Notes under the pieces: model-generated
Told to the model about the DNA's origin: nothing
The model's input: only the letters and a program-made list of their open reading frames with translations
The model's database searches: none
Made by a program: the position numbers and the translations under genes
Assembly (NCBI GenBank): GCA_029204225.1
Contig: CM055102.1
Span: 15,872,229-15,936,228 of the forward strand
Origin: Diphasiastrum complanatum
Lineage: Eukaryota > Streptophyta > Lycopodiopsida > Lycopodiales > Lycopodiaceae
Length of the DNA: 64,000 bases
Direction of reading: 5' to 3'
Shown: piece after piece, positions 1 through 64,000 of the stretch
Position numbering within the stretch: position 1 is the first letter of the stretch
Layout of the letters: every line of letters starts with the position of its first letter

Positions 1-244
1 GGCTGGAATTGTGGTGTAGATCTTGCATATTTCCTTACATTCCAGTTCTTGATTGTTCTTGGGCATTCTAAGCATCAAAAAATGGGTGTTTCTTGATTCT
101 TGGACTATTAGAATGCTGTTAGGAATTTAGTATTCTTGTTTCCTGTTTCTTGGTTGAGTAGTTTAATCTTGTTCTTGTTTGTTTTCTGATCTGGTAGATA
201 GTTTGTAGAATTGCTCCTTGTTCCAGAACGCTAATCTTTTTGAG

Positions 245-1870
245 TTAGGACTGGTTGCATGGCTTGTTTGTGCATGTAGCTAAGTAACGAATCCGACTCT
301 CCCCACTAACAGACTGGGGAATACTCGCTATGATTTGAGTAACGGTTATGTTTGGAAACTGTTCTAATAAGAGGATCGAACCGTAAGAACTGTAACTAAC
401 AGAAGAACGAACAAAGAACGGTAAAAGAAAAACTGTGTTCACAGGTTCAGTAGAATCTGTGAACATCCACTTATGAAATGCTTCCCCTTCAGTTATTGAA
501 GTTAAAGACATAAGATCAACTTGTTGAGGAGTCTTGATTCTTTGGCAGACATCACATGTTTTGATCTGTGCGAATGTGTCCTTAAATAACGTCGGCCATA
601 AGTATCCAACTAATAATACTTTCTTAGCGGTATTGTCAAATGAGAAATGTCCTCCTCCTTCACCTTCATGTGATAGTGAAACTATTTGTTCTACCTCATC
701 TTTATTGATACATATTATGATTATTCCATCTACATCGACAATTAGAAGGTAAGGTCTAGATTTCAAAGCCAGTTTACGCTGATCGACTTTAGACATAGTT
801 GGATCTATTACTCTGATTTATAAGAATGATATTGTCTCTTCGGTCCATCTACGAGTAGCATCTATTTGGAACAGGTAGGCATAAAGTAGATCATCATTTA
901 TCAGTTTTGTTACCTTCTCGGCTGATGATGTTCTAGATAAATGATTGGCAAAAAAATGTTGCTTACCTTTCTTGACAATAATTTTAAAGTCAAATTCTAG
1001 AAGGATGAGTAGCCATCTTGCTATACGGCCAGTGTTGCATGGTTTATTCAATATATAACAATGCTTGATGATCGGTATAGAATTTAAATTGATTTCCTAA
1101 TAGATAATGGCATAATCTATGTAAAACATAAATCATTGCTAAAGCTTCTCTTTCGGTGGTGGAATAATTTACTTCAGCAGGAACTAATTGTCTATTGAGG
1201 AATCTTTTTCGAATTCTTCCGGCTATGTTAGGATGACTTAGCATACTTACTAGTGTCAGTATGAACATGGAATTCCAATTGATAATTCTTTGCTTGGAGA
1301 ATGGGTGCAGTAACATCACGTCCTCAACTGCTTGTATTCTTTCTTTGGTCCATTTTGGATATGTAATAGCTTCATAAATTAAGCTGGCTTTTCTTGCAAA
1401 ATCAAGAATAAATATGCGGTAATAATTACAATGGCCTACGAAGATATAGATTTCCTTTTCCGTTGCCGGTAGTGGAATTTCTTGAATAACTTTCACCTTA
1501 GCCAGATCCATCGAGATACCATCTTTGGATATGATATGTCCTAAGACAAGACCGTGTGTTACCCAAATCTAACATTTCTCTGGATTAAGTGAAATTCCAT
1601 ACTTCTTGCATTGGATAAAAACTTTTTCAAGAGCATCAAGATGTTCACAATTGTTAGATTTAACACCAATTTCATCAAGATATATCTCTAAAACTTTATG
1701 CAGTAAATTCTTAAATGCAGACTGCATTACTTTTTGAAATGTTGGAGCATTACAGAGTCCGAATGGCGTTACCTGATATGCATAGGTACCAAACTCTATG
1801 GAAAATGCAGTCTTGTGAATAAATTCAACGGAGATGACTTTCACATGTGGAAGTTCAAAATGAGGATGAT
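245..1870 (-). pseudogene. Ty3/gypsy pol remnant (RT, RNase H, integrase zinc domain)
   Basis: On the - strand this reads in order as reverse transcriptase palm (1844-1569), RT thumb and RNase H (1511-1044 and 1051-818), then the integrase zinc domain (796-430). Visible motifs are PFGLCNAP, a decayed YLDEI in place of YLDD, the RNase H stretches EREALAMIYVLHR and FYTDHQALLY, and CDVCQR of the zinc finger. Frameshifts and stops split it into four pieces, and gag, protease and the integrase core are missing. The family makes the polyprotein that copies and inserts the retrotransposon. Ty3/gypsy is clear from the domain order (integrase after RNase H); the clade is not. Confidence 0.85.
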
Positions 1871-1924
1871 CCTGATTGAAAGGAGTTATGGGGATACGTT
1901 AACGGTTCTATAGCCAGATCGGCA

Positions 1925-4160
1925 GAACTCGAACAGCTCCTAGCTTGGGAAGCCAAGGATGGAAAGGCTCTTGCCATTGTATCTCTAAACCTTAAAGACA
2001 CTCAAATTGCTCATGTATCCAACTACACTACTTCCAAAGAAGCATGAAATATACTCACTAGCATCTACGAGACCTCAGATGTCTCGACTCGTCTCTTCTT
2101 GAGGGAGAAAGTACTGACACTCAGAATGAGTGAAAGCACCTCAGTCAGCGACCATCTGAATAAGTTCAAACAATTGCTGAACCAACTGGCTACAATAGGT
2201 TCTCCATCTCAGAATAAGACTCTATCATGTCTCTTCTTGCCAGTTTTCCATCCTCCTACGATAATTTAGTGTTGCTTCTGAGCAATACCCCTGCCCTTTC
2301 TCTCTAAAAATTGACAGCAAGTTTGTTGCAAGAAGAAGTTAGGAGGAAAAGCTTGTCCACATCTACGAGTACCAAATACATGGCACTCTATTCAAACAAG
2401 CAGCAATCCAAAAAGAAGAAAGACTTCAAGGATAAGAAGACAAAGGCAGAATAGCCAACAGCATTACAACCATAACAACAACAGCACAGTCACTCATTGT
2501 CCAAGACCAAGCTATTTTGCAGATATCACAAAAGAACCAACCACAACATCAAGGACTCTCACATCCTCAAGCACAATGAAGCAAAGAAGAACATGCAACA
2601 ACACCAAGAAGACAACTCTGACACAGTCAGAGGATCTCAAGATGAAGAGAAGACACTGATGGTACAAAATCAATTCAGTAGAGATGCCCATTAGTGGTAT
2701 CTTGATTCAGGTGCTTCTCAGCACATGATGCCATGCAAGGACCTCTTCTCTACAGTCACAGCTATAGAATCAAAGTACATTTTATTTGGTGACTCCAGTT
2801 CACACCAAGTTGAAGGCCAAGGGTCTTTTCAACTGTAGTTCTATGATGGCATCACTAGGCAGCTTTATGTACCCAAATTAACAAATAACCTTCTATCTAT
2901 TAGCAAGATCACAAATCATGGATATAGAGCTTTGTTCACTGCCAACTGATGTACTATTATAGATGAGAACTCAAAGGAGATCCTCTCTACTTACAGAGAA
3001 GAAAATTTGTACATACTAAGTCAAGATGTTGCACTTTCTGTGAGTTGTTTAGATGCTAATTTATGGCATCAAAGATTAGGTCATTTAAACATGCGTTCAA
3101 TCTTGTACATGCATCGCAATAAAATGGTCAAAGACATGAATATAATTGTTGTCACCATAGCTAATTTGACTATCTGTGAAAATTATCTACTAGAGGAACA
3201 TCCTAGAACGAGATTTTCCAGAGGACAAGCCAAAAGGGCGAAATCCATCTTGTCATTGATATATAGTGACTTGTGTGGTCCTATGAGCGTACCTTCATTA
3301 GGTCAAGCTCTATATTTTATCACATTCATTGATGATTATTCCCAATTTTTCAAAGTTATGTTCATAAAGAACAAGTCAAAAGCATTTCGTTGCTTCGAAG
3401 ACTTCAAGCAATATGCTGAGAATCAAACTGGTCAGAAAATTAAGGCCCTACGGTCTGATTCAAGGAGAGAGTTCTTGTCAAATGAGATGAAAGATTACCT
3501 ATCTTCGAGTGGCGTGCACCACTAGTTTACTACGAGCTACACTCCACAACAGAACGGAGTAGCAGAGAGGAAGAACGACACATTGTTGGAAGCTGCATGA
3601 TCCATGATAGTAAATTCACATTTGCCTCAAACCTTCTAGGCAGAAGCTATCTCTACGGCTTGCTATGTGCCAAATTACTCTAGCACTAAAGTGGTTGATT
3701 CCAAGACACCGTTTGAAGCCTACTACGGTTACAAACCAAGTTTGAAACACCTACGTATTTTTGGATGTCTCTTCTATGCACAAGTGCCATTGGATCTGAG
3801 GAAGAAGCTAGACCTAGTAAGCTGTAAAAGCATCTTCATCGGCTATTCAACTTCACACAAGGCACATCATGTTTGCGATGTGGTTACGAGCCAGATCTCA
3901 GTCAGTCGCGATGTTGTCTTCCTTGAAGACAAGTATTACGATTTCAAGCAGAAGCAACCAATACAAGAGACTATCATAGCAGCTCTACCTTCCATCGATA
4001 GGCTACGACCTATGACTGTTCAAACAACGGAGTTCGTCCCAGTGGCTCCACTTATCGTCGATGGGCCTAGACCCACGATCGTTCAACCGCAAAATACTAC
4101 GATCTCAGTCATTCACCAAGGAGAATCTTCCTTTGTTGGTAACCGTAATTGATAACTTAC
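1925..4160 (+). pseudogene. Ty1/copia gag-pol remnant (gag, protease, integrase)
   Basis: A UBN2-type Gag reads from about 1925 to 2440 (RLFLREKVLTLRMSE, VSDHLNKFKQLLNQL), followed by a degenerate zinc knuckle near 2510 (CRYHKRTNHN), the protease active site WYLDSGASQHM near 2696, and integrase from 3007 (HQRLGHLN, then IYSDLCGPM, FIDDYS, TPQQNGVAERKN). Integrase ahead of RT marks Ty1/copia. Several in-frame stops occur (for example at 2029 and 2695) and the C-terminal integrase region ends at 4152. Reverse transcriptase and RNase H are absent here. It starts abruptly beside the opposite-strand gypsy remnant, so both ends look truncated. Confidence 0.88.
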
Positions 4161-4785
<625 letters not shown>

Positions 4786-4819
4786 TTTAGAGTAGAAGGA
4801 GGGCGAAGGGATGAGTAGG

Positions 4820-5068
4820 AGAAGATTAAACTCCAACACTCTAGGAGATTAAACTCCAACACTCCCCCGTAAGCTTACTGCTACGAATCTAGACTCAAGT
4901 TGAGATTTAACAATTCTACTAGAGTAGAATGTTTATCCCTGGACAATGGTTTTGTCAGAATGTCAGCCAACATACTATCTGTGTGATAGTAACTTAGTGC
5001 AACCTCTTCAATCTGAACCTTCTCTTTGAGAAAATGAAGTTGAACCTCTATATGTTTAACAAACAATC
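4820..5068 (-). pseudogene. Ty1/copia 3' end: RNase H tail, PPT and LTR start
   Basis: On the - strand 5066-4881 encodes the end of copia RNase H (KHIEVQLHFLKEKV and MLADILTKPL), matching the conserved HIDIRHHFIRE...ADILTK ending of the family. Just downstream is a polypurine tract (ACGGGGGAG, 4872-4863), then an LTR-like TGTTGGAG start at 4861. The first LTR bases are duplicated in tandem: TGTTGGAGTTTAATCT occurs twice between 4861 and 4820. The rest of the LTR is lost. The orientation is opposite to the copia remnant at 1925-4160, so this is a different copy. Confidence 0.75.
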
Positions 5069-5631
5069 ACTTACAAAGCAAACGATCAACAGCTGAACGA
5101 ACGACCAGCGATTGTTCAAACGATTGCGGACAGACTACGACCATCACGGCCTACATCCTTCAACTATGACGCATACGGAGAATACGTTACTCTGTACTTC
5201 TCCTCCTTCACGATGCTCCAACATTTGAGAAAATATGGGCCAAAAGAGGGCCCTATAAGAAATGCCATGTAGGAGAGAGAAAAATAATTATAAAGTAATC
5301 ATAATATCATTTTCTAACTTCTTTATGCATCTGTCCGCAGCACTACTTTCCATGTAAAGGAATGCACCTTAGTTTAGTCTCATCAAACTTCACTAGTGCT
5401 TAACCGTAGTTAAAATATAATTTTCAAAATGTTGAAATATTCCCTCCCAATAGTTGACAACACTCAAAAATTTGAATTAGGAGTGACATTTCTGAAACAA
5501 AGCCTACGCCATCTCTATCTCCAAGTTCAAAAACATGTGTTTAGCGTTATCTTTATCTCCAATAGAGTCGTTAGCGCCATCTCCAGCTTTGTTATTGTCA
5601 TTGTGTTGTTTGTTACTATACTACTGTACTG
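5069..5631. other. No recognised gene
   Basis: No family motif seen. Small open frames at 5429-5632 and 5535-5726 encode hydrophobic or Ser-rich peptides with no clear coding character. It could be intron or the upstream part of the candidate exons that follow. Confidence 0.35.
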
Positions 5632-5832
5632 ATGACAAAGCTTTATCATCTTCATGTGAATCTGTCACCAGAATATGCTCCGCTCAGGACAAGAAATTCC
5701 AAGCAACCCAAATTGTCAACTTCTGATATGGTCCGATACAGGGAAGAAAAGCTAAAGCATGTAGATTTATGGTCATCAAGAACATTGTATCCTATTGATC
5801 CATGTTCATTGCAACATCCAGATTTTCATTCG
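5632..5832 (+). CDS. Candidate exon 1 of an unrecognised gene
   Basis: An open frame reads through VRYREEKLKHVDLW and SLQHPDFHS and ends on a complete codon at a strong splice donor (TCG, then GTGAGT at 5833). The left edge is undefined: an in-frame ATG is at 5635, or an acceptor AG could precede the frame. The peptide is hydrophilic and not retroelement-like. If spliced, it joins the next candidate exon at 5895 in phase 0 across a 62-base intron, which is short for a plant. I do not recognise the family. It may be the upstream part of the coiled-coil gene seen from 16859 on, a separate gene or a pseudogene. Confidence 0.4.
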
Positions 5833-5894
5833 GTGAGTCAATTAATATTATCTATATGTGTCATGGTAAAAATGGTCTTTTGGTTTACTGTAAG

Positions 5895-6191
5895 AATTTA
5901 ATGCTCTATGGGAATGCACATTCAATGCAAAGAATACATTATTTGGAAGAGGAATCAAGGAAAATATCAAAGGAGTGCGAAGAAAAATCTACAAAGATGA
6001 AAACTTGTTTGGATGAAAATGAGATGCTCAAGAAGGAGATCCAATGGTTGAAATCTTCTTTGCATCATTATACAACTAGTAATGATGAGATAAAAACTGC
6101 ATTTCAATCCATGCGTATCTCATATTTGTCTCTTGTTAAAGATATGGATGTGCTCAACAGAAAGGTTCGAAGCAACAAGAGGAAAAGACTG
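5895..6191 (+). CDS. Candidate exon 2, coiled-coil protein
   Basis: The frame runs NLMLYGNAH..., then a Glu/Lys-rich amphipathic stretch (LEEESRKISKECEEK, ENEMLKKEIQWLKSSL) expected to form a coiled coil, and ends with a basic patch (RSNKRKRL) at a possible donor GTAAAT at 6192. The open frame continues to 6314 if unspliced. The acceptor would be the TAAG ending at 5894. No transposon family is recognised. Its style resembles the later coiled-coil exons, but no sequence in the 10 kb between shows that they belong to one transcript. Confidence 0.42.
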
Positions 6192-6490
6192 GTAAATAAG
6201 GATATATGTGATCTATCATCTAGGGGAGGTCATAGAAAAAGACGAATCCGTGTATTCAAATGTTATAGCTTATTTGGTATTGAGTATTGCTTGAACTTTT
6301 TGATTCATTCATAATCACTAATTTTGTTATTTATTCATTTCAACTTTTTGTTGATTTGCTTATTATATACTGTTGTGAATATTATGAGTGTCCAAATTTC
6401 TACTGACATTTTCATGAACATTATAAGCAAATTCAAACATACAATTACCATCAAACACTATCTAGTCATCTACTACTCTAAATCTTAATC

Positions 6491-7118
<628 letters not shown>

Positions 7119-7367
7119 TGTTACTGTACTGTGGGTCCTATCAGTGGATAAGGATCAGTTGGCCTGGCCACGAGGCAAGTCGACGGGACACGCGTCCCGC
7201 CAACGACAACCTAGGTCATGCATGGGTTGTCTGAGTGAACAACTATATGTACAATGTAATTTCATTTTGAGAAATACAGTTGCTATGTGAGCTTGTTGTG
7301 GAGAGTGTTTTCTGTCTGTGTTACTGTGTAGCATGATCTGTGTTCCTGTGCAAAGCAAATTCTAAGT
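7119..7367 (+). repeat. LTR of a copia-type element (5' LTR)
   Basis: The right end is placed just before the primer site at 7368. The left end is a TGTTACTG start near 7119, so the LTR is short (about 250 bases); the exact ends are uncertain. No matching 3' LTR was found downstream. Confidence 0.55.
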
Positions 7368-7379
7368 TGGTATCAGAGC
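7368..7379 (+). other. Primer binding site, tRNA-iMet
   Basis: TGGTATCAGAGC, the standard plant retrotransposon primer site complementary to the 3' end of initiator-Met tRNA, lies at the LTR edge. Confidence 0.9.
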
Positions 7380-8657
7380 CGTATAGGGAGTGTACACAAT
7401 ACAGTGTTGCCGTTGAAGAGTGCTTCGGGAGAACTGTCTTCTGAGAGTTTGGGGTCTACGGCGGGTTGAAGACGGAAAGAGAAACACTGGTGCTGAGACT
7501 TTAGCACACAGAAGCTTGGTGAGCTTGAGACTGTGTGAGGATTTAGAGACAGGGGTTGTCAGCTGAATCAGAACCTCAAAAAAAAAAATTTGAAGTTCCG
7601 AAGCAAGCTATTCGGTGTTTGCAATCAGTGTGCATTCAATCGGATACCGTTTGATGAACAGATTGAAGCATCAGCTTTCCAACAGTAGGGCAATCTCAGA
7701 GGAAGAGGATAGGCCTGTCAAAACACTATGAATTGAAAGCCAAGAACCAATTTGTGTGAAAAACTCTGGTCTGGGGTTTAGAAGCACAAAATCAGAGATT
7801 TTTCTCCATTCTGAACTCTTTTTGGAGCTGTAAAAGTTTGAAGGAGGGCGCCCTGCTCAACTAAGCTAAATCATAGAAGGTCATGGGGAGCCGCGCATCA
7901 GAGAAGGTGCTGAATCGCACTTTGCAGGACAAGAGAAAACCTTGGTGAAGCCATAGCAAGAAGCAAGAGGAGAAGAGCCCGCAGGCAGATCGCGCGATGT
8001 GGAGGAGGGTGACGACTCAGTGTATTGGAGTGTGTCGTGGCTCCAGGGTTTTGGTTTAATGCCCAAACAAAATGTAGATCGCTGGATCCAGATACAAGAT
8101 AATCAATGGTAGAGATGAGCTTCATGTGGGCCGTTGGATTGCTATAAGCCATTGGATGGGCTTTGAACAGGGCCTGAAGTAGTGAAGTGCATTCTGGCCT
8201 TCAACTTCATTAAAAATTTTCATACTGAAAGTTGAGTTGGGTCCCTTCACACGTGAAGAGTGAAGTTTCTTCATTGTGAAGAAACAGTTCAAAAACTAGA
8301 AAAGTCCCTATTTTTGGGTCCTTTGTCCGTTTTGACCCAAATGAAAGGCTATAACCTCCAAATGAAGGGCACTCGGACTGTACCTGCAAGTACGGTACAA
8401 CAAAACAGAGTGATTGCAACGGAGAAAGTGTTCGGAGTACGCCAGAAGTGATTTCACCATTCCACTAGGCACGTTGTTGGGAGTGACGACTGAGTGCATT
8501 TCGGAAGGCGACGCCGATTTGGCTTTCAAATTGGTGGAAAAGCGACGAGTGGCATGGTATGAAAAAAAGTGCAGGTCATTATTTTCAACTTCTAACATCG
8601 CTGTTGGCCTCGACATGTTGTTCCTAGCCTAAGGCAGAAGTTTCAAGCAGTTTTGCG
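7380..8657 (+). other. Retrotransposon 5' leader, no gene
   Basis: About 1.28 kb between the primer site and the gag ATG. Open frames exist on both strands but none shows a family motif. Long untranslated leaders are common in plant LTR elements. Confidence 0.5.
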
Positions 8658-8906
8658 ATGGCAAACATGGGAGAGTCCATTTTGAGTGAAAATAGCAAAT
8701 TGGATGAGATTTCCAACTATGCAGTGTGGAAATTCAAAATGAAAAACATACTGATGGAGAAAGACGTGTGGGAAGTCATCACAGGTGATGAGAGAAGGCC
8801 GCCAAATGAAGCAGACATCAAAGTGTTCGACAAAAAGATGAGAAAAGCTTTGACCTTCATTAACTTGTCAGTGAAGGATCACATCATTACCCACATTACT
8901 TCTTGA
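8658..8906 (+). pseudogene. Ty1/copia gag N-terminus, truncated
   Basis: The ATG opens MANMGESILSENSKLDEIS..., followed by YAVWKFKMKNILMEKDVWEVI, which matches the NYxxWxxxMxxxLxxxxxWxVV core of copia Gag. The frame stops at 8904-8906 after about 82 codons, where a typical Gag has 250 or more. It sits 1.3 kb after its LTR and primer site in the expected orientation. Downstream sequence changes character at once (GC-richer, unrelated), so the rest of the element was probably replaced by an insertion or rearrangement. Confidence 0.7.
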
Positions 8907-10293
8907 AGCAATGGATTTTTACCCGACACTTTTCAGCTCTGACATTAACATGGGCCTCGCCCTTCATGCTTACGCCACTTGGGACGTGCCGAAGTCGCGT
9001 TTCCACTTCTCGTATCAGGGTACCATGTACAAGGTACGGGTTAACGCAGGCTCGATGGTCATTGTCGGCATTATGTCCGGTGACCGCCAGCCCATCTCTC
9101 ATCGTCAGGCAAAAGCCCTGATCAAACATTTTGTTGTCCAGACTGCACCAGAGATTCTGATCCCAACTAACAATGGTTACCTGATAGAGACTATCATGGA
9201 ACCAATCATACAGGTGGCTGCGCATCTGTTGAACAATTTTCTGGCTGTTTCAACATTTTGCAAGGACCGAATCTAGTCCATGCTGCTGACTCAGATAGTG
9301 GAGTCCTTCTTGGGATTCCTTGGCCCTATGGTCGTGCCATACGACTGACATTTCTTCCTCATCCACGAACTAACAATCTCCATCAAACCTAACACCCGTG
9401 AGCATATCACAGTAGGCCCCCTGTTGTGTAACTTTGCCCGTGCACTTCTCAAGACGAAAGTGTGCGGTTTCCACCGTTCCAGCCTTCTATCATCCATCGT
9501 GCCACATACTAACCTCTATCTTCCATCTTCTGCTTCCACATCTGCCCACCTGCAGTTACTGACATGATGGCCAACAAAAGAATACGTGGCGCTGCCCCTT
9601 CCTCCTCATATCCACCTACCATCAGACGTCGTACCACCACCACACCAATAACAGCTCCAACATCTACCACTGCCACTTTCTCTTCTGTACATTCCCTCCT
9701 CCCATTTCTGTTGTCGCTCCTCTTCTTTCTATTCCACCCGCAACAATTGCTCTTGTTTCCATTCTCGTCTCCTCTATTGCTACTACTTCTACCTCTATTC
9801 CAATTTCTATTGCCCCTTTCATCACTATCACATCCTCCATTACTCTTGTTCCCATCGTTTTTCCTCTCCAGTTCAACCCCTCTGACTCACAGTTGTCTCT
9901 AGACACTCTGGCATGGATGCAAGTCATACTTCTCACTACCACCCCATCTTTGCCTTCCGTACTCCACACCACCCTCCAGTTCCCCTCTATTCCACCCATT
10001 CTCTCATTTGGACAAACTGTCCCCACCTCTGTTTCCACTTCTGTTTCTCCCACACCTCCCATTTCTCCATCAAAGGCTGTCGAGGGCAACCAACCGTTGC
10101 CTGATGAGAGGTGCAAGCCCTACAAAGCAAAAAACTCGTCTGGTTAGCTCAACCTACACCTGACTCAAGGCCACTCTCTGAAGCAAAGATGAATCTCTTC
10201 AAGCGTCAGGTGCAGGTGTATAGCCAAACTCCGAACAGCTACCAGATGGAGTTCGACAAATATCGGACAAGCGCAACTCACGAGCTCACCTAG
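8907..10293 (+). pseudogene. Unclassified decayed coding module, part 1
   Basis: A frame from ATG 8911 reads MDFYPTLFSSDINMGLALHA and continues through VRVNAGSMVIVGIMSGDRQ for 121 codons. After TAG at 9274-9276 it stays protein-like to about 9560 with one more stop (FLIHELTISIKPN, LLCNFARALLKT). From about 9600 a Pro/Ser/Thr-rich region follows, best in the frame ending at 10147, then EAKMNLFKRQVQVYSQTPN to 10293. I recognise no domain. The module is GC-richer than its surroundings and has few transposon hallmarks. It could be an extra ORF of an LTR element or captured host sequence. Confidence 0.4.
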
Positions 10294-10593
10294 GTCAAAC
10301 AAACCCTCAAGGCTTGCCAGCCATTCATGGAGAAGAAGACTCAACCAACCCCAATGGTGATTCCAATGCCACCTCTTTTTGATACTGCCCAGGCAAGGCC
10401 AGCAGGCAGCGGGGGAGACAAGCTAGGATCAGGGGTCAGGTGGGCAAGACCAAGGGCCTCCTGATACGGGTGCTAAGACGTGAGACCAAGGCCAAGGCAT
10501 AGGTCCCAGCCATAGCCACGAGGAAGGACAAGCCTCTTCATCAAGAGGCTCGCGTACCATATCTGCGATCGAGCCTTCCAACGCCCCAAGTTC

Positions 10594-11340
10594 GTGGAGG
10601 AGAAAATCAATGAATTTTTAGCCGAATATCCTCACAAGTCATCAAGAGGCAACTGGCAGATCTCATTTTCGGCACAAACAATAAAAGGCAACGAGCTACA
10701 AGCACTACCCTCCCTCCAACCACAACCTGAGTGGCACCATCAACTCTTTGAACGAGACCCTGCGGCCATCAGGGCCTATGTGACAAGTCCACAAGAGTCA
10801 TGGGTGAACGCGCATTTCCTGCCATGCACACGACCATCCAAATGGGCAGAATGCGGCACTCCTATGGACAAGATCGCCATCCAGAACTGCAATTGGCCGA
10901 GAATTCTTTCAGGGCACGATTGGAATACAAATGTAGATGCCCGAAGGGCTCCACCCAATTTTCTAATAAGTATTTCAACTAACCTGACCCAACAGTCCAC
11001 GCGGCAGCCACTTACGCCCAGGACCTGGAGCACCTAATGGGAATCGAAACAAAGTGGGACAATTTTCTCCCCCCCAAATTCTTTGATTCAAATAAGGCGT
11101 TAGCCTCCGAGAAAGTGGAAGATCAGCTTCCAGTCGCTCGAGTCTACTACCAAGCCGCATTCCTTGGCGATCCCTGGATGCGCAGATTTCAAGCGTGGGT
11201 CGACCAAAACTGGCTAACAGGAGTCCACAAGTCCCTTCACACGCCTAAGGACTTGAAAAAGCTGGATAAAATTAATTTCATGTAAGATGTCACTGGCTAC
11301 CTGATCCACCAGAGGTTGGCCAAGAAGTCTTTATACTAAA
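10594..11340 (+). pseudogene. Unclassified decayed coding module, part 2
   Basis: Two overlapping frames look protein-like: 10594-11037 (EEKINEFLAEYPHKSSRGNW) and, from ATG 10800, MHTTIQMGRMRHSYGQDRHP, which after one stop near 10980 continues as ATYAQDLEHLMGIETKWDNF and DPWMRRFQAWVDQNW to 11285. A frameshift probably joins them. No catalytic motif or known family is recognised. It ends about 100 bases before an LTR-like TGTTGGGGG boundary at 11389, so it may be the 3' coding part of an unknown LTR element. It probably belongs with part 1. Confidence 0.38.
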
Positions 11341-11388
11341 CCAGCAGAGTGCCGAGGGACCGGCACTACTTTAGGCCGAGGGTCCTGT

Positions 11389-12230
11389 TGGGGGTATTCC
11401 CAATATATTGTAAATAAATAATATCGACCAATAAATTGTGTTGCGAGGGCATGGCATCCTGCGCGTATAAGCCCATGGCCCAATGAGCACGCAAGTTGAA
11501 TTGTAAATAGAATAATAGACTTGGGCCCCTTTGTAATTAAAATAAAACTTGAGGCCCAAAGTCATTTTAAACTTAGAAGTCTATTATTTTAGAGTTGGGT
11601 CCAAATGGAGACTCACATGAATCATGTGAAATCCAATGTACTTTTTTGAGGCTCTTGGATCAAGTTGGGTCCAAGATGAATGGATAGGATTATTGTACAT
11701 ATTAGCCAATAGTATTTTGGAGCAAGGGCCTTCCTCATTTATAAAAAGACACCTCATGTACTCTATTTTCCATGCTTAATGAGAAGGAAGAAACTCTACC
11801 ATTTTTGGAAGAGAAGTATCCTCATTTGCTATTCAATGCTTGCTATTGCTATTGTTGCTTTCTATTTGCTTTCAAGTTTATGCTTTCTTGGTTTCCATAG
11901 CTTATGTTTCTCCTTTAGCAAGTAAAATGAGCATTTGAGCTAACCTCCACTCTCACTCTCACTCTCTATCTCTTTCTTTCTCTCTTCTCCTCTTGACCTC
12001 TTCTATTCTTCTCTTCTCCTTCACCCAAAATCAAGATTACGGTTAGTTTAGTGGAGTAGAGTTAGGGGTGTGTAGGGTTAGTGGTGGTAGAGTTAGAGAA
12101 AAAGTCGAGAACTAACTAAAAGTAGCATCTATTCATAGTTAGGCACCTATTCAGAGCTCTAACCCTTGTTGACAGACGGGAGGGCTATACTACACAAGAT
12201 CTTTGACCCTACAATTAACTAGGGTTACGG
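11389..12230 (+). repeat. LTR-like sequence
   Basis: It begins TGTTGGGGGTATTCCC after the coding-like module and contains a promoter-like TATAAAAAG near 11741, as LTR U3/R regions do. The right end is not defined and no primer site follows. The phrase TTAACTAGGG...TTGCCTTGGGATC recurs at about 12212 and 13463, which suggests repeated boundary sequence. Confidence 0.4.
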
Positions 12231-13443
12231 TTGCCTTGGGATCTGCATGACAACTGATTCTCTGAGAACCCTTCAATTTTTGATATTATTCTTCGCCGAC
12301 CTGGCAGTATATAGATTTTAATCACACCTATGCACAGTGAATCGGACGAAGGTTCTTTTTCTGTATTTTTAGGGTTTTAGTAATTTTTTGATGGTTTTTC
12401 TGATGTTTCTGGAAATCTGCTATGAATGATTGTTCGCCCTTCAAACTGAAGAATCTGTGATCAAAACCGAAGGTTTTTGCAACTCGGCGAATGTTTTCTG
12501 AAAGAAAGTAAAAAGTTATCAGCTCTGATGACGATTTTTGCCTCCTTTTGACCAAAATCTGACAAATTTGACCGATTTCTGTTGTTTTTTCAGAAATCTC
12601 AGATCCAAATGGATCTTAAGATTGGTGGTCTGAATAGCTTTCCCTGTTCCACAATCAGATTAGATTTCAAACAAGCAAATCCACTCAAATCAGGCAAAAT
12701 CACTTCCAAACTAACTCTAAATGCATATTTAACACTATTCATGCCATGACAAGATGCCTAATGCAAGCTAACCATCCAACAAACGTGCTGAAAACTGAAA
12801 AATTGGCGTACCTTATCTAATCACTCTAGCATCAAGGAGATGAAGTTAGTTGTCACGTGTAGATTCGTTCTCATGAGAGTGATAGCATATTCAGATTTCA
12901 GCCTGAATGGAAGATCCACATCTAACTCTAACATCCATTAACCCTAAGCATTAACACTAAGATCCACAATGAAGATAGCTTACTCTTTCTCTCTCTCCCT
13001 TCCTCTTTCATAAAAAGTATAAAAACATGTAATCCCAATAACAATCAGATCCAACAATTAGCAAACACAATAAAAGCATGAGAGATGGAGGAAAACTGAT
13101 AGAGAGCAAGGACATTCATAAATCCATTTCACAAGAGAACCAATCTGCTTTATTGAAATGAAGATATGTACATGTGTAGCAAACTCGAGTTGTTTTTTTT
13201 TTATAATAGAGAGGAGGGCCTTGGCCTCAGAATCCTATTGGCCCATTTCTACCTCCCTAATTATTCAAATTTAAAAAAGAGTGGGAACCATCCAAAATTG
13301 GAGGGGAACCCAACTTTATTCACTAGCTTGACATTTAGGCCCTACGACATTAAAAGTCCTGAAAAAAGGCCTAAAGTCCTTTTATTGACTTTCTAATTAA
13401 TCAAATCTCTATGTGATCATCAGGTTGGACTTACACACGAAGG
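12231..13443. other. No gene seen
   Basis: AT-rich DNA with scattered short frames and no family motif. The repeated TTGCCTTGGGATC phrase at both ends hints that the interval is an inserted or LTR-flanked segment. Confidence 0.35.
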
Positions 13444-13539
13444 GTGCCAAATCCCTCTCACTTATTAACTAGGGCTAGGTTGCCTTGGGATCCGCAAACC
13501 CTCCAACACCAGCAGACAAATTCTCATCAGTCAACAACG

Positions 13540-14350
13540 ATATCTCATCAACGTGCTGAACAAATATGGAATGACCAATTGCAAATTGAGCTACTTCTCA
13601 CTCGCCCTGGTCTGAAGCTGTCAAAGGAGCAATGTATACAAACCGAGGCAGAGAAGGAGGAAATGAAGTAGTATCTAGTTCACTCTATTATCGGGTCACT
13701 AATGTATGCTATGCTCTGCACTCGACACGACCTTGCATATTCCATTAGCTCTCTTAGCTAGTACCTATCGAATCCAGGGCTAGTCCATTGGAAAGCTCTC
13801 ATGAAGGTCATTAAGTATGTCCAAGCGACAAAACATCTCAGCATCTGCTATGGAGGCAACCAATTTGCCAATATTCTTGAAGGTTACACAAATGCAGACT
13901 GGGCGGGAGATATCAACACCAGAAGATCAACTTCTGGATTTGTATTCTTACTCAACCATGGCCCAATCTCATGGAACAGCCGAAAGCAGACCTCAGTAGC
14001 ACTATCTTCAACGGAATCAGAATACATAGCTACTGACAAATGCTACCAAAGAGGCAATTTGGCTAAGGAACCTTCTAGCAGAAATCGACCTTGCTCAAGA
14101 ACATCCAACTACAATTTATTGTGATAATCAAAGCGCAATAGCACTCTCTCTAAACTCGAGATTTCACTCTTAGAGCAAACACATCGATATCATGTATCAC
14201 TACCCTAGAGACAAAGTGCAAAGCAAGGAAGTGTCATTGTTTTACTGTAGGGCAGAGCTAATGGCAACAGATTAAATCACAAAAGCTCTATCAAAGGAGC
14301 ATCATCTCAGATTTAACGACATGCTAAATCTAAAGATCCAAGCTTTTTAG
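13540..14350 (+). pseudogene. Ty1/copia RT end and RNase H
   Basis: The + strand encodes the connection and RNase H of copia: GSLMYAMLCTRHDLAYSIS, KVIKYVQATKHLSI, then YTNADWAGDINTRRSTSGF, PISWNSRKQTSVALSSTESE (the DSDWAGD/SSTEAEY signatures) and, after a frameshift near 14040, IYCDNQSAIALS and the HIDI...ITKALS ending. RNase H trims the RNA template during cDNA synthesis. Stops occur at 13668 and 13756. It is followed in order by a polypurine tract (14361-14369) and an LTR, so this is the genuine 3' end of a copia element whose upstream part is missing. Confidence 0.88.
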
Positions 14351-14369
14351 GATCCACATTAAGGGGGAG

Positions 14370-15111
14370 TGTTGTATTCCAATGCTCTAGACCAAATCCA
14401 TTGAGTAATGAGCATCCTAAAAAAAATTCAAGCAAAGATGACTCTATTGGCTTCGAAGTCATCTTAGTTCGAAGTCTGACTTATCGACTTCGACTTCGCC
14501 ATGTATATATGTATACAATCAACGTTAACCCGACACATTGAAGTGCCTGACACATCGAGGTACCCAACACATCAAAGTGCCCGACACATCAAAGGTGCCC
14601 GACTTATCAACTTCCTCATCAGGAGAGAAAAGTTGATCCATGAATTGTTAGACGACTTCAAGTACATCACTGACACTGTCCACCTAACTTGTACATATAT
14701 TTACAATCAGAAAAGACGACCACCTAATGCATAATGGCTACAGTAAATTAACTAGTTAGAATTTATGCTCCCAATGTAACTAAGTTGCTAAGTAAACAGT
14801 GAGTTCATTAATAGATAAGCAAAAAAGCAATTTTTGCGCTAACTGTCTTGCGCTGCTTCACGCTCTTGTACTCATTTTTCCCATTCAATCAGAGTGCAAG
14901 TTTTTGTCTCACTACTACTTTGTTCTATTGTGCATTGCTATTGTTCATTCCTCTTGATTGTTGTTGGTAACTGTTGCACTTCCAACCCTACACCATCCGT
15001 TATCAAATTCCGCTGCTATACTACAATTATCAATACAGAGTTCTGTTTCTATTGCTTCTCTACTAATCTGATATCAATCACTCATTTTTGATAACCCACG
15101 TACTTCCTACA
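14370..15111 (+). repeat. Copia LTR (TG...CA), between PPT and PBS
   Basis: It starts TGTTGTATTCC directly after the polypurine tract AAGGGGGAG and ends ...TTCCTACA directly before a primer-like TAGTATCAGAGC. At 742 bases it is a full-size LTR. Having coding sequence and PPT on its left and a primer site on its right means that this one LTR serves both the upstream element's 3' end and a downstream element's 5' end. Confidence 0.75.
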
Positions 15112-15123
15112 TAGTATCAGAGC
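15112..15123 (+). other. Primer binding site, one mismatch
   Basis: TAGTATCAGAGC differs at one base from the iMet primer site TGGTATCAGAGC and abuts the LTR end. No Gag is visible downstream. Confidence 0.7.
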
Positions 15124-16858
15124 TCATTTCTGATAACCTCTTGATCTCTGACACTTGTCTGCAGGAATTCCAATATTAAGGTAGCAAATAATCAATCTTT
15201 TTGGCTTAACTTTGGTAGTGACCAACCCCTTCATGAACTTTGAAAAGGGCGTCTCTCTATCCATCCATAGTCTTTTGGCCACAAAATAAATGCTTAGCAT
15301 AGTGACTTCAGGATTTGCAAATAAAAAGTACTCCTTAGTTGGATTATGTTGTCACCTCTCATAAAAGGCACATGGATAAGGCTCACCATAATGTGTGTCT
15401 ACTCAATTCTTACATAAATCAATGGTCCAAATTGAATTTGGGCATCACGAATACTTGTGTCTAAGAATATAATGGTTCAACGAGAAGACTTGCCTTTATA
15501 TTCTTACCATGAGTTGACAAACAACCATTATCTAGTCCATCATGAATAAGCGGCACAATATTTACCCTTATTTAAACAAAACTAAAGTGGATGCATGGTC
15601 CCTCCATGATGTCGCTTATTGGCATGCACATAGCAATGGGCATTAGTCACATTTAAGGCAAGTTAGACCCCCCAGCAATGACCATTAGCCACGTGTTAGA
15701 CGTGCCTGTAGGTTTCGAGCTATAGCCTTGCAGATATGCCGACAACCATCTTGAATGGTGCTCCGTGTGCTTGTAAAATCACTGCACATTGTTCGTATAT
15801 ATAGTGTGTGAAAAAATCTTAGGGACCTTCGGTAACACATGAAATGCTTTGGAAGCTTTGAGCTCCTATACAAACATGTGGACGAGTGTACGGTATCGGG
15901 TGTTACTTGCCCCCTCCCCCTCCCAGTAAGAGATGAGGATCCCTCCCCTTGAGGCCCAGGCCAAGAAAAGGGCCAAAGGAAACTAATATGTCCTCAAACG
16001 GCCCTTGGAACCATCCACTACCTTCTCGTTCGTGAACAAAGCTCATCCTTCCCATGTTTTTCAAGTGTTTTTTTGTCGCTCTAGGTTTTTCGGCAACCTT
16101 TTCCACCTCCATCATGCTTCCATCGAGAATCTTTCGTATATTAATAAGATAATCCTACACAATTTCAATAAAGATCCTCAGGATAAGTCATGGCGTCATT
16201 TGATTCTTACGCTTTTTGCCATCATCGAATTTTCTTCTATTGATTGTTATCAGTTAACAAAAGTTTGATGTTCGCACATGGATCTCTTATTGACCAAAGA
16301 TTTGCTACCTATACTCCTCTGATTGCAATGCATTTATCAAGAGGCATCCGAAGTTTGATGTTTACAGATTACGATATCACTCACCGAATTGTGGCAGCAA
16401 TGCTCGTACATTTACCTTCCGACATGGAACTACGATGTTAAATATTACGATCTCATTCACCATTAATACTCAGGGTCACATGATTTAGCACGCTTTTTTG
16501 CTTCATCTTTGTGAATTTGTTTTTACCTTGCCAACCAGATTTGTATCGAAACCTACATGGCAAAGCCGATCAAAGTCGAGTTCCGGGGAGCACGAAATAC
16601 TAGGTTACTAAGATTGTAGCCAACTGATGACCCCTAGAACAAAGTGATATACATTGTGTATAATGCAAATGATCTAAGAACAATATGTAAAAGTTCTATG
16701 TGAATCTTTAAAGGAAGTGTATTTATAAGCATTCTAGTTGCACCAGACGTTGCCAACAACGATGGCTTTTATGACATTTGTTACCCCATGAACCAGATAG
16801 GCATTCTTGCGTGTTTTTAATCCTTCACGTCGATTATACACTTTAACATGCAAATTAG
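15124..16858. other. No gene seen
   Basis: Apart from a few bases of possible retroelement leader, no conserved frame is recognisable on either strand. It is probably intergenic, or intron upstream of the exon at 16859. Confidence 0.4.
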
Positions 16859-16967
16859 TCGTTATGGCTCTTGCGTCACGGAAGAGTCTCAGCCAGGATG
16901 TGGCATCTGTTTTAGAAAAGATAACTACTGCATCCGAATGCGACCAAGGAGGCTCAATCTACGCAAC
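16859..16967 (+). CDS. Host gene exon A (possible start exon)
   Basis: After an acceptor-like AAATTAG the frame reads V-MALASRKSLSQDVASVLEK and then ITTASECDQGG, ending two bases into a codon at donor GTAAGG (16968). ATG at 16864 is a plausible start, but the frame is also open upstream, so this may be an internal exon. The phase fits exon B exactly: AC plus the first base of exon B completes a Thr codon. From ATG 16864 through the next four exons the coding length is 552 bases, exactly 184 codons, without a stop. The protein family is not recognised. Confidence 0.6.
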
Positions 16968-17174
16968 GTAAGGAATAACGCATTCTGATTATTGTTCTTA
17001 GTTGAGTTCAGTAAATATTAAATGGATTATTATGTAAAAATTCTCGATACATATAAGCATCACCGATTCAACGTTGTACTTGTTAGCTAGTTGCTTATTT
17101 TTTCCTGATGGAAGATACATTCCCTACGTTCACACGAGAGAGGCTGATTCATAAGAACTTTTTGTTGTTTGGAG

Positions 17175-17283
17175 AAGAGAAGAGCAAAAGAATGCATTGG
17201 TGGAGGCACGGGGTTGCATCGAAAGGCTTTTGTTGGAAAATATCCAGCTTGAAAATGATCGGGATGCTGTACAAGAAGAAGCT
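17175..17283 (+). CDS. Host gene exon B, coiled coil
   Basis: The acceptor is TTGTTGTTTGGAG (an alternative acceptor 3 bases later keeps frame). The exon encodes REEQKNALVEARGCIERL and LLENIQLENDRDAVQEEA with regular hydrophobic spacing typical of a coiled coil, and ends on a whole codon at donor GTAAGC. The intron before it is 207 bases. The sequence is not retroelement-like, has no stop and shows Glu/Lys-rich helical composition, matching the exons that follow. Confidence 0.68.
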
Positions 17284-19459
17284 GTAAGCCCTAAACACTA
17301 GAATTCTTAAGTCAGAACTTGTGGTTTAAAAACTCAATGACAGCTCTTGTGATGATACACAATTCTTCTCCATTCTGTTTTGTTGCATTTTCTGCATATA
17401 GGAGTTGAAAATGTCCGCTTATTTCTATAATCCACAATCAGCAGGTATTCGTTGACAAAGCCAGTTTTGAGATTTTCCAGTATCGCCTATATATTGTGGC
17501 ATTGACAATTTCCTATATGATACTTCAACACTAACGGTATTTTGACAGTGGGGACCTGTGGAGGGAGAGTTATAGACCAAATAATTTGGATAGGGACATA
17601 TATATGGATCATGGATGCACTTCTGATCAAAAATCATTTGGACTAATTAGTTTGGGCACTTGGAAGTTGGGACCACAATTTACTAATTGGTATTTATTAA
17701 GACATTTATCGCATTTATTCAATTATTATTGAACCTACACCTACAGAGGTACTACATAGACCCTGATGCTAGTGTGGGCTCTCAAGGACTAAAAATAGTC
17801 TGTAAAGACTCATTGTCGGTGGTTGAGTGATTGGAGACTAGTTCTTAGAGTGGCAGCTAGAATTAGTTAGCTTTGATACCTTAGATTCAACTTCAACGAT
17901 TGAATTGCTAACAGAGATAATCAGTCTATCATATCATTGTTCTACAGTTCTTGATCTATAGTTGGTAGCCTCCTCTCTCTAGTTTTGTTCTATGGTGATG
18001 TTTTACCCATTACTACAGTAAGAGTGAGCTCACATATTAATTTAATTCATGTCGTTGCTCACTTCTTCAACTAGCTAGTCCTCCATGAATATGTTCTGTT
18101 AGTAGTGTAACTTAACTATAATTTGCGAAGGAAAAAGAAATGAAAGAATTACCTGACAATAGCCTTTGGCACTTGTTAATATTGCTTTAACATTGTATTT
18201 TATGTTGGAATCAGGAAGTACCCTAGTTTCATGATCTATTACCTTCTTATTTACACCTTGGTTGTTTCGTGAAAAGCAGTACTTGAAATTCCATTTTTTA
18301 GGGTGTGCAAACTACATATCATATCTTTACAAAATGCAGCCTTATATGATGAAGAAGTCTGGTTTGCAATTTAGAAAATCAGATTGCTTGTTTTCTTGAA
18401 TATATGTATCATCAGTGATCCGCAAAGCCTTGGTTTTAACAGATAATTTTTGCTGAATTTGTTTTGAATGTAATCTACGTGTTGGACAACTTGAGTGTAT
18501 TGTATTTAGCTTGCTCTTGTAAGCAAAGGAGCTTCAATGTTTCCCTGATATTCCCCTATATTCATGTCATCCTTCTTTGAGCTATTATGGGAGACATTGC
18601 TTGGAAGATATGTAGAAGGTTATCAAGTTAACAATGCTTTAGAGAAAAAGAACAAATTTCAAGCCTGTATTGCTTATGAAGTTTAATTACATTTGTCAAC
18701 ATTGTCTATCGTCTAGAATAATTATGAATGACTAAAAGATTCAAGAGTACTTGTATAAAACATTATTTGTTTGTTTATGGATTGGGAGCACTCATTGATG
18801 AGGCATATGATGACTTCTCACAACTTAGTGGTAATGCAACCTAGGATCATGAAAAGAAAGCATTTAGCTACTCGATCCTTGTAAGCAATAAAGAAGACAT
18901 TGTTACATATTTGAAGTAGATTTCTTTGAAGCCTTTGAGAGTCTATGACTAGCTATCATATGGGCGGAACAAACCTGTTTTTCATCGTTCTTCATGAAGT
19001 TCATGAAGTTCAAGCTCTCTAGCTCTTCTACTCAACATATGTATATATATTTTTGTTGAGAATGTTTGCGACTATGTTTGTTTGATAAAATCTTGAATTT
19101 AATCTTGTCAAACCTTTATTGATACCAATTTTGCTTTAGAAAACATGCCACAAGATATTGTCATTGTAACTTGCTTCTGCATATACATGACTTACCAAAA
19201 TTATGAATTTTTTTAACAAAATATCTAAGGTGTATGTGTGTCAACATGTACGCATAAATGTCAACATATATGCATAGTCTATAAATTCAAATATTTAGGC
19301 CAATATTAGCCAACTAAGCAAAGACATTAACATAGTCATAATAATCTATCAACAACATTGAGTAAAAATCTATCTTTAACGTTTATCTTGATAGTACTCG
19401 CCTCCTAGTTCATATTGATTTATGTTTTTTGGTTATGATGTTTCCTTGCTGGATGTTAG
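17284..19459 (+). other. Intron between exons B and C
   Basis: 2,176 bases from GTAAGC to a TTAG acceptor. No transposon coding sequence is recognised inside. A 43-base exon-like segment at 17402-17444 was considered and rejected because it breaks the frame. Confidence 0.5.
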
Positions 19460-19540
19460 TTTGCTTCTACAAAGTTATACGAGGAGGATATACGAAAGAA
19501 AAGTGGTCTTATCTTGGAGCTAGAGTCAAAACTAGAACAA
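19460..19540 (+). CDS. Host gene exon C, coiled coil
   Basis: 81 bases, phase 0 at both ends: acceptor TTTCCTTGCTGGATGTTAG, donor GTAAGT (consensus). It encodes FASTKLYEEDIRKKSGLILE and LESKLEQ, continuing the heptad-like pattern from exon B. A second acceptor 15 bases inside (CTACAAAG) would also keep frame. The next recognised exon is 25 kb away. Confidence 0.68.
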
Positions 19541-19869
19541 GTAAGTGTAAAATGGTCAAAAGATGGATGCGATTGCCTCTTGCATAGTTTGAAACATTAC
19601 AATCTAAAACTAAAATTTAGTTTGTCATTTAAAGTGCGATTGAACCAATTTCTATAATTTGGACGTCATCGAGGTGAAAAGTAATATGCATTGTGCATTC
19701 TTGGGCTAGAGTTGTGGTAAATTGTTTTCCTACATTATGATCATGTATTTAGACATCACATCAAAGTGATCTTGTTGGCCTGGGGTATGTCCAATGAAAT
19801 GGTTCAGCACATGTGCACGGGTGGAATGTCAACGAAACACAACAAGAGAGGATGAGATGAGATGCATAC

Positions 19870-21719
19870 CTGTGAAAGGACCCGCAGTGCAAGACGCTGT
19901 ATGGAGGGATAGGTGCTACCGAACATGGTCCACCAGGTAATGGGGAGCTGCCTCCTCTCTGGATCCGGAGCAGCCGGGTGACTGAACGTGCCCATGCCGA
20001 AACGAAATGTAGCTAGCTCCTCCATGAGTCTGATAGGATCCAAGCCAATGTGTGGACCCACCCTGTAGATGTACTCAAGCCAATCCGACTCGAGCTCCCT
20101 GTCTGATATTTGTGTCGGAGAGAGGAAGAGGGGATGCAAGATGTGTGCAACGCTGTGGATACTCATGTGACAGTAGTTCCACCGCGTCTCCCAGATGAAC
20201 CTCAGCTCCGTCATCCTGCACGAAGTCGAAGCAAATTTTGGAAAAAACACTGAAAAAATAAAGACCAATTACAACACTATACCGCTTACCTCTCTGGCTG
20301 CAAGATGGGCAGCTGTAGGAACTGTCCGATCTGGTCCATGAGCTCATACACCAGTCCGAGTGTGGACCCCTTGCTGTCAGCCATGCGGAGCATAACGTAG
20401 AGTGGTCGAAGCAGTCCTGACAATGTCTGGGCATCCCTCCAGAACTGGTCTCCCCTCACCATGGAAGAAAAGTGCTCCCCATCCTCCGTGTGCTGAAACG
20501 TACTGGCATGCCAAAGATCACTGGCAACCATCTGTAGAAGCTGTGCCCTGCACCTGATCAGACGGTCGATGACCACCAAGTCGAATGCAAAGTGTGTGGG
20601 GGCTGGCTTACGGAGGTCCAAATGGCTGAACACCCGAAACATGGCAAGAACACGCCTCTTCCTGGTGACTTTTGTCACCAGGAAGAGGGCCTCGCGGACG
20701 ATGGCTCTAACCCAGGGAAGTGCACCTATGTCCCCCATGAGAAAGTCTATGTCGTGCGCTGCACAGGAGGTATGGACGATGTGAGGGAACTCGGCCTCTA
20801 GCAGGACACCCATCTGAACGCAGTTGGTGGCATTGTCCGTCACCACCGTAACGACATGCTGGGGGCCTATGGACAGTATGGAAGACCTAATGACGTCGTA
20901 CATGAAATCTGCAGATATGACTCTCCCCTCTCTACTGCAATCCACGGCTCTCAAAAACTGTGTACCCATGTAGCTGGAGACCAAGATGTTGAGGGTCGGC
21001 CTCCTCCTGACATTAGTCCAGCCATCGGACATGATGCTGCATCCATATGTGGCCCAGTGGCGGCGTAGAGGCTCCATCTCACTAGACAAGGACTCGACCC
21101 TATCTCTCAGCATGTGTGTGCGGACAATCTTTGAACCAGGGACTCTCCAGCTAGGGTTGACAGACTGTGCAAGGCGGAATGCCCTTCTGAAGGGCTCAGA
21201 ATCGGTGATGGCAAAAGGTAGGTTCAGCTCGTAAATCAAACTAGCCACGGGCTGTGTGGCCTCTCTGTCCATGTGCCGCTGATGCGCGCCGCGAATGGTC
21301 TGCTGCACAAGGGCTCTACCTGGTGGGCGACGGGTGGTGGACCTCCAGCATGGTGCACCAACCGTGACGGGAATGGACGATGACGCGACAGGCTGGGCAC
21401 TAGTGGATGCATCGGCTGTAGACATGGAATGGGGAGAGTGGGATGCACTGGCAGGGATGGGTGCAACAACATAAGTGGGGTGCACTGGTGGAGGGGCAAG
21501 ATCTGGCATGGGATACGAAAACTGCTGGCTAGGGAGGTCATCCGGATGGGAAGGGAAGGAAGAAGGGATCTCATCCACATCCTCGAAGGCCTCGTCAGTA
21601 GCATCCACCTTGGCATTCCTAGTTGTTGCTTGATCTTCTTCTGGTTCCTTGGCATTCCTGGCTGTTCCATATTTGCTTGGTTTCTGATGACGCGGCCGAG
21701 ATGTTCCCTTCGTCGCCAT
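19870..21719 (-). pseudogene. hAT-superfamily transposase (DUF659 type), truncated
   Basis: On the - strand exon 1 runs 21719-20290 from ATG (MATKGTSRPR), then a 74-base intron (GTAAGC...GTGCAG, 20289-20216), then exon 2 20215-19870, which ends at another donor GTATGC. The frame is kept: 592 codons. The protein has a Pro/Ser-rich N-terminus (residues 30-140) where a BED zinc finger is usual, a DUF659-like core with SDGWTN (first catalytic Asp region) and VTDNATNC (second), and the start of the C-terminal domain (PITWWTMFGSTYPSIQRLAL, RVLSQ). The CxxxCERNWS part of the dimerisation region, expected in a third exon, is not found before 19541. It is probably an inactive cut-and-paste transposase in a host intron. 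Confidence 0.82.
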
Positions 21720-21775
21720 GATGTTGATCCTGAGTTGTTCCCTTTCTTACCAGCTGCCATTCACCAGGTTTGCCT

Positions 21776-21972
21776 TCACCATAGTCGACGCTGCAGGCAG
21801 ATTCAGTTTTTCTTGAGAGTGGGATGGTCGTCCTCTTGAGGTGGCCACTTGGGAGCCTATTGATGTGTTTTATCATACACCATTATTGGCATATCAGACT
21901 CGAGCCCTCATGGCTTTAGTTCTCTCCTCTACTACAGATGTCATTGTAGATGTTCCCTCTGCTTCATGATTC
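21776..21972 (+). pseudogene. Ty3/gypsy polyprotein C-terminus
   Basis: The frame EWDGRPLEVATWEPIDVFYH, then TPLLAYQTRALMALV, matches the C-terminal tail of the gypsy copy on the - strand near 57240-57110 (QWDGRPVEATWEPIDVFYH...). The WxGxPxEATWEP motif is typical of the chromodomain-like tail of chromovirus integrases, which reads chromatin to guide insertion. Only this tail survives; a stop precedes it. The hAT element lies immediately to its left, so the rest was lost there. Confidence 0.75.
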
Positions 21973-22188
21973 GGCTAGCTATGACTATTCTTTATTGTCG
22001 TATTTGCTTAGTACTTGCTTTACACAGTTATGATGCTTTTGGGGTATCCGTTGTGACGACTTATGTCCTCTCCATCAGTATTTCCATTAGTTTGTGATTT
22101 TTCAGTATTTAGCATGCTTACATTATTGTTTTAGATAGTCATTATGCTTGCTAGCTGGTGGAGGGCTTTGTTTTTCTACAGGAGAGAG

Positions 22189-22543
22189 TTATGGACTTGG
22201 CTCATTACATTCGCCGCATCCATTCTTTTATTGTCATTATGCATAAGCATGCCTAAGGGCCCTTTTTATTCATATACTGGCCTTGGGCCCTATTTGGTTA
22301 TATTTTCTGGACTTGGTCAGATTGATTTGGAGTGGGGGTCCTCCTATTGGGAGGGCGCACTATTTTCCCTCCCTTTTTTGAATCCTCCATTTGATTCAGG
22401 GAGAGGGTATAAGTAGGGCAGCATTGTATTCCTTTATTCAGTTTATGATGATTGCTCCTCTTTTAGCCTCCTTAAGCATTCTCTCCCTACTTTCTAGCTT
22501 AAGTCCTTCTTTCTAGCATAATTAGTGAATCTTAGCTTGTAAC
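22189..22543 (+). repeat. Gypsy 3' LTR (TTATGGACT family)
   Basis: It follows a polypurine tract ending GGAGAGAG. It begins TTATGGACTTGGCTCATTAC and contains GGGCGCACTA and a promoter-like TATAAGTAGGG. The same blocks occur in the LTR at 51796-52211 (opposite strand), so the two are one family. The right end near 22543 is approximate; no primer site follows. Confidence 0.7.
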
Positions 22544-22920
22544 TTCTCCAACTCCTCAAACCTGGCTTCGAGCTGTGTTAGCCCGTCTCTCAGTTCTCTA
22601 GCGGGGTCAAATTGACTGTGGTTCATGGCTCGCATGGATGCTTGCCATTCTTTTCTTTTTATTTTTCTGTCCTTTTCTACCTCATTAAGCATAGCCGCCA
22701 TTGCGCTGGATAGGTATTGCCGCATCTTCACATCAAAGACGTCTTGGTGCGCCTCTGGTACGGGTTCATCTCTTGGTGCCGGTTCAGAAGGGGCGCCAAT
22801 TTCCTCTTGAGGAGGTGCCATTGGGGCGTGCATACACTCTTTCTTTCTCGATTTGGATCTGGCGCCATCTCGGTGCAAGCGGGAGCCATATTCTCAGCCT
22901 TGCTCTTCCCCATCTGTTAA
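22522..22920 (-). pseudogene. Possible gypsy gag N-terminal fragment
   Basis: A 118-codon frame from 22878 (MHRDGARSKSRKKECMHA) has a Pro/Glu-rich stretch and then a charged helical stretch (LNEVEKDRKIKRKEWQ, LTQLEARFEELEKLQAKI). It resembles the poorly conserved N-terminus of some plant gypsy Gag proteins but shows no diagnostic motif. It is cut at 22522 by the LTR. It could equally be other captured sequence. Confidence 0.3.
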
Positions 22921-24437
22921 TGCTCGCGATTCATCTAGGTGGTCATCCATCCTGGTAAGAGGCGCACTTCCACTAGTCTGTTTTCCTTCTCTTTTTGAAA
23001 GCTCTCCCCTTTGCACACTGGGCCCCACAACTCTCTTTCCTTTTTTATTAAGTCAGCTTCAATACAAAAGTATCTCCTCCTCAAATGAGCATGATCAAAT
23101 CACCTGAGAACCAAGTAGGAATCAGGGGTTATTCAGGTCTGGGCAAGCACACAACAAACAAACATACCAACCAAAGCAAACACAGAGTATCCCACCCCCT
23201 TGAGACCGGACGTAGGATCTTTGCCTAGCCGCGCCCACGCAAATCTATCACAGATTTAGCCCACGGGGAAACATCCATCCAACCATCCGTGCTTTCACCA
23301 TTAAGCAGCACATTGCCTTAGTAACGCCCCACCAAATTTGGTCGATAGCCCTTATAGCTAAACGATCGGCAGCTATTCCGCACCGGCAGCTAACCACCTG
23401 TGCTTTACACCCGAATTCGAGCAGCATCTCTGTATCAATGGTTAACCCGTACAATTCGAATATGTCACCCCGCACCCCGCAAGGCACGGACCGTGCTTTC
23501 ACCTACCTAGGCAGCACTTTGCCTCATCTGTCCTACGTGCAGACGGCGCCAGGCCCCTTGTCAGGAATTGGGAGGTTAGCGTTGCTACTAGCTAGACACC
23601 ATTGTCTCTTCTGACACCTTCCTTTTTAGACAACTCAAGAATGCCCTAGTCAACCCTCAACCATGGTCCCTAATGCATTCCAATCATCTAAAACAATGTT
23701 GCAATCTCTGTGGCATCTCTAGCTCCATACCCATCCTAGATACCCTCACTACTCACTTTGACTTCTCCAAGACAAGGCCTAATCTCTTTAAACTTCTCAC
23801 CAACAACATCTTTCAGATGAGAAAGCTTTATGAATGCAGAGGGGGAAATAAGATTGAATTTTTATGGTACTTAAAAATCATGACATGAAATGACAAGACA
23901 TGGAAAAAAATAGAGAAACAACTGTGTTGCACCCTGGGTTAGAAGAGGAATCACTAAATATTTAAGGAGGCCAAGCTCTTACACTTTGTAGTTAGCTAAT
24001 CAAATGTTGGTAAAATCCAATCATAGAAGCACAGAGTTCTGGAGCGCTGCATTCCAGGAGCGTTCCAGAACGAGAGTTCCGAAAAGGTTCTGACATCCAT
24101 GATCCGAGAGCGTTCCGGTTCGGAACGTCAAAAAAAAAAAGTTTTTTTATTGGGTTTTTTTTTAATCTATGTGTTGGGGTGGTAAAAAACAATATTTAGG
24201 GATGTAAAAAACATTCCAAACATTTATCAAACTACAATGCTAAGTGTAGATGATAAAAAAACATGGAAATTGATCCACATTCCACACATGCCTCATGAAA
24301 GTGATCTTTGAGGCAGGATCTTGTTAACAAGCTCTACCCATGCTTACATTGTGGGCAGCACCTTGCACAACGGCTGTCCTGACAAATCCCAAAAAGTGGT
24401 CCTCCCTGTGAGACTTGTGTAGCTGACCGACTAGTTA
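22921..24437. other. No gene seen; leader-like repeats
   Basis: The segment contains two near copies of CCGTGCTTTCACC followed by GCAGCAC (about 23286-23312 and 23491-23518), and short GC-rich frames. It may be the 5' leader of the element whose gag fragment lies at 22522-22920. Nothing else is supported. Confidence 0.35.
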
Positions 24438-24449
24438 GCTCTGATACCA
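24438..24449 (-). other. Primer binding site, tRNA-iMet
   Basis: The - strand reads TGGTATCAGAGC, preceded by LTR-like sequence ending ...CAACATG. It marks the 5' LTR edge of an old - strand retrotransposon. Confidence 0.85.
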
Positions 24450-25244
24450 CATGTTGTACCGGCGCCTCAAAGGGCGCTGGGACTTGAGCGGTGTCCTCAA
24501 CACGCGCTTAAGTCTAACATTCATCCATCATACACTTACATAAAAGCCAACTTAGAAACGTAACAGGCTTAACCATTCAGACTTAAGAAAACTGGAATCC
24601 CAATAAACCCGAAAGCCAACTCAGAATCCGTCCCCAAAAGGTAACCAAAGGCAAAGACAAGCCACACATGAAACCCAAGGCATAGTGGTCGCCAAACTGA
24701 CCAATTGGCATAGCGGCAAGCCCCATGTCGATGACAGGGACCCTTAGGCGCCAGCGACGCAAAAAGGTTGTAGTCAGGGTCCTTCCACTTGGACCAGTCT
24801 CGGAGGCGAAACCGAAAGGGTAATCATCCCCAAGGATCAACTTTATTAAATTTGGAAGAGGTTACATTCATACATAGACTGACTGGTCTCGGGGCCACCA
24901 ACACGTGCTGGGCATTGTGCCTGGCTCGTGCTGGTAGAGGGAGCTGAGACCTGGCGACTGGATTCCTGGCGCTGGTTGAGCTGCCCAAGTTTCTGTCTGC
25001 CCGGACTCCCCCTATAGTTCTGGTGTGATTCGGCGCGCCCCCTCTGTCCTGGAATATAGTGCTTTCTGGTAAAGCACGCTTTTCTGGACTTAGTTTTTAT
25101 TTTGCTGATTAAGCCTGGGAAGCCTGGCAGAATCAGTCTGGCTCCCGGACATGGGTCCCGGGAGCCGTCCCGGCGGCAGAATCAACTTGGTTCCTGACTA
25201 GGCCATGACTCGAGCTCCAGAGCTAGCTCATGACTTGTGACTAC
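24450..25244 (-). repeat. Old LTR, interrupted by the young gypsy insertion
   Basis: GC-rich sequence next to the primer site. A block at about 24840-25110 (ACTTTATTAA...AGGTTACATT, CCCCTATAGT, TGGTAAAGCACG) is repeated, diverged, at 32310-32560. Before the young insertion at 25250 this DNA continued into what is now 31494 onward. Confidence 0.5.
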
Positions 25245-25249
25245 TGGAC
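25245..25249 (+). repeat. Target-site duplication, left copy (TGGAC)
   Basis: TGGAC immediately before the 5' LTR is matched by TGGAC at 31489-31493 after the 3' LTR: a perfect 5-base duplication as made by gypsy integrase. Confidence 0.95.
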
Positions 25250-25607
25250 TGTTACGAGCTCGTAACCAGTGCCGAACCCTAGGGAACACAGATAGGTCAG
25301 ATACCACAGTCAGGGTCGTGTCCAGTGTACATGACCAACAGGGCAAGACAGTGTGAGTAGTGTGCCCCAGCACGGTCCATAGCCATGGCGGGCCTAACAC
25401 AGCCTAGGGACCCTGTCAGCAGGATAGGGCCCCCAGTTGGGTCCCGACGTGCAGTCGACCACGTCAGTGCCACGTGGCCGACACTTGGCAGTTGCATGCT
25501 ACCAGTCCTCACACTGGGCTAGGAGGGGCTTACTCTATATCAGGGAGTAGGCAAGGTTGGGTGGATCAGTTAGTGTTTGCCCTACTGTGGTGTTAGGATC
25601 TATTACA
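25250..25607 (+). repeat. 5' LTR, 358 bases
   Basis: It runs TGTTACGAGCTCGTAACC...CTATTACA. The first bases form the palindrome GTTACGAGCTCGTAAC. A TATA-like CTCTATATC lies near 25531. It carries the element's promoter in U3 and R. Same LTR class as the copy at 61222-61617 and the remnant at 35123-35285. Confidence 0.97.
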
Positions 25608-25608
25608 C

Positions 25609-25620
25609 TGGTATCAGAGC
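25609..25620 (+). other. Primer binding site, tRNA-iMet
   Basis: TGGTATCAGAGC, one base after the 5' LTR, exact complement of plant initiator-Met tRNA 3' end. It primes minus-strand cDNA synthesis. Confidence 0.96.
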
Positions 25621-26342
25621 CATCTCCATCCTAGGGAGTTAGGAGCAGCAGTAGAGAAAGCTATCAGAAGATAGGAAGTGTTTCTCAGATTCTCAGAGAG
25701 GAATAGAGGAGGAGGATCGCTGTAGGAGCAGCCTTCAAACTTCTGATTTCCACTGAGAAATCACAGTAGCAAGGAGTCAGATTCCAAGTGTAGGTAACTC
25801 GCTGAAAAAACAGCTGTTTCTCACTGAGTTCAGAGGATTCTCTATAGTTTTCCCAGCGAAATTAGAGTAGGAAGAAGCCAGCACCTCCATCGCTGTACAG
25901 TCAGAGACCTACATCCGATTTCCAGGGAAAAAGTTACTGGTTCTCAGCGAGTTTGAAGCCAAAAAAGAGGAGCAGGGCCAGCGCTGCCAGTGCTTCTGAA
26001 AATCTGGTTTTTCAACAAGTTTTTGGGCCCCAACGTCAGAGATTTGGAGCAAGAGGATTCCTACCAGATCAGCGAGTAGGAGACTTCTGAAATTTCAGAA
26101 TTCAGAAGGGTTTTTGGACTTCAGATTTGCCTTTTTGTGGACAAATTGAGATGCTGTCAGACCAGCGAGGGGGGATAGCAAAAGCTTCAGATCTTGTTGC
26201 ACATTTTCCGACCTCTGTATTCTCTCTGTGGAAGTACAGTTCTCAGAAAGAGCTAAGTTTCCTTTCCCTTGTATAGTTGTAAATTAGTCTTTTAGACTTT
26301 TTTTCCTTCAGAAGTTAAGGTAGCTCTCTTTCAGTTCCAAAG
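25621..26342 (+). other. Leader of the young gypsy element
   Basis: 722 bases without a gene, with repeated CAGCGAG/CTCAGCGAG words. It ends in AGTTCCAAAG before the gag ATG. Presumably it holds packaging signals. Confidence 0.6.
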
Positions 26343-28253
26343 ATGACCACTCCTCAGGGACCTGATCAACCCCCGGAGAGAGGCTTCGATGAACTTGAAA
26401 CAGAAGCCTTGGCTTACATAAAAGGGAAGGAACCCATGGAAGTAGAAGAACAGGAACAGTTCGCCGAAGAACTCGACGAACTGGTTACCAAGGAGCAGTT
26501 CCTCCAATTGGTAACAGAAGTGGATGAACTGAAGCTGGCATTAGCCAATTTCAAGTCCAGTGTGGACGACTCGTTCGAAAACTTGATTTTGAGTTCCGCG
26601 AAAGGAAGCCTTCCCTCCACTTCTCAGTTATCCCCTTCTCCACTTCCATCAGTTTCGGGTGAGACTTTACGGTCTCACCCCAGTGTTTTTAAAGATTTAA
26701 AGCCTCCTACTTTTAATGGGGAAGAGAAGGATAGAAATGCAGATATTCTACAAACCTTCCTCAGCAAATGGAAGAACATTCATGCTCTGAAACAGACCCC
26801 TGACCATTTGCAAGCTATTGAGGCCAGTCTTTCCTTAGGGCCTATGGCCTATAAGTGGTGGTTAAATCTCCAGGAGACTGGGCAGACTCCCCGGTCATGG
26901 AAAGCTTTTGAAGAAGCTTTCCTAAGAGAATTTCTACCAAAGAATGAACTGGATAGAGCCTGGGAAGCCTGGGAAAGAACAGTAATGGATAAATCCCTCA
27001 TCCAATATATCTCGCAGTATCGAGAAGCAATTTTAAAGATTAAAAATATGGATGACTATCAGAAAATCAGGGGATTTGTCCGTGGCCTCAAAGATGAATA
27101 TAAAGTAGAGGTCCAGAGAAACTCGCCTACTACCCTTGAGCAAGCTCTCAGATATGCTCAAATCTATGATGATTCAGTGGGTAGGAAGAGAGCGAGACAG
27201 CAACCACTTTCTGAGCAGCTTCCTCAGAAAGACTTACAATTTAAAAAGAAATTTTTAAAAAGAAAGAAAGAAGATAAATTTAAAGGTGAAGCTCCTCAGA
27301 AACGCCCTTCACTCATACAGCCCTTAAAACCAGATGATTTTGAGAAAGCCAAACAAGAACGTTTGTGCTTTGTGTGTATGGGCAAGGGACACACAGTCAG
27401 ACAGTGTCCCAAGGGGCCCTTCACTAAAAAAGATAAAAAAGATAAAAAACAAGTTCATCTTGTTCAGACTGTATGTTTCCCCAGTGACTCGGCAGCTTCC
27501 GAGATCAAAGTGTATCATGAAGATCATGAACACTGTTGCCAGCTGACCTCTGCAATGTTAGCGAGACCCTTCAGCTTTGGGCCGCATGACCTAGTACGTA
27601 TGCATGGGAAAGTTGGTAACCAGTCAGTAAGAGTCATGGTTGATGATGGGGCAACCCATAATTTCATCAACCACACCCTGGTTAAAAAGCTTAAACTACC
27701 AGAGGTACCTAGTCAGCATAGGTACATAGTTTCATTAGCTAAGGGTGAAGATAAAAAAATATGGGAAACTATGGTAAGTAAGTTAAATCTTGGTATTCAG
27801 GGGTACCAAGATGAAATAAACTTTCAGATAATGCACCTGGATCGAACAGACATTGTTCTCGGGAGAGATTGGCTCTACAGTTTAGGACCTTCCCTCCACA
27901 GAAACTATCAGGAGAACACCCTCAGCTTTCAGCATAAAGGCCGAGAGATCCAGTTGCATGGGGAGCATGATGTTCCCAACAGCCCTATGGTCTGCAGTTC
28001 AGAGCTCTGTCAGCTAATCGGAGACGAAGACCATCAGGTATTCTTATGTGACTTTCAGTTTATTCCTGAAGTTTCTATTTCCAGTTCTATTCAGCAGAAA
28101 ATTAGTAAATTAGAAACTTTATTGTCTAAATTTAAAGATGTTTTTCCTGAAGATTTGCCACATGGTTTACCACCTAGCAGAGAGGTAGATCATGTAATAA
28201 ACCTAGTACCAGGTACAGCACCTGTTTCTAAACCTCCGTATCGGGTCAGCTGA
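26343..28253 (+). pseudogene. Gag-protease part of the polyprotein, ends at a TGA
   Basis: 636 codons from MTTPQGPDQPP. Order: an N-terminal charged region; the capsid-like retrotransposon Gag domain (about residues 110-290, with AYKWWLNLQE and SWKAFEEAFLREF); a Lys-rich stretch; a CCHC zinc knuckle CFVCMGKGHTVRQC (about residue 342) that binds RNA; then a pepsin-like protease with VMVDDGATHNFI (active Asp near residue 434) and IVLGRDWL. It runs on to the RT entry motif PPYRVS, where TGA at 28251 interrupts it. Family members continue as one frame into RT, so this stop looks like a mutation in the spot usually occupied by Trp. No long overlap with the next frame allows simple frameshift expression. 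Confidence 0.93.
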
Positions 28254-28345
28254 ACAGAGGATGAAGAAATAACTAGGCAGTTAACAGACTATCTTGGGAA
28301 AGGCCAATTCAGACCAGTAGTTCACCATGGGCCTCACCAGTCCTA

Positions 28346-31120
28346 TTGGTGAAAAAGAAGGAGGGGTCTATGCGTCTTTGCGTAGATTACAGAGCCCTCA
28401 ATAAAGTCACAATTAAGAATAAATACCCTATGCCTCGGGCAGACGAGTTGTTTGATCAACTCGACGGGGCTAAGTTTTTCAGCAAAATAGACCTCAGATC
28501 GGGATATCATCAAGTCCGTATAAAATCGGAAGATGTCTCGAAAACAGCTTTTAGGACTCGTCACGGTCATTATGAGTTTAAGGTGATGCCATTTGGGCTC
28601 ACAAATGCTCCAGCTACCTTTATGACCTTGATGAACAGTGTCCTCAGACCATACTTGGGTAAGTTTGTAGTCGTATTTTTAGATGACATCCTCGTCTACA
28701 GCAAAACGAGGAAGGAGCATCTAAAACACCTCAGAAAGGTGTTTCGACTGCTCAGAAAGCATAAGCTTTATGCTAAACAATCCAAGTGTGAATTCTTCGT
28801 TGAAGAAGTAGCATATTTGGGTCACATTATCTCTTCAGATGGGATTAAGATGGACCCAAATAAGGTTAAAGCCATACTCAGTTGGCTGAGACCTCAGAAT
28901 ATTTTGGAACTTCAAATCTTTCTTGGTCTAGCAGGATATTACAGACGATTTGTCAAGGAATATGCTCAGATAGCAGTCCCTATGACAAATCTTCTTAAGG
29001 GGAAGGGAAAGGAGTTCATTTGGGAGTCCGCACAACAGGAGAGCTTTGATGCTCTCAAAACAGCCTTAGCTACAGCACCAGTTTTAAAGGTCGTCGACCC
29101 CAATCAGCCATTTGTGGTCGAAACAGATGCTAGCGACTTTGCAGTAGGCGCTGTGCTAACTCAGGGTGGACGACCAGTTGCGTTCGAGAGTAAAAAACTC
29201 GAGCCAGCTCAGACTAGGTACAGTGCCTATGAAAAGGAACTCTTTTCTATAGTCCATGCCCTTAAGACTTGGAGGCATTATTTGTATGGTGCCAACTTTG
29301 AGGTCCTGACAGACCATGAGAGTCTCAGATACCTTTGCAATCAACCTGAGCTTAGAGGTCGGAAAGCTCGTTGGGCAGAGTTGATGCAAGAGTTTGACAT
29401 GTCTATCAGATATAGGCGTGGAAAATTTAATACAGTAGCAGATGCCCTTAGCAGAATGCCTATGATAAACGAGCTGAGTTTTACTCAGATTCGTAATGAG
29501 TTACTCGAGTCCTTGAGAGGGAAATGCCAGCATGATGCATTCTTCTCTATTATCTGGAACTCAGTCCAGAACAGACAGTTACAGACTCCAGAACCAGTTC
29601 CCGGGGCTGGTGCCAGTTCATCCAAGAATACGGCAGCTTCCGTTGAGGATGATGATGAGTCCGAGTATACGTCGTCAGATGACGTTGAGGATTCTGAGCC
29701 TGTATTACCCAAGCAAACCCCTGTGGTTGAGGGTCAGTTGACTCAAGGATTCAAATGGAAACAGTATTCCATTCAGGATGAGTACTTGCTCTATAGAGAT
29801 AGAGTATGTGTCCCCAATTTAGAGGATTATAGGCAGCAGGTCCTATATGAATGTCATGACAATCCTAGCGCGGGACACCCAGGCATACAGAAGACCTATG
29901 AGCTTCTTCGTAGGCAATTTTTCTGGCCCAGTATGAAAAAGGACGTCCACCAGTATGTAACCAGTTGCCAGAAATGTCAAGTAAATAAAGTAGAGCGTTT
30001 AAAGGCAGGAGGGTTGTTGCATCCCTTAGAAATACCAGCTGGTAAATGGGAGAGTATCTCCATGGATTTGATAGTAGGCCTGCCTAAAACCCAAAAGCGT
30101 AATGACGCTATATGGGTCACAGTTGACCGTCTGACCAAAATGGCTCATTTTAGTCCGACCAAAACAACCGTTAGAGCTCCAGAGTTAGCGAGGTTGTTTG
30201 TAAACGGGCTATTTAAATTGTACGGTCTACCTTCCGGCATAGTCAGCGACCGGGACAGTAAGTTTACTGGAAATTTTTGGAGGGCAGTATTCCATCATCT
30301 CCATACTAAACTTAATATGAGTACCACCGACCATCCACAGACGGACGGTCAAACAGAAAGGGTAAATCAAGTGCTGGAGGATATGCTTCGTGCATACGTC
30401 AGCAAGAGGCAGACTAATTGGGAGGAGTATCTCTCGATATTAGAGTTTGCTTACAACAGTACTAAACATTCAGCTACGGGATACAGCCCATTTATGCTGA
30501 TGTACGGTTTTCAGCCACGCTCACCCACAGCTGTAGGGTTTAAACAAGAAAAAGTTGAAGCAGCCAGAAACTTTTTAGAAGACCTAAACCAGATGATAGA
30601 ACATGCTAAGCGTAGCATTAGACAATCCCAGGATCGAGCCAGGCATTATGCAGATCCACACAGACGGGATGTGCAGTTCTTCACTGGTGAGAAAGTCTAC
30701 TTGAGAGTTCCAGTTGACTCTAAAACCCTCAAATCAGGAGTGTGTGCTAAGTTGTCTCCAAGGTATTGTGGTCCCTTTACCATCAGTAGGAGACTAGGCG
30801 AGGTCACCTATGAACTAGAACTCCCACACAGCAGTAAGGTTTTTCCAGTCTTTCATGTAAGTCAGTTACGAAAAGCCTTAACCAGATCAGATAATCTGGT
30901 AGGGGACAGTGTTCTTGTTCTCCCATTGGATCCTCAACAACCTCCACATGAACCAGAGGAGATTCTTGATAGTAGAGAGACGCAGACTCGTCATACTCTG
31001 TACCGAGAATATCTGGTTAAGTGGAATGATCAGCCTGTTGAGAATGCCACTTGGGAAAGAGGCAGCGTCCTTCGCAAGATTTTTCCAGACTTTGTCTTAG
31101 AGGACCAAGACGGTTCTTAA
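28346..31120 (+). pseudogene. RT-RNase H-integrase part with chromodomain-like tail
   Basis: 924 codons, uninterrupted to TAA at 31118. Reverse transcriptase: [35 protein letters not shown] and [12 protein letters not shown] (catalytic Asp pair about residues 113-114). RNase [30 protein letters not shown] and LTDHESL. Then an acidic Ser/Asp/Glu-rich linker (about 420-465). Integrase: HHCC zinc finger ([10 protein letters not shown]...CQKCQ, from about 502), Asp near 573, Asp near 633 (SDRDSKF), Glu near 669 (DGQTERVN), GPF motif near 800, and a chromodomain-like end ([16 protein letters not shown], about 890-905). It lies one frame back from gag-protease, implying a one-base loss between 28254 and 28346. 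The ATG at 28346 is internal to RT, not a natural start. Confidence 0.95.
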
Positions 31121-31131
31121 GGGGGAGGGAG
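31119..31131 (+). other. Polypurine tract
   Basis: AAGGGGGAGGGAG directly before the 3' LTR and overlapping the stop codon. It primes plus-strand synthesis. Confidence 0.95.
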
Positions 31132-31488
31132 TGTTACGAGCTCGTAACCAGTGCCGAACCCTAGGGAACACAGATAGGTCAGATACCACAGTCAGGGTCG
31201 TGTCCAGTGTACATGACCAACAGGGCAAGACAGTGTGAGTAGTGTGCCCCAGCACGGTCCATAGCCATGGCGGGCCTAACACAGCCTAGGGACCCTGTCA
31301 GCAGGATAGGGCCCCAGTTGGGTCCCGACGTGCAGTCGACCACGTCAGTGCCACGTGGCCGACACTTGGCAGTTGCATGCTACCAGTCCTCACACTGGGC
31401 TAGGAGGGGCTTACTCTATATCAGGGAGTAGGCAAGGTTGGGTGGATCAGTTAGTGTTTGCCCTACTGTGGTGTTAGGATCTATTACA
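31132..31488 (+). repeat. 3' LTR, 357 bases
   Basis: Identical to the 5' LTR except for one missing C in the run at GGGCCCC. It is followed by the second TGGAC target copy at 31489-31493. Confidence 0.97.
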
Positions 31489-31493
31489 TGGAC

Positions 31494-32620
31494 TGGCTCA
31501 CCACAGGTCGGAGGCTCAGTCCTTGACTTTCTAACTTGCTCTGGGACCATAGGGAGCGTCACCCCTTAGAGTCTTACAGGGCACACTGGGTGCACTCGAG
31601 TCAGTTTTACAACACGCAGGCATCCCAAAGGGAGCCGGGAACCACGACTTAGCTTCCCAGCCTTCAACTCTTTTCGTCCAAACCGACTTGACATACACGC
31701 AGCTAACTCGCCAACAACGATCAGACTTAACCAGCTTGAAGTTCCGAAACTAACATTGAGATCCAACCTGGCGCCATGCCAGATCGGGGGTCCCGATGTG
31801 GGTGACTTCCCTCCAAGCAAGCCGCCCGACATACATCAAACTTAACCAACTCGAAGCTTCGTTACAAAGGAGTAACATCCATTCCAAGCAAGCGGTCTGA
31901 CTTACATCAGACTTAACCAGCTGAAAGCTTCGTCACGAGCGCTAGAAGCCAACCTGGCGCCACGCCAGACTGGACAACCATAAACAAGTAACTTCCACCC
32001 AAGCAAGCCATCCAACTCAGCCGACAGGTTAGAGCTCGTTTTTCAAGAGCTTAACCCGTTCACGTTCATGCAAGGAACACTTAGAACCACAAGCCACGAC
32101 AAATATGAAGACAACTAGTTCCTGGACCGAATGGTCCTGACAGCATACCGCTGGCGCCGTGGACCGAATGGTCCCGACGGCACACCGCTGGCGTCCTGGG
32201 ATACGACCCTCAACTATGTGCCAGATCAAAAAGTTTGAAGCGGCCTTACAACTGGCGCTTTTACCGAACACTGAAACCCAGAAGGTAATCAGAGTCAGTT
32301 TGAGGAAAATCCCACTTTATTAATACATCTGAGAAGGTTACATTTCAAGTGTGTGACCGACCCTAGTCTCCGGGGCGCTGGCATGCCAAGGCGGGCGCCA
32401 GGACAACATTCCAGCAAGGGAGGCTGAGACTTGGTTGGAGCTTTCCCTGAGTCGCAACCCGCACTCCCCTATAGTATTGGTGGGATTTCGCCACCTCCCC
32501 TCATACCAAGTACTCTACCCAGGCTGGTAAAGCACGTTTTCTTTCTCTAGGATTTTCTCTCTCTAGAATTTATTGATCCCCAGGTTTCCTTTAATCATGC
32601 CTAGATCGTGTGAGGTGATT
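31494..32620 (-). repeat. Right half of the old LTR region
   Basis: It continues the sequence broken by the young insertion. It contains repeated words (AAGCAAGC..., TTCCGAAACT/CTTCGTTAC, GGACCGAATGGTCC twice near 32121 and 32161) and the diverged copy of the 24840-25110 block at 32310-32560. No coding sequence recognised. Confidence 0.45.
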
Positions 32621-32699
32621 GCACATCGATTTGAGCTCTCTGGACTTCGCTAGAACCGATCAAAGATTTTCAGCCATAGGAACTTGGCGCCGGCTGGAT

Positions 32700-32795
32700 T
32701 ATGGTCACAGTGGCGCCGGGAGCGACGCTGGCGCCGGGAGCAGCAGGGGCACTGCTGGCGCCGGGGACAATGCTGGCGCTGGAAGTAAAGCTTGT
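32700..32795 (+). repeat. GGCGCCGG-rich short tandem repeat
   Basis: CTGGCGCCGGGAGC-like units repeat four times; translated, they give Gly-Ala repeats. Probably minisatellite-like rather than coding. Confidence 0.6.
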
Positions 32796-33020
32796 AAAGG
32801 TAACTTTACAACACATTCACTTAAACTTATGTAGCATGCATTAATGGTTCAGGAATACAATCCACAGGTTCGTGATCCCAATACGAACCCAACGGATCGA
32901 GCCTGGCTCGATTCGTTCGGTCAAAATGGCGTTTCGACGAGAGAGAAACGCAATTAGGTCACGTGAAATGGACTAGTTTTGCAGCTTTTCGTCCGACGGC
33001 CCAATTTCTCCAAACGGGAT

Positions 33021-33930
33021 CCTTCAGTTAGCCAGGAAGAAAGTTCGATTTCTTTCATAACTTCAGAGTGCGACAGACGTACTGAAGCTGCTTGGTACAT
33101 GACATGGATGGTGTGAACGAAAGTCAGTTAGAGCAGGTTTTGCAATCAATACAGAGTTTGAAAGGCAGTTTTGTTGGCTTTATATTGTTTTATGATCTAG
33201 GGTTTGGCTTCACTGCCCATTTCCTGAATTCAGACACCCAACGAAGAAGTATATATCAGGCAATGTTCACTACTCTTTCATCTGGATATTTGGCCAGGAA
33301 GCCTTGCAAGAAAGCATGGCCAAAAAGGTTCTTCCAGGGCTTGCAGATGAAAGGAGTGGTTGTGTCGCCTTTATGTACTCCCGGATTTTACCATGCCATT
33401 AATTGCTCTGTTTTCGACTCCACGTCAAACGTTTTTGGTGAGCTTTCACAAAAAACACCAGCTGGTTTTTGACCACTGGATCAGAAACTAGTGGGTGTTG
33501 TCTCTCAAGGCTCACCAAAAACGTTTGACGTGGAGTCGAAGATGGAGCAATTGATGATGTGGTAAAATCCGGGAGTACATACTGGCGTCAGAACTACTCC
33601 TATCATCTCCATGCACTGGAAGGACCTTTTTGACCATTGCTTTCTTGCATAGCTTCTTGGCCAAATATCCAGATGAAAGGGTATTGATCATTGCCTGATA
33701 TATGCTACTTCCTTGGGTGTCTGAGTTCAGGAAATGGGCAGTGAAGCCAAATCCCATACCCTAAACCAGCATGAAGCCCATAAAACTACCTTTCAACTTA
33801 TGTTCTTATTGCAAATATGCTTTAACTGACTTTCACTCACACGTCCCTGTCATATACCAAGCAACTTCAATACTTCTGTCACACTTCTGGAAGAGCTCGA
33901 ACTTTCTTCCTGGCTAACTTAAGGCTTGTA
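33021..33930. repeat. Large inverted repeat (hairpin), arms about 420 bases
   Basis: The left arm 33021-33443 and the right arm 33510-33930 are diverged reverse complements. CAGTTAGCCAGGAAGAAAGTTCGA, GGCTTCACTGCCCATTTCCTGAATTCAG and ACGTCAAACGTTTTTGGTGAGC all have partners. The spacer is 66 bases and itself partly pairs. Each arm still carries a stretch of the same open frame (FGFTAHFLNSDTQ, SIYQAM, TLSSGYLA), so the arms are an inverted duplication of a piece that was once coding. A transcript across it would fold into a long double-stranded RNA, the type of locus that yields small RNAs or young microRNA genes in plants. Confidence 0.9.
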
Positions 33931-34052
33931 CTCCTCATCATCATTAGAATCTTGCTCAACAGTATCTTTGATATCCTCCCTCTGGTTGTTCGTTCCCTAA
34001 ACCCTAAACCCCAAACCAAACAAAAGGCCAACATTTTAGCGTGATTTGAGTT

Positions 34053-34196
34053 ATGGTCATCAGAACCGTGCCATTCACTACAGGGAGTGAATGGTCACTA
34101 GAAGAGTGAATGGTCATCAGAACCGTGCCATTCACTACAGGGAGTGAATGGTCACTAGAAGAGTGAATGGTCATCAGAATTGTGCCATTCACTACA
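34053..34196. repeat. 57-base tandem repeat, about 2.5 copies
   Basis: ATGGTCATCAGAACCGTGCC starts at 34053, 34110 and 34167 (the third with two changes). Each unit holds the inverted pair CATTCACTAC / GGGAGTGAATG and so can form a small hairpin. Confidence 0.92.
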
Positions 34197-35122
34197 AGGA
34201 ACCACAAGACCTACTAGCTGGCCCGACGACGAAGGACCCTTTCTCGGACCATGGCCAGCTGTTCTGCGGTGAAGTTAATTCCAATCCGCTGCGTTTCCTC
34301 GCCCTCGCCAGCTGGGGTAGGGGGAGCAGGTCCGAAAGTCGCAGGGCACGTGGCTGAAGCTCCGGTAGTCGCGCCATTATCTCTCGCTGGCTCTCGTGAA
34401 ATTCTGCTTCTTGCTTCCGTTCGTTGTGCCGGCGGACATCTTCCAGGACCTGCCCCGATTAGTTGCCCATGTGTCGTTGTACCTCCCAAAACCCTAAACC
34501 TATCTCATCACATAGGCCATGGTATTGTTGTGTAGGTCTTGAACTTCCCTGTATTGAATGACACTGTGGAGCATAAGTAATTAGTAAGTTGTTGAGGTTC
34601 ATCCGGGGAGTGTATCGTTTACCTGTATTTATATACTATTATAATATAGATTCATCAGGGAGAGAGAGATAGTGAGGGCACGAGACAGAGTTTTGGAGAC
34701 TCAAAAAATATAAATTGTTTCTCTTTCGTGTTCAATTCTGTAGATATCAGACATGAGAGACATGTGCGTAGTGGTTAGGTCTATTGCAAATGTTTTTGGG
34801 TACCGTTTTCCTATTTTTTAACAGGAGGGGGCAGGTGGGTGCCAGACATCCTCTGATAATTAATTCTGGGGGGACAGGGGCCAGAAATTGTTTTTATTTC
34901 GCTTTGGGGATGTGGGACAGCGAGGGCAAGTGCCTGTATTTTTCTTTTTTGAAAATGGGGGACGTGTCCGGATGCGGACGCATCCCTGAGGCGTCCGCGT
35001 CTGGACGCGGACGCAAACGCGCGTCTGCATCCAGGGTCCACTTCCTTAGATATGTATATATATATGTATGTATATATATTATATAGATATATGTATATAA
35101 ATAAAAAGTAGGATGGCAAGAT
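34197..35122. other. No gene seen
   Basis: Short frames on both strands overlap without a family motif. GC-rich CGTCCGCGTCTGGACGCGGACGC near 34999 is a strong local palindrome. TATATA-rich DNA follows at 35053-35101. Confidence 0.35.
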
Positions 35123-35285
35123 GGCTCTTTTACTAGTGTTAGGATGCCTAGAAACCACAATAGGGCTAGCATAGTTTTATCCACCCAGCCAATGCACTCT
35201 CCTCTTATAGAGAATGCCCCTCCTAGCCCAGTGTGAGTCTGATGGCATGCATGACACGCAGACTGATTGAACTGCCAAGTATTGC
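35123..35285 (-). repeat. Degenerate LTR end and primer site, young-element class
   Basis: On the - strand ACTTGGCAGTT...CTCACACTGGGCTAGGAG, then a GTGGATaAaaCTA-like end, parallels the last third of the young gypsy LTR, and CTAGTAAAAGAGCCATC parallels that element's CTGGTATCAGAGCCATC. It is an old, truncated relative. Confidence 0.7.
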
Positions 35286-35287
35286 AC

Positions 35288-35713
35288 CTAACTGATGCCT
35301 GTAGGAAATAGAAGCCTAAGGTCATAAAAATTTGGCAAACTATCAAGAGATGCATCAACGATGGCATCATCAAAGCTGTCCCTTGAAGAGGTATGGGATG
35401 ACATAGAAGATTCTTCAAGTAATGAAAAATTCTCTCCAAACAAATGCTCGCTCTTAACACTTTGAACAAAAGTACTAATTGACACAGGTTGAGTCCCTCC
35501 TCGATTAGTACAAAAAGATTCCAAAGAGTGCTCGAATTTTTCAGCCTTTGCTAAAACATCAAATTGAAAAGGTTTCGCATGAAACTTTTCACTAGTGCAT
35601 CCATCGCATGCATCAACTTGCGGTGACTTGAAAAAAGAAGATTGCTTCAACATCTGCTCAATGTCATCGTTGTTGAGAGATGAAGATTCCAGCCCCATGT
35701 GGAAGATCAACAA
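35288..35713 (-). CDS. Unrecognised ORF, 141 codons
   Basis: An uninterrupted frame of 141 codons reading MLIFHMGLESSSLNNDDIEQ, then LKQSSFFKSPQVDACDGCTS, FEHSLESF, SISTFVQSVKSEHLFGENFS and SRDSFDDAIVDASLDSLPNF. It is hydrophilic, Ser/Asp-rich, with one CxxC pair, no signal peptide and no membrane segment. It is unlike any retroelement protein I know. It lies exactly where copia RT should continue (the copia frame breaks near 35708) and ends 3 bases before an LTR remnant. The ATG may be fortuitous, with upstream residues from copia. It might be an exon of a captured host gene or an old insertion. Expression is unproven. Confidence 0.4.
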   Translation of the reverse strand: MLIFHMGLESSSLNNDDIEQMLKQSSFFKSPQVDACDGCTSEKFHAKPFQFDVLAKAEKFEHSLESFCTNRGGTQPVSISTFVQSVKSEHLFGENFSLLEESSMSSHTSSRDSFDDAIVDASLDSLPNFYDLRLLFPTGIS

Positions 35714-38207
35714 GAACCCAAGTGTGGTTCTTCATGAGTGTGTTATACTCCTCTTCCATTGCATCCTCCCAACATTTTACTCCTCTGGCCTGCTCATAAA
35801 AAGCAGGTTCTACCAGACTATCCTCAATAGAAGCAAGAGCAACATCAGAAAAATCAGCAAATTCTACTGATTTAGTAGAGGCACGAGTTTTCCCTTCATA
35901 GAAATGATCCACTTTGTTGTCCTGCAAAGTCTGCAACAACCATTCAGGGACTGGTTTGCCTTACCTTTTGTCAACACTTTGCTGTCCAAAGTGTTCTGAA
36001 CTTGGACCTTGCTGTCCAATGTTTTTCGAACTTGGACCTTGCTGTCCAATGTCTTCAACAGGCTGCTCTTCACCATAAATAGGTTCTTTTTGATGAACTA
36101 TGGGATGCAAAATTGAAGAAGTAGTGGGCTGTCCACTAGAAGTTGATGGCAGTCCCTTATCTTCATGATTAGATGGCAAAACCAAATCTGAAAATATTTC
36201 AAGATATGCATCATGGGGGAAGTCCCCTTTCATGACATGAGTGGGTGCAACATCATAGGACGTGTTTTCATCAAAATGAACATCACGACTCACTATGATT
36301 ATATTATTATCCATATTAAACAACCTATAGCCCTTGCTTTTGCTACTATAGCCAACAAATATGCATTTAACTCCTTTATCATCAGGCTTGGTTCTTAGCT
36401 TATCGGGAATGAAAACATAAGCCGTGCAACCAAAGATGCGTAAGTGAGAAACAGTAGGCTTCTTTTTCATAAGGACTTAATACCTTCAAGGCTTTAGTAG
36501 GACACCGATTACTAATGTAAGCCGCCATTATAACCGCTTCAACCCAGAACTTGTGAGGTAGGCCCTTTGCCTTGAGCATGCATCGAGCCATCTCCATCAT
36601 AGTGCGATTCTTTCTTTCGGCAACACCATTTTGTTGAGGTGTGTAAGGGGCTGTCATTTGATGATGGATATCTTTGCTTTGAAGATAAGTATTGAATGTA
36701 TTCTTTATATATTCCCCTCCTCGGTCGGTACGTAAGATCTTCAAAGAGTGCCCAAACTGATTTTCTATCATTGCTTGAAAATCCTTAAAGCGTTGAAAAA
36801 CTTCAAATTTTCCCTTCATAGGATAAATCCATGTAAATCTTGAAAGGTCATCAATAAAAGTAAAAAAGTACTTACACCTTCCAATGGATTCGGTCCTCAT
36901 TGGACCACATACATCACTATGAACCAAATCAAATTTGCCATCAACTCTAATAGTTCCATCAATTGGAAAAGCTTGCCTTTGAAATTTTCCAAGTATGCAT
37001 CCTTCGCATATATGTCCTTCGGGATGCTCAATATTAGGAATGTCTTCAACCATATTGAATCTCTTCAACATCTTCAAGCTAGCAAAGTTGAGATGTCCAA
37101 ACCTAGCATGCCATAATCCAGCCAACTCCAAAGAATGTGAACTTGATGCAACAAGGCAAAAAGATGATGAAGCTCTTCGCTCATAGGTATCCATAAGGAA
37201 CAATCTACCACGTAATGTTCCCGAAGCAATGATCATAAGAGATCTCTTTGGGTCTTTGATAAAACATTTGTCTTCTTTGAATTCCACAACCAATCCTTGG
37301 TTCATAATTGTAGAGACCGAAATGAGATTCTTTTCTATTTTGGGAACATAAAGTACATTACGAATGTACTTCTCCTCACCATTGGGTAAGATAATGGGGA
37401 TCACTCGTGATAAGTCATATGGCGTGTGGCACCTCTATCAATCACCCAATCAATAGATGAAAAAACAGCAACCTGTAAAGCTTGAGCTGTTTTCTGCTGA
37501 AAAACCAGCAAGATTTGAAGTGGCAGAAATCTCATCTTTAGGAAAGATGAGATTATTAGTGACAAATGCATAATCATTATTGAAAAGATTATCCTCCTTT
37601 TCAAATTGTTGTTCCAAAGTAATGATTGCAGTACTTGTATCGTCACCTTTCTCTTTTTCCTTTGCAAGCCTCTTCCTACATTCTTTGATGTGATGCCCAA
37701 ACTTCTTGCAATAATGGCACTTACCCTTCTTCTTGCAACCTTGATCTTGAGTTTCCTTAGATTTTTGATCATCTTTGGAAGTGTTGAAAGAAGGCTTCCC
37801 TTTCTCTTGGCAAGAGTCTCCCAAGCACTTTTGGAAGTCTTGCATGATCTAATATGAGGAAGGATAGATCTCTTCACTGATAATGCAATGACGGAATGTG
37901 CTTGTGCATCTCGTCGATCCCACTTCTTTTGCTCATCAGAAGACACCTCCGTAGATGATGAAGTAGTTGTTCTAGATGGTGTAATAGGTGCCAAGGTAGG
38001 CGGCCTCTCTTCGTCACCATTAACTACTTCCCACAAACCTTTAGCAATTAGAAGGTTCTTTATCATGTAGCACCACAAGGAATAGTTTGTGCCATCCAGC
38101 CTATCTTCATTAAATAAAGAACCAATAGACTCCGATTCTTTATCCATAACAAAAAAATCAGCTTGTAGTAGATAGGAAATAGACTTTCCAAGAGAAAATC
38201 TACTCAA
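35709..38207 (-). pseudogene. Ty1/copia gag-pol, truncated at the start of RT
   Basis: Gag starts near 38145 (MDKESESIGSLFNEDRLDG, then NYSLWCYMIKNLLIAKGLWE). The zinc knuckle CHYCKKFGHHIKEC is at about 37720. The protease region (WVIDRGATRHMT) near 37445 has Arg in place of Ser in the D-S-G active site. Integrase follows from 37404 (LWHARFGHLN, CEGCILGKFQ, HSDVCGPM, FIDDLSRF, RTDRGGEY, PYTPQQNGVAERKNRTM), then LRIFGCTAYVFIP to about 36000, and the very start of RT (CWEDAMEEEYNTLMKNHTW) near 35790. Frameshifts occur near 37850, 36470 and 35960. RT and RNase H are lost; the junction at 35708 leads into an unrelated ORF. No 5' LTR was recognised upstream. Confidence 0.9.
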
Positions 38208-40485
38208 AGGGCAACAACCTCAAAGCTGAAATTATGAGCACAATAGATTGCAATACTCCACATGCAATTTGCTCAACAAGGGCTGATTTCTGCACAAAAA
38301 ACAGAATGCTCACAAATAGGTAGACTTCAAATGAAGCCTAAACCAAAACCAGAAATTTGTGGCTAAAAAGAGTGCACACTATGTGCATATAGAGCTGATG
38401 GTAGCGCCCTACTATATCCAAAATCTCAACCAGAGACTACTCAAAAGAATCTATTGCTAGCAAGAATTTCCTTCCTTGCATCAACCCACGGATCTAAGAT
38501 CAAGTTGACTATATCCAGCAAGGAACAGGTTTCAACAAATCCCCATCTTGCAATAGAATTCCAAGTTCTGACACAAATCAATTGGACTTGTTATCAGCCA
38601 CTTTTCTACTGCAAGAATACTTTCGAAATTTCCCCCCTTTAAATCTTCAAACCAGATATCTACTATAATCCATAAAGGATTTCTGTAATATCTAAATATC
38701 CTATCGTTTCTGATTCATAAAACAGGTCCATTATCGATATAACAGATTCCTCCTTGAATTTTTGACCGATGTTTTGAGATTTGCCCAGGAGAAGAGATCC
38801 GAGAAAATCTTGAAAGCCAAATTGTAAGCAAATAGCAATGATGTCCCAACACAGTGACTAAACCAAAGATCTTCTTTGTTACCAAGCTTGAGAATTAACC
38901 CGTACATCAGAAAAGGATTTCTTGAAGATTCAAGTAGAGAAAATAATTTAGAAAACAGTTTCATTAACCATTTCTGTGACATTGTGGGTAATCAAAATTA
39001 CCTTTCAAGAAATCACAAAAAATCGGGTTAATTAAAGTGTTAAGAAATTCACCAACATATTCTTTATAAAGAAATAGCTTATTGGGTTTCCGGTTTTGTA
39101 AATTTGAGATATCCTATAAAAGGGGTCATGACCAATATCTCAAATTTCCGACAAAACACGTGTTTTATGACCGATGGTATTTGGCATCACTAAAATTTAC
39201 GGCCATACTATGGTCATCTGATCCAGTTAGTTTCAGATCTTCATTTTGGAATTGCCTGCGTCCCATACCACAGGTTCTTCCTCCACGAAGGCCCTCCACT
39301 TCCTGATCAAAGTGTCAGAAAAAATAATACAAGTATATTAAGTTCTCGGAAATCTATAAAAAAATCCAACTTTAACTCAAACAAACATTCTTTTGCCCCT
39401 TTCCACAATCTTTACGGTCACCGTAAGGTTCATGGTGACAGATTTAGAAATGGGGAAGATTGAACCGGCTTTTTCTTGTTCTCAATCAACAAATAGTGTT
39501 GGTACGCCCTCAACTTCAAGCACATCAAGAAACAACTATTTCGTTCCATTTTAGTCTTTCCATGCTAGGCTTTTGGGCCATTTTTAGCCATGTTAGTTTT
39601 CGAAAAAACGACACCTTGGTCAAAAATATCCAAGAATTCCTGTTCTCGGTTGCCCACAGCAGTTAATAACGCGAATATATATTTCTTCAATTGTGAAAAA
39701 GTCTTACGGAATCCCCCACCAAGAATTCAGCCCAGTCACGGCTCTATGGGTTGCATCCTCTCCCATGAGGAGGCTTATCCAAAGTTAAAATCCGACGAAA
39801 TTTGCTCGTTTTAATTCTGGGACGTCGTGTAAGCTAACAAGCTCGCCCAACGGTTTATCCAGTCATCGACAACTTCCGAGCTTTCTCGTCAGGAAATTTC
39901 CGGTTGTAAGCCCAAGCTGTAATTGTAATGGCTATTTATTGATTGAATAGATTTTGCATTCGATTTTTTTCTATTTATTGCTCAGATGAAATTCCAACAC
40001 ACTGTGGTTTAAAATTGAAACCATGTGTTTATTATATTCAGGGGGTCACCACTGTCGAGCAATGCCGGGCAAATGTTCAATTGCCTCCCCTCTTAAGAAT
40101 TTCACTCTATCTGTTTTGCAAAAGACAAACAGAAAAATTTGAAAAAATTTATCGGTTAAATCATTACGGGTATAATTTTCTTGATAAAGCACTTGCCCAA
40201 AAAACATAATTTTAATGGACAATACCATGCTTATAAAATTTATACCAATGTTTTTTGCAAAACAGATCCATGCAACAAATATACGGAAAAAATGAAGGTA
40301 TGCATTCAGAAACTATTACACTTCGCTACTTAAGCCATTACAATTCACCAAACACATTAACTGCATTTGCATTTCTTTAGTCCAAAAATGATTGAAATGC
40401 TCATGGAAACTCAAAAAAAACAAAAACTGTGCCTAAGGCCCATGGAATTTCGAAGAACGAAAAACAAAAAACCCCACCAGGCCCA
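38208..40485. other. No gene seen
   Basis: The first few hundred bases may be the leader of the - strand copia element. The rest has only short unsupported frames on both strands. Confidence 0.35.
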
Positions 40486-40603
40486 CCCCCCCCCCCCCCC
40501 CCTCTTTAATTATCCCTCCACGCTGGCCTCCTTTTGCTCGCACATCGGCCTCCTGCTACACGCGAGCAGAAAGAAGAGAGGCCCGAGCAGTCCGAACGCC
40601 CCG

Positions 40604-40653
<50 letters not shown>
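40486..40653. repeat. Poly-C run (17) and (GA)n tract
   Basis: Seventeen consecutive C at 40486-40502 and about 48 bases of GA at 40606-40653, separated by about 100 bases of GC-rich DNA. Confidence 0.95.
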
Positions 40654-40655
<2 letters not shown>

Positions 40656-41451
40656 AAGGTGGCCAAAAAACAGGCAGAAGTTGCTTTTCCCTTCTCACAA
40701 AACAATCGCAGGTTTGGAATGGAGGGGCGCACTAGCTGGGCGCAGATTTTGAGCCTAAATCTGCAGTTTTTTTCTCAGAAACCAAAGCTTAATTAGTTTT
40801 TTCCTTGATGCATAAAGCTTTTCTTGCATTCCTTCTGCTGTTTTTGCAGATTCAAGAAGCATTTAGGGCGGTTTTACAGCTACTATACATTTCTAGTTGC
40901 ATAAGCAGTCCCTATTATAGAAAATTTAGAGCTTAGCTTTGGTTTAGCTTCAGCTTGAAGCCATCCACCATTTCCATACTGCTGTTCATTCAAAACAGAG
41001 ATGCAAATAGAATGCAAACACTGTTGCCATGCATTCATGTATAAGCAACTTTTTTTTACAGATTGCATACTGGTAAGGTTTCTTAAACCAGGAAAATAGG
41101 GTATATGCTGTCCATTTTTTGCCAGAAACCCTGATTTGCAGGTTCCCATTCTTATATACAGAATAGGCTAAGTTGTAAACCATACCATCAATTTGACGGC
41201 TTTACTGATTCACACGAGCCTGCAAATTCAGTTAGTTTGTCCAAAAAACCAGCATAAACTTGTAAATTACCAAGAAACCGCCATGCAATCCTGTAAGAAA
41301 CCACCAACACTCATAGCCAGTGATTAGTCTTTTTTGTGCCTCTTTTCTTGCTTTTTTCAGATTTGAGCCAAAATTGGTTCAATAAAAAGCAAAAGACAGC
41401 TAACAAAACCATCTAAACCATAGTTTGAAAAACAAAAAGCCATAAAAACCA
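40654..41451. other. No gene seen
   Basis: T-rich, low-information DNA without a recognisable frame. It resembles intron or retroelement leader. Confidence 0.35.
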
Positions 41452-41619
41452 ATATAAAGACCTCAATCCAAGGATCTTATTCTAAGCATGCCAAACACAA
41501 GCAACACAAGGAAACCTGATGGTGGACAAACGAACTCAACCAACCTAGATCGAACGGATCTAGCCCCCAAGCTATGGATCAATCAATCAGAGAGGAATGA
41601 GGCATCACACCAGCATTTC
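41452..41619 (-). repeat. LTR-end fragment, copy of 41972-42136
   Basis: About 165 bases, nearly identical to the end of the adjacent LTR (AATATAAAGACCTCAATCCAAGG versus ATTATAAAGACCTCAATACAAGG, through GAACGGATCTAGCCCCCAAG). It is probably the truncated second LTR of the same - strand element, leaving only about 340 bases of internal DNA. Confidence 0.8.
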
Positions 41620-41956
41620 CTCTAATGGAACCCGTTGCTATCATAAAAGTGTTCTTCATGAAGTAATCGGCAACATAAGTGATTCGAGAAAACCGAAATT
41701 CACTTCCTAAATACCAGTTTGAAGTGCTTGAAAAACCGAATCGATTGTATACCTGGTAGAACACATACCACACAATCGATTATACTTCAAAAAAGAAATT
41801 TACGGGAAGAGGAATCTGAATTTTCACCACTTGTTGCTTACTCCATCATTTTCTCAAAAGTATGTCGAAATTCCGTATCACACAACGGAAAAGTCCTCAC
41901 ACAATTCGAGATTCTATCTTGAACACACATCAATGGCAAAAACGTGCTCAGAATTG

Positions 41957-41968
41957 GCTCTGATACCA
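41957..41968 (-). other. Primer binding site, tRNA-iMet
   Basis: The - strand reads TGGTATCAGAGC, immediately after the LTR end ...TTTATAAT. Confidence 0.92.
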
Positions 41969-42787
41969 ATTATAAAGACCTCAATACAAGGATCCTATTC
42001 TAAGCATGCCAAACACAAGAAACACAAGGGAACCTGATGGTGGACAAACCAACCCAACCAACCTAGATCGAACGGATCTAGCCCCCAAGCTATGGATCAA
42101 TCAATTAGAGAGGAATGAGGCATCACACCAGCAGCATCCTGCTACCGGTCATGCTAACAAGCATACACTAGTGAGAGCCCAATAGGTATACTTATACCCT
42201 TCAAGGCCCATGCACCACTAGTAGTGCACTGTGACACCTCACTGGACACCTCTGCAGCCTATTTGGGCCACGTCATCCAGTTCCCCAATGACTCACTGAT
42301 AGACCCATATAAATCCACCATCAAGTGTTTAGGCCTACAACCATTAATTATGACCATGTACACATAAGGGCCCCAATTCCCTTATAGTCACGATTAACTT
42401 ACGGGTTGTTGGTCTACAAATTAGGATCCACTCTTGGTCCCCTAGCATGGATACGCTACCTGAGACCAGTCATGGGCATGACAATGACTATCTAACTTTA
42501 TGACTATTGGCTATCCAACTACTTGACTATTGGCTTGACTATTGACTATCCAACTTTCTATAAGCTACATAGAAAGAATAAGGTACCTCCAATATGTCAA
42601 GTTGGGGTACTTAATGTCACAATTAGGCCTAGGGGACCCATGAGTCCCTACCAAGTTAATTTCATACTAACTTAGCTAACTCTAAGTTTAGTAGGCCTAA
42701 TATAATATGACCATGGTTACACAACTCTCGACCTTTTGGGTCAAAGTAACCTATGGTAATGTAAGCAATTCCATTTACATTCCAACA
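41969..42787 (-). repeat. 5' LTR of a - strand element, about 820 bases
   Basis: On the - strand it starts TGTTGGAATGTAAATGG at 42787 and ends at the primer site. The TGTTGGAA start is common in copia LTRs. No Gag follows; internal sequence is only 41620-41956. Confidence 0.7.
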
Positions 42788-44551
42788 ATGCCCGCATGTA
42801 GAGTACCTAATAGGACCCGTACTACTAGTAGGCCCCTGAACCGAGTTAGGACCCGGACATAATATTAACCATGGGGCTCTAGCCCATGGCTAGTACATAC
42901 TAACATGCATACCACTCGCATTTGGACATGTACCATAGCATGTCCCTAACTGTGGTCTCTGACACTCGGCTCTCTTAGGTTTTGGCTCGGGTTACATGCA
43001 TGTAACAATGTGCAAACTCCAACAAATGCAATCCGTGATGTGGAAGGCTCTCCAACATCTTATGGCAAAAATTCAAAATCGAATATTAAAGTTAACAACA
43101 TTTCACTTAACAAGTTTCAAGAATCAATATTGGTTTGAACTTTCAACTTCGAACGTTCAGTGTAGCGACTACGTCCATAAATTCATGATCTTTTCAGATA
43201 GCTTGGGATGCTTATTTTAGTATCTGTATATTTTTTGCTCTGGCATCCGTATTTCTTCAGCATGATGCGGTGGATGTGTTGTTGATTCGTTATTCCTAGT
43301 CTACTCTCTAGATGGCAGGTGTGGTCTTTTGGATGGTTTGGGCATTGCTATTGCTTGTTTATTAGACGCATCCATCTTCATGTTGGTTCCTTTTGTTTTT
43401 TTAGTATCATGGTCTCAATTTTTGGTAACTACATATGAGATACATTTTGATAAAATGATATCATTTGAGGCATGCTCATTATCCCGACACTTATGTTTAA
43501 TATTTTCTAAGCCCAACATTGTGGGCAACGTTTTTAAAGTCGGGTAAAGTTATAGACTGGTTATTACCACAACTATTGCTTGGGGCTATTCTTAGGGTTA
43601 CTCAAGGGTTAGGTTGACAGTTAGGGCACCTTTAACCTAACTTGTGGCACAAGTCACCTAGTTTAATATAAGTAGGTGTATTCCTTTGTTATTGCTTGTA
43701 GGGCTTTAAAACAAGGGATTTAGGGGCCTTTAGGGATACGTAAAAAAACCACAAAATTTTGATAGTGAGCCACTGGTCTGTAAGGAGGCAAATAAACTGG
43801 AAACTGGATGGGATCTTCAAGAAGTTCCTATTGTAAAAATAAGCAAGAATTCTGCAGCAGATTTCCCAGTTGTGAGGTTTCTAAATAGGTTATATGTGAG
43901 GGTCTGATAGTTATACTGAAACAAAGTCAAATAGTTTTAGCTTGCACATGCATTTTTTTGTCCATACTTGTCATCATAGTTGCCCGTTCCGGTGACAAAA
44001 TCTGGCCAGCAGATCCATCCCTCAAATGGCCACTCTTTCAGCTATGTGCACTTGAAAAATCCCAAACCAAACTGTCTGGAAATCGGGGCCCTGCTGCATT
44101 TTTCAACCTTTTCTTTTTGTATTTTTATTTTTGATACTCGTTCCATACCAGTACATTCCGGAATGTACTATACAGAACATACTGTACGTTCTGGGCTAAA
44201 ATGGTCGGAATGGGTTTTTGAGCTGCCTATGTACTTTCAACAAGAAGGTGCTTTTGCAAAGTAAAAGAAATATCCTTCAAAGCTGTAAGAGAGCCACTTG
44301 AAAATCATAGATACATGTGTTGTAAAATAATAATATATCATTGTTTTTTATATCCAGTTAACTTCCATTCAATTCTAGAATACCACTATGAAAATGATCA
44401 TGTGAAACTACCAAAAGAGCATCCAATAATTTTCAAAAAGGTGGATTGGTTTGGTAATGGAAATTCTGGTTCTATAAATTTGTGAAGTTGACTGGCTATT
44501 AACTGCTGAAAGGTGTAAAACATGTATATTTTTGTGATTGGTGTGAAACAG
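42788..44551 (+). other. No gene seen; intron before exon D
   Basis: No family motif on either strand. The last bases (TTTTTGTGATTGGTGTGAAACAG) form the acceptor region of exon D. Confidence 0.45.
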
Positions 44552-44704
44552 CGAGAGAATGAGATTACTAAGTTACTTCAGGACTGGAAGGAAGAAACAC
44601 AATTCAGTGCAAATGCTGCCAAAAAGGAGAGGGCTGATTTATGTAATCAAGTCATCAATGTGCAAACTGAGCTCCAGTCAGTTAAATCTTATCAGGACAA
44701 CAAA
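44552..44704 (+). CDS. Host gene exon D, coiled coil
   Basis: 153 bases (51 codons), phase 0 at both ends: acceptor GTGTGAAACAG, donor GTAAGC at 44705. It encodes RENEITKLLQDWKEETQF, SANAAKKERADLCNQVINV and QTELQSVKSYQDNK, a long amphipathic helix pattern. No retroelement resemblance. Joined to exon C it reads ...ESKLEQ-RENEITK... smoothly. The nearby LINE ORF1 also has coiled coil but begins with its own ATG after about 290 bases and is a separate unit. Confidence 0.7.
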
Positions 44705-44954
44705 GTAAGCATTTAGCATGTTAACATGTGTTTAAGTTACTTTGTACCTTCTATATAGAAATTGATACCTGATGCATATGAAATTGACAATTGTATTTAC
44801 TAAGCTTAACATGTGAAAAAGAGCTTGGCAGTTAAGTTGACAGGCTGAGATTGAATTTTCAGCATTTCTGAATGTGGGTGGGACTTTGTCCATAGTGTAG
44901 ACTTTTGTACAGTTAGTTCAGGTAATGATGGCTGTTGATTTAACTTTCAGGATC

Positions 44955-45571
44955 AACACATGTTTGGTTAACAATAAAATTCAAGAAGCAACATATGTTT
45001 GAGGAGAGCACTAAACTGATGTCACAGCTGAAAGGAGTAGTGGTCTCCTTACTGAAGGAGAAGAACTTGTTGCAGTCCAAAGTTGCCTTATTGGAGCAAG
45101 TGATCAACACCAAGCAGGTTGCAGCCTTGGAATCAACCACCACCATGATACGGGAACTTGAGAGTAAAATTGAGCAGCATAAAGACTCATGGGTAGCAGT
45201 CTTGAAGAAAGGCATCTCAGCCACCACGGAAGAGCGGTCAAGGGAGCAAAAGGCCCATAACATTAGGGTTCGTGGGATACCTGACACACAGGATGCCATT
45301 GCCAAAGCTACAAGATTTCTCGAGACCACTCTAGGACACATGACAGATGGGCTAGATACAGCTTGGAGGACCACCAGAGATGCAGCTACACTCATTATCT
45401 ATTTCACTTCCCTACAGAGTCGCCGAGATGCTTTGCGGTGTAGAGCTTAACCTGCGTGGCACCACTATCTATATGGATGACGACCTCACATTTATCCAGG
45501 TAGAGGAGAGGCGTAAGGCCTTTCAGGCAGCCCGAGAGTTTGGCAGACGAGTCATTTACCGAGATGGATGA
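44955..45571 (+). pseudogene. LINE ORF1 (coiled coil plus RRM-like)
   Basis: From ATG 44995 the frame has a coiled coil (LLKEKNLLQSKVALLEQVIN, MIRELESKIEQ), then KAHNIRVRGIPDTQDAI, which resembles the RNA-binding centre of L1-type ORF1 proteins (NIRIxGIPE). A frameshift near 45415 moves it to the frame reading LRGTTIYMDDDLTFIQVEER and RRKAFQAAREF, the C-terminal domain, to 45571. ORF1p binds LINE RNA as a trimer. The endonuclease frame follows directly, giving normal LINE order. Confidence 0.72.
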
Positions 45572-45599
45572 GTGCGCTTTTTTGATAGCGCTCCTAGGA

Positions 45600-46560
45600 G
45601 ATCCCAGTGCTAGGGATTTGGGGTGCCCAGGGTTGGGAGCACCCCGGGGCCCCATCCACACCACCTTCGGATTGGAGTGTGGAACTGTGCTAGCATACAT
45701 TCATCTTCTACGACAGAGGACCTTGTTGATTTTATCATAGGCATAGATATACTATTCTTCATGGAGACACACGAGAGCCCGAAGTCTTTTCCTGGATACA
45801 GATGGGACTCAGTATTCCGACGAGAGACTAGATCTGCTAGTGGACGAGGTTCGGGTAGGGTCGCCTTCTTGTACAGAGAGACTCTCCATCCGAGTATTTA
45901 CTTCATCCGACATGACGAGCAGGCCCGCTACATATGGATTCGCATCGTGGGTCAGGATATTGGTTTGGATAGAGATCTTTTTATTGCAGCTGCCAGCATG
46001 TTACTTTCCACCAGAGTCCTCGTCTTTTGCTGAGGGTATTGGATCTCCATATCAGGACCTCTCACCAGATATTATCAGATTCTCATAGCGGGGGCATATT
46101 CTCCTCACAGGGGATTTTAATGCCTGGACATCTTCGAGACAGGCAAAGTTCTTCGAAACCACTGATCAGCTGCATGTTCGTGCCCTCGACAGTGACATGC
46201 TTGGGGTTACCAGGACCTTTGCAGACAGTTTGGAACCTACTACTTCATATGGTGAGCATTTATTGTAGTTTGGAGAGGCACATGAGCTAGCCATTTATAA
46301 TGGCTTACCCCGCTGGCCAAATTCAGATTGTTATACATGCCATCCTCACAGTGGAAGACATAGTGTCGTTGACTATCTCATGGGGTCACCATCCTTTGTA
46401 CCCATAATCTCTGACTTCTACGTTTCCCCCACATTACTCTCCTTCGATATCGGCCACCTTCCACCCACTAATTCATCTACACTACCCATGCTTACCCGAG
46501 CACCCACGTACACATTTGATCCCATTTACAATACGGGACACCCCAATAGTTCACCTCACA
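45600..46560 (+). pseudogene. LINE ORF2 endonuclease domain
   Basis: An APE-type endonuclease: RIGVWNCASIHSS (strand with the catalytic Asn), DILFFMETHES (catalytic Glu), RGSGRVAFLYRE, then, after frameshifts near 46010, DFNAWTS-like and VDYLMGSPSFVPIISDFYVS with GHLPP in place of the usual SDHxP. The enzyme nicks target DNA to prime LINE insertion. At least three frame changes make it inactive. The expected linker to RT is absent: at about 46575 the sequence jumps to a LINE C-terminus and 3' end. Confidence 0.75.
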
Positions 46561-46574
46561 GCCATTGATTACTT

Positions 46575-47042
46575 CATTTTTTATTAGTGCTTGAGGATGA
46601 GGATTATGACGACGACGAGGATGATGGTCACTCACATGCTCATAGAGATCGGAGACAGTGTACTTCCCACCCTCATGTTACTACTAGGGTCACCAGACAT
46701 CCTACGTAGAGACGTACTACTACTACACATGCTCATGCTCACAGACGACGTCGACAGGCTCCAGTCCTTTCTCATGTTGTGGCTCGCATTACATCTTTTT
46801 ACAGCCTCAGCACAGCAGTAGCAACAACAGCACAGTCTTGACATCTTGACATCTTGACATAGATACATATGATTATTATGCGCACACACTCTCGCATACG
46901 TGTCTATTTTAGTTTGTACTAGGTGTTTTACTTTATTGCAGTTTTGGAGACGTTTTATATGCTCCCATAATTACCACATACTTGACATGTACTTCATCAG
47001 TCTTATATGCCTTTTGGCATGGAAACGACATTAATAAAGCTT

Positions 47043-47073
<31 letters not shown>
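46575..47073 (+). mobile_element. LINE 3' end with hairpin and (CT)n tail
   Basis: An acidic/His/Arg-rich C-terminus (LEDEDYDDDEDDGHSHAHRD) parallels the end of the copy at 63270-63440 (ELESEDEIEIPFRHRD). The 3' part ends with a stem-loop ATGCC-TTTT-GGCAT (47007-47020), TTAATAAAGC and (CT)n at 47041-47073. It lies between the endonuclease and RT sections, so the 5' LINE here is either internally deleted or a second 3' end was inserted. Confidence 0.7.
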
Positions 47074-47074
<1 letters not shown>

Positions 47075-47077
47075 CAC

Positions 47078-48965
47078 CGACCCTAGCCACTTTGCTTAAT
47101 CGAGCAGTTGTCTCTGGCTTCCCTCCTGGTGCACCAACATCATCCACCCCATTCATAAAACTGGTGACCCCATGGACCCTAGTAACTATTGCACCATTAT
47201 GATTGGACATATCATTGCTAAGTTATATGGCACCATCCTCCAGTCAACAGTCAGTTCTGAGGCAGAGTCTAGGAGATTACATGCATTGGGCCAAGTGGGT
47301 TTCAGAGCACACTACTCCACCACAGATCATATCTTCACCCTTCGGGCCATTATTGAGGAGGCTAGACACAGAAGAGAGCAGGTCTTCTATTGTTTTGTTG
47401 ACTTCAGAAAAGCCTTCGACTCTGTTCCACGATCCCTTCTCATTCAGCGTCTGCGTGATCTTGGTTTCTCTACTAACACGATCTTGGCAATGATGGCACT
47501 ATATGAGAGAGTCCTTGGCTGTTTTCAGAGTGATACCGGCATCTCAGACCACATCTAGAGCACTATTGGCATGAAACAGGGTTGTTCTCTATCCCCAACC
47601 TTGTTTGGACTATATATCGACGAGATTGAGAGAGTTATTGAGGGATGCGGTGGCACAGGTTGCAGGCTTGGGAGCATCTTGATTGCTATACTTTTATATG
47701 CAGATGACGTGGTCCTCCTATCTTCTTCCAGAGAGGGATTACAGCGACAGCTAGACAGTCTTCATGCCTTCTGCAGTAGATGGGGATTGGGGGTTAACAT
47801 ATTGAAAACCAGAGTTATGGTTTTCAACACATCGAGAGCTTTTATGCAGCGCCAGGAACTCATCCTTGATGGGCAACCCTTGGAGGTCGTATCTTCTTAC
47901 ACTTACCTTGGCGTGCTTTTTACAGGCCCTATCTTTGGCATGCGACATGCAGCCTCCGCCAGACTTGGGAAGGGTCACGCCTCCCTTGTCTAGTTAGAGC
48001 GCTTCTGTTTCAGACGGTTTATTCGGGATGCCCCGAGTAAATGTCAGCTTTTTGATACTCTCGTTACTCCCACAGCCCTATATGCAGTTGAGGTATGGTG
48101 TGCGGGTCTTACATCATCGGATTGGGCCAGTATTTCACGACTGCAGGTTCTCATGCTATCTCGGATGATACAGGCTAAGCCATCTGTCCCACATCAGATT
48201 ATCCTAACAGAGTTCGTGGTCCCTCCCATACAGCTATCCGCCATCTTCCAGCTTATTCTATATATTCAGCGTATTATGACGTTACCCACAGATGAGCAGA
48301 GATACACACAGACGACACTTGCCTCCTCGCGAGACCTTTATGATCAGGGACATCGACTATCATGGTTCTCTCAGGCCTCCCGAATACTGGATACACTTGG
48401 GATTTCTATCACAGACCTTCCATCGGGCACCCATGAGTATATCAGACGCTTTCTCTATAGAGCATACCTAAGCCGGACATGGCAGGGATAGCTCGGGGTC
48501 AAACCCGACTATTACAGGACACACTTTCTGGAGCTAGACACTGTTGGATTTCCAGTTTTGCCACACTATCTCACCTCAGGACTATCTCATGGGCTTCGGT
48601 TTATTCTGGGCCAGTTCCGAGTGTCCTCACACCAGTTGGCGATTGAGACTGGACGCTTCAAGGGTACCCCACGAGAGGAGCGGCTTTGTCAGTTATGTTC
48701 ATTATCTATGGTCGAGACAGAGGAGCATTTCCTTTTCACATGTCCAGTTTACTATGAGATCAGAGGGCGATATCATTGCCTTTTTTGTCAGACATCAGTT
48801 ACATTACGGTCCCTCATCTCATATGAGGACCCTAGATGTGTGGCACTTATGATACATGAGATGTCCCTCCTGCGTCAGGACCTATGTTCAGACAGCTCAA
48901 CACACCTATCCAGACACACAGTCTCAGATTATATCCTTCTTCTCTCGCCGGAGAGGGTGCATCCT
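47078..48965 (+). pseudogene. LINE ORF2 reverse transcriptase and C-terminus
   Basis: It starts in the pre-RT region (TLLNRAVVSGFPPG), then SNYCTIMIGHIIAKLYG, GFRAHYSTTDHIF, YCFVDFRKAFDSVPRS (first catalytic Asp), MKQGCSLSPTLFGLYID, LLYADDVVLLSSS (catalytic YADD), VNILKTRVMVFNTSR and TYLGVLF. The C-terminal zinc motif CQLCSLSMVETEEHFLFTC (CxxC...HxxxxC) is at about 48690-48745. Several stops and frameshifts. It breaks at about 48960 where an opposite-strand gypsy begins. Reverse transcription at the nicked target is the family role. Confidence 0.88.
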
Positions 48966-51173
48966 GATTTGGTAATATCCAGAACGAAGGTCTATCTTGG
49001 AAAAGATTTTAGAGGTACCGAGCTGGTCAAAGAGGTCATCCATGTGTGGAATAGGGTACTGATTATGAATAGTCAACTTATTTAAAGCACGATAATCAAT
49101 ACAAAGGCGTTTGGTACCATCTTTCTTATTAATAAGGAGAACAAGAGCACCAAAAGGGCTGTGACTAGGAACAATGAGACCCTGATCTAACAAGGCAGTA
49201 ATATGGAGCTCAAGCTCATCACGCTCAGATCGAGACATACGATAAGGGGGACGGGAGGGAGGAGCAGAACCAGGACGCAAATCAATATGATGGTTCACGT
49301 CACGTAATGGTGGTAGCATCGTAGGTTCTGAAAAGACAAAAGTATACTGATGTAATAAGTCAGAAATCACCTGAGGAACAGCTACTGGTGTAGAAACTGG
49401 AGGAACTGGTACTGCCCGCTGAACACATAATAAGGCAGCACAATGAGCCTTCGGCAGGCTGCGAATAAAATGCTTCCCAGTAATGAACTGGAAGTCTCCC
49501 TGAGAATCAATGCCCACAAGTGAGTGTGTAACTGCATCATGTACAAATGTCAATGTCTGCTGTGTCAAGTCCAGTGTAACGGCTCCAAGAGATGCAAACC
49601 AATCAGCACCAAGGATAAGATCATAACGCTCCATAGGGATAATGTAAAGATCTGCCTGTCCAGAGAAATCTCCAATGCGGTATGGTAAACGCTGAAACAT
49701 CTGAGAACTAGGAAAAGAATGAGAAGTGGCAACCTCAACTGTGAGAGGCTGGGAAGCAGGAACAGGTGAAGCACGGATCCGACTAGTGATATAACTGCTA
49801 ATAAAAGAATGAGTGCTACCAGTATCAACTAAAGCAATATACTCTCGACCTGTAATACGCACACGTAACCGAATGGAGCGAGGACCAGGACGCCCTGTCC
49901 AAGTAGCATAGGCAAGCTGAGCTTGGCAAGTAGCAGGAAGTAAATCAGGGGAAGGCTCAGAGGATAAGTCAGGCTCATCAGAAATATGAATGTAGATATC
50001 GGAATTATCTGGAGTAGTGCCCTCATGGTAAAAAACAGCAGTAGTAGTAGGGAGAGGCTGGCGGCAATCACGGGCAAGATGGTCAGGACTCTTACAACGA
50101 AAGCAAAGACGCTTCTGTTGAAGATCAGCGAACTCTGCAGACGTGTAACGTCGGACAAAAGCAGGTCGAGGAGTCGGAGGACGAGGAGGCGAAGGGGCAA
50201 TGGAGAGAGCTGGAACAGAAGGGGCTGGTGTAGGGGTGAACGTAGCGGGAAAAGATGAAGCAGAAGGACGGGGTCGGGAGAAGCGGGAAGGAAGGGTGTC
50301 AGAGTACTTATGCTATAAAGTACTGGCAAGAGACATCGCCTCAACAAGTGTGGTAGGACGGAAGGAAGAAACATCATAACGTAAAGCACCACGAAGCCCA
50401 ACAATGTAACGAGAAATAAGCTCAGTGGGCTGTAGATCTGTGAAAAGATAAGAAAGCTCCATAAACTGATATGTATAAGAAGCAAGATCACTGGTTTGAG
50501 TGAGACTACGGAATGTATCACGTTGGCGGTCAAGCCACTGAGGATCAATCATAGCATGGCGGAGGTCACGGCGAAAAGTATGCCATACATGGAGCCCTTC
50601 CCGATCAGGATCAACTCTATAAACTCGCCACCACATGGCGGCACGTCCATCTAAATGTAAAGCAGCCAACTGGATTTTCTGAGGATCAGTCTTGGGGTAA
50701 ATCTGAAAATATGTGTCAAGCTTAGCAAACCAATTCTCTAATAAGTTCCCGTCGGAGGAACCGGAATAGGTAGCAAGCTGTACCCTATCACGAAAGTCTC
50801 GAGCAAAGTGTGCGTCAGGAAGTGGGGGACGAGGAAAGAAACCAGGAGGTGGGTTAGATGGAATGAACGGTCCACCACCAGGCTGACTAGCAGAAGAAGA
50901 TGGAAATCCAAATGGAGGGGGAGTCCCAAATGTAGGAAAAACAGGAGCTTTACCAGGACCATGAGGCTATAAAGAATCAATCTGTGACTGCATAGTAATA
51001 AAGCCGGTCATAACTGAATCGAAGCGAAGAACGAGGCCAGAAAGGGTCTCATCCATGTGACGAAACTGATCGGATAAGGTTTCCTGAGGAGTCTCACTCG
51101 GGGTAGGTGAATGTGCCATAATGATAGTGGAAGGAATAGACGAAAACTTGAGGGAGCGGACTCTTGTCGTCAC
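48955..51173 (-). pseudogene. Gypsy A: gag, protease and N-terminal RT
   Basis: The - strand frame begins near 51117 (MAHSPTPSETPQET), with Gag core LHLDGRAAMWWRVY and LASYTYQFMELSYLF (50669-50313), Pro/Ser-rich stretch, zinc knuckle [14 protein letters not shown] (about 50100), protease [14 protein letters not shown] and LILGADWF (49830-49590), then RT entry [29 protein letters not shown] and [11 protein letters not shown]. It ends abruptly at about 48955 inside RT at the LINE. Few stops: one at 50316 in the linker and one near 50968. Its own LTR and primer site lie upstream at 51784-52211, so it has an intact 5' end and a lost 3' end. Confidence 0.9.
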
Positions 51174-51783
51174 CCCAAATTAGCCTATTATAACCAATAT
51201 TATCACAACTGAAAAAAAACAAACAACAATGAACAATGGAGAAGCTGTAAAAATGCGTTGGACAGCCAGGGATACAATGTGAATTTGAAAGAGTAAACGG
51301 AGTCAGAATTCCTGAAAATGTGGTGGAGAATGAGCGCGCGACAGCCTTTTGATAAGCTGTAAAAGATGGCTGGAATTGGAGAAAAAAAAAAAAAAAGGCA
51401 AAAGTGACAAGTTGGGAGTGCTGAGGCAGCGATTTACAGGATTTTAGCTGTTTGGAATAGCAAATGATGTCGGAATTGGGTAGTTTTTGGATGAGGATGG
51501 GCGCTGGACAGTCATGGAACTAACTGTGGAAGATGGCTGCAAACTGGAAAAATATCAGACGAAAGTGATAGGTCGGAAGGCAGGGACAGCGATGGAAAGG
51601 AAGAGGAGGAGCGCTGGGCAGCAAAGAAAAGAGGGGACAAAACAGGGGGAACGCTGGGCAGGAAGGAGTGGAAGGAGCAGCGATTGAACAGGGCTGTCAA
51701 AACGGTAATGGAGCTGTAGGAACAACGATGGAGGAGCAAGGCAAGGCAGCAAAGAAAAAATTCCAGATTGTGCTCAGAACAGT
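51174..51783 (-). other. Leader of gypsy A
   Basis: About 610 bases between primer site and gag, GA-rich on the + strand, with no conserved frame. Short frames on both strands are not supported. Confidence 0.5.
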
Positions 51784-51795
51784 GCTCTGATACCA
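51784..51795 (-). other. Primer binding site of gypsy A
   Basis: The - strand reads TGGTATCAGAGC, adjacent to the LTR end ...TTCGTAACT. Confidence 0.92.
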
Positions 51796-52211
51796 AGTTA
51801 CGAATAGAGCCACAACTGATCTAGAATTGAGCTATGAAAGCATCACATAAACAAGACTTAACCCTAGAAAGCAGGAAAGAGAGAGATTAAGGAGGCTAAA
51901 GAGAGAGATCAATATCATCAGCTGAATGACAAATGACACAGTTTCCCTACTTATAGCCAAGAGGAAGCCCTAAAAGGAAGCTTCCAGTGGCTAGGGCCCA
52001 ACTGGGAGGGATTATAGTGCGCCCTCCAAGAAAGCCCCCACTCTCCAGTAATATGTCCAAATGGCCTAATAATGAATAATAAGGCCAAAGGCCAACCATA
52101 TAGTCTGAATGTCACTAATGAATAAAAAAGGGCCCAAGGCCTGCTTATGCATAAAGTAAAGTAACTGTAAATGTAAATGGATGCGGCGAATGTAATGAGC
52201 CGAGTCCATAA
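51796..52211 (-). repeat. Gypsy LTR (TTATGGACT family) joining B to A
   Basis: It starts TTATGGACTCGGCTCATTAC at 52211 (- strand), has GGGCGCACTATAAT and promoter-like TATAAGTAGGG, and ends at the primer site. Same family as 22189-22543. On its upstream side is the gypsy B polyprotein, cut inside the chromodomain; on its downstream side is gypsy A. Confidence 0.82.
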
Positions 52212-55200
52212 CTCTCCACCTGACTAAAAATTCCCGAAGCACTCTATTCCTTAGAGTTTTCTGTCGGCTATTAACAATTGCCTCGGGTTCAGGTGGTCCA
52301 CTCGCGGACTCATCACGAAGAAGCTCCACTAGATCTTCCATAGGGACTAGGGTTTTCCCAATCCCCAATGAGGGTTTCAACTTATAAACATGGAAAACAT
52401 GATGAATTCCAACGTTAGCTGGAAGGTCTAGTTTGTATGCGACCTTGTTTATCACTTGGATAACCTCAAAAGGACCGCAATACCTAGGCGCCAACTTTGC
52501 ACACTTAATAGTTTTCAAGCCCCTAGAGTGACTAGGAAGATCAGCATAGTGCCTTGCCCTGTCCTGGGCACTTCTTATGCTATCTTTAGCCAACTATAAC
52601 ATTTCTTGCATATCCGCAAGGAGATCAGCTGCGGCTTGCACCCTAACGTTCTCAACAAACAGTTGAGCTAGTTCTGGAGCTTTAACAGTAGTTTTTGTTG
52701 GGATAAATGAGCAAACTTCGTAAGTCTGTCAACAATGACTCAAACCGAATCGTGGCCATAGATATACTTTCTCACTTTTCGGTAGGAATATCTAAAGGAT
52801 GTAATAGGCCACTAGCTTTTAGCCTCTCTGCTTTATTTAACTGGCACTTAGCACATTTAAGTACATAGGCCTCTACTTGACTTTTCATCTTATACCACCA
52901 AAATTGCCGTCGAACTAAGTCAAGTGTTCTTTGTATACTCGGATGTCCTGCACATGGACTATCATGACACTCATGCAAGATTTGGGCCCTTACTGTGTCA
53001 TTCTCCGGTACACACACCTTGCCTTTACGAAACAAAATCCTGTTTCGAATAGTAAAATTCGTTTCAGTCTTTCCCTGATTCGAGGAATCTTGCATACCAG
53101 AAAGTACTTGTTGCCAATACTTTCCTAGAAAGGATTGGACTCATATAGTCCTTGGAGAGATTGAAACAACCCCGGTTCTATACCAGTAAAGCATAACTGA
53201 TTAATAACCGGTAAACGACTAAAAAGCATCCGCTAAAGTACTTCCTTTACAATAACGTATAGAAAAGTCAAAGATTTGCATCAGCTCAGCCCATCTAGCT
53301 TGCCTCCCCTTTAAATCTGTAGCATCACAAAAATATCGAAGAGTCTGATGATCCGTCAAAACCTCAAATCTGGCTCCATACAAATAAATGTTGCCAAATT
53401 TTCAAGGCATGAACAATTGCAAACAGTTCATTCTCATAGGTACAATACCTAGATTGAGCAGGATTGAGTTTCTTGCTTTCATAAGCAACAAGATGTCCAT
53501 CTTGAATCAAAACAGCTCCAATAGCATAATCACTGGCATTGGTCCTAACCACAAAAGCCTTATTAGGATCGCCAATGATTAGTATTGGTGCTGAAGTGAC
53601 TTTTCTTAAGCAACTCAAAACAATATTCATATCCTCCGTCCACTCCACTAGTGGACTCTTAGCCCTCCAACTTAGCTTCTTATAGCCTTTCAAGGCCTGG
53701 GTAAGAGGAAATGCCAATCGAGCAAATTGGGGAATATGCCCACGGAAAAATCCTACAAACCCCAAGAAAGACTTGATTTCCTGAGCTGTGGTAAGAATAG
53801 GCCATTCAATAACCCTCTAGATAAGATCGGTCTCGATCTCCGCTCCTCGTTCGGAAATCTTATGCCACAAGTAGGACAATTCCTTAGCAAAAAAGTCACA
53901 CTTAGACTCTTTGGCAAAGAGCTTTTCCCTTTTTAGGATGTCCAGGACAATCCTAAGATGCTCTTTATGTTCCGCCAAAGTCTTACTGAACACTAGGATA
54001 TCATCTAAGCAAACCACTACGAATCTTCCCAAATATGGCCTGAACAAATCGTTCATCATCTGTTGGAAAATTGTCGGTGCATTGGTTAGACCAAAAGGTA
54101 ACACCAAAAATTCATAGTGTCCAAAGCAAGTTCGAAAACCCGTTTTTGGTATATCTGCCCTAATGTGTATCTGATGATATTCCGATCCTAGATCTGTCTT
54201 GGTAAAGTACTTAGCACCACCAAGATGATCTATTAGGTCATCCATTCGCGGTAGTGGATATCTATTCTTAACGGTTACCTTGTTAATCGATGCAAGACCT
54301 TATAGTCACATCCTTCTTGGCAACCAGAACCACTGGTGATGCCCAAGGAGACTTACTAGGTTGTACCCACCCCTTCTTCAGGTAATCATGTAAATGCCTA
54401 CTTACCTCAACCTCTTCCGATGCACTCATCCGATAAGGACGTTGTGCGATCGGAATTGAACCAGGTATAAGGTCGATTTTATGATCAACTGTCCTTTCGG
54501 GTGGTAAACCCAACAAAATCAATTCTCAATGACTTATTCTTATCAAAATCTTATTGTTGCCCGAGAACAATATCTACATTAGCTAATACAACAGCATGGA
54601 ATTCTAGTTTTTCAGAGTAATCCTGTATGTGTAACTCTACTCAGGAACAAGATAATCTATAAACTCAGAATTGCTTCCCAATGCCAAGGTCACACAATAC
54701 TTTTTCTCACTCTTTTGGGTAGGAAGGTTTAGCGTCTGCACCAAATTAACATTAATAAAGTTATGAGTGGATCCTGTGTCAAAAAGGACATTAACAACTT
54801 GATCTTTAATGCAAATAAGGTCATTAGTCCAAAAACTAAAGAACTAAGAAAACATACATCCATCTCATTACTTCGAGATAGATTACCTGAGGTAGAAGCT
54901 GGTTTTTTGACGCAATCTTGTGCAAGGTGACCCTCGCCATTGCACTTAAAGCACATGTATTCTTACGAGCTTCAGCTATATCTTTGCCACCCTAATGGTT
55001 TTTAAAGTTTTTCTTGGTTTTCTTAGGATTGTTGGAATTGGGATGTGTTTCATTAACAGTTTTCCTATCCTTCCTCTTGACTTGAAAACCTTTCTTTGGC
55101 TCATTAGGCTGGTGACCCCTAGATGGCTTAGGTGTGTCATCAAAATACTTTGCAGCCCTAATAGCATCCTCTAGGGTTTTTGGATGGTTCCTACGAACAT

Positions 55201-55560
55201 CCACTTGGTAATCTTTTGGTAATCCATCAATAAACATTAACATTTGTACCTTTGGTGGAATGTCACTATAAAGTGGATTCAGGAATAAATTGTTCCAAAC
55301 CTTTATTCATTGTTAAATGACTCAACTTTTCAAAGTGTACATAGTCATCTAATAGTGGTAGGAAGTATTCCCTAAAAACTATGCAAAAATCATCCCATGT
55401 ACAAGGTTGATTGGCTTTTGCAACTAGGTCATCCCACCATACTAAGGCTCTTCCTTCAAGGAACATAGTTACAATGGACAACTTTTCACATTCAGGGAAT
55501 TGGTTCATGCCAAAGTATTTGTTCCATACATTAAGCCACGAACTTACCACTTGCAAGTTT
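52212..55560 (-). pseudogene. Gypsy B: gag through integrase and chromodomain, gapped
   Basis: On the - strand: Gag (VSSWLNVWNKYFGMNQF, LEGRALVWWDD, about 55560-55266), zinc knuckle CFKCNGEGHLAQDC (about 54950), protease VLFDTGSTHNFIN (about 54780), RT ([46 protein letters not shown]; 54522-53817), RNase H (RTNASDYAIGAVL, YENELFAIVHAL; 53765-53364), integrase zinc domain (CHDSPCAGHPS...CAKCQLNK, about 52960-52840), then GPF/chromodomain region (APRYCGPFEVIQVINK, VLREFLVRWR). The integrase core is deleted between about 52770 and 52600. Many frameshifts. It ends at 52212 exactly at GGTGGAGAG, where the LTR starts. Confidence 0.9.
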
Positions 55561-56577
55561 CCTCTTGATGAGACACCGCTGTTCATCAAACTGCACCACC
55601 ATGTGTTGCTTTGCAATAGCTGATACTGAAAGTAAGTTTTTCTTGATTCTTGGTACATAAAGCACATCCTTTATGTTTCCAATCTTCCCTGAAGGTAGTT
55701 GTACTTGTACTTTTCCAACTCCCTTTATATCATATGTGTAGTTGTCCCCCAACTTCACATTTGACCCATCATTTAATTTTTGAAAATTAGATAGCCAGTC
55801 TTGCTTAGGTGTCATGTGCTTTGAAGCTCCTGAATCAATATTCCAATAGTCATCTTCCTTCGAGAAGCCACTACCAGAAGATGTTGATGCCGACAACAAC
55901 TCATAGTCTTCAAGATCCAAAGCACTCAATTTTGCATTAGACGTTTCTTCTTCTTCAGCAAAATTCCTGTCCTGCTCTTTCTTGAGTTTGTTGTGCTAGC
56001 ACTCCTTTGCATAATGTCCTAATTTTCCACAAATTAAGCAGTTTCCTTTTCAAACCACTTTCTTTCCATCGTCTAACCGATTTGATTGATTCTCCTCCAT
56101 ATCTTGCTGCTTCTCTTCTTCTTCTTCCCTTTGCCACCCTTCTTGGAACTTTGCTCTTGCTTCTTTGCCAGGATTGCCCGTTCCTTGAAATCGTCCCTGT
56201 TGACAATATTTTGTCATCTCATTTCTTCTTGTAGTAAGATAGCATTTAGCTCACTTGTTCAGATCTGCATGCACCTAAAAAGCACCTATTCAGATCTGCA
56301 TGCACCTGAAAAGCATCTGTTCAGATCTGCTTGTCTCAGAAGTCACCTGTTCAGATACTGCCTCCCTCAGATGCACCTGCTCCAGATGTGACCTGCACCA
56401 GACAACTAGCAAACAACTAGAAAATTTTTGATTCAGATGTATCGACAACCAATAACTTTCCGTCAATCTTCTCCTAGAAGATTCCCGTTGTTTTTCTAAC
56501 AACGTTGACTCCACATGTAGCTTCAGCTCCTCCAATCTGATTGCACACCTGCAAATACAAACTCTCTCTCTCACCAA
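55531..56577 (-). pseudogene. Copia gag and protease fused to gypsy B
   Basis: On the - strand, downstream of a primer site: an N-terminal Gag stretch (56577 on), zinc knuckle CLICGKLGHYAKEC (about 56035), then protease YWNIDSGASKHMTPKQDWL and VLYVPRIKKNLLSVSAIAKQ to about 55560. The catalytic D-S-G is present. The frame passes from copia (RKLASGKFVA) directly into gypsy Gag sequence (SSWLNVW) near 55550, so copia integrase, RT and RNase H are replaced by another element. Stops lie in the gag-protease linker. Confidence 0.82.
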
Positions 56578-56584
56578 AGAGCCT

Positions 56585-56596
56585 GCTCTGATACCA
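56585..56596 (-). other. Primer binding site
   Basis: The - strand reads TGGTATCAGAGC followed by AGGCTCTTTGGTGAGAG, a copia-like leader. It abuts the LTR at 56597. Confidence 0.92.
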
Positions 56597-57034
56597 TGTC
56601 AAAATTTGTGATACAAATTCTAGATGAAGATACTAGTCCTACTAGCACTCACACAAAACCAAGCATAGAGAGAATTCAGATCATAGGAGAATTGAGCAAT
56701 TTGCTCTAGCATAATGGAATGATTGTGGTGGGGCGCTAGCCTACTTAAATAGTTTCTCTAATGAATGAGAAAAGCTAAGAGCCTAAAGCAAATAGCAAAA
56801 TAGCAAAAGCTAATCGCTAATAATACTACCTATATTTGATAAAGACCAAAAATGAACTTCTAAGTACTAAATAGATCCTAATCTATTTGTAGTGCGCCCA
56901 CCTACATGCATAAGCCTTAAAAAACGAATTTACTATAAATAGAATGGCCCCTAAAAATAGCACGTAGGCATGGCCAAACTATCATTAAGGGATATCAAAT
57001 AAACATTAATTCCTCACATGAGCCGAGTCCATAA
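56597..57034 (-). repeat. LTR between gypsy C and the copia gag
   Basis: It starts TTATGGACTCGGCTCATG at 57034 right after a GGGGAGAG polypurine tract and ends ...AAATTTTGACA at the primer site: 438 bases. It shares the first 17 bases and GGGCGCACTA with the LTR at 51796-52211 but is otherwise diverged. It has pol and PPT on one side and a primer site with copia gag on the other. Confidence 0.78.
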
Positions 57035-58400
57035 CTCTCCCCGACACAAAAATAAGACCCAACTACCGAAAAAAAAGTGGATCATATAGTAGCAAGCCCT
57101 AGTGGATCAACAACTAGAACAACATCTGATCTAGAGGAATCAACAAGTGCAGCAAGAGCACGAGCTTGATCCGCAAGTGATGGTGTATGATAAAAGACAT
57201 CAATAGGCTCCCATGTGGCCTCAACAGGACGACCATCCCACTGGACCAAAAACTGAATCTGCAGGCGGCGTCAACTATGGTATAGACGAACCTGTAATAT
57301 AGCAGCAGATAAAAATGGAAACAACTTGGGAGCAGTAGGAAACTCAACATCACAAGGAGCGTCATTCTCAATAGAACCTCCAAAATGTGATAAGGCCCAT
57401 AATAATGTGGTGCAAGCTTTTTAGTAGAAGCATGACCTTGGATAAAATGATGACGTGCAAACCGTAGGCATAGATAAACCATATCTCCAAGTTGAAACTC
57501 AACATGGCGTCGGTGACGATCAACTGAGGTCTGATAACGCTGCTGAACATGCTGTAAATGAGAAGTTAGAACTGGCCGGGTAATAAGCTCACGGGCACCT
57601 GATAGAAAGGATGCAAGTGTCACAAGTGTATCCTCAAGAGGAAGAGGAATGCCAGGTAAAAGAGGTGTATAGCCATGACGTAAAAAAAATGGTGAGACGC
57701 GTGTGCTGGTACTAACAGAGCTATTATAGCTATACTTTGCTAAACATAGATGCTGATCCCAATCCTTCCTAGAAGGAGTAATAAAATGGCATAAATAATC
57801 CTCAAGGATCTTGTTAAGGACCTCAAACTGCCCATCAGAAGTAGAGTGATAAGCAGAACCCATAAAAAGCTATGTACATCCAAGATACGCATAAGCTCTG
57901 TCCAGAATATGGATGTAAACTTAGTATCCCGATCAAAAAGGATAGTACGAGGAAATCCATGCAGGCGGAAAATCTCTGATAGGAACAAACGTGCACATTG
58001 CTCTGCTGTGATAATACTACGAACTAGTATAAAATGTGCCTGTTTCGAGAACCTGTCAACTACCACCATACATGAATCATGACCACGCTGTGGGTACGGG
58101 GAAGGCCAAGGATAAAGTCCATAGATATATCAGTCCACTGGCGATGAGGAATAGGCCAACTTTGGAGCAAGCCAACAGACTTAGCACGGGAGTACTTATT
58201 ACGAAGACAGAAAGGGCAGGTACGAATAAGTACAACAAGCTTGCAGGTGAACCTTGACTCCTGCATGCTCGACATGGATGCCACACTACACGATGCCAAT
58301 GGAGAGCAGTTGAGAGGAGGAGACGGGTGTGAGTCACCATATACAAGTTTCATTGCAGAGCTTATAAAATACCAGAAAACTAGCAATGACAAAAAGCATA
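57035..58400 (-). pseudogene. Gypsy C: integrase and chromodomain-like tail
   Basis: On the - strand: a decayed zinc domain, WTDISMDFILGLPRT (about 58150), VVVDRFSKQAHFI, SEIFRLHGFPRTILFDRDTK (catalytic Asp pair region), then SAYHSTSDGQFEVLNKILED (the usual catalytic Glu region, here QFEV where most elements have QTER), WDQHLCLAKYSYNSS, KLAPHYYGPYHILE, and in another frame QWDGRPVEATWEPIDVFYHT to a stop near 57080. Frameshifts at about 57900 and 57400. RT and upstream parts are lost where an LTR begins near 58400. It ends in its own polypurine tract and LTR. The tail at 21776-21972 is the same family. Confidence 0.87.
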
Positions 58401-59291
58401 TGTAAGGTAAGCTTTAACAGCTAAGAAGGGCAGCCCACCAAGCTTTTGAGTAGATGTCCACCAATGCCTCCAAAAGTCCTCCAATGTGCCTCTCTTCCAA
58501 TGCTCCTAAGATCCTTCCAAAAGTAGACAAACAAGATGGCCTCAAGAATTACCACCCAACATAGCTAAGATCCAAGCACAAGACAGACCTATCTAGCACC
58601 CCCTTGCTAAACCACAATCACAAGCATGCTCAAGATCCTACTCCCATCGTAGTCCCATATTAAAGATGATGATCCTCTCAAGAGCAAGCAAGCAAAATCT
58701 AAGCTCTCTACACACTAGTAATCCACTAGAGGATAGATGCAAATCACAACACAAGAAATCTCCCTTCAATTGGGCGGCCTCCCCCTCTCTTATAGATAGC
58801 CAATGACACACTCCAAAGCACTATGGAATGCCCACACAAGCCAATGAGAAAAGGGGCAATGGAAGGGCCAAGAGGCCCACAAGTTAGTGGAATGTCAAAA
58901 GACCCTTCCATAACTTCTGGTTCTTGAAATTAATTTCTTGGATTATTTAGGGGCATCTTGGGACCCTAGTAGGTGCGCCCTCCTACTAGTCCCCCGTGAT
59001 CCGTATGTGATGGCTAATTTTGGCCCAAGGCCTATTATGTGATCATGGCTCAAGGTTGAGACCCAAGGTCTAAGAAAATGACCAATTTTCATGGTAAGGT
59101 CCTCCTAACACCTCACTAGGTTCCATATCTCCATCCCAGGCATAGACACCTACATGTCCTTATCCAAAGACACAAGTACCTTAATCCAAAGGCACCTACC
59201 CTTAATCCAAGGGTGACTCGCCATTTAGCCCCCCAGACACTAAATGGGCAGATAGGGGTTAAAGTACTGCTAGTTACATAGGTATGAAACA
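58401..59291 (-). repeat. 3' LTR of gypsy B-family copy
   Basis: On the - strand it starts TGTTTCATACC at 59291, directly after polypurine AAGGGGGAAGGAA, and contains a promoter-like CTATAAGAGAG near 58793. The right boundary against gypsy C near 58400 is approximate. Confidence 0.6.
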
Positions 59292-59830
59292 TTCCTTCCC
59301 CCTTAACTTAAATTTTTCCTTGTATGGAAAAATTTGGAAAATTCTTCTAGAGATCAGCCTCTTTTTCCCAAGTATCTTCCTCTTCTGACTTGCCTCTCCA
59401 CCTGATTAAAATTCTCGAAGCACTCTATTCCTTAGAGTTTTCTGCCGGCTCTTAACAATTGCCTCGGGTTCAAGTGGTCCATTCGTGGACTCATGACGAA
59501 GAAGCTCTACTAGATCTTCCATAGGAACCAGGGTTTCCCCAACCCCCAATGAGGGTTTTAACTTACTAACGTGAAAAACATGATGAATTCCAACTGTTAG
59601 TTGGAAGATCTAGTTTGTATGTGACCTTGTTAATCACTTGCCAACTTTGCACACTTACCAATTTCAAGCCCCTAGCGTGACTAGGGACCCCATTGACCTC
59701 GAATTCCTTGTGCTTCTGAGACAGATCAACATAGTGCCTCGCCTTGTGTTGGGCACTTCTTATGCTGTCTTTAGCCAGCTGTAACATTTCTTGCATATCC
59801 GCAAGGAAATCAGCTGCGGCTTGCACCCGA
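59292..59830 (-). pseudogene. Gypsy B-family integrase C-terminus and chromodomain
   Basis: AKDSIRSAQHKARHYVDLSQ (59800-59700) and QVINKVTYKLDLP (near 59630), then LVRW-like and GKSEEEDTWEKEADL to a stop near 59350. It closely parallels 52560-52212 (the wording CGAAGCACTCTATTCCTTAG recurs in both), so it is a second copy of gypsy B and keeps the natural end that copy B lost. A segment of the GPF region is deleted. Confidence 0.8.
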
Positions 59831-61209
59831 AGGTTCTTTATGCCAACACTAATTGATGATCGAGGTTGATAACCAGACAGTCCACCTTGGATGTCTTGAG
59901 ACCTGCCCCCACCAGGTATGCAAGTTGCAACTCAAATTTGATTCTTGAATGCGCTTCTGTAGACTGTTGGAACTTGGTAAGTATTTACTGTTTAGTTAGT
60001 AGTGATAATTATTTCATGCAATGATGCGTGTGCCATGTATGGTCTTGATTTTTGACTCTTGTCAGAAGTTAGAACTTAGAATTTGTCACTTGTGCAATGT
60101 GCCCTCTGTTCCTGGAACGACTGCTGAAAGTTCATCAGGGCTTGAGGCAGATGGTTGTTGCTGTTGACTGGGCACAGTGGGGGCCGTCACAGGAGCCCAA
60201 GAGTAAGAGATTCGAGCGGACCATTATGCATTCACCGTCTTGGGATGAGGCTCGATCCATTGTGGTGGGCCTACAGCCCATCTACACTGTCCTGCGCCTT
60301 ACAGATCGAGAGGGCTGCACATTGGGCCTCTTGTACGAGTTCATGGACAGGCTGGGCGAGCAATTGAGGCTTTGCACGACCATTAGCGCTTCAAACAATT
60401 GAGGAAGTAACACCTCTGTCTTTCGCTTCAGCAATGACTCCAAGCGGTTGCTAACTACATGCAACTCCAAACTTTCGCTCCTTAGAAAGAAAAGTGGAAT
60501 CCGATGATCACTATTCTCTCAAAAGGAACTCCATTCCTTCGCTGCACCCTTGCAAACTTCAAACTGTGAAATAGTTGAAGCCAAAGTCACTTATGTCAGC
60601 AAGATGTGTGCTGGATTTCCGGTTGCAATACACCCAAATTTTGATGATAGAAATATGCCAGAATTTGTTCTCTCAGGGCGCTAGAAATCCTGAAGAAAAG
60701 TTTGAAATTGGAGCCTAAATGCTCTGCCATAGTGTGCCCTTATTGCTGAAAAAAAGAGATCAGAAACTGAGTATTTCTGACTCTAAATGTGCTAGAATTT
60801 CTGCTAGCAATACGCTAGAAAATCAGAATTGGAGCGATAGGTTGCTTCACAGAAATGCGATTGATCGCTGCTCCAGAAATTAGAGATTTAGTACTGTTGT
60901 CAGCGATTGAATGCTCCACCAAAATCAGCGATGGATGGCCCAAAAAAACACGCGCTCAGATCAGGCACAATAGTGCGAAATCCTCCAATTGGAAGTGCGA
61001 TTGTCTCCACAAATTTCTGCTTCTTGTTTGTCAGAAAAACAATGATTGTTTTCCACCAAAATGCGATTGAATGCTTTGCTAGAAAACAACGATTGGAGAG
61101 CCTGCCAAAAGAGTACTGCAAAACCAACCAATAGGCACTCCAAAAAACAGTAAGAATTTCTCCTCCAGATGGGCGCTGATCCTACTCTCCCTGATTGCCA
61201 AAATGACTT
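59831..61209. other. Retroelement leader with repeated motifs
   Basis: Apart from the hAT fragment below, this is probably leader of the - strand element whose LTR is at 61222-61617. The words GCGATTGAATGCT, CCACCAAAATCAGCGATGG and CAGAAATT recur between 60780 and 61140. No conserved frame. Confidence 0.45.
60090..60402 (+). pseudogene. hAT transposase fragment (DUF659 type)
   Basis: RFERTIMHSPSWDEARSIVV, then LQPIYTVLRLTDREGCTLGL and LYEFMDRLGEQL, parallels FWRDAQTLSGLLRPLYVMLR and STLGLVYELMDQIGQFL of the transposase at 19870-21719. Only about 100 codons of the segment after the DUF659 core survive, on the opposite strand to that copy. The sequence drops out after LGEQL, at the position corresponding to the hAT intron. 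Confidence 0.7.
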
Positions 61210-61221
61210 GCTCTGATACCA
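61210..61221 (-). other. Primer binding site, tRNA-iMet
   Basis: The - strand reads TGGTATCAGAGC next to the LTR end ...CCTAACGA. Confidence 0.92.
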
Positions 61222-61617
61222 TCGTTAGGAACAACATAACCACATAGAAGGCAAAGCTAGTCTGATCCACCTAGCCAATGCACTCTCTTATAAAATGCCC
61301 CTTCTAGCCTAGTGTGAGTTTGCATGGGAGTTGTAGGTGATAGTTGCTGCTGACACCCACCATTTGTGCTACATGCACTAGATTATTGTTGCATGCGGGG
61401 TCCTAGCCCATCACTGTAGGTGGGTGTCAGCAGCAACTATCATGCATGTGTCCGCATGTGTCTGCATGCATATGTATGTGTCCGCATGGGCATTACTGGC
61501 CCTCATACCAACTACATGGTATGCATGCAAGCCTCTGACTCACACTGTCCTCTGCCCTTTGGTGATTAGCTGCGCCCAGGTGTATTGTTGGGTTGGTACT
61601 GTTACGGTCTCGTAACA
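61222..61617 (-). repeat. LTR, young-element class, with internal palindrome
   Basis: It starts TGTTACGAGACCGTAAC at 61617 (- strand), like TGTTACGAGCTCGTAAC of the young gypsy, and shares CTCACACTAGGCTAGAAGG and GGTGGATCAG near its end. 396 bases. It contains a perfect 23-base inverted repeat (61339-61361 and 61419-61441). Confidence 0.82.
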
Positions 61618-61719
61618 ATTTGGCAGTGCTGCTTGGAGGAGGGGTAGGACGTGGGGGACTCTTCCTTCGTGGAGCCATGTCAGCAAGAGAGGTAGAGATG
61701 GAGCGCTAGTAGGCAGCCA

Positions 61720-62045
61720 TCGCTGGAGAGAGAGAAAGAGAGAGAGAGAGACAGAGAGAGAGAGAAAAGAAAGAAAAGCTTTATTAACGTCTTTTGGGCA
61801 CCCGTGGGTGCATAAGACCAAAAAGAAAATATGTACAAAGCAATAGTAGGAGCATCATCCATTGGAGGACGTGGCCGTAAAATGCTATAAACTAGCTACG
61901 AATGAAAGTAGAACAAAGCATAAGTGAAATAAGCCCACAACCCGGGCTGGGTATAACAGAAGAACTACAGAAAAAATACCAATGCCCACAACCCGGGCCA
62001 AGTGGAGAGTAAGTACATATCAGCGAAAGTAAGTGTGAAGTGTCC

Positions 62046-62100
<55 letters not shown>
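61720..62100 (-). mobile_element. Retroposon 3' ends with (CT)n tails
   Basis: On the - strand a segment ends GGTCTTATGCACCCACGGGT..., CGTTAATAAAGC, then CT-rich tail (61770-61720). The stem GCACCC/GGGTGC at 61798-61811 sits where the LINE hairpin is. A further (GA)n tract at 62049-62100 and two copies of AGCCCGGGTTGTGGGC-like words (about 61934 and 61987) lie behind it. Short, non-coding, SINE-like. Confidence 0.6.
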
Positions 62101-62102
<2 letters not shown>

Positions 62103-62128
62103 TTTATGTGCAAATGATTTTTTTGTAG

Positions 62129-62233
62129 GAGAAATTGGAAGGAGAGCTTGACAAGGCAAAAGGAGAAAAGGTTCAGCTTAGCAAAAAAAATCAAAATGAG
62201 ATGGCGGAGTTGGAAAGAAAGTATATTGAACAG
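62129..62233 (+). CDS. Host gene exon E, coiled coil
   Basis: 105 bases (35 codons), phase 0 at both ends: acceptor GATTTTTTTGTAG, donor GTCAGC at 62234. It encodes EKLEGELDKAKGEKVQLSKK and NQNEMAELERKYIEQ. The same Glu/Lys-rich helical style as exons B-D, and the frame joins exon D without a stop. The gene must continue beyond the window, since no terminal exon or stop was found after it. Confidence 0.7.
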
Positions 62234-62320
62234 GTCAGCAAATACATTATATGAAAATATAATTGACTAATAAGTTTTCTTTATTGCCTTCAAAGTAGAA
62301 CTCATTTTGGAAGCACTACC

Positions 62321-62324
<4 letters not shown>

Positions 62325-62391
<67 letters not shown>

Positions 62392-62438
62392 TTATTAATG
62401 TCCTTGAAATACCCTAAGGTACATAGGACTAATAAAAG

Positions 62439-62489
<51 letters not shown>

Positions 62490-62560
62490 CATTAATGTCT
62501 TTGAGATCCCTAAGCTACCTAAGATTGAAAAAAATTACATTTCAAATGTGTATGGAAACC
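62325..62560 (-). mobile_element. Two more (CT)n-tailed retroposon ends, nested in GA tracts
   Basis: (GA)n 62325-62388, then a 53-base segment with TTTATTAATGTCC and the stem TACC-CTAA-GGTA (62410-62421), then (GA)n 62442-62487, then TTCATTAATGTCTTTGAG...CCCTAAGCTACC, a related but more decayed end. Orientation -. Each segment ends in a CT tail on its 3' side. Confidence 0.65.
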
Positions 62561-63640
62561 TAGGGAGCATACTCAAAATGACTAACGTCTCCCAACACTA
62601 CACCCAAGCCTTCAGAGTTTTCCCTTTTCACTCCACAAATAGTCAAGGAAGCCATTGACCGTATGAAACACAATTGTGCCTGCAGTATTGATGACCTTGA
62701 GGCCGAGCTTCTACTATATGCTATAGATATTCTATTCCCAATATTTGCCAATCTTCTTAATGCAACCATTTCTCTAGTTTTCTCCTATCTTGGTGTATTA
62801 ACGTTATTTATCCCGTCCATAAAGCCATGATCCCATATGTCCAAGGAATTACTGCACTATGATGATTGGACATATTATGGCCAAACTATATGGCACCAGT
62901 TTAGAGATTACTAATTAGAAAGGGTGAGACATGACAATTACACACTAGGACAAGCAAGGTTTTAGCTCATCATTCTATGATAGATCGTGTGTTTACATGT
63001 TGATTGAAATATACGAAGAGGCACACCACAAGAAGAAGAAAGTATATCACTTCCTCTCTAGATGTCTTGTATGCTATTAGATTAAAGGGAAATATTATTG
63101 CCTATTTTGCGATCACCTTGTCACACTTTGTTCTATTGTGTTATTTGAAAATCAGAGATGTGTTGGTTTGTTGATGCAGGAAATGTTTCGTTTGAGGGGA
63201 GAGTTGACATGGGCACCTGGCACCAACCACCAGATACAGAGCATATTCCATCATTCTTTCCCAGGAAATGCTTTGGTGCAATGATGAAGATAGAATTAGA
63301 GTCAGAGGACGAAATAGAGATTCCTTTCAGACATAGGGATCAAATACAACCCCCACAACCTATTAGACCAGCCCACTCTAGGGCTACCTTCACATCGACT
63401 GACGAAACATGTGAGGATATCAGCTCCAAGATCTCTTAGGACTTTTTGTAGTAGATTTTAGTAGGCCACAGGGAGAGACACTTGATTCAACATGTTATAT
63501 GTCATAGTAGATGTAGATTGTCATTGTTTTATGATTGGAGATATTTTTATGCTCCCGCAATTTGATAACACACTTAATATCTACTCTTTTTAGACTTATA
63601 TGCCTTTTGCATTGAAAAGATATTGATGAAGCTTCCTGTT
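62560..63640 (+). pseudogene. Decayed LINE copy with internal deletion
   Basis: Reads the pre-RT region (SIDDLEAELLLYAID, NLLNATISLVFSYLG), NYCTMMIGHIMAKLYGTSL and TLGQAGF, then jumps at about 63085 to the ORF2 C-terminus (KGKYYCLFCDHLVTLCSIV, ENQRCVGLLMQEMFRLRG), an acidic end (KIELESEDEIEIPFRHRDQ) and the 3' hairpin ATGC-CTTTT-GCAT (63600-63612) with GATGAAGC. The catalytic RT core is missing. It matches the LINE at 45600-48965 throughout. The CT tail is absent; a TGTTGGAATC LTR-like start follows at 63638. Confidence 0.72.
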
Positions 63641-64000
63641 GGAATCTGGTGGACCCGTTCTGTCTCCACTGTTGGAGATCTGAGAGATGAGGGCTGATTG
63701 AGGTGCTTTGATGCCTTTCAGGTCTGATAATGCGCTCTATGCTCAGATTCCTATGATTAAGCTAGATAGAGTCGAACTCTCGACTGCAGGCTACTGTTGC
63801 TGACTGAGATCTATCCTTTTCCAAAGCCTAGATGGACACTGCCTATCTAGTATTGATTTATAATCATTCAGAGCCTATGTGCGGAAAAACTTATTGGAAG
63901 CTGAATACACATGAACAATGAACAAGCATAAAGACATTCAAGATTATACACAAGGGGCACGATGTGCAAATAGCATCTGTGCTTTGTAAGCGCTGCTTGG
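63641..64000 (+). other. No gene; possible LTR start
   Basis: TGTTGGAATCTGGTGGACCC at about 63638 resembles a copia LTR start, inserted at the end of the LINE. The window ends before this can be confirmed. Confidence 0.3.

Follow-up and report, generated by a model that had tools for sequence, protein, structure and literature searches.

A putative coiled-coil gene with transposon-inflated introns in the genome of Diphasiastrum complanatum

A stretch of 64,000 nucleotides of the D. complanatum genome (hereafter the window; contig C11:15,872,229-15,936,228 of a 1.74-Gb assembly) probably contains a real nuclear host gene, which comprises at least six exons, has introns inflated by transposons and encodes a coiled-coil protein. 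A previous sequence-only reading of this DNA had proposed that five short plus-strand segments, designated A to E, are read in one continuous frame. This was confirmed to the base: the segments (104, 109, 81, 153 and 105 nt) form an uninterrupted frame of 552 nt (184 codons, no stops), each is bounded by AG and GT where an intron adjoins it, and all of them are consistent in phase. The joins are also as claimed, with a split codon between A and B and phase 0 at B-C, C-D and D-E, and the intervening introns are 207, 2,176, 25,011 and 17,424 nt long. No second copy of exons A to E was found, and the repeats lie between the exons, not inside them. The features of the locus are summarized in Table 1.

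Table 1. Features of the candidate gene and of the repeats in or next to its introns (positions in the window)
Feature	Position	Strand	Description
Exon A, candidate first coding exon	16864-16967	+	ATGGCT start; GTAAGG donor; no second genomic copy
Exon B	17175-17283	+	1 base completes the split codon; leaves in phase 0
Exon C	19460-19540	+	phase 0/0
Intron C-D	19541-44551	+	25,011 nt; hAT (DUF659), gypsy and copia pieces
Young gypsy LTR retrotransposon, wholly in intron C-D	25250-31488	+	LTRs of 358 and 357 nt
Exon D	44552-44704	+	phase 0/0; 1 genomic match for the surrounding 44460-44930
Repeat directly 3' of exon D, presumably LINE ORF1-like, outside the gene	45020-45570	+	about 320 bp downstream of D
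Exon E	62129-62233	+	phase 0/0; top coiled-coil exon score in the window
Candidate terminal exon F, frame 0	63180-63284	+	EMFRLRGEL, short tail, TGA at 63282-63284; strong acceptor
Alternative exon F, frame 1	63197-63439	+	80-aa tail ending in SSKIS; stop at 63437-63439

The start of exon A, as read from the sequence, has a G at position -3; together with ATGGCT it forms a context that favours translation starts in plants. Exon C has an alternative in-frame start at 19475 with an about equal score. A scan for further parts of the gene outside the window covered 10 kb on its upstream side and 19 kb on its downstream side. It showed a coil-rich open frame of 101 codons at L014:7387-7692 (equivalent to window position ~70390), 7 kb downstream of exon F, which was not linked to the gene.

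The strength of the exon signals was examined by scoring candidate internal exons, defined as open AG...GT segments of 60-250 nt, with dinucleotide microsatellites masked. The score combined an approximate plant splice matrix with a log-odds of coiled-coil composition, both tables being taken from general knowledge and not trained on this genome. Since exon A has no acceptor, it was left out of this scoring. Exon E obtained the highest score in the window (37.7) and exon B scored 22.2, a value reached on the plus strand by three further candidates: exon D and two transposon segments, one in the LINE ORF1-like frame and one in the gypsy gag ORF. On the minus strand of the window no candidate scored 22.2 or more. 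When the window was shuffled 12 times at the dinucleotide level, no candidate attained the scores of B, D and E, and 0.25 candidates per shuffle attained that of C. As a control with real sequence, both strands of 120 kb of contig C5 were scored, and two candidates reached the 22.2 of exon B. The top one, located ~35 kb upstream of the copy of exon F described below, reads like plant RING-type S-ribonuclease-binding proteins; the other appears to us to resemble copia gag.

Splice sites were ranked among the 4,559 AGs and 3,187 GTs of the window. The donor of C (top 0.3%) and the acceptors of E (top 0.04%) and F (top 0.13%) are strong, whereas the acceptors of C (26% of AGs equal or better) and D (10%) and the donor of B (13% of GTs) are weak. 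The weak C acceptor and B donor count against a host gene, as does the location of the weakly constrained tail of exon F in a frame other than the one entered from E.

The copy number of the exons was determined by genome-wide searches. All 1.74 Gb were searched in six frames with the joined peptide of 218 residues; every one of the 62 candidates was scored, and 11 of them matched at E<=10. Six of these are exons A to F themselves, all in the window on C11 (E = 1.6e-25 to 2.0e-6). The remaining five (E = 0.39-3.8), of which one had its surrounding ORFs inspected, were treated as coil noise; no second copy of A-E was found in this protein search. At the DNA level, the 201 bp around exon C have one match genome-wide, and so does region 44460-44930 around exon D (the single candidate scored). 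Region 15800-19760, containing exons A to C, gave 15 matches (15/15 candidates scored); the other 14 cover query positions 26-112 and 1762-2205 only and touch no exon. The uniqueness of E is based on the protein search, because the DNA search at the 3' end scored 40 of 3,100 candidates. In that search, 37 of the 42 matches were taken by a repeat family (77-88% identity) at 63633-63980, just past the 3' end of the gene.

A control DNA search with region 44900-45570 had 2,204 candidates, of which 40 were scored and all 40 matched. The 39 non-self copies among them all begin at query position 121 or later, i.e. at window position 45020 or beyond, which indicates that exon D adjoins the LINE repeat but lies outside it. 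No second copy of A-E was found, in contrast to the repetitive LINE downstream of D, and the exons thus look unlike transposon pieces. Homology of individual segments to repeat families, which the sequence-only reading had named as an argument against its own proposal, was found in neither the DNA nor the protein searches of the genome. The exons are therefore single- or low-copy (F has one diverged copy) with repeats in the introns, and A-E are not multi-copy together with an element, as the coiled coil of a LINE ORF1 or other transposon would be.

The claim that the introns contain hAT, gypsy, copia and LINE pieces was also borne out, the gypsy, copia and hAT (DUF659) domains being clear. 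The LTRs of the gypsy element in intron C-D differ by no mismatch and one gap, which points to a recent insertion; the intron was ~18.8 kb long at that time. The element is flanked by a 5-bp target site duplication (TGGAC, at 25245-25249 and 31489-31493), its pol includes a chromodomain, and its primer site is one that we take to be of the tRNA-iMet type. The LINE is supported by an RVT_1 match just under its cut-off (47100-47558) and by a weak zf-RVT match (48492-49085, E = 0.0072). The coil-rich open frame at 44944-45450, which starts ~240 nt downstream of D, has no Pfam match at cut-off, and the name LINE ORF1-like is our assumption. Intron C-D also contains a ~0.9-kb imperfect palindrome (33021-33924; 82% identity between the sequence and its reverse complement), possibly a foldback element. 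Elsewhere in the window, a plus-strand open frame of 171 codons (5799-6314) with a coil-rich stretch lies in transposon-rich surroundings; none of its Pfam matches exceeds the cut-off.

The candidate terminal exon F, which starts at 63180, was absent from the earlier reading and is an addition of this analysis. Its acceptor context is TTTGTTGATGCAG followed by GAAATG, it is in phase with E, and the joined product would have 218 residues. The residues EMFRLRGEL hold one heptad register over the E-F join, as judged by a simple heptad score alone. Frame 1 of the same region is open for 96 codons from 63149 (~0.3% expected by base composition). From E this frame-1 tail can be entered in phase only at 63197, where the acceptor is weak (score -0.4), and the product would then have 264 residues.

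Among the matches scored for region 63048-63637 there is one diverged relative, at C5:47436440-47437041 (minus strand, 72% identical), which spans exon F together with the edge of the preceding intron and the 3' flank. Decay of the C5 copy is evident from stops in frame, indels that shift the frame and an altered acceptor, and no partners of A-E were found near it (nothing better than E = 0.4 in 120 kb). In this copy EMFHLRGEL shares its frame with the greater part of the tail (RVDIG ... DEIEIPSRHRGQ ... PIKPAHSRAT), although a stop separates the two. The shared frame results from 13 nt that C5 has in addition to the window sequence: AGAGTT-N7-AGAGTT in place of a single AGAGTT.

Comparison of the frame-1 tail with C5 (alignment blocks under 13 nt dropped) revealed 7, 12 and 18 changes at codon positions 1, 2 and 3, respectively, with 64 sites each. 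The excess at third positions (18/64) over first and second positions (19/128) gives a one-sided p = 0.024, uncorrected and from a gapped alignment. No such excess was seen in the two flanks (8/12/10 changes of 44 sites and 14/18/11 of 59) or in sub-range 63281-63390 (3/9/7). These counts weakly suggest that the frame-1 tail was protein-coding.

Since the weakly constrained frame of F is offset from that of E, two C-termini are in play, giving 218 or 264 aa. The 3' end may be read in three ways: a recent loss of 13 nt could have truncated the protein, the acceptor at 63197 could be in use, or C5 could have gained the 13 nt, in which case the proposed 3' structure would be wrong. Two further solutions to the phase of the tail were rejected, namely a further exon in the interval from E to F (best summed splice score 0.1, encoding 6 residues) and an alternative E donor giving phase 1 (none in the 4 GTs examined). 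It is also conceivable, but quite doubtful, that the choice between acceptors 63180 and 63197, which lie 17 nt apart, toggles the C-terminus of a lineage-restricted coiled-coil gene: 63180 would extend the coil and end quickly, and 63197 would bring back the acidic tail of the ancestor, which a slippage event of 13 nt had put out of frame.

The encoded peptide was described in the earlier reading as Glu/Lys-rich, and exons B-E (149 aa) indeed consist of 30% Glu+Lys; the 184-aa peptide of A-E contains neither Pro nor His. The reading of the locus as a host gene was supported in part, as regards frame, phases and the lack of a second copy of A-E, but the expected single protein family matching the joined peptide in order was not found among 5.8 billion proteins, in PDB or in Pfam. 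In the 5.8-billion set the joined peptide shared words with 405 candidates, none at E <= 10, and D-E plus tail had 21 candidates, none matching; the word filter of this search has little power for coils that have diverged. When the hAT ORF was used as a control query, the same set yielded 19 proteins at E <= 0.001, 11 of them with seed-plant names, which indicates that plants are present in it; there was no lycophyte, fern or moss name among these matches.

The best PDB match was Nup82 (E = 0.14), and Pfam gave TPR-like matches at E = 0.51 and 0.94, with nothing below 0.2. An identity as a TPR or Nup82 coil was rejected, the matches being sub-threshold: the similarity is weak and of coil to coil only, and proteins of the Nup82/TPR type are longer, with other domains that the candidate protein lacks. 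There is a general resemblance to synaptonemal-complex central-element proteins (SCEP1/SCEP2/SYCE1 type), which are small, rapidly diverging and coiled-coil. An SCEP1/SYCE1 identity was not supported by PDB or Pfam, where no match reached E < 0.1. A report that SCEP1/2 homologues are absent from some non-flowering plants (Marchantia and Taxus; PMC12283363) also speaks against it. From the sequence, the product is a predicted coiled-coil scaffold or rod that would be fast-evolving or lineage-restricted.

Several other explanations of the locus were considered. The segments A-E might be unrelated open stretches, arising by intergenic chance or from old transposon pieces, that can be joined since a 45-kb search space is large. 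The rate at which shuffled windows yield a segment of C's level fits this explanation, as do the LINE ORF1-like and gypsy gag coils of the window, which score like B and D; it is very unlikely given that shuffling never matched B, D or E and that no second copy of A-E was found, whereas the LINE beside D is repetitive. Exon D in particular could belong to the neighbouring LINE and form the 5' portion of its ORF1-like coiled coil, whose frame starts close downstream and is also coil-rich. This can hardly be credited, as the region around D has a single genomic match and all 39 scored non-self LINE copies (40/2,204 candidates scored) begin downstream of it.

A recently dead pseudogene, i.e. the same ancestral gene with a window copy that no longer encodes the full protein, would explain the 3' frame damage and the transposon load as relaxed constraint. 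The 13 nt that the window lacks relative to C5 sever EMFRLRGEL from the tail, the C5 copy is damaged as well, and no homolog was found in 5.8 billion proteins. Against this, A-E are open throughout, the tail frame has stayed open over its 96 codons, and the in-phase acceptor at 63197, weak as it is, still reaches the tail; decay of the window copy is therefore an unlikely explanation, though not a far-fetched one, at least for the 3' end.

If the locus is a host gene, as we prefer, transposon insertions would have enlarged its introns to 25 kb and 17 kb, and the spliced mRNA would encode a protein of 218-264 aa, coiled-coil-like over most of its length. The product would most likely be a homodimeric or heterodimeric helical rod serving as a structural or scaffold subunit; that the A-F gene is transcribed and spliced, and that its product dimerises and functions, is what we infer. 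The 3' end of the gene would have been partly duplicated to contig C5. Slippage between AGAGTT repeats may then have removed 13 nt from the window copy, so that the tail would be cut short, or C5 may have gained them.

Gymnosperm introns over 20 kb in length and filled with transposons are documented (PMC9364684). The present locus resembles such long-intron genes in that its introns exceed 20 kb and contain inserted LTR elements and LINEs, and here the splice grammar is intact between short exons. It differs from them in that the genome is 1.74 Gb, the predicted protein has no recognised relative and the gene is known from DNA alone. Long transposon-filled introns in large-genome plants are already established, and among such genomes a gene built in this way is nothing unusual. 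If transcribed, the locus would be a clean example of a gene missed by ORF scans, with ~0.65 kb of coding sequence in ~46 kb. It would also show that splicing tolerates the very recent arrival of a gypsy element in an intron of already ~19 kb, and would add a coiled-coil protein of the host for which no relatives are recognised.
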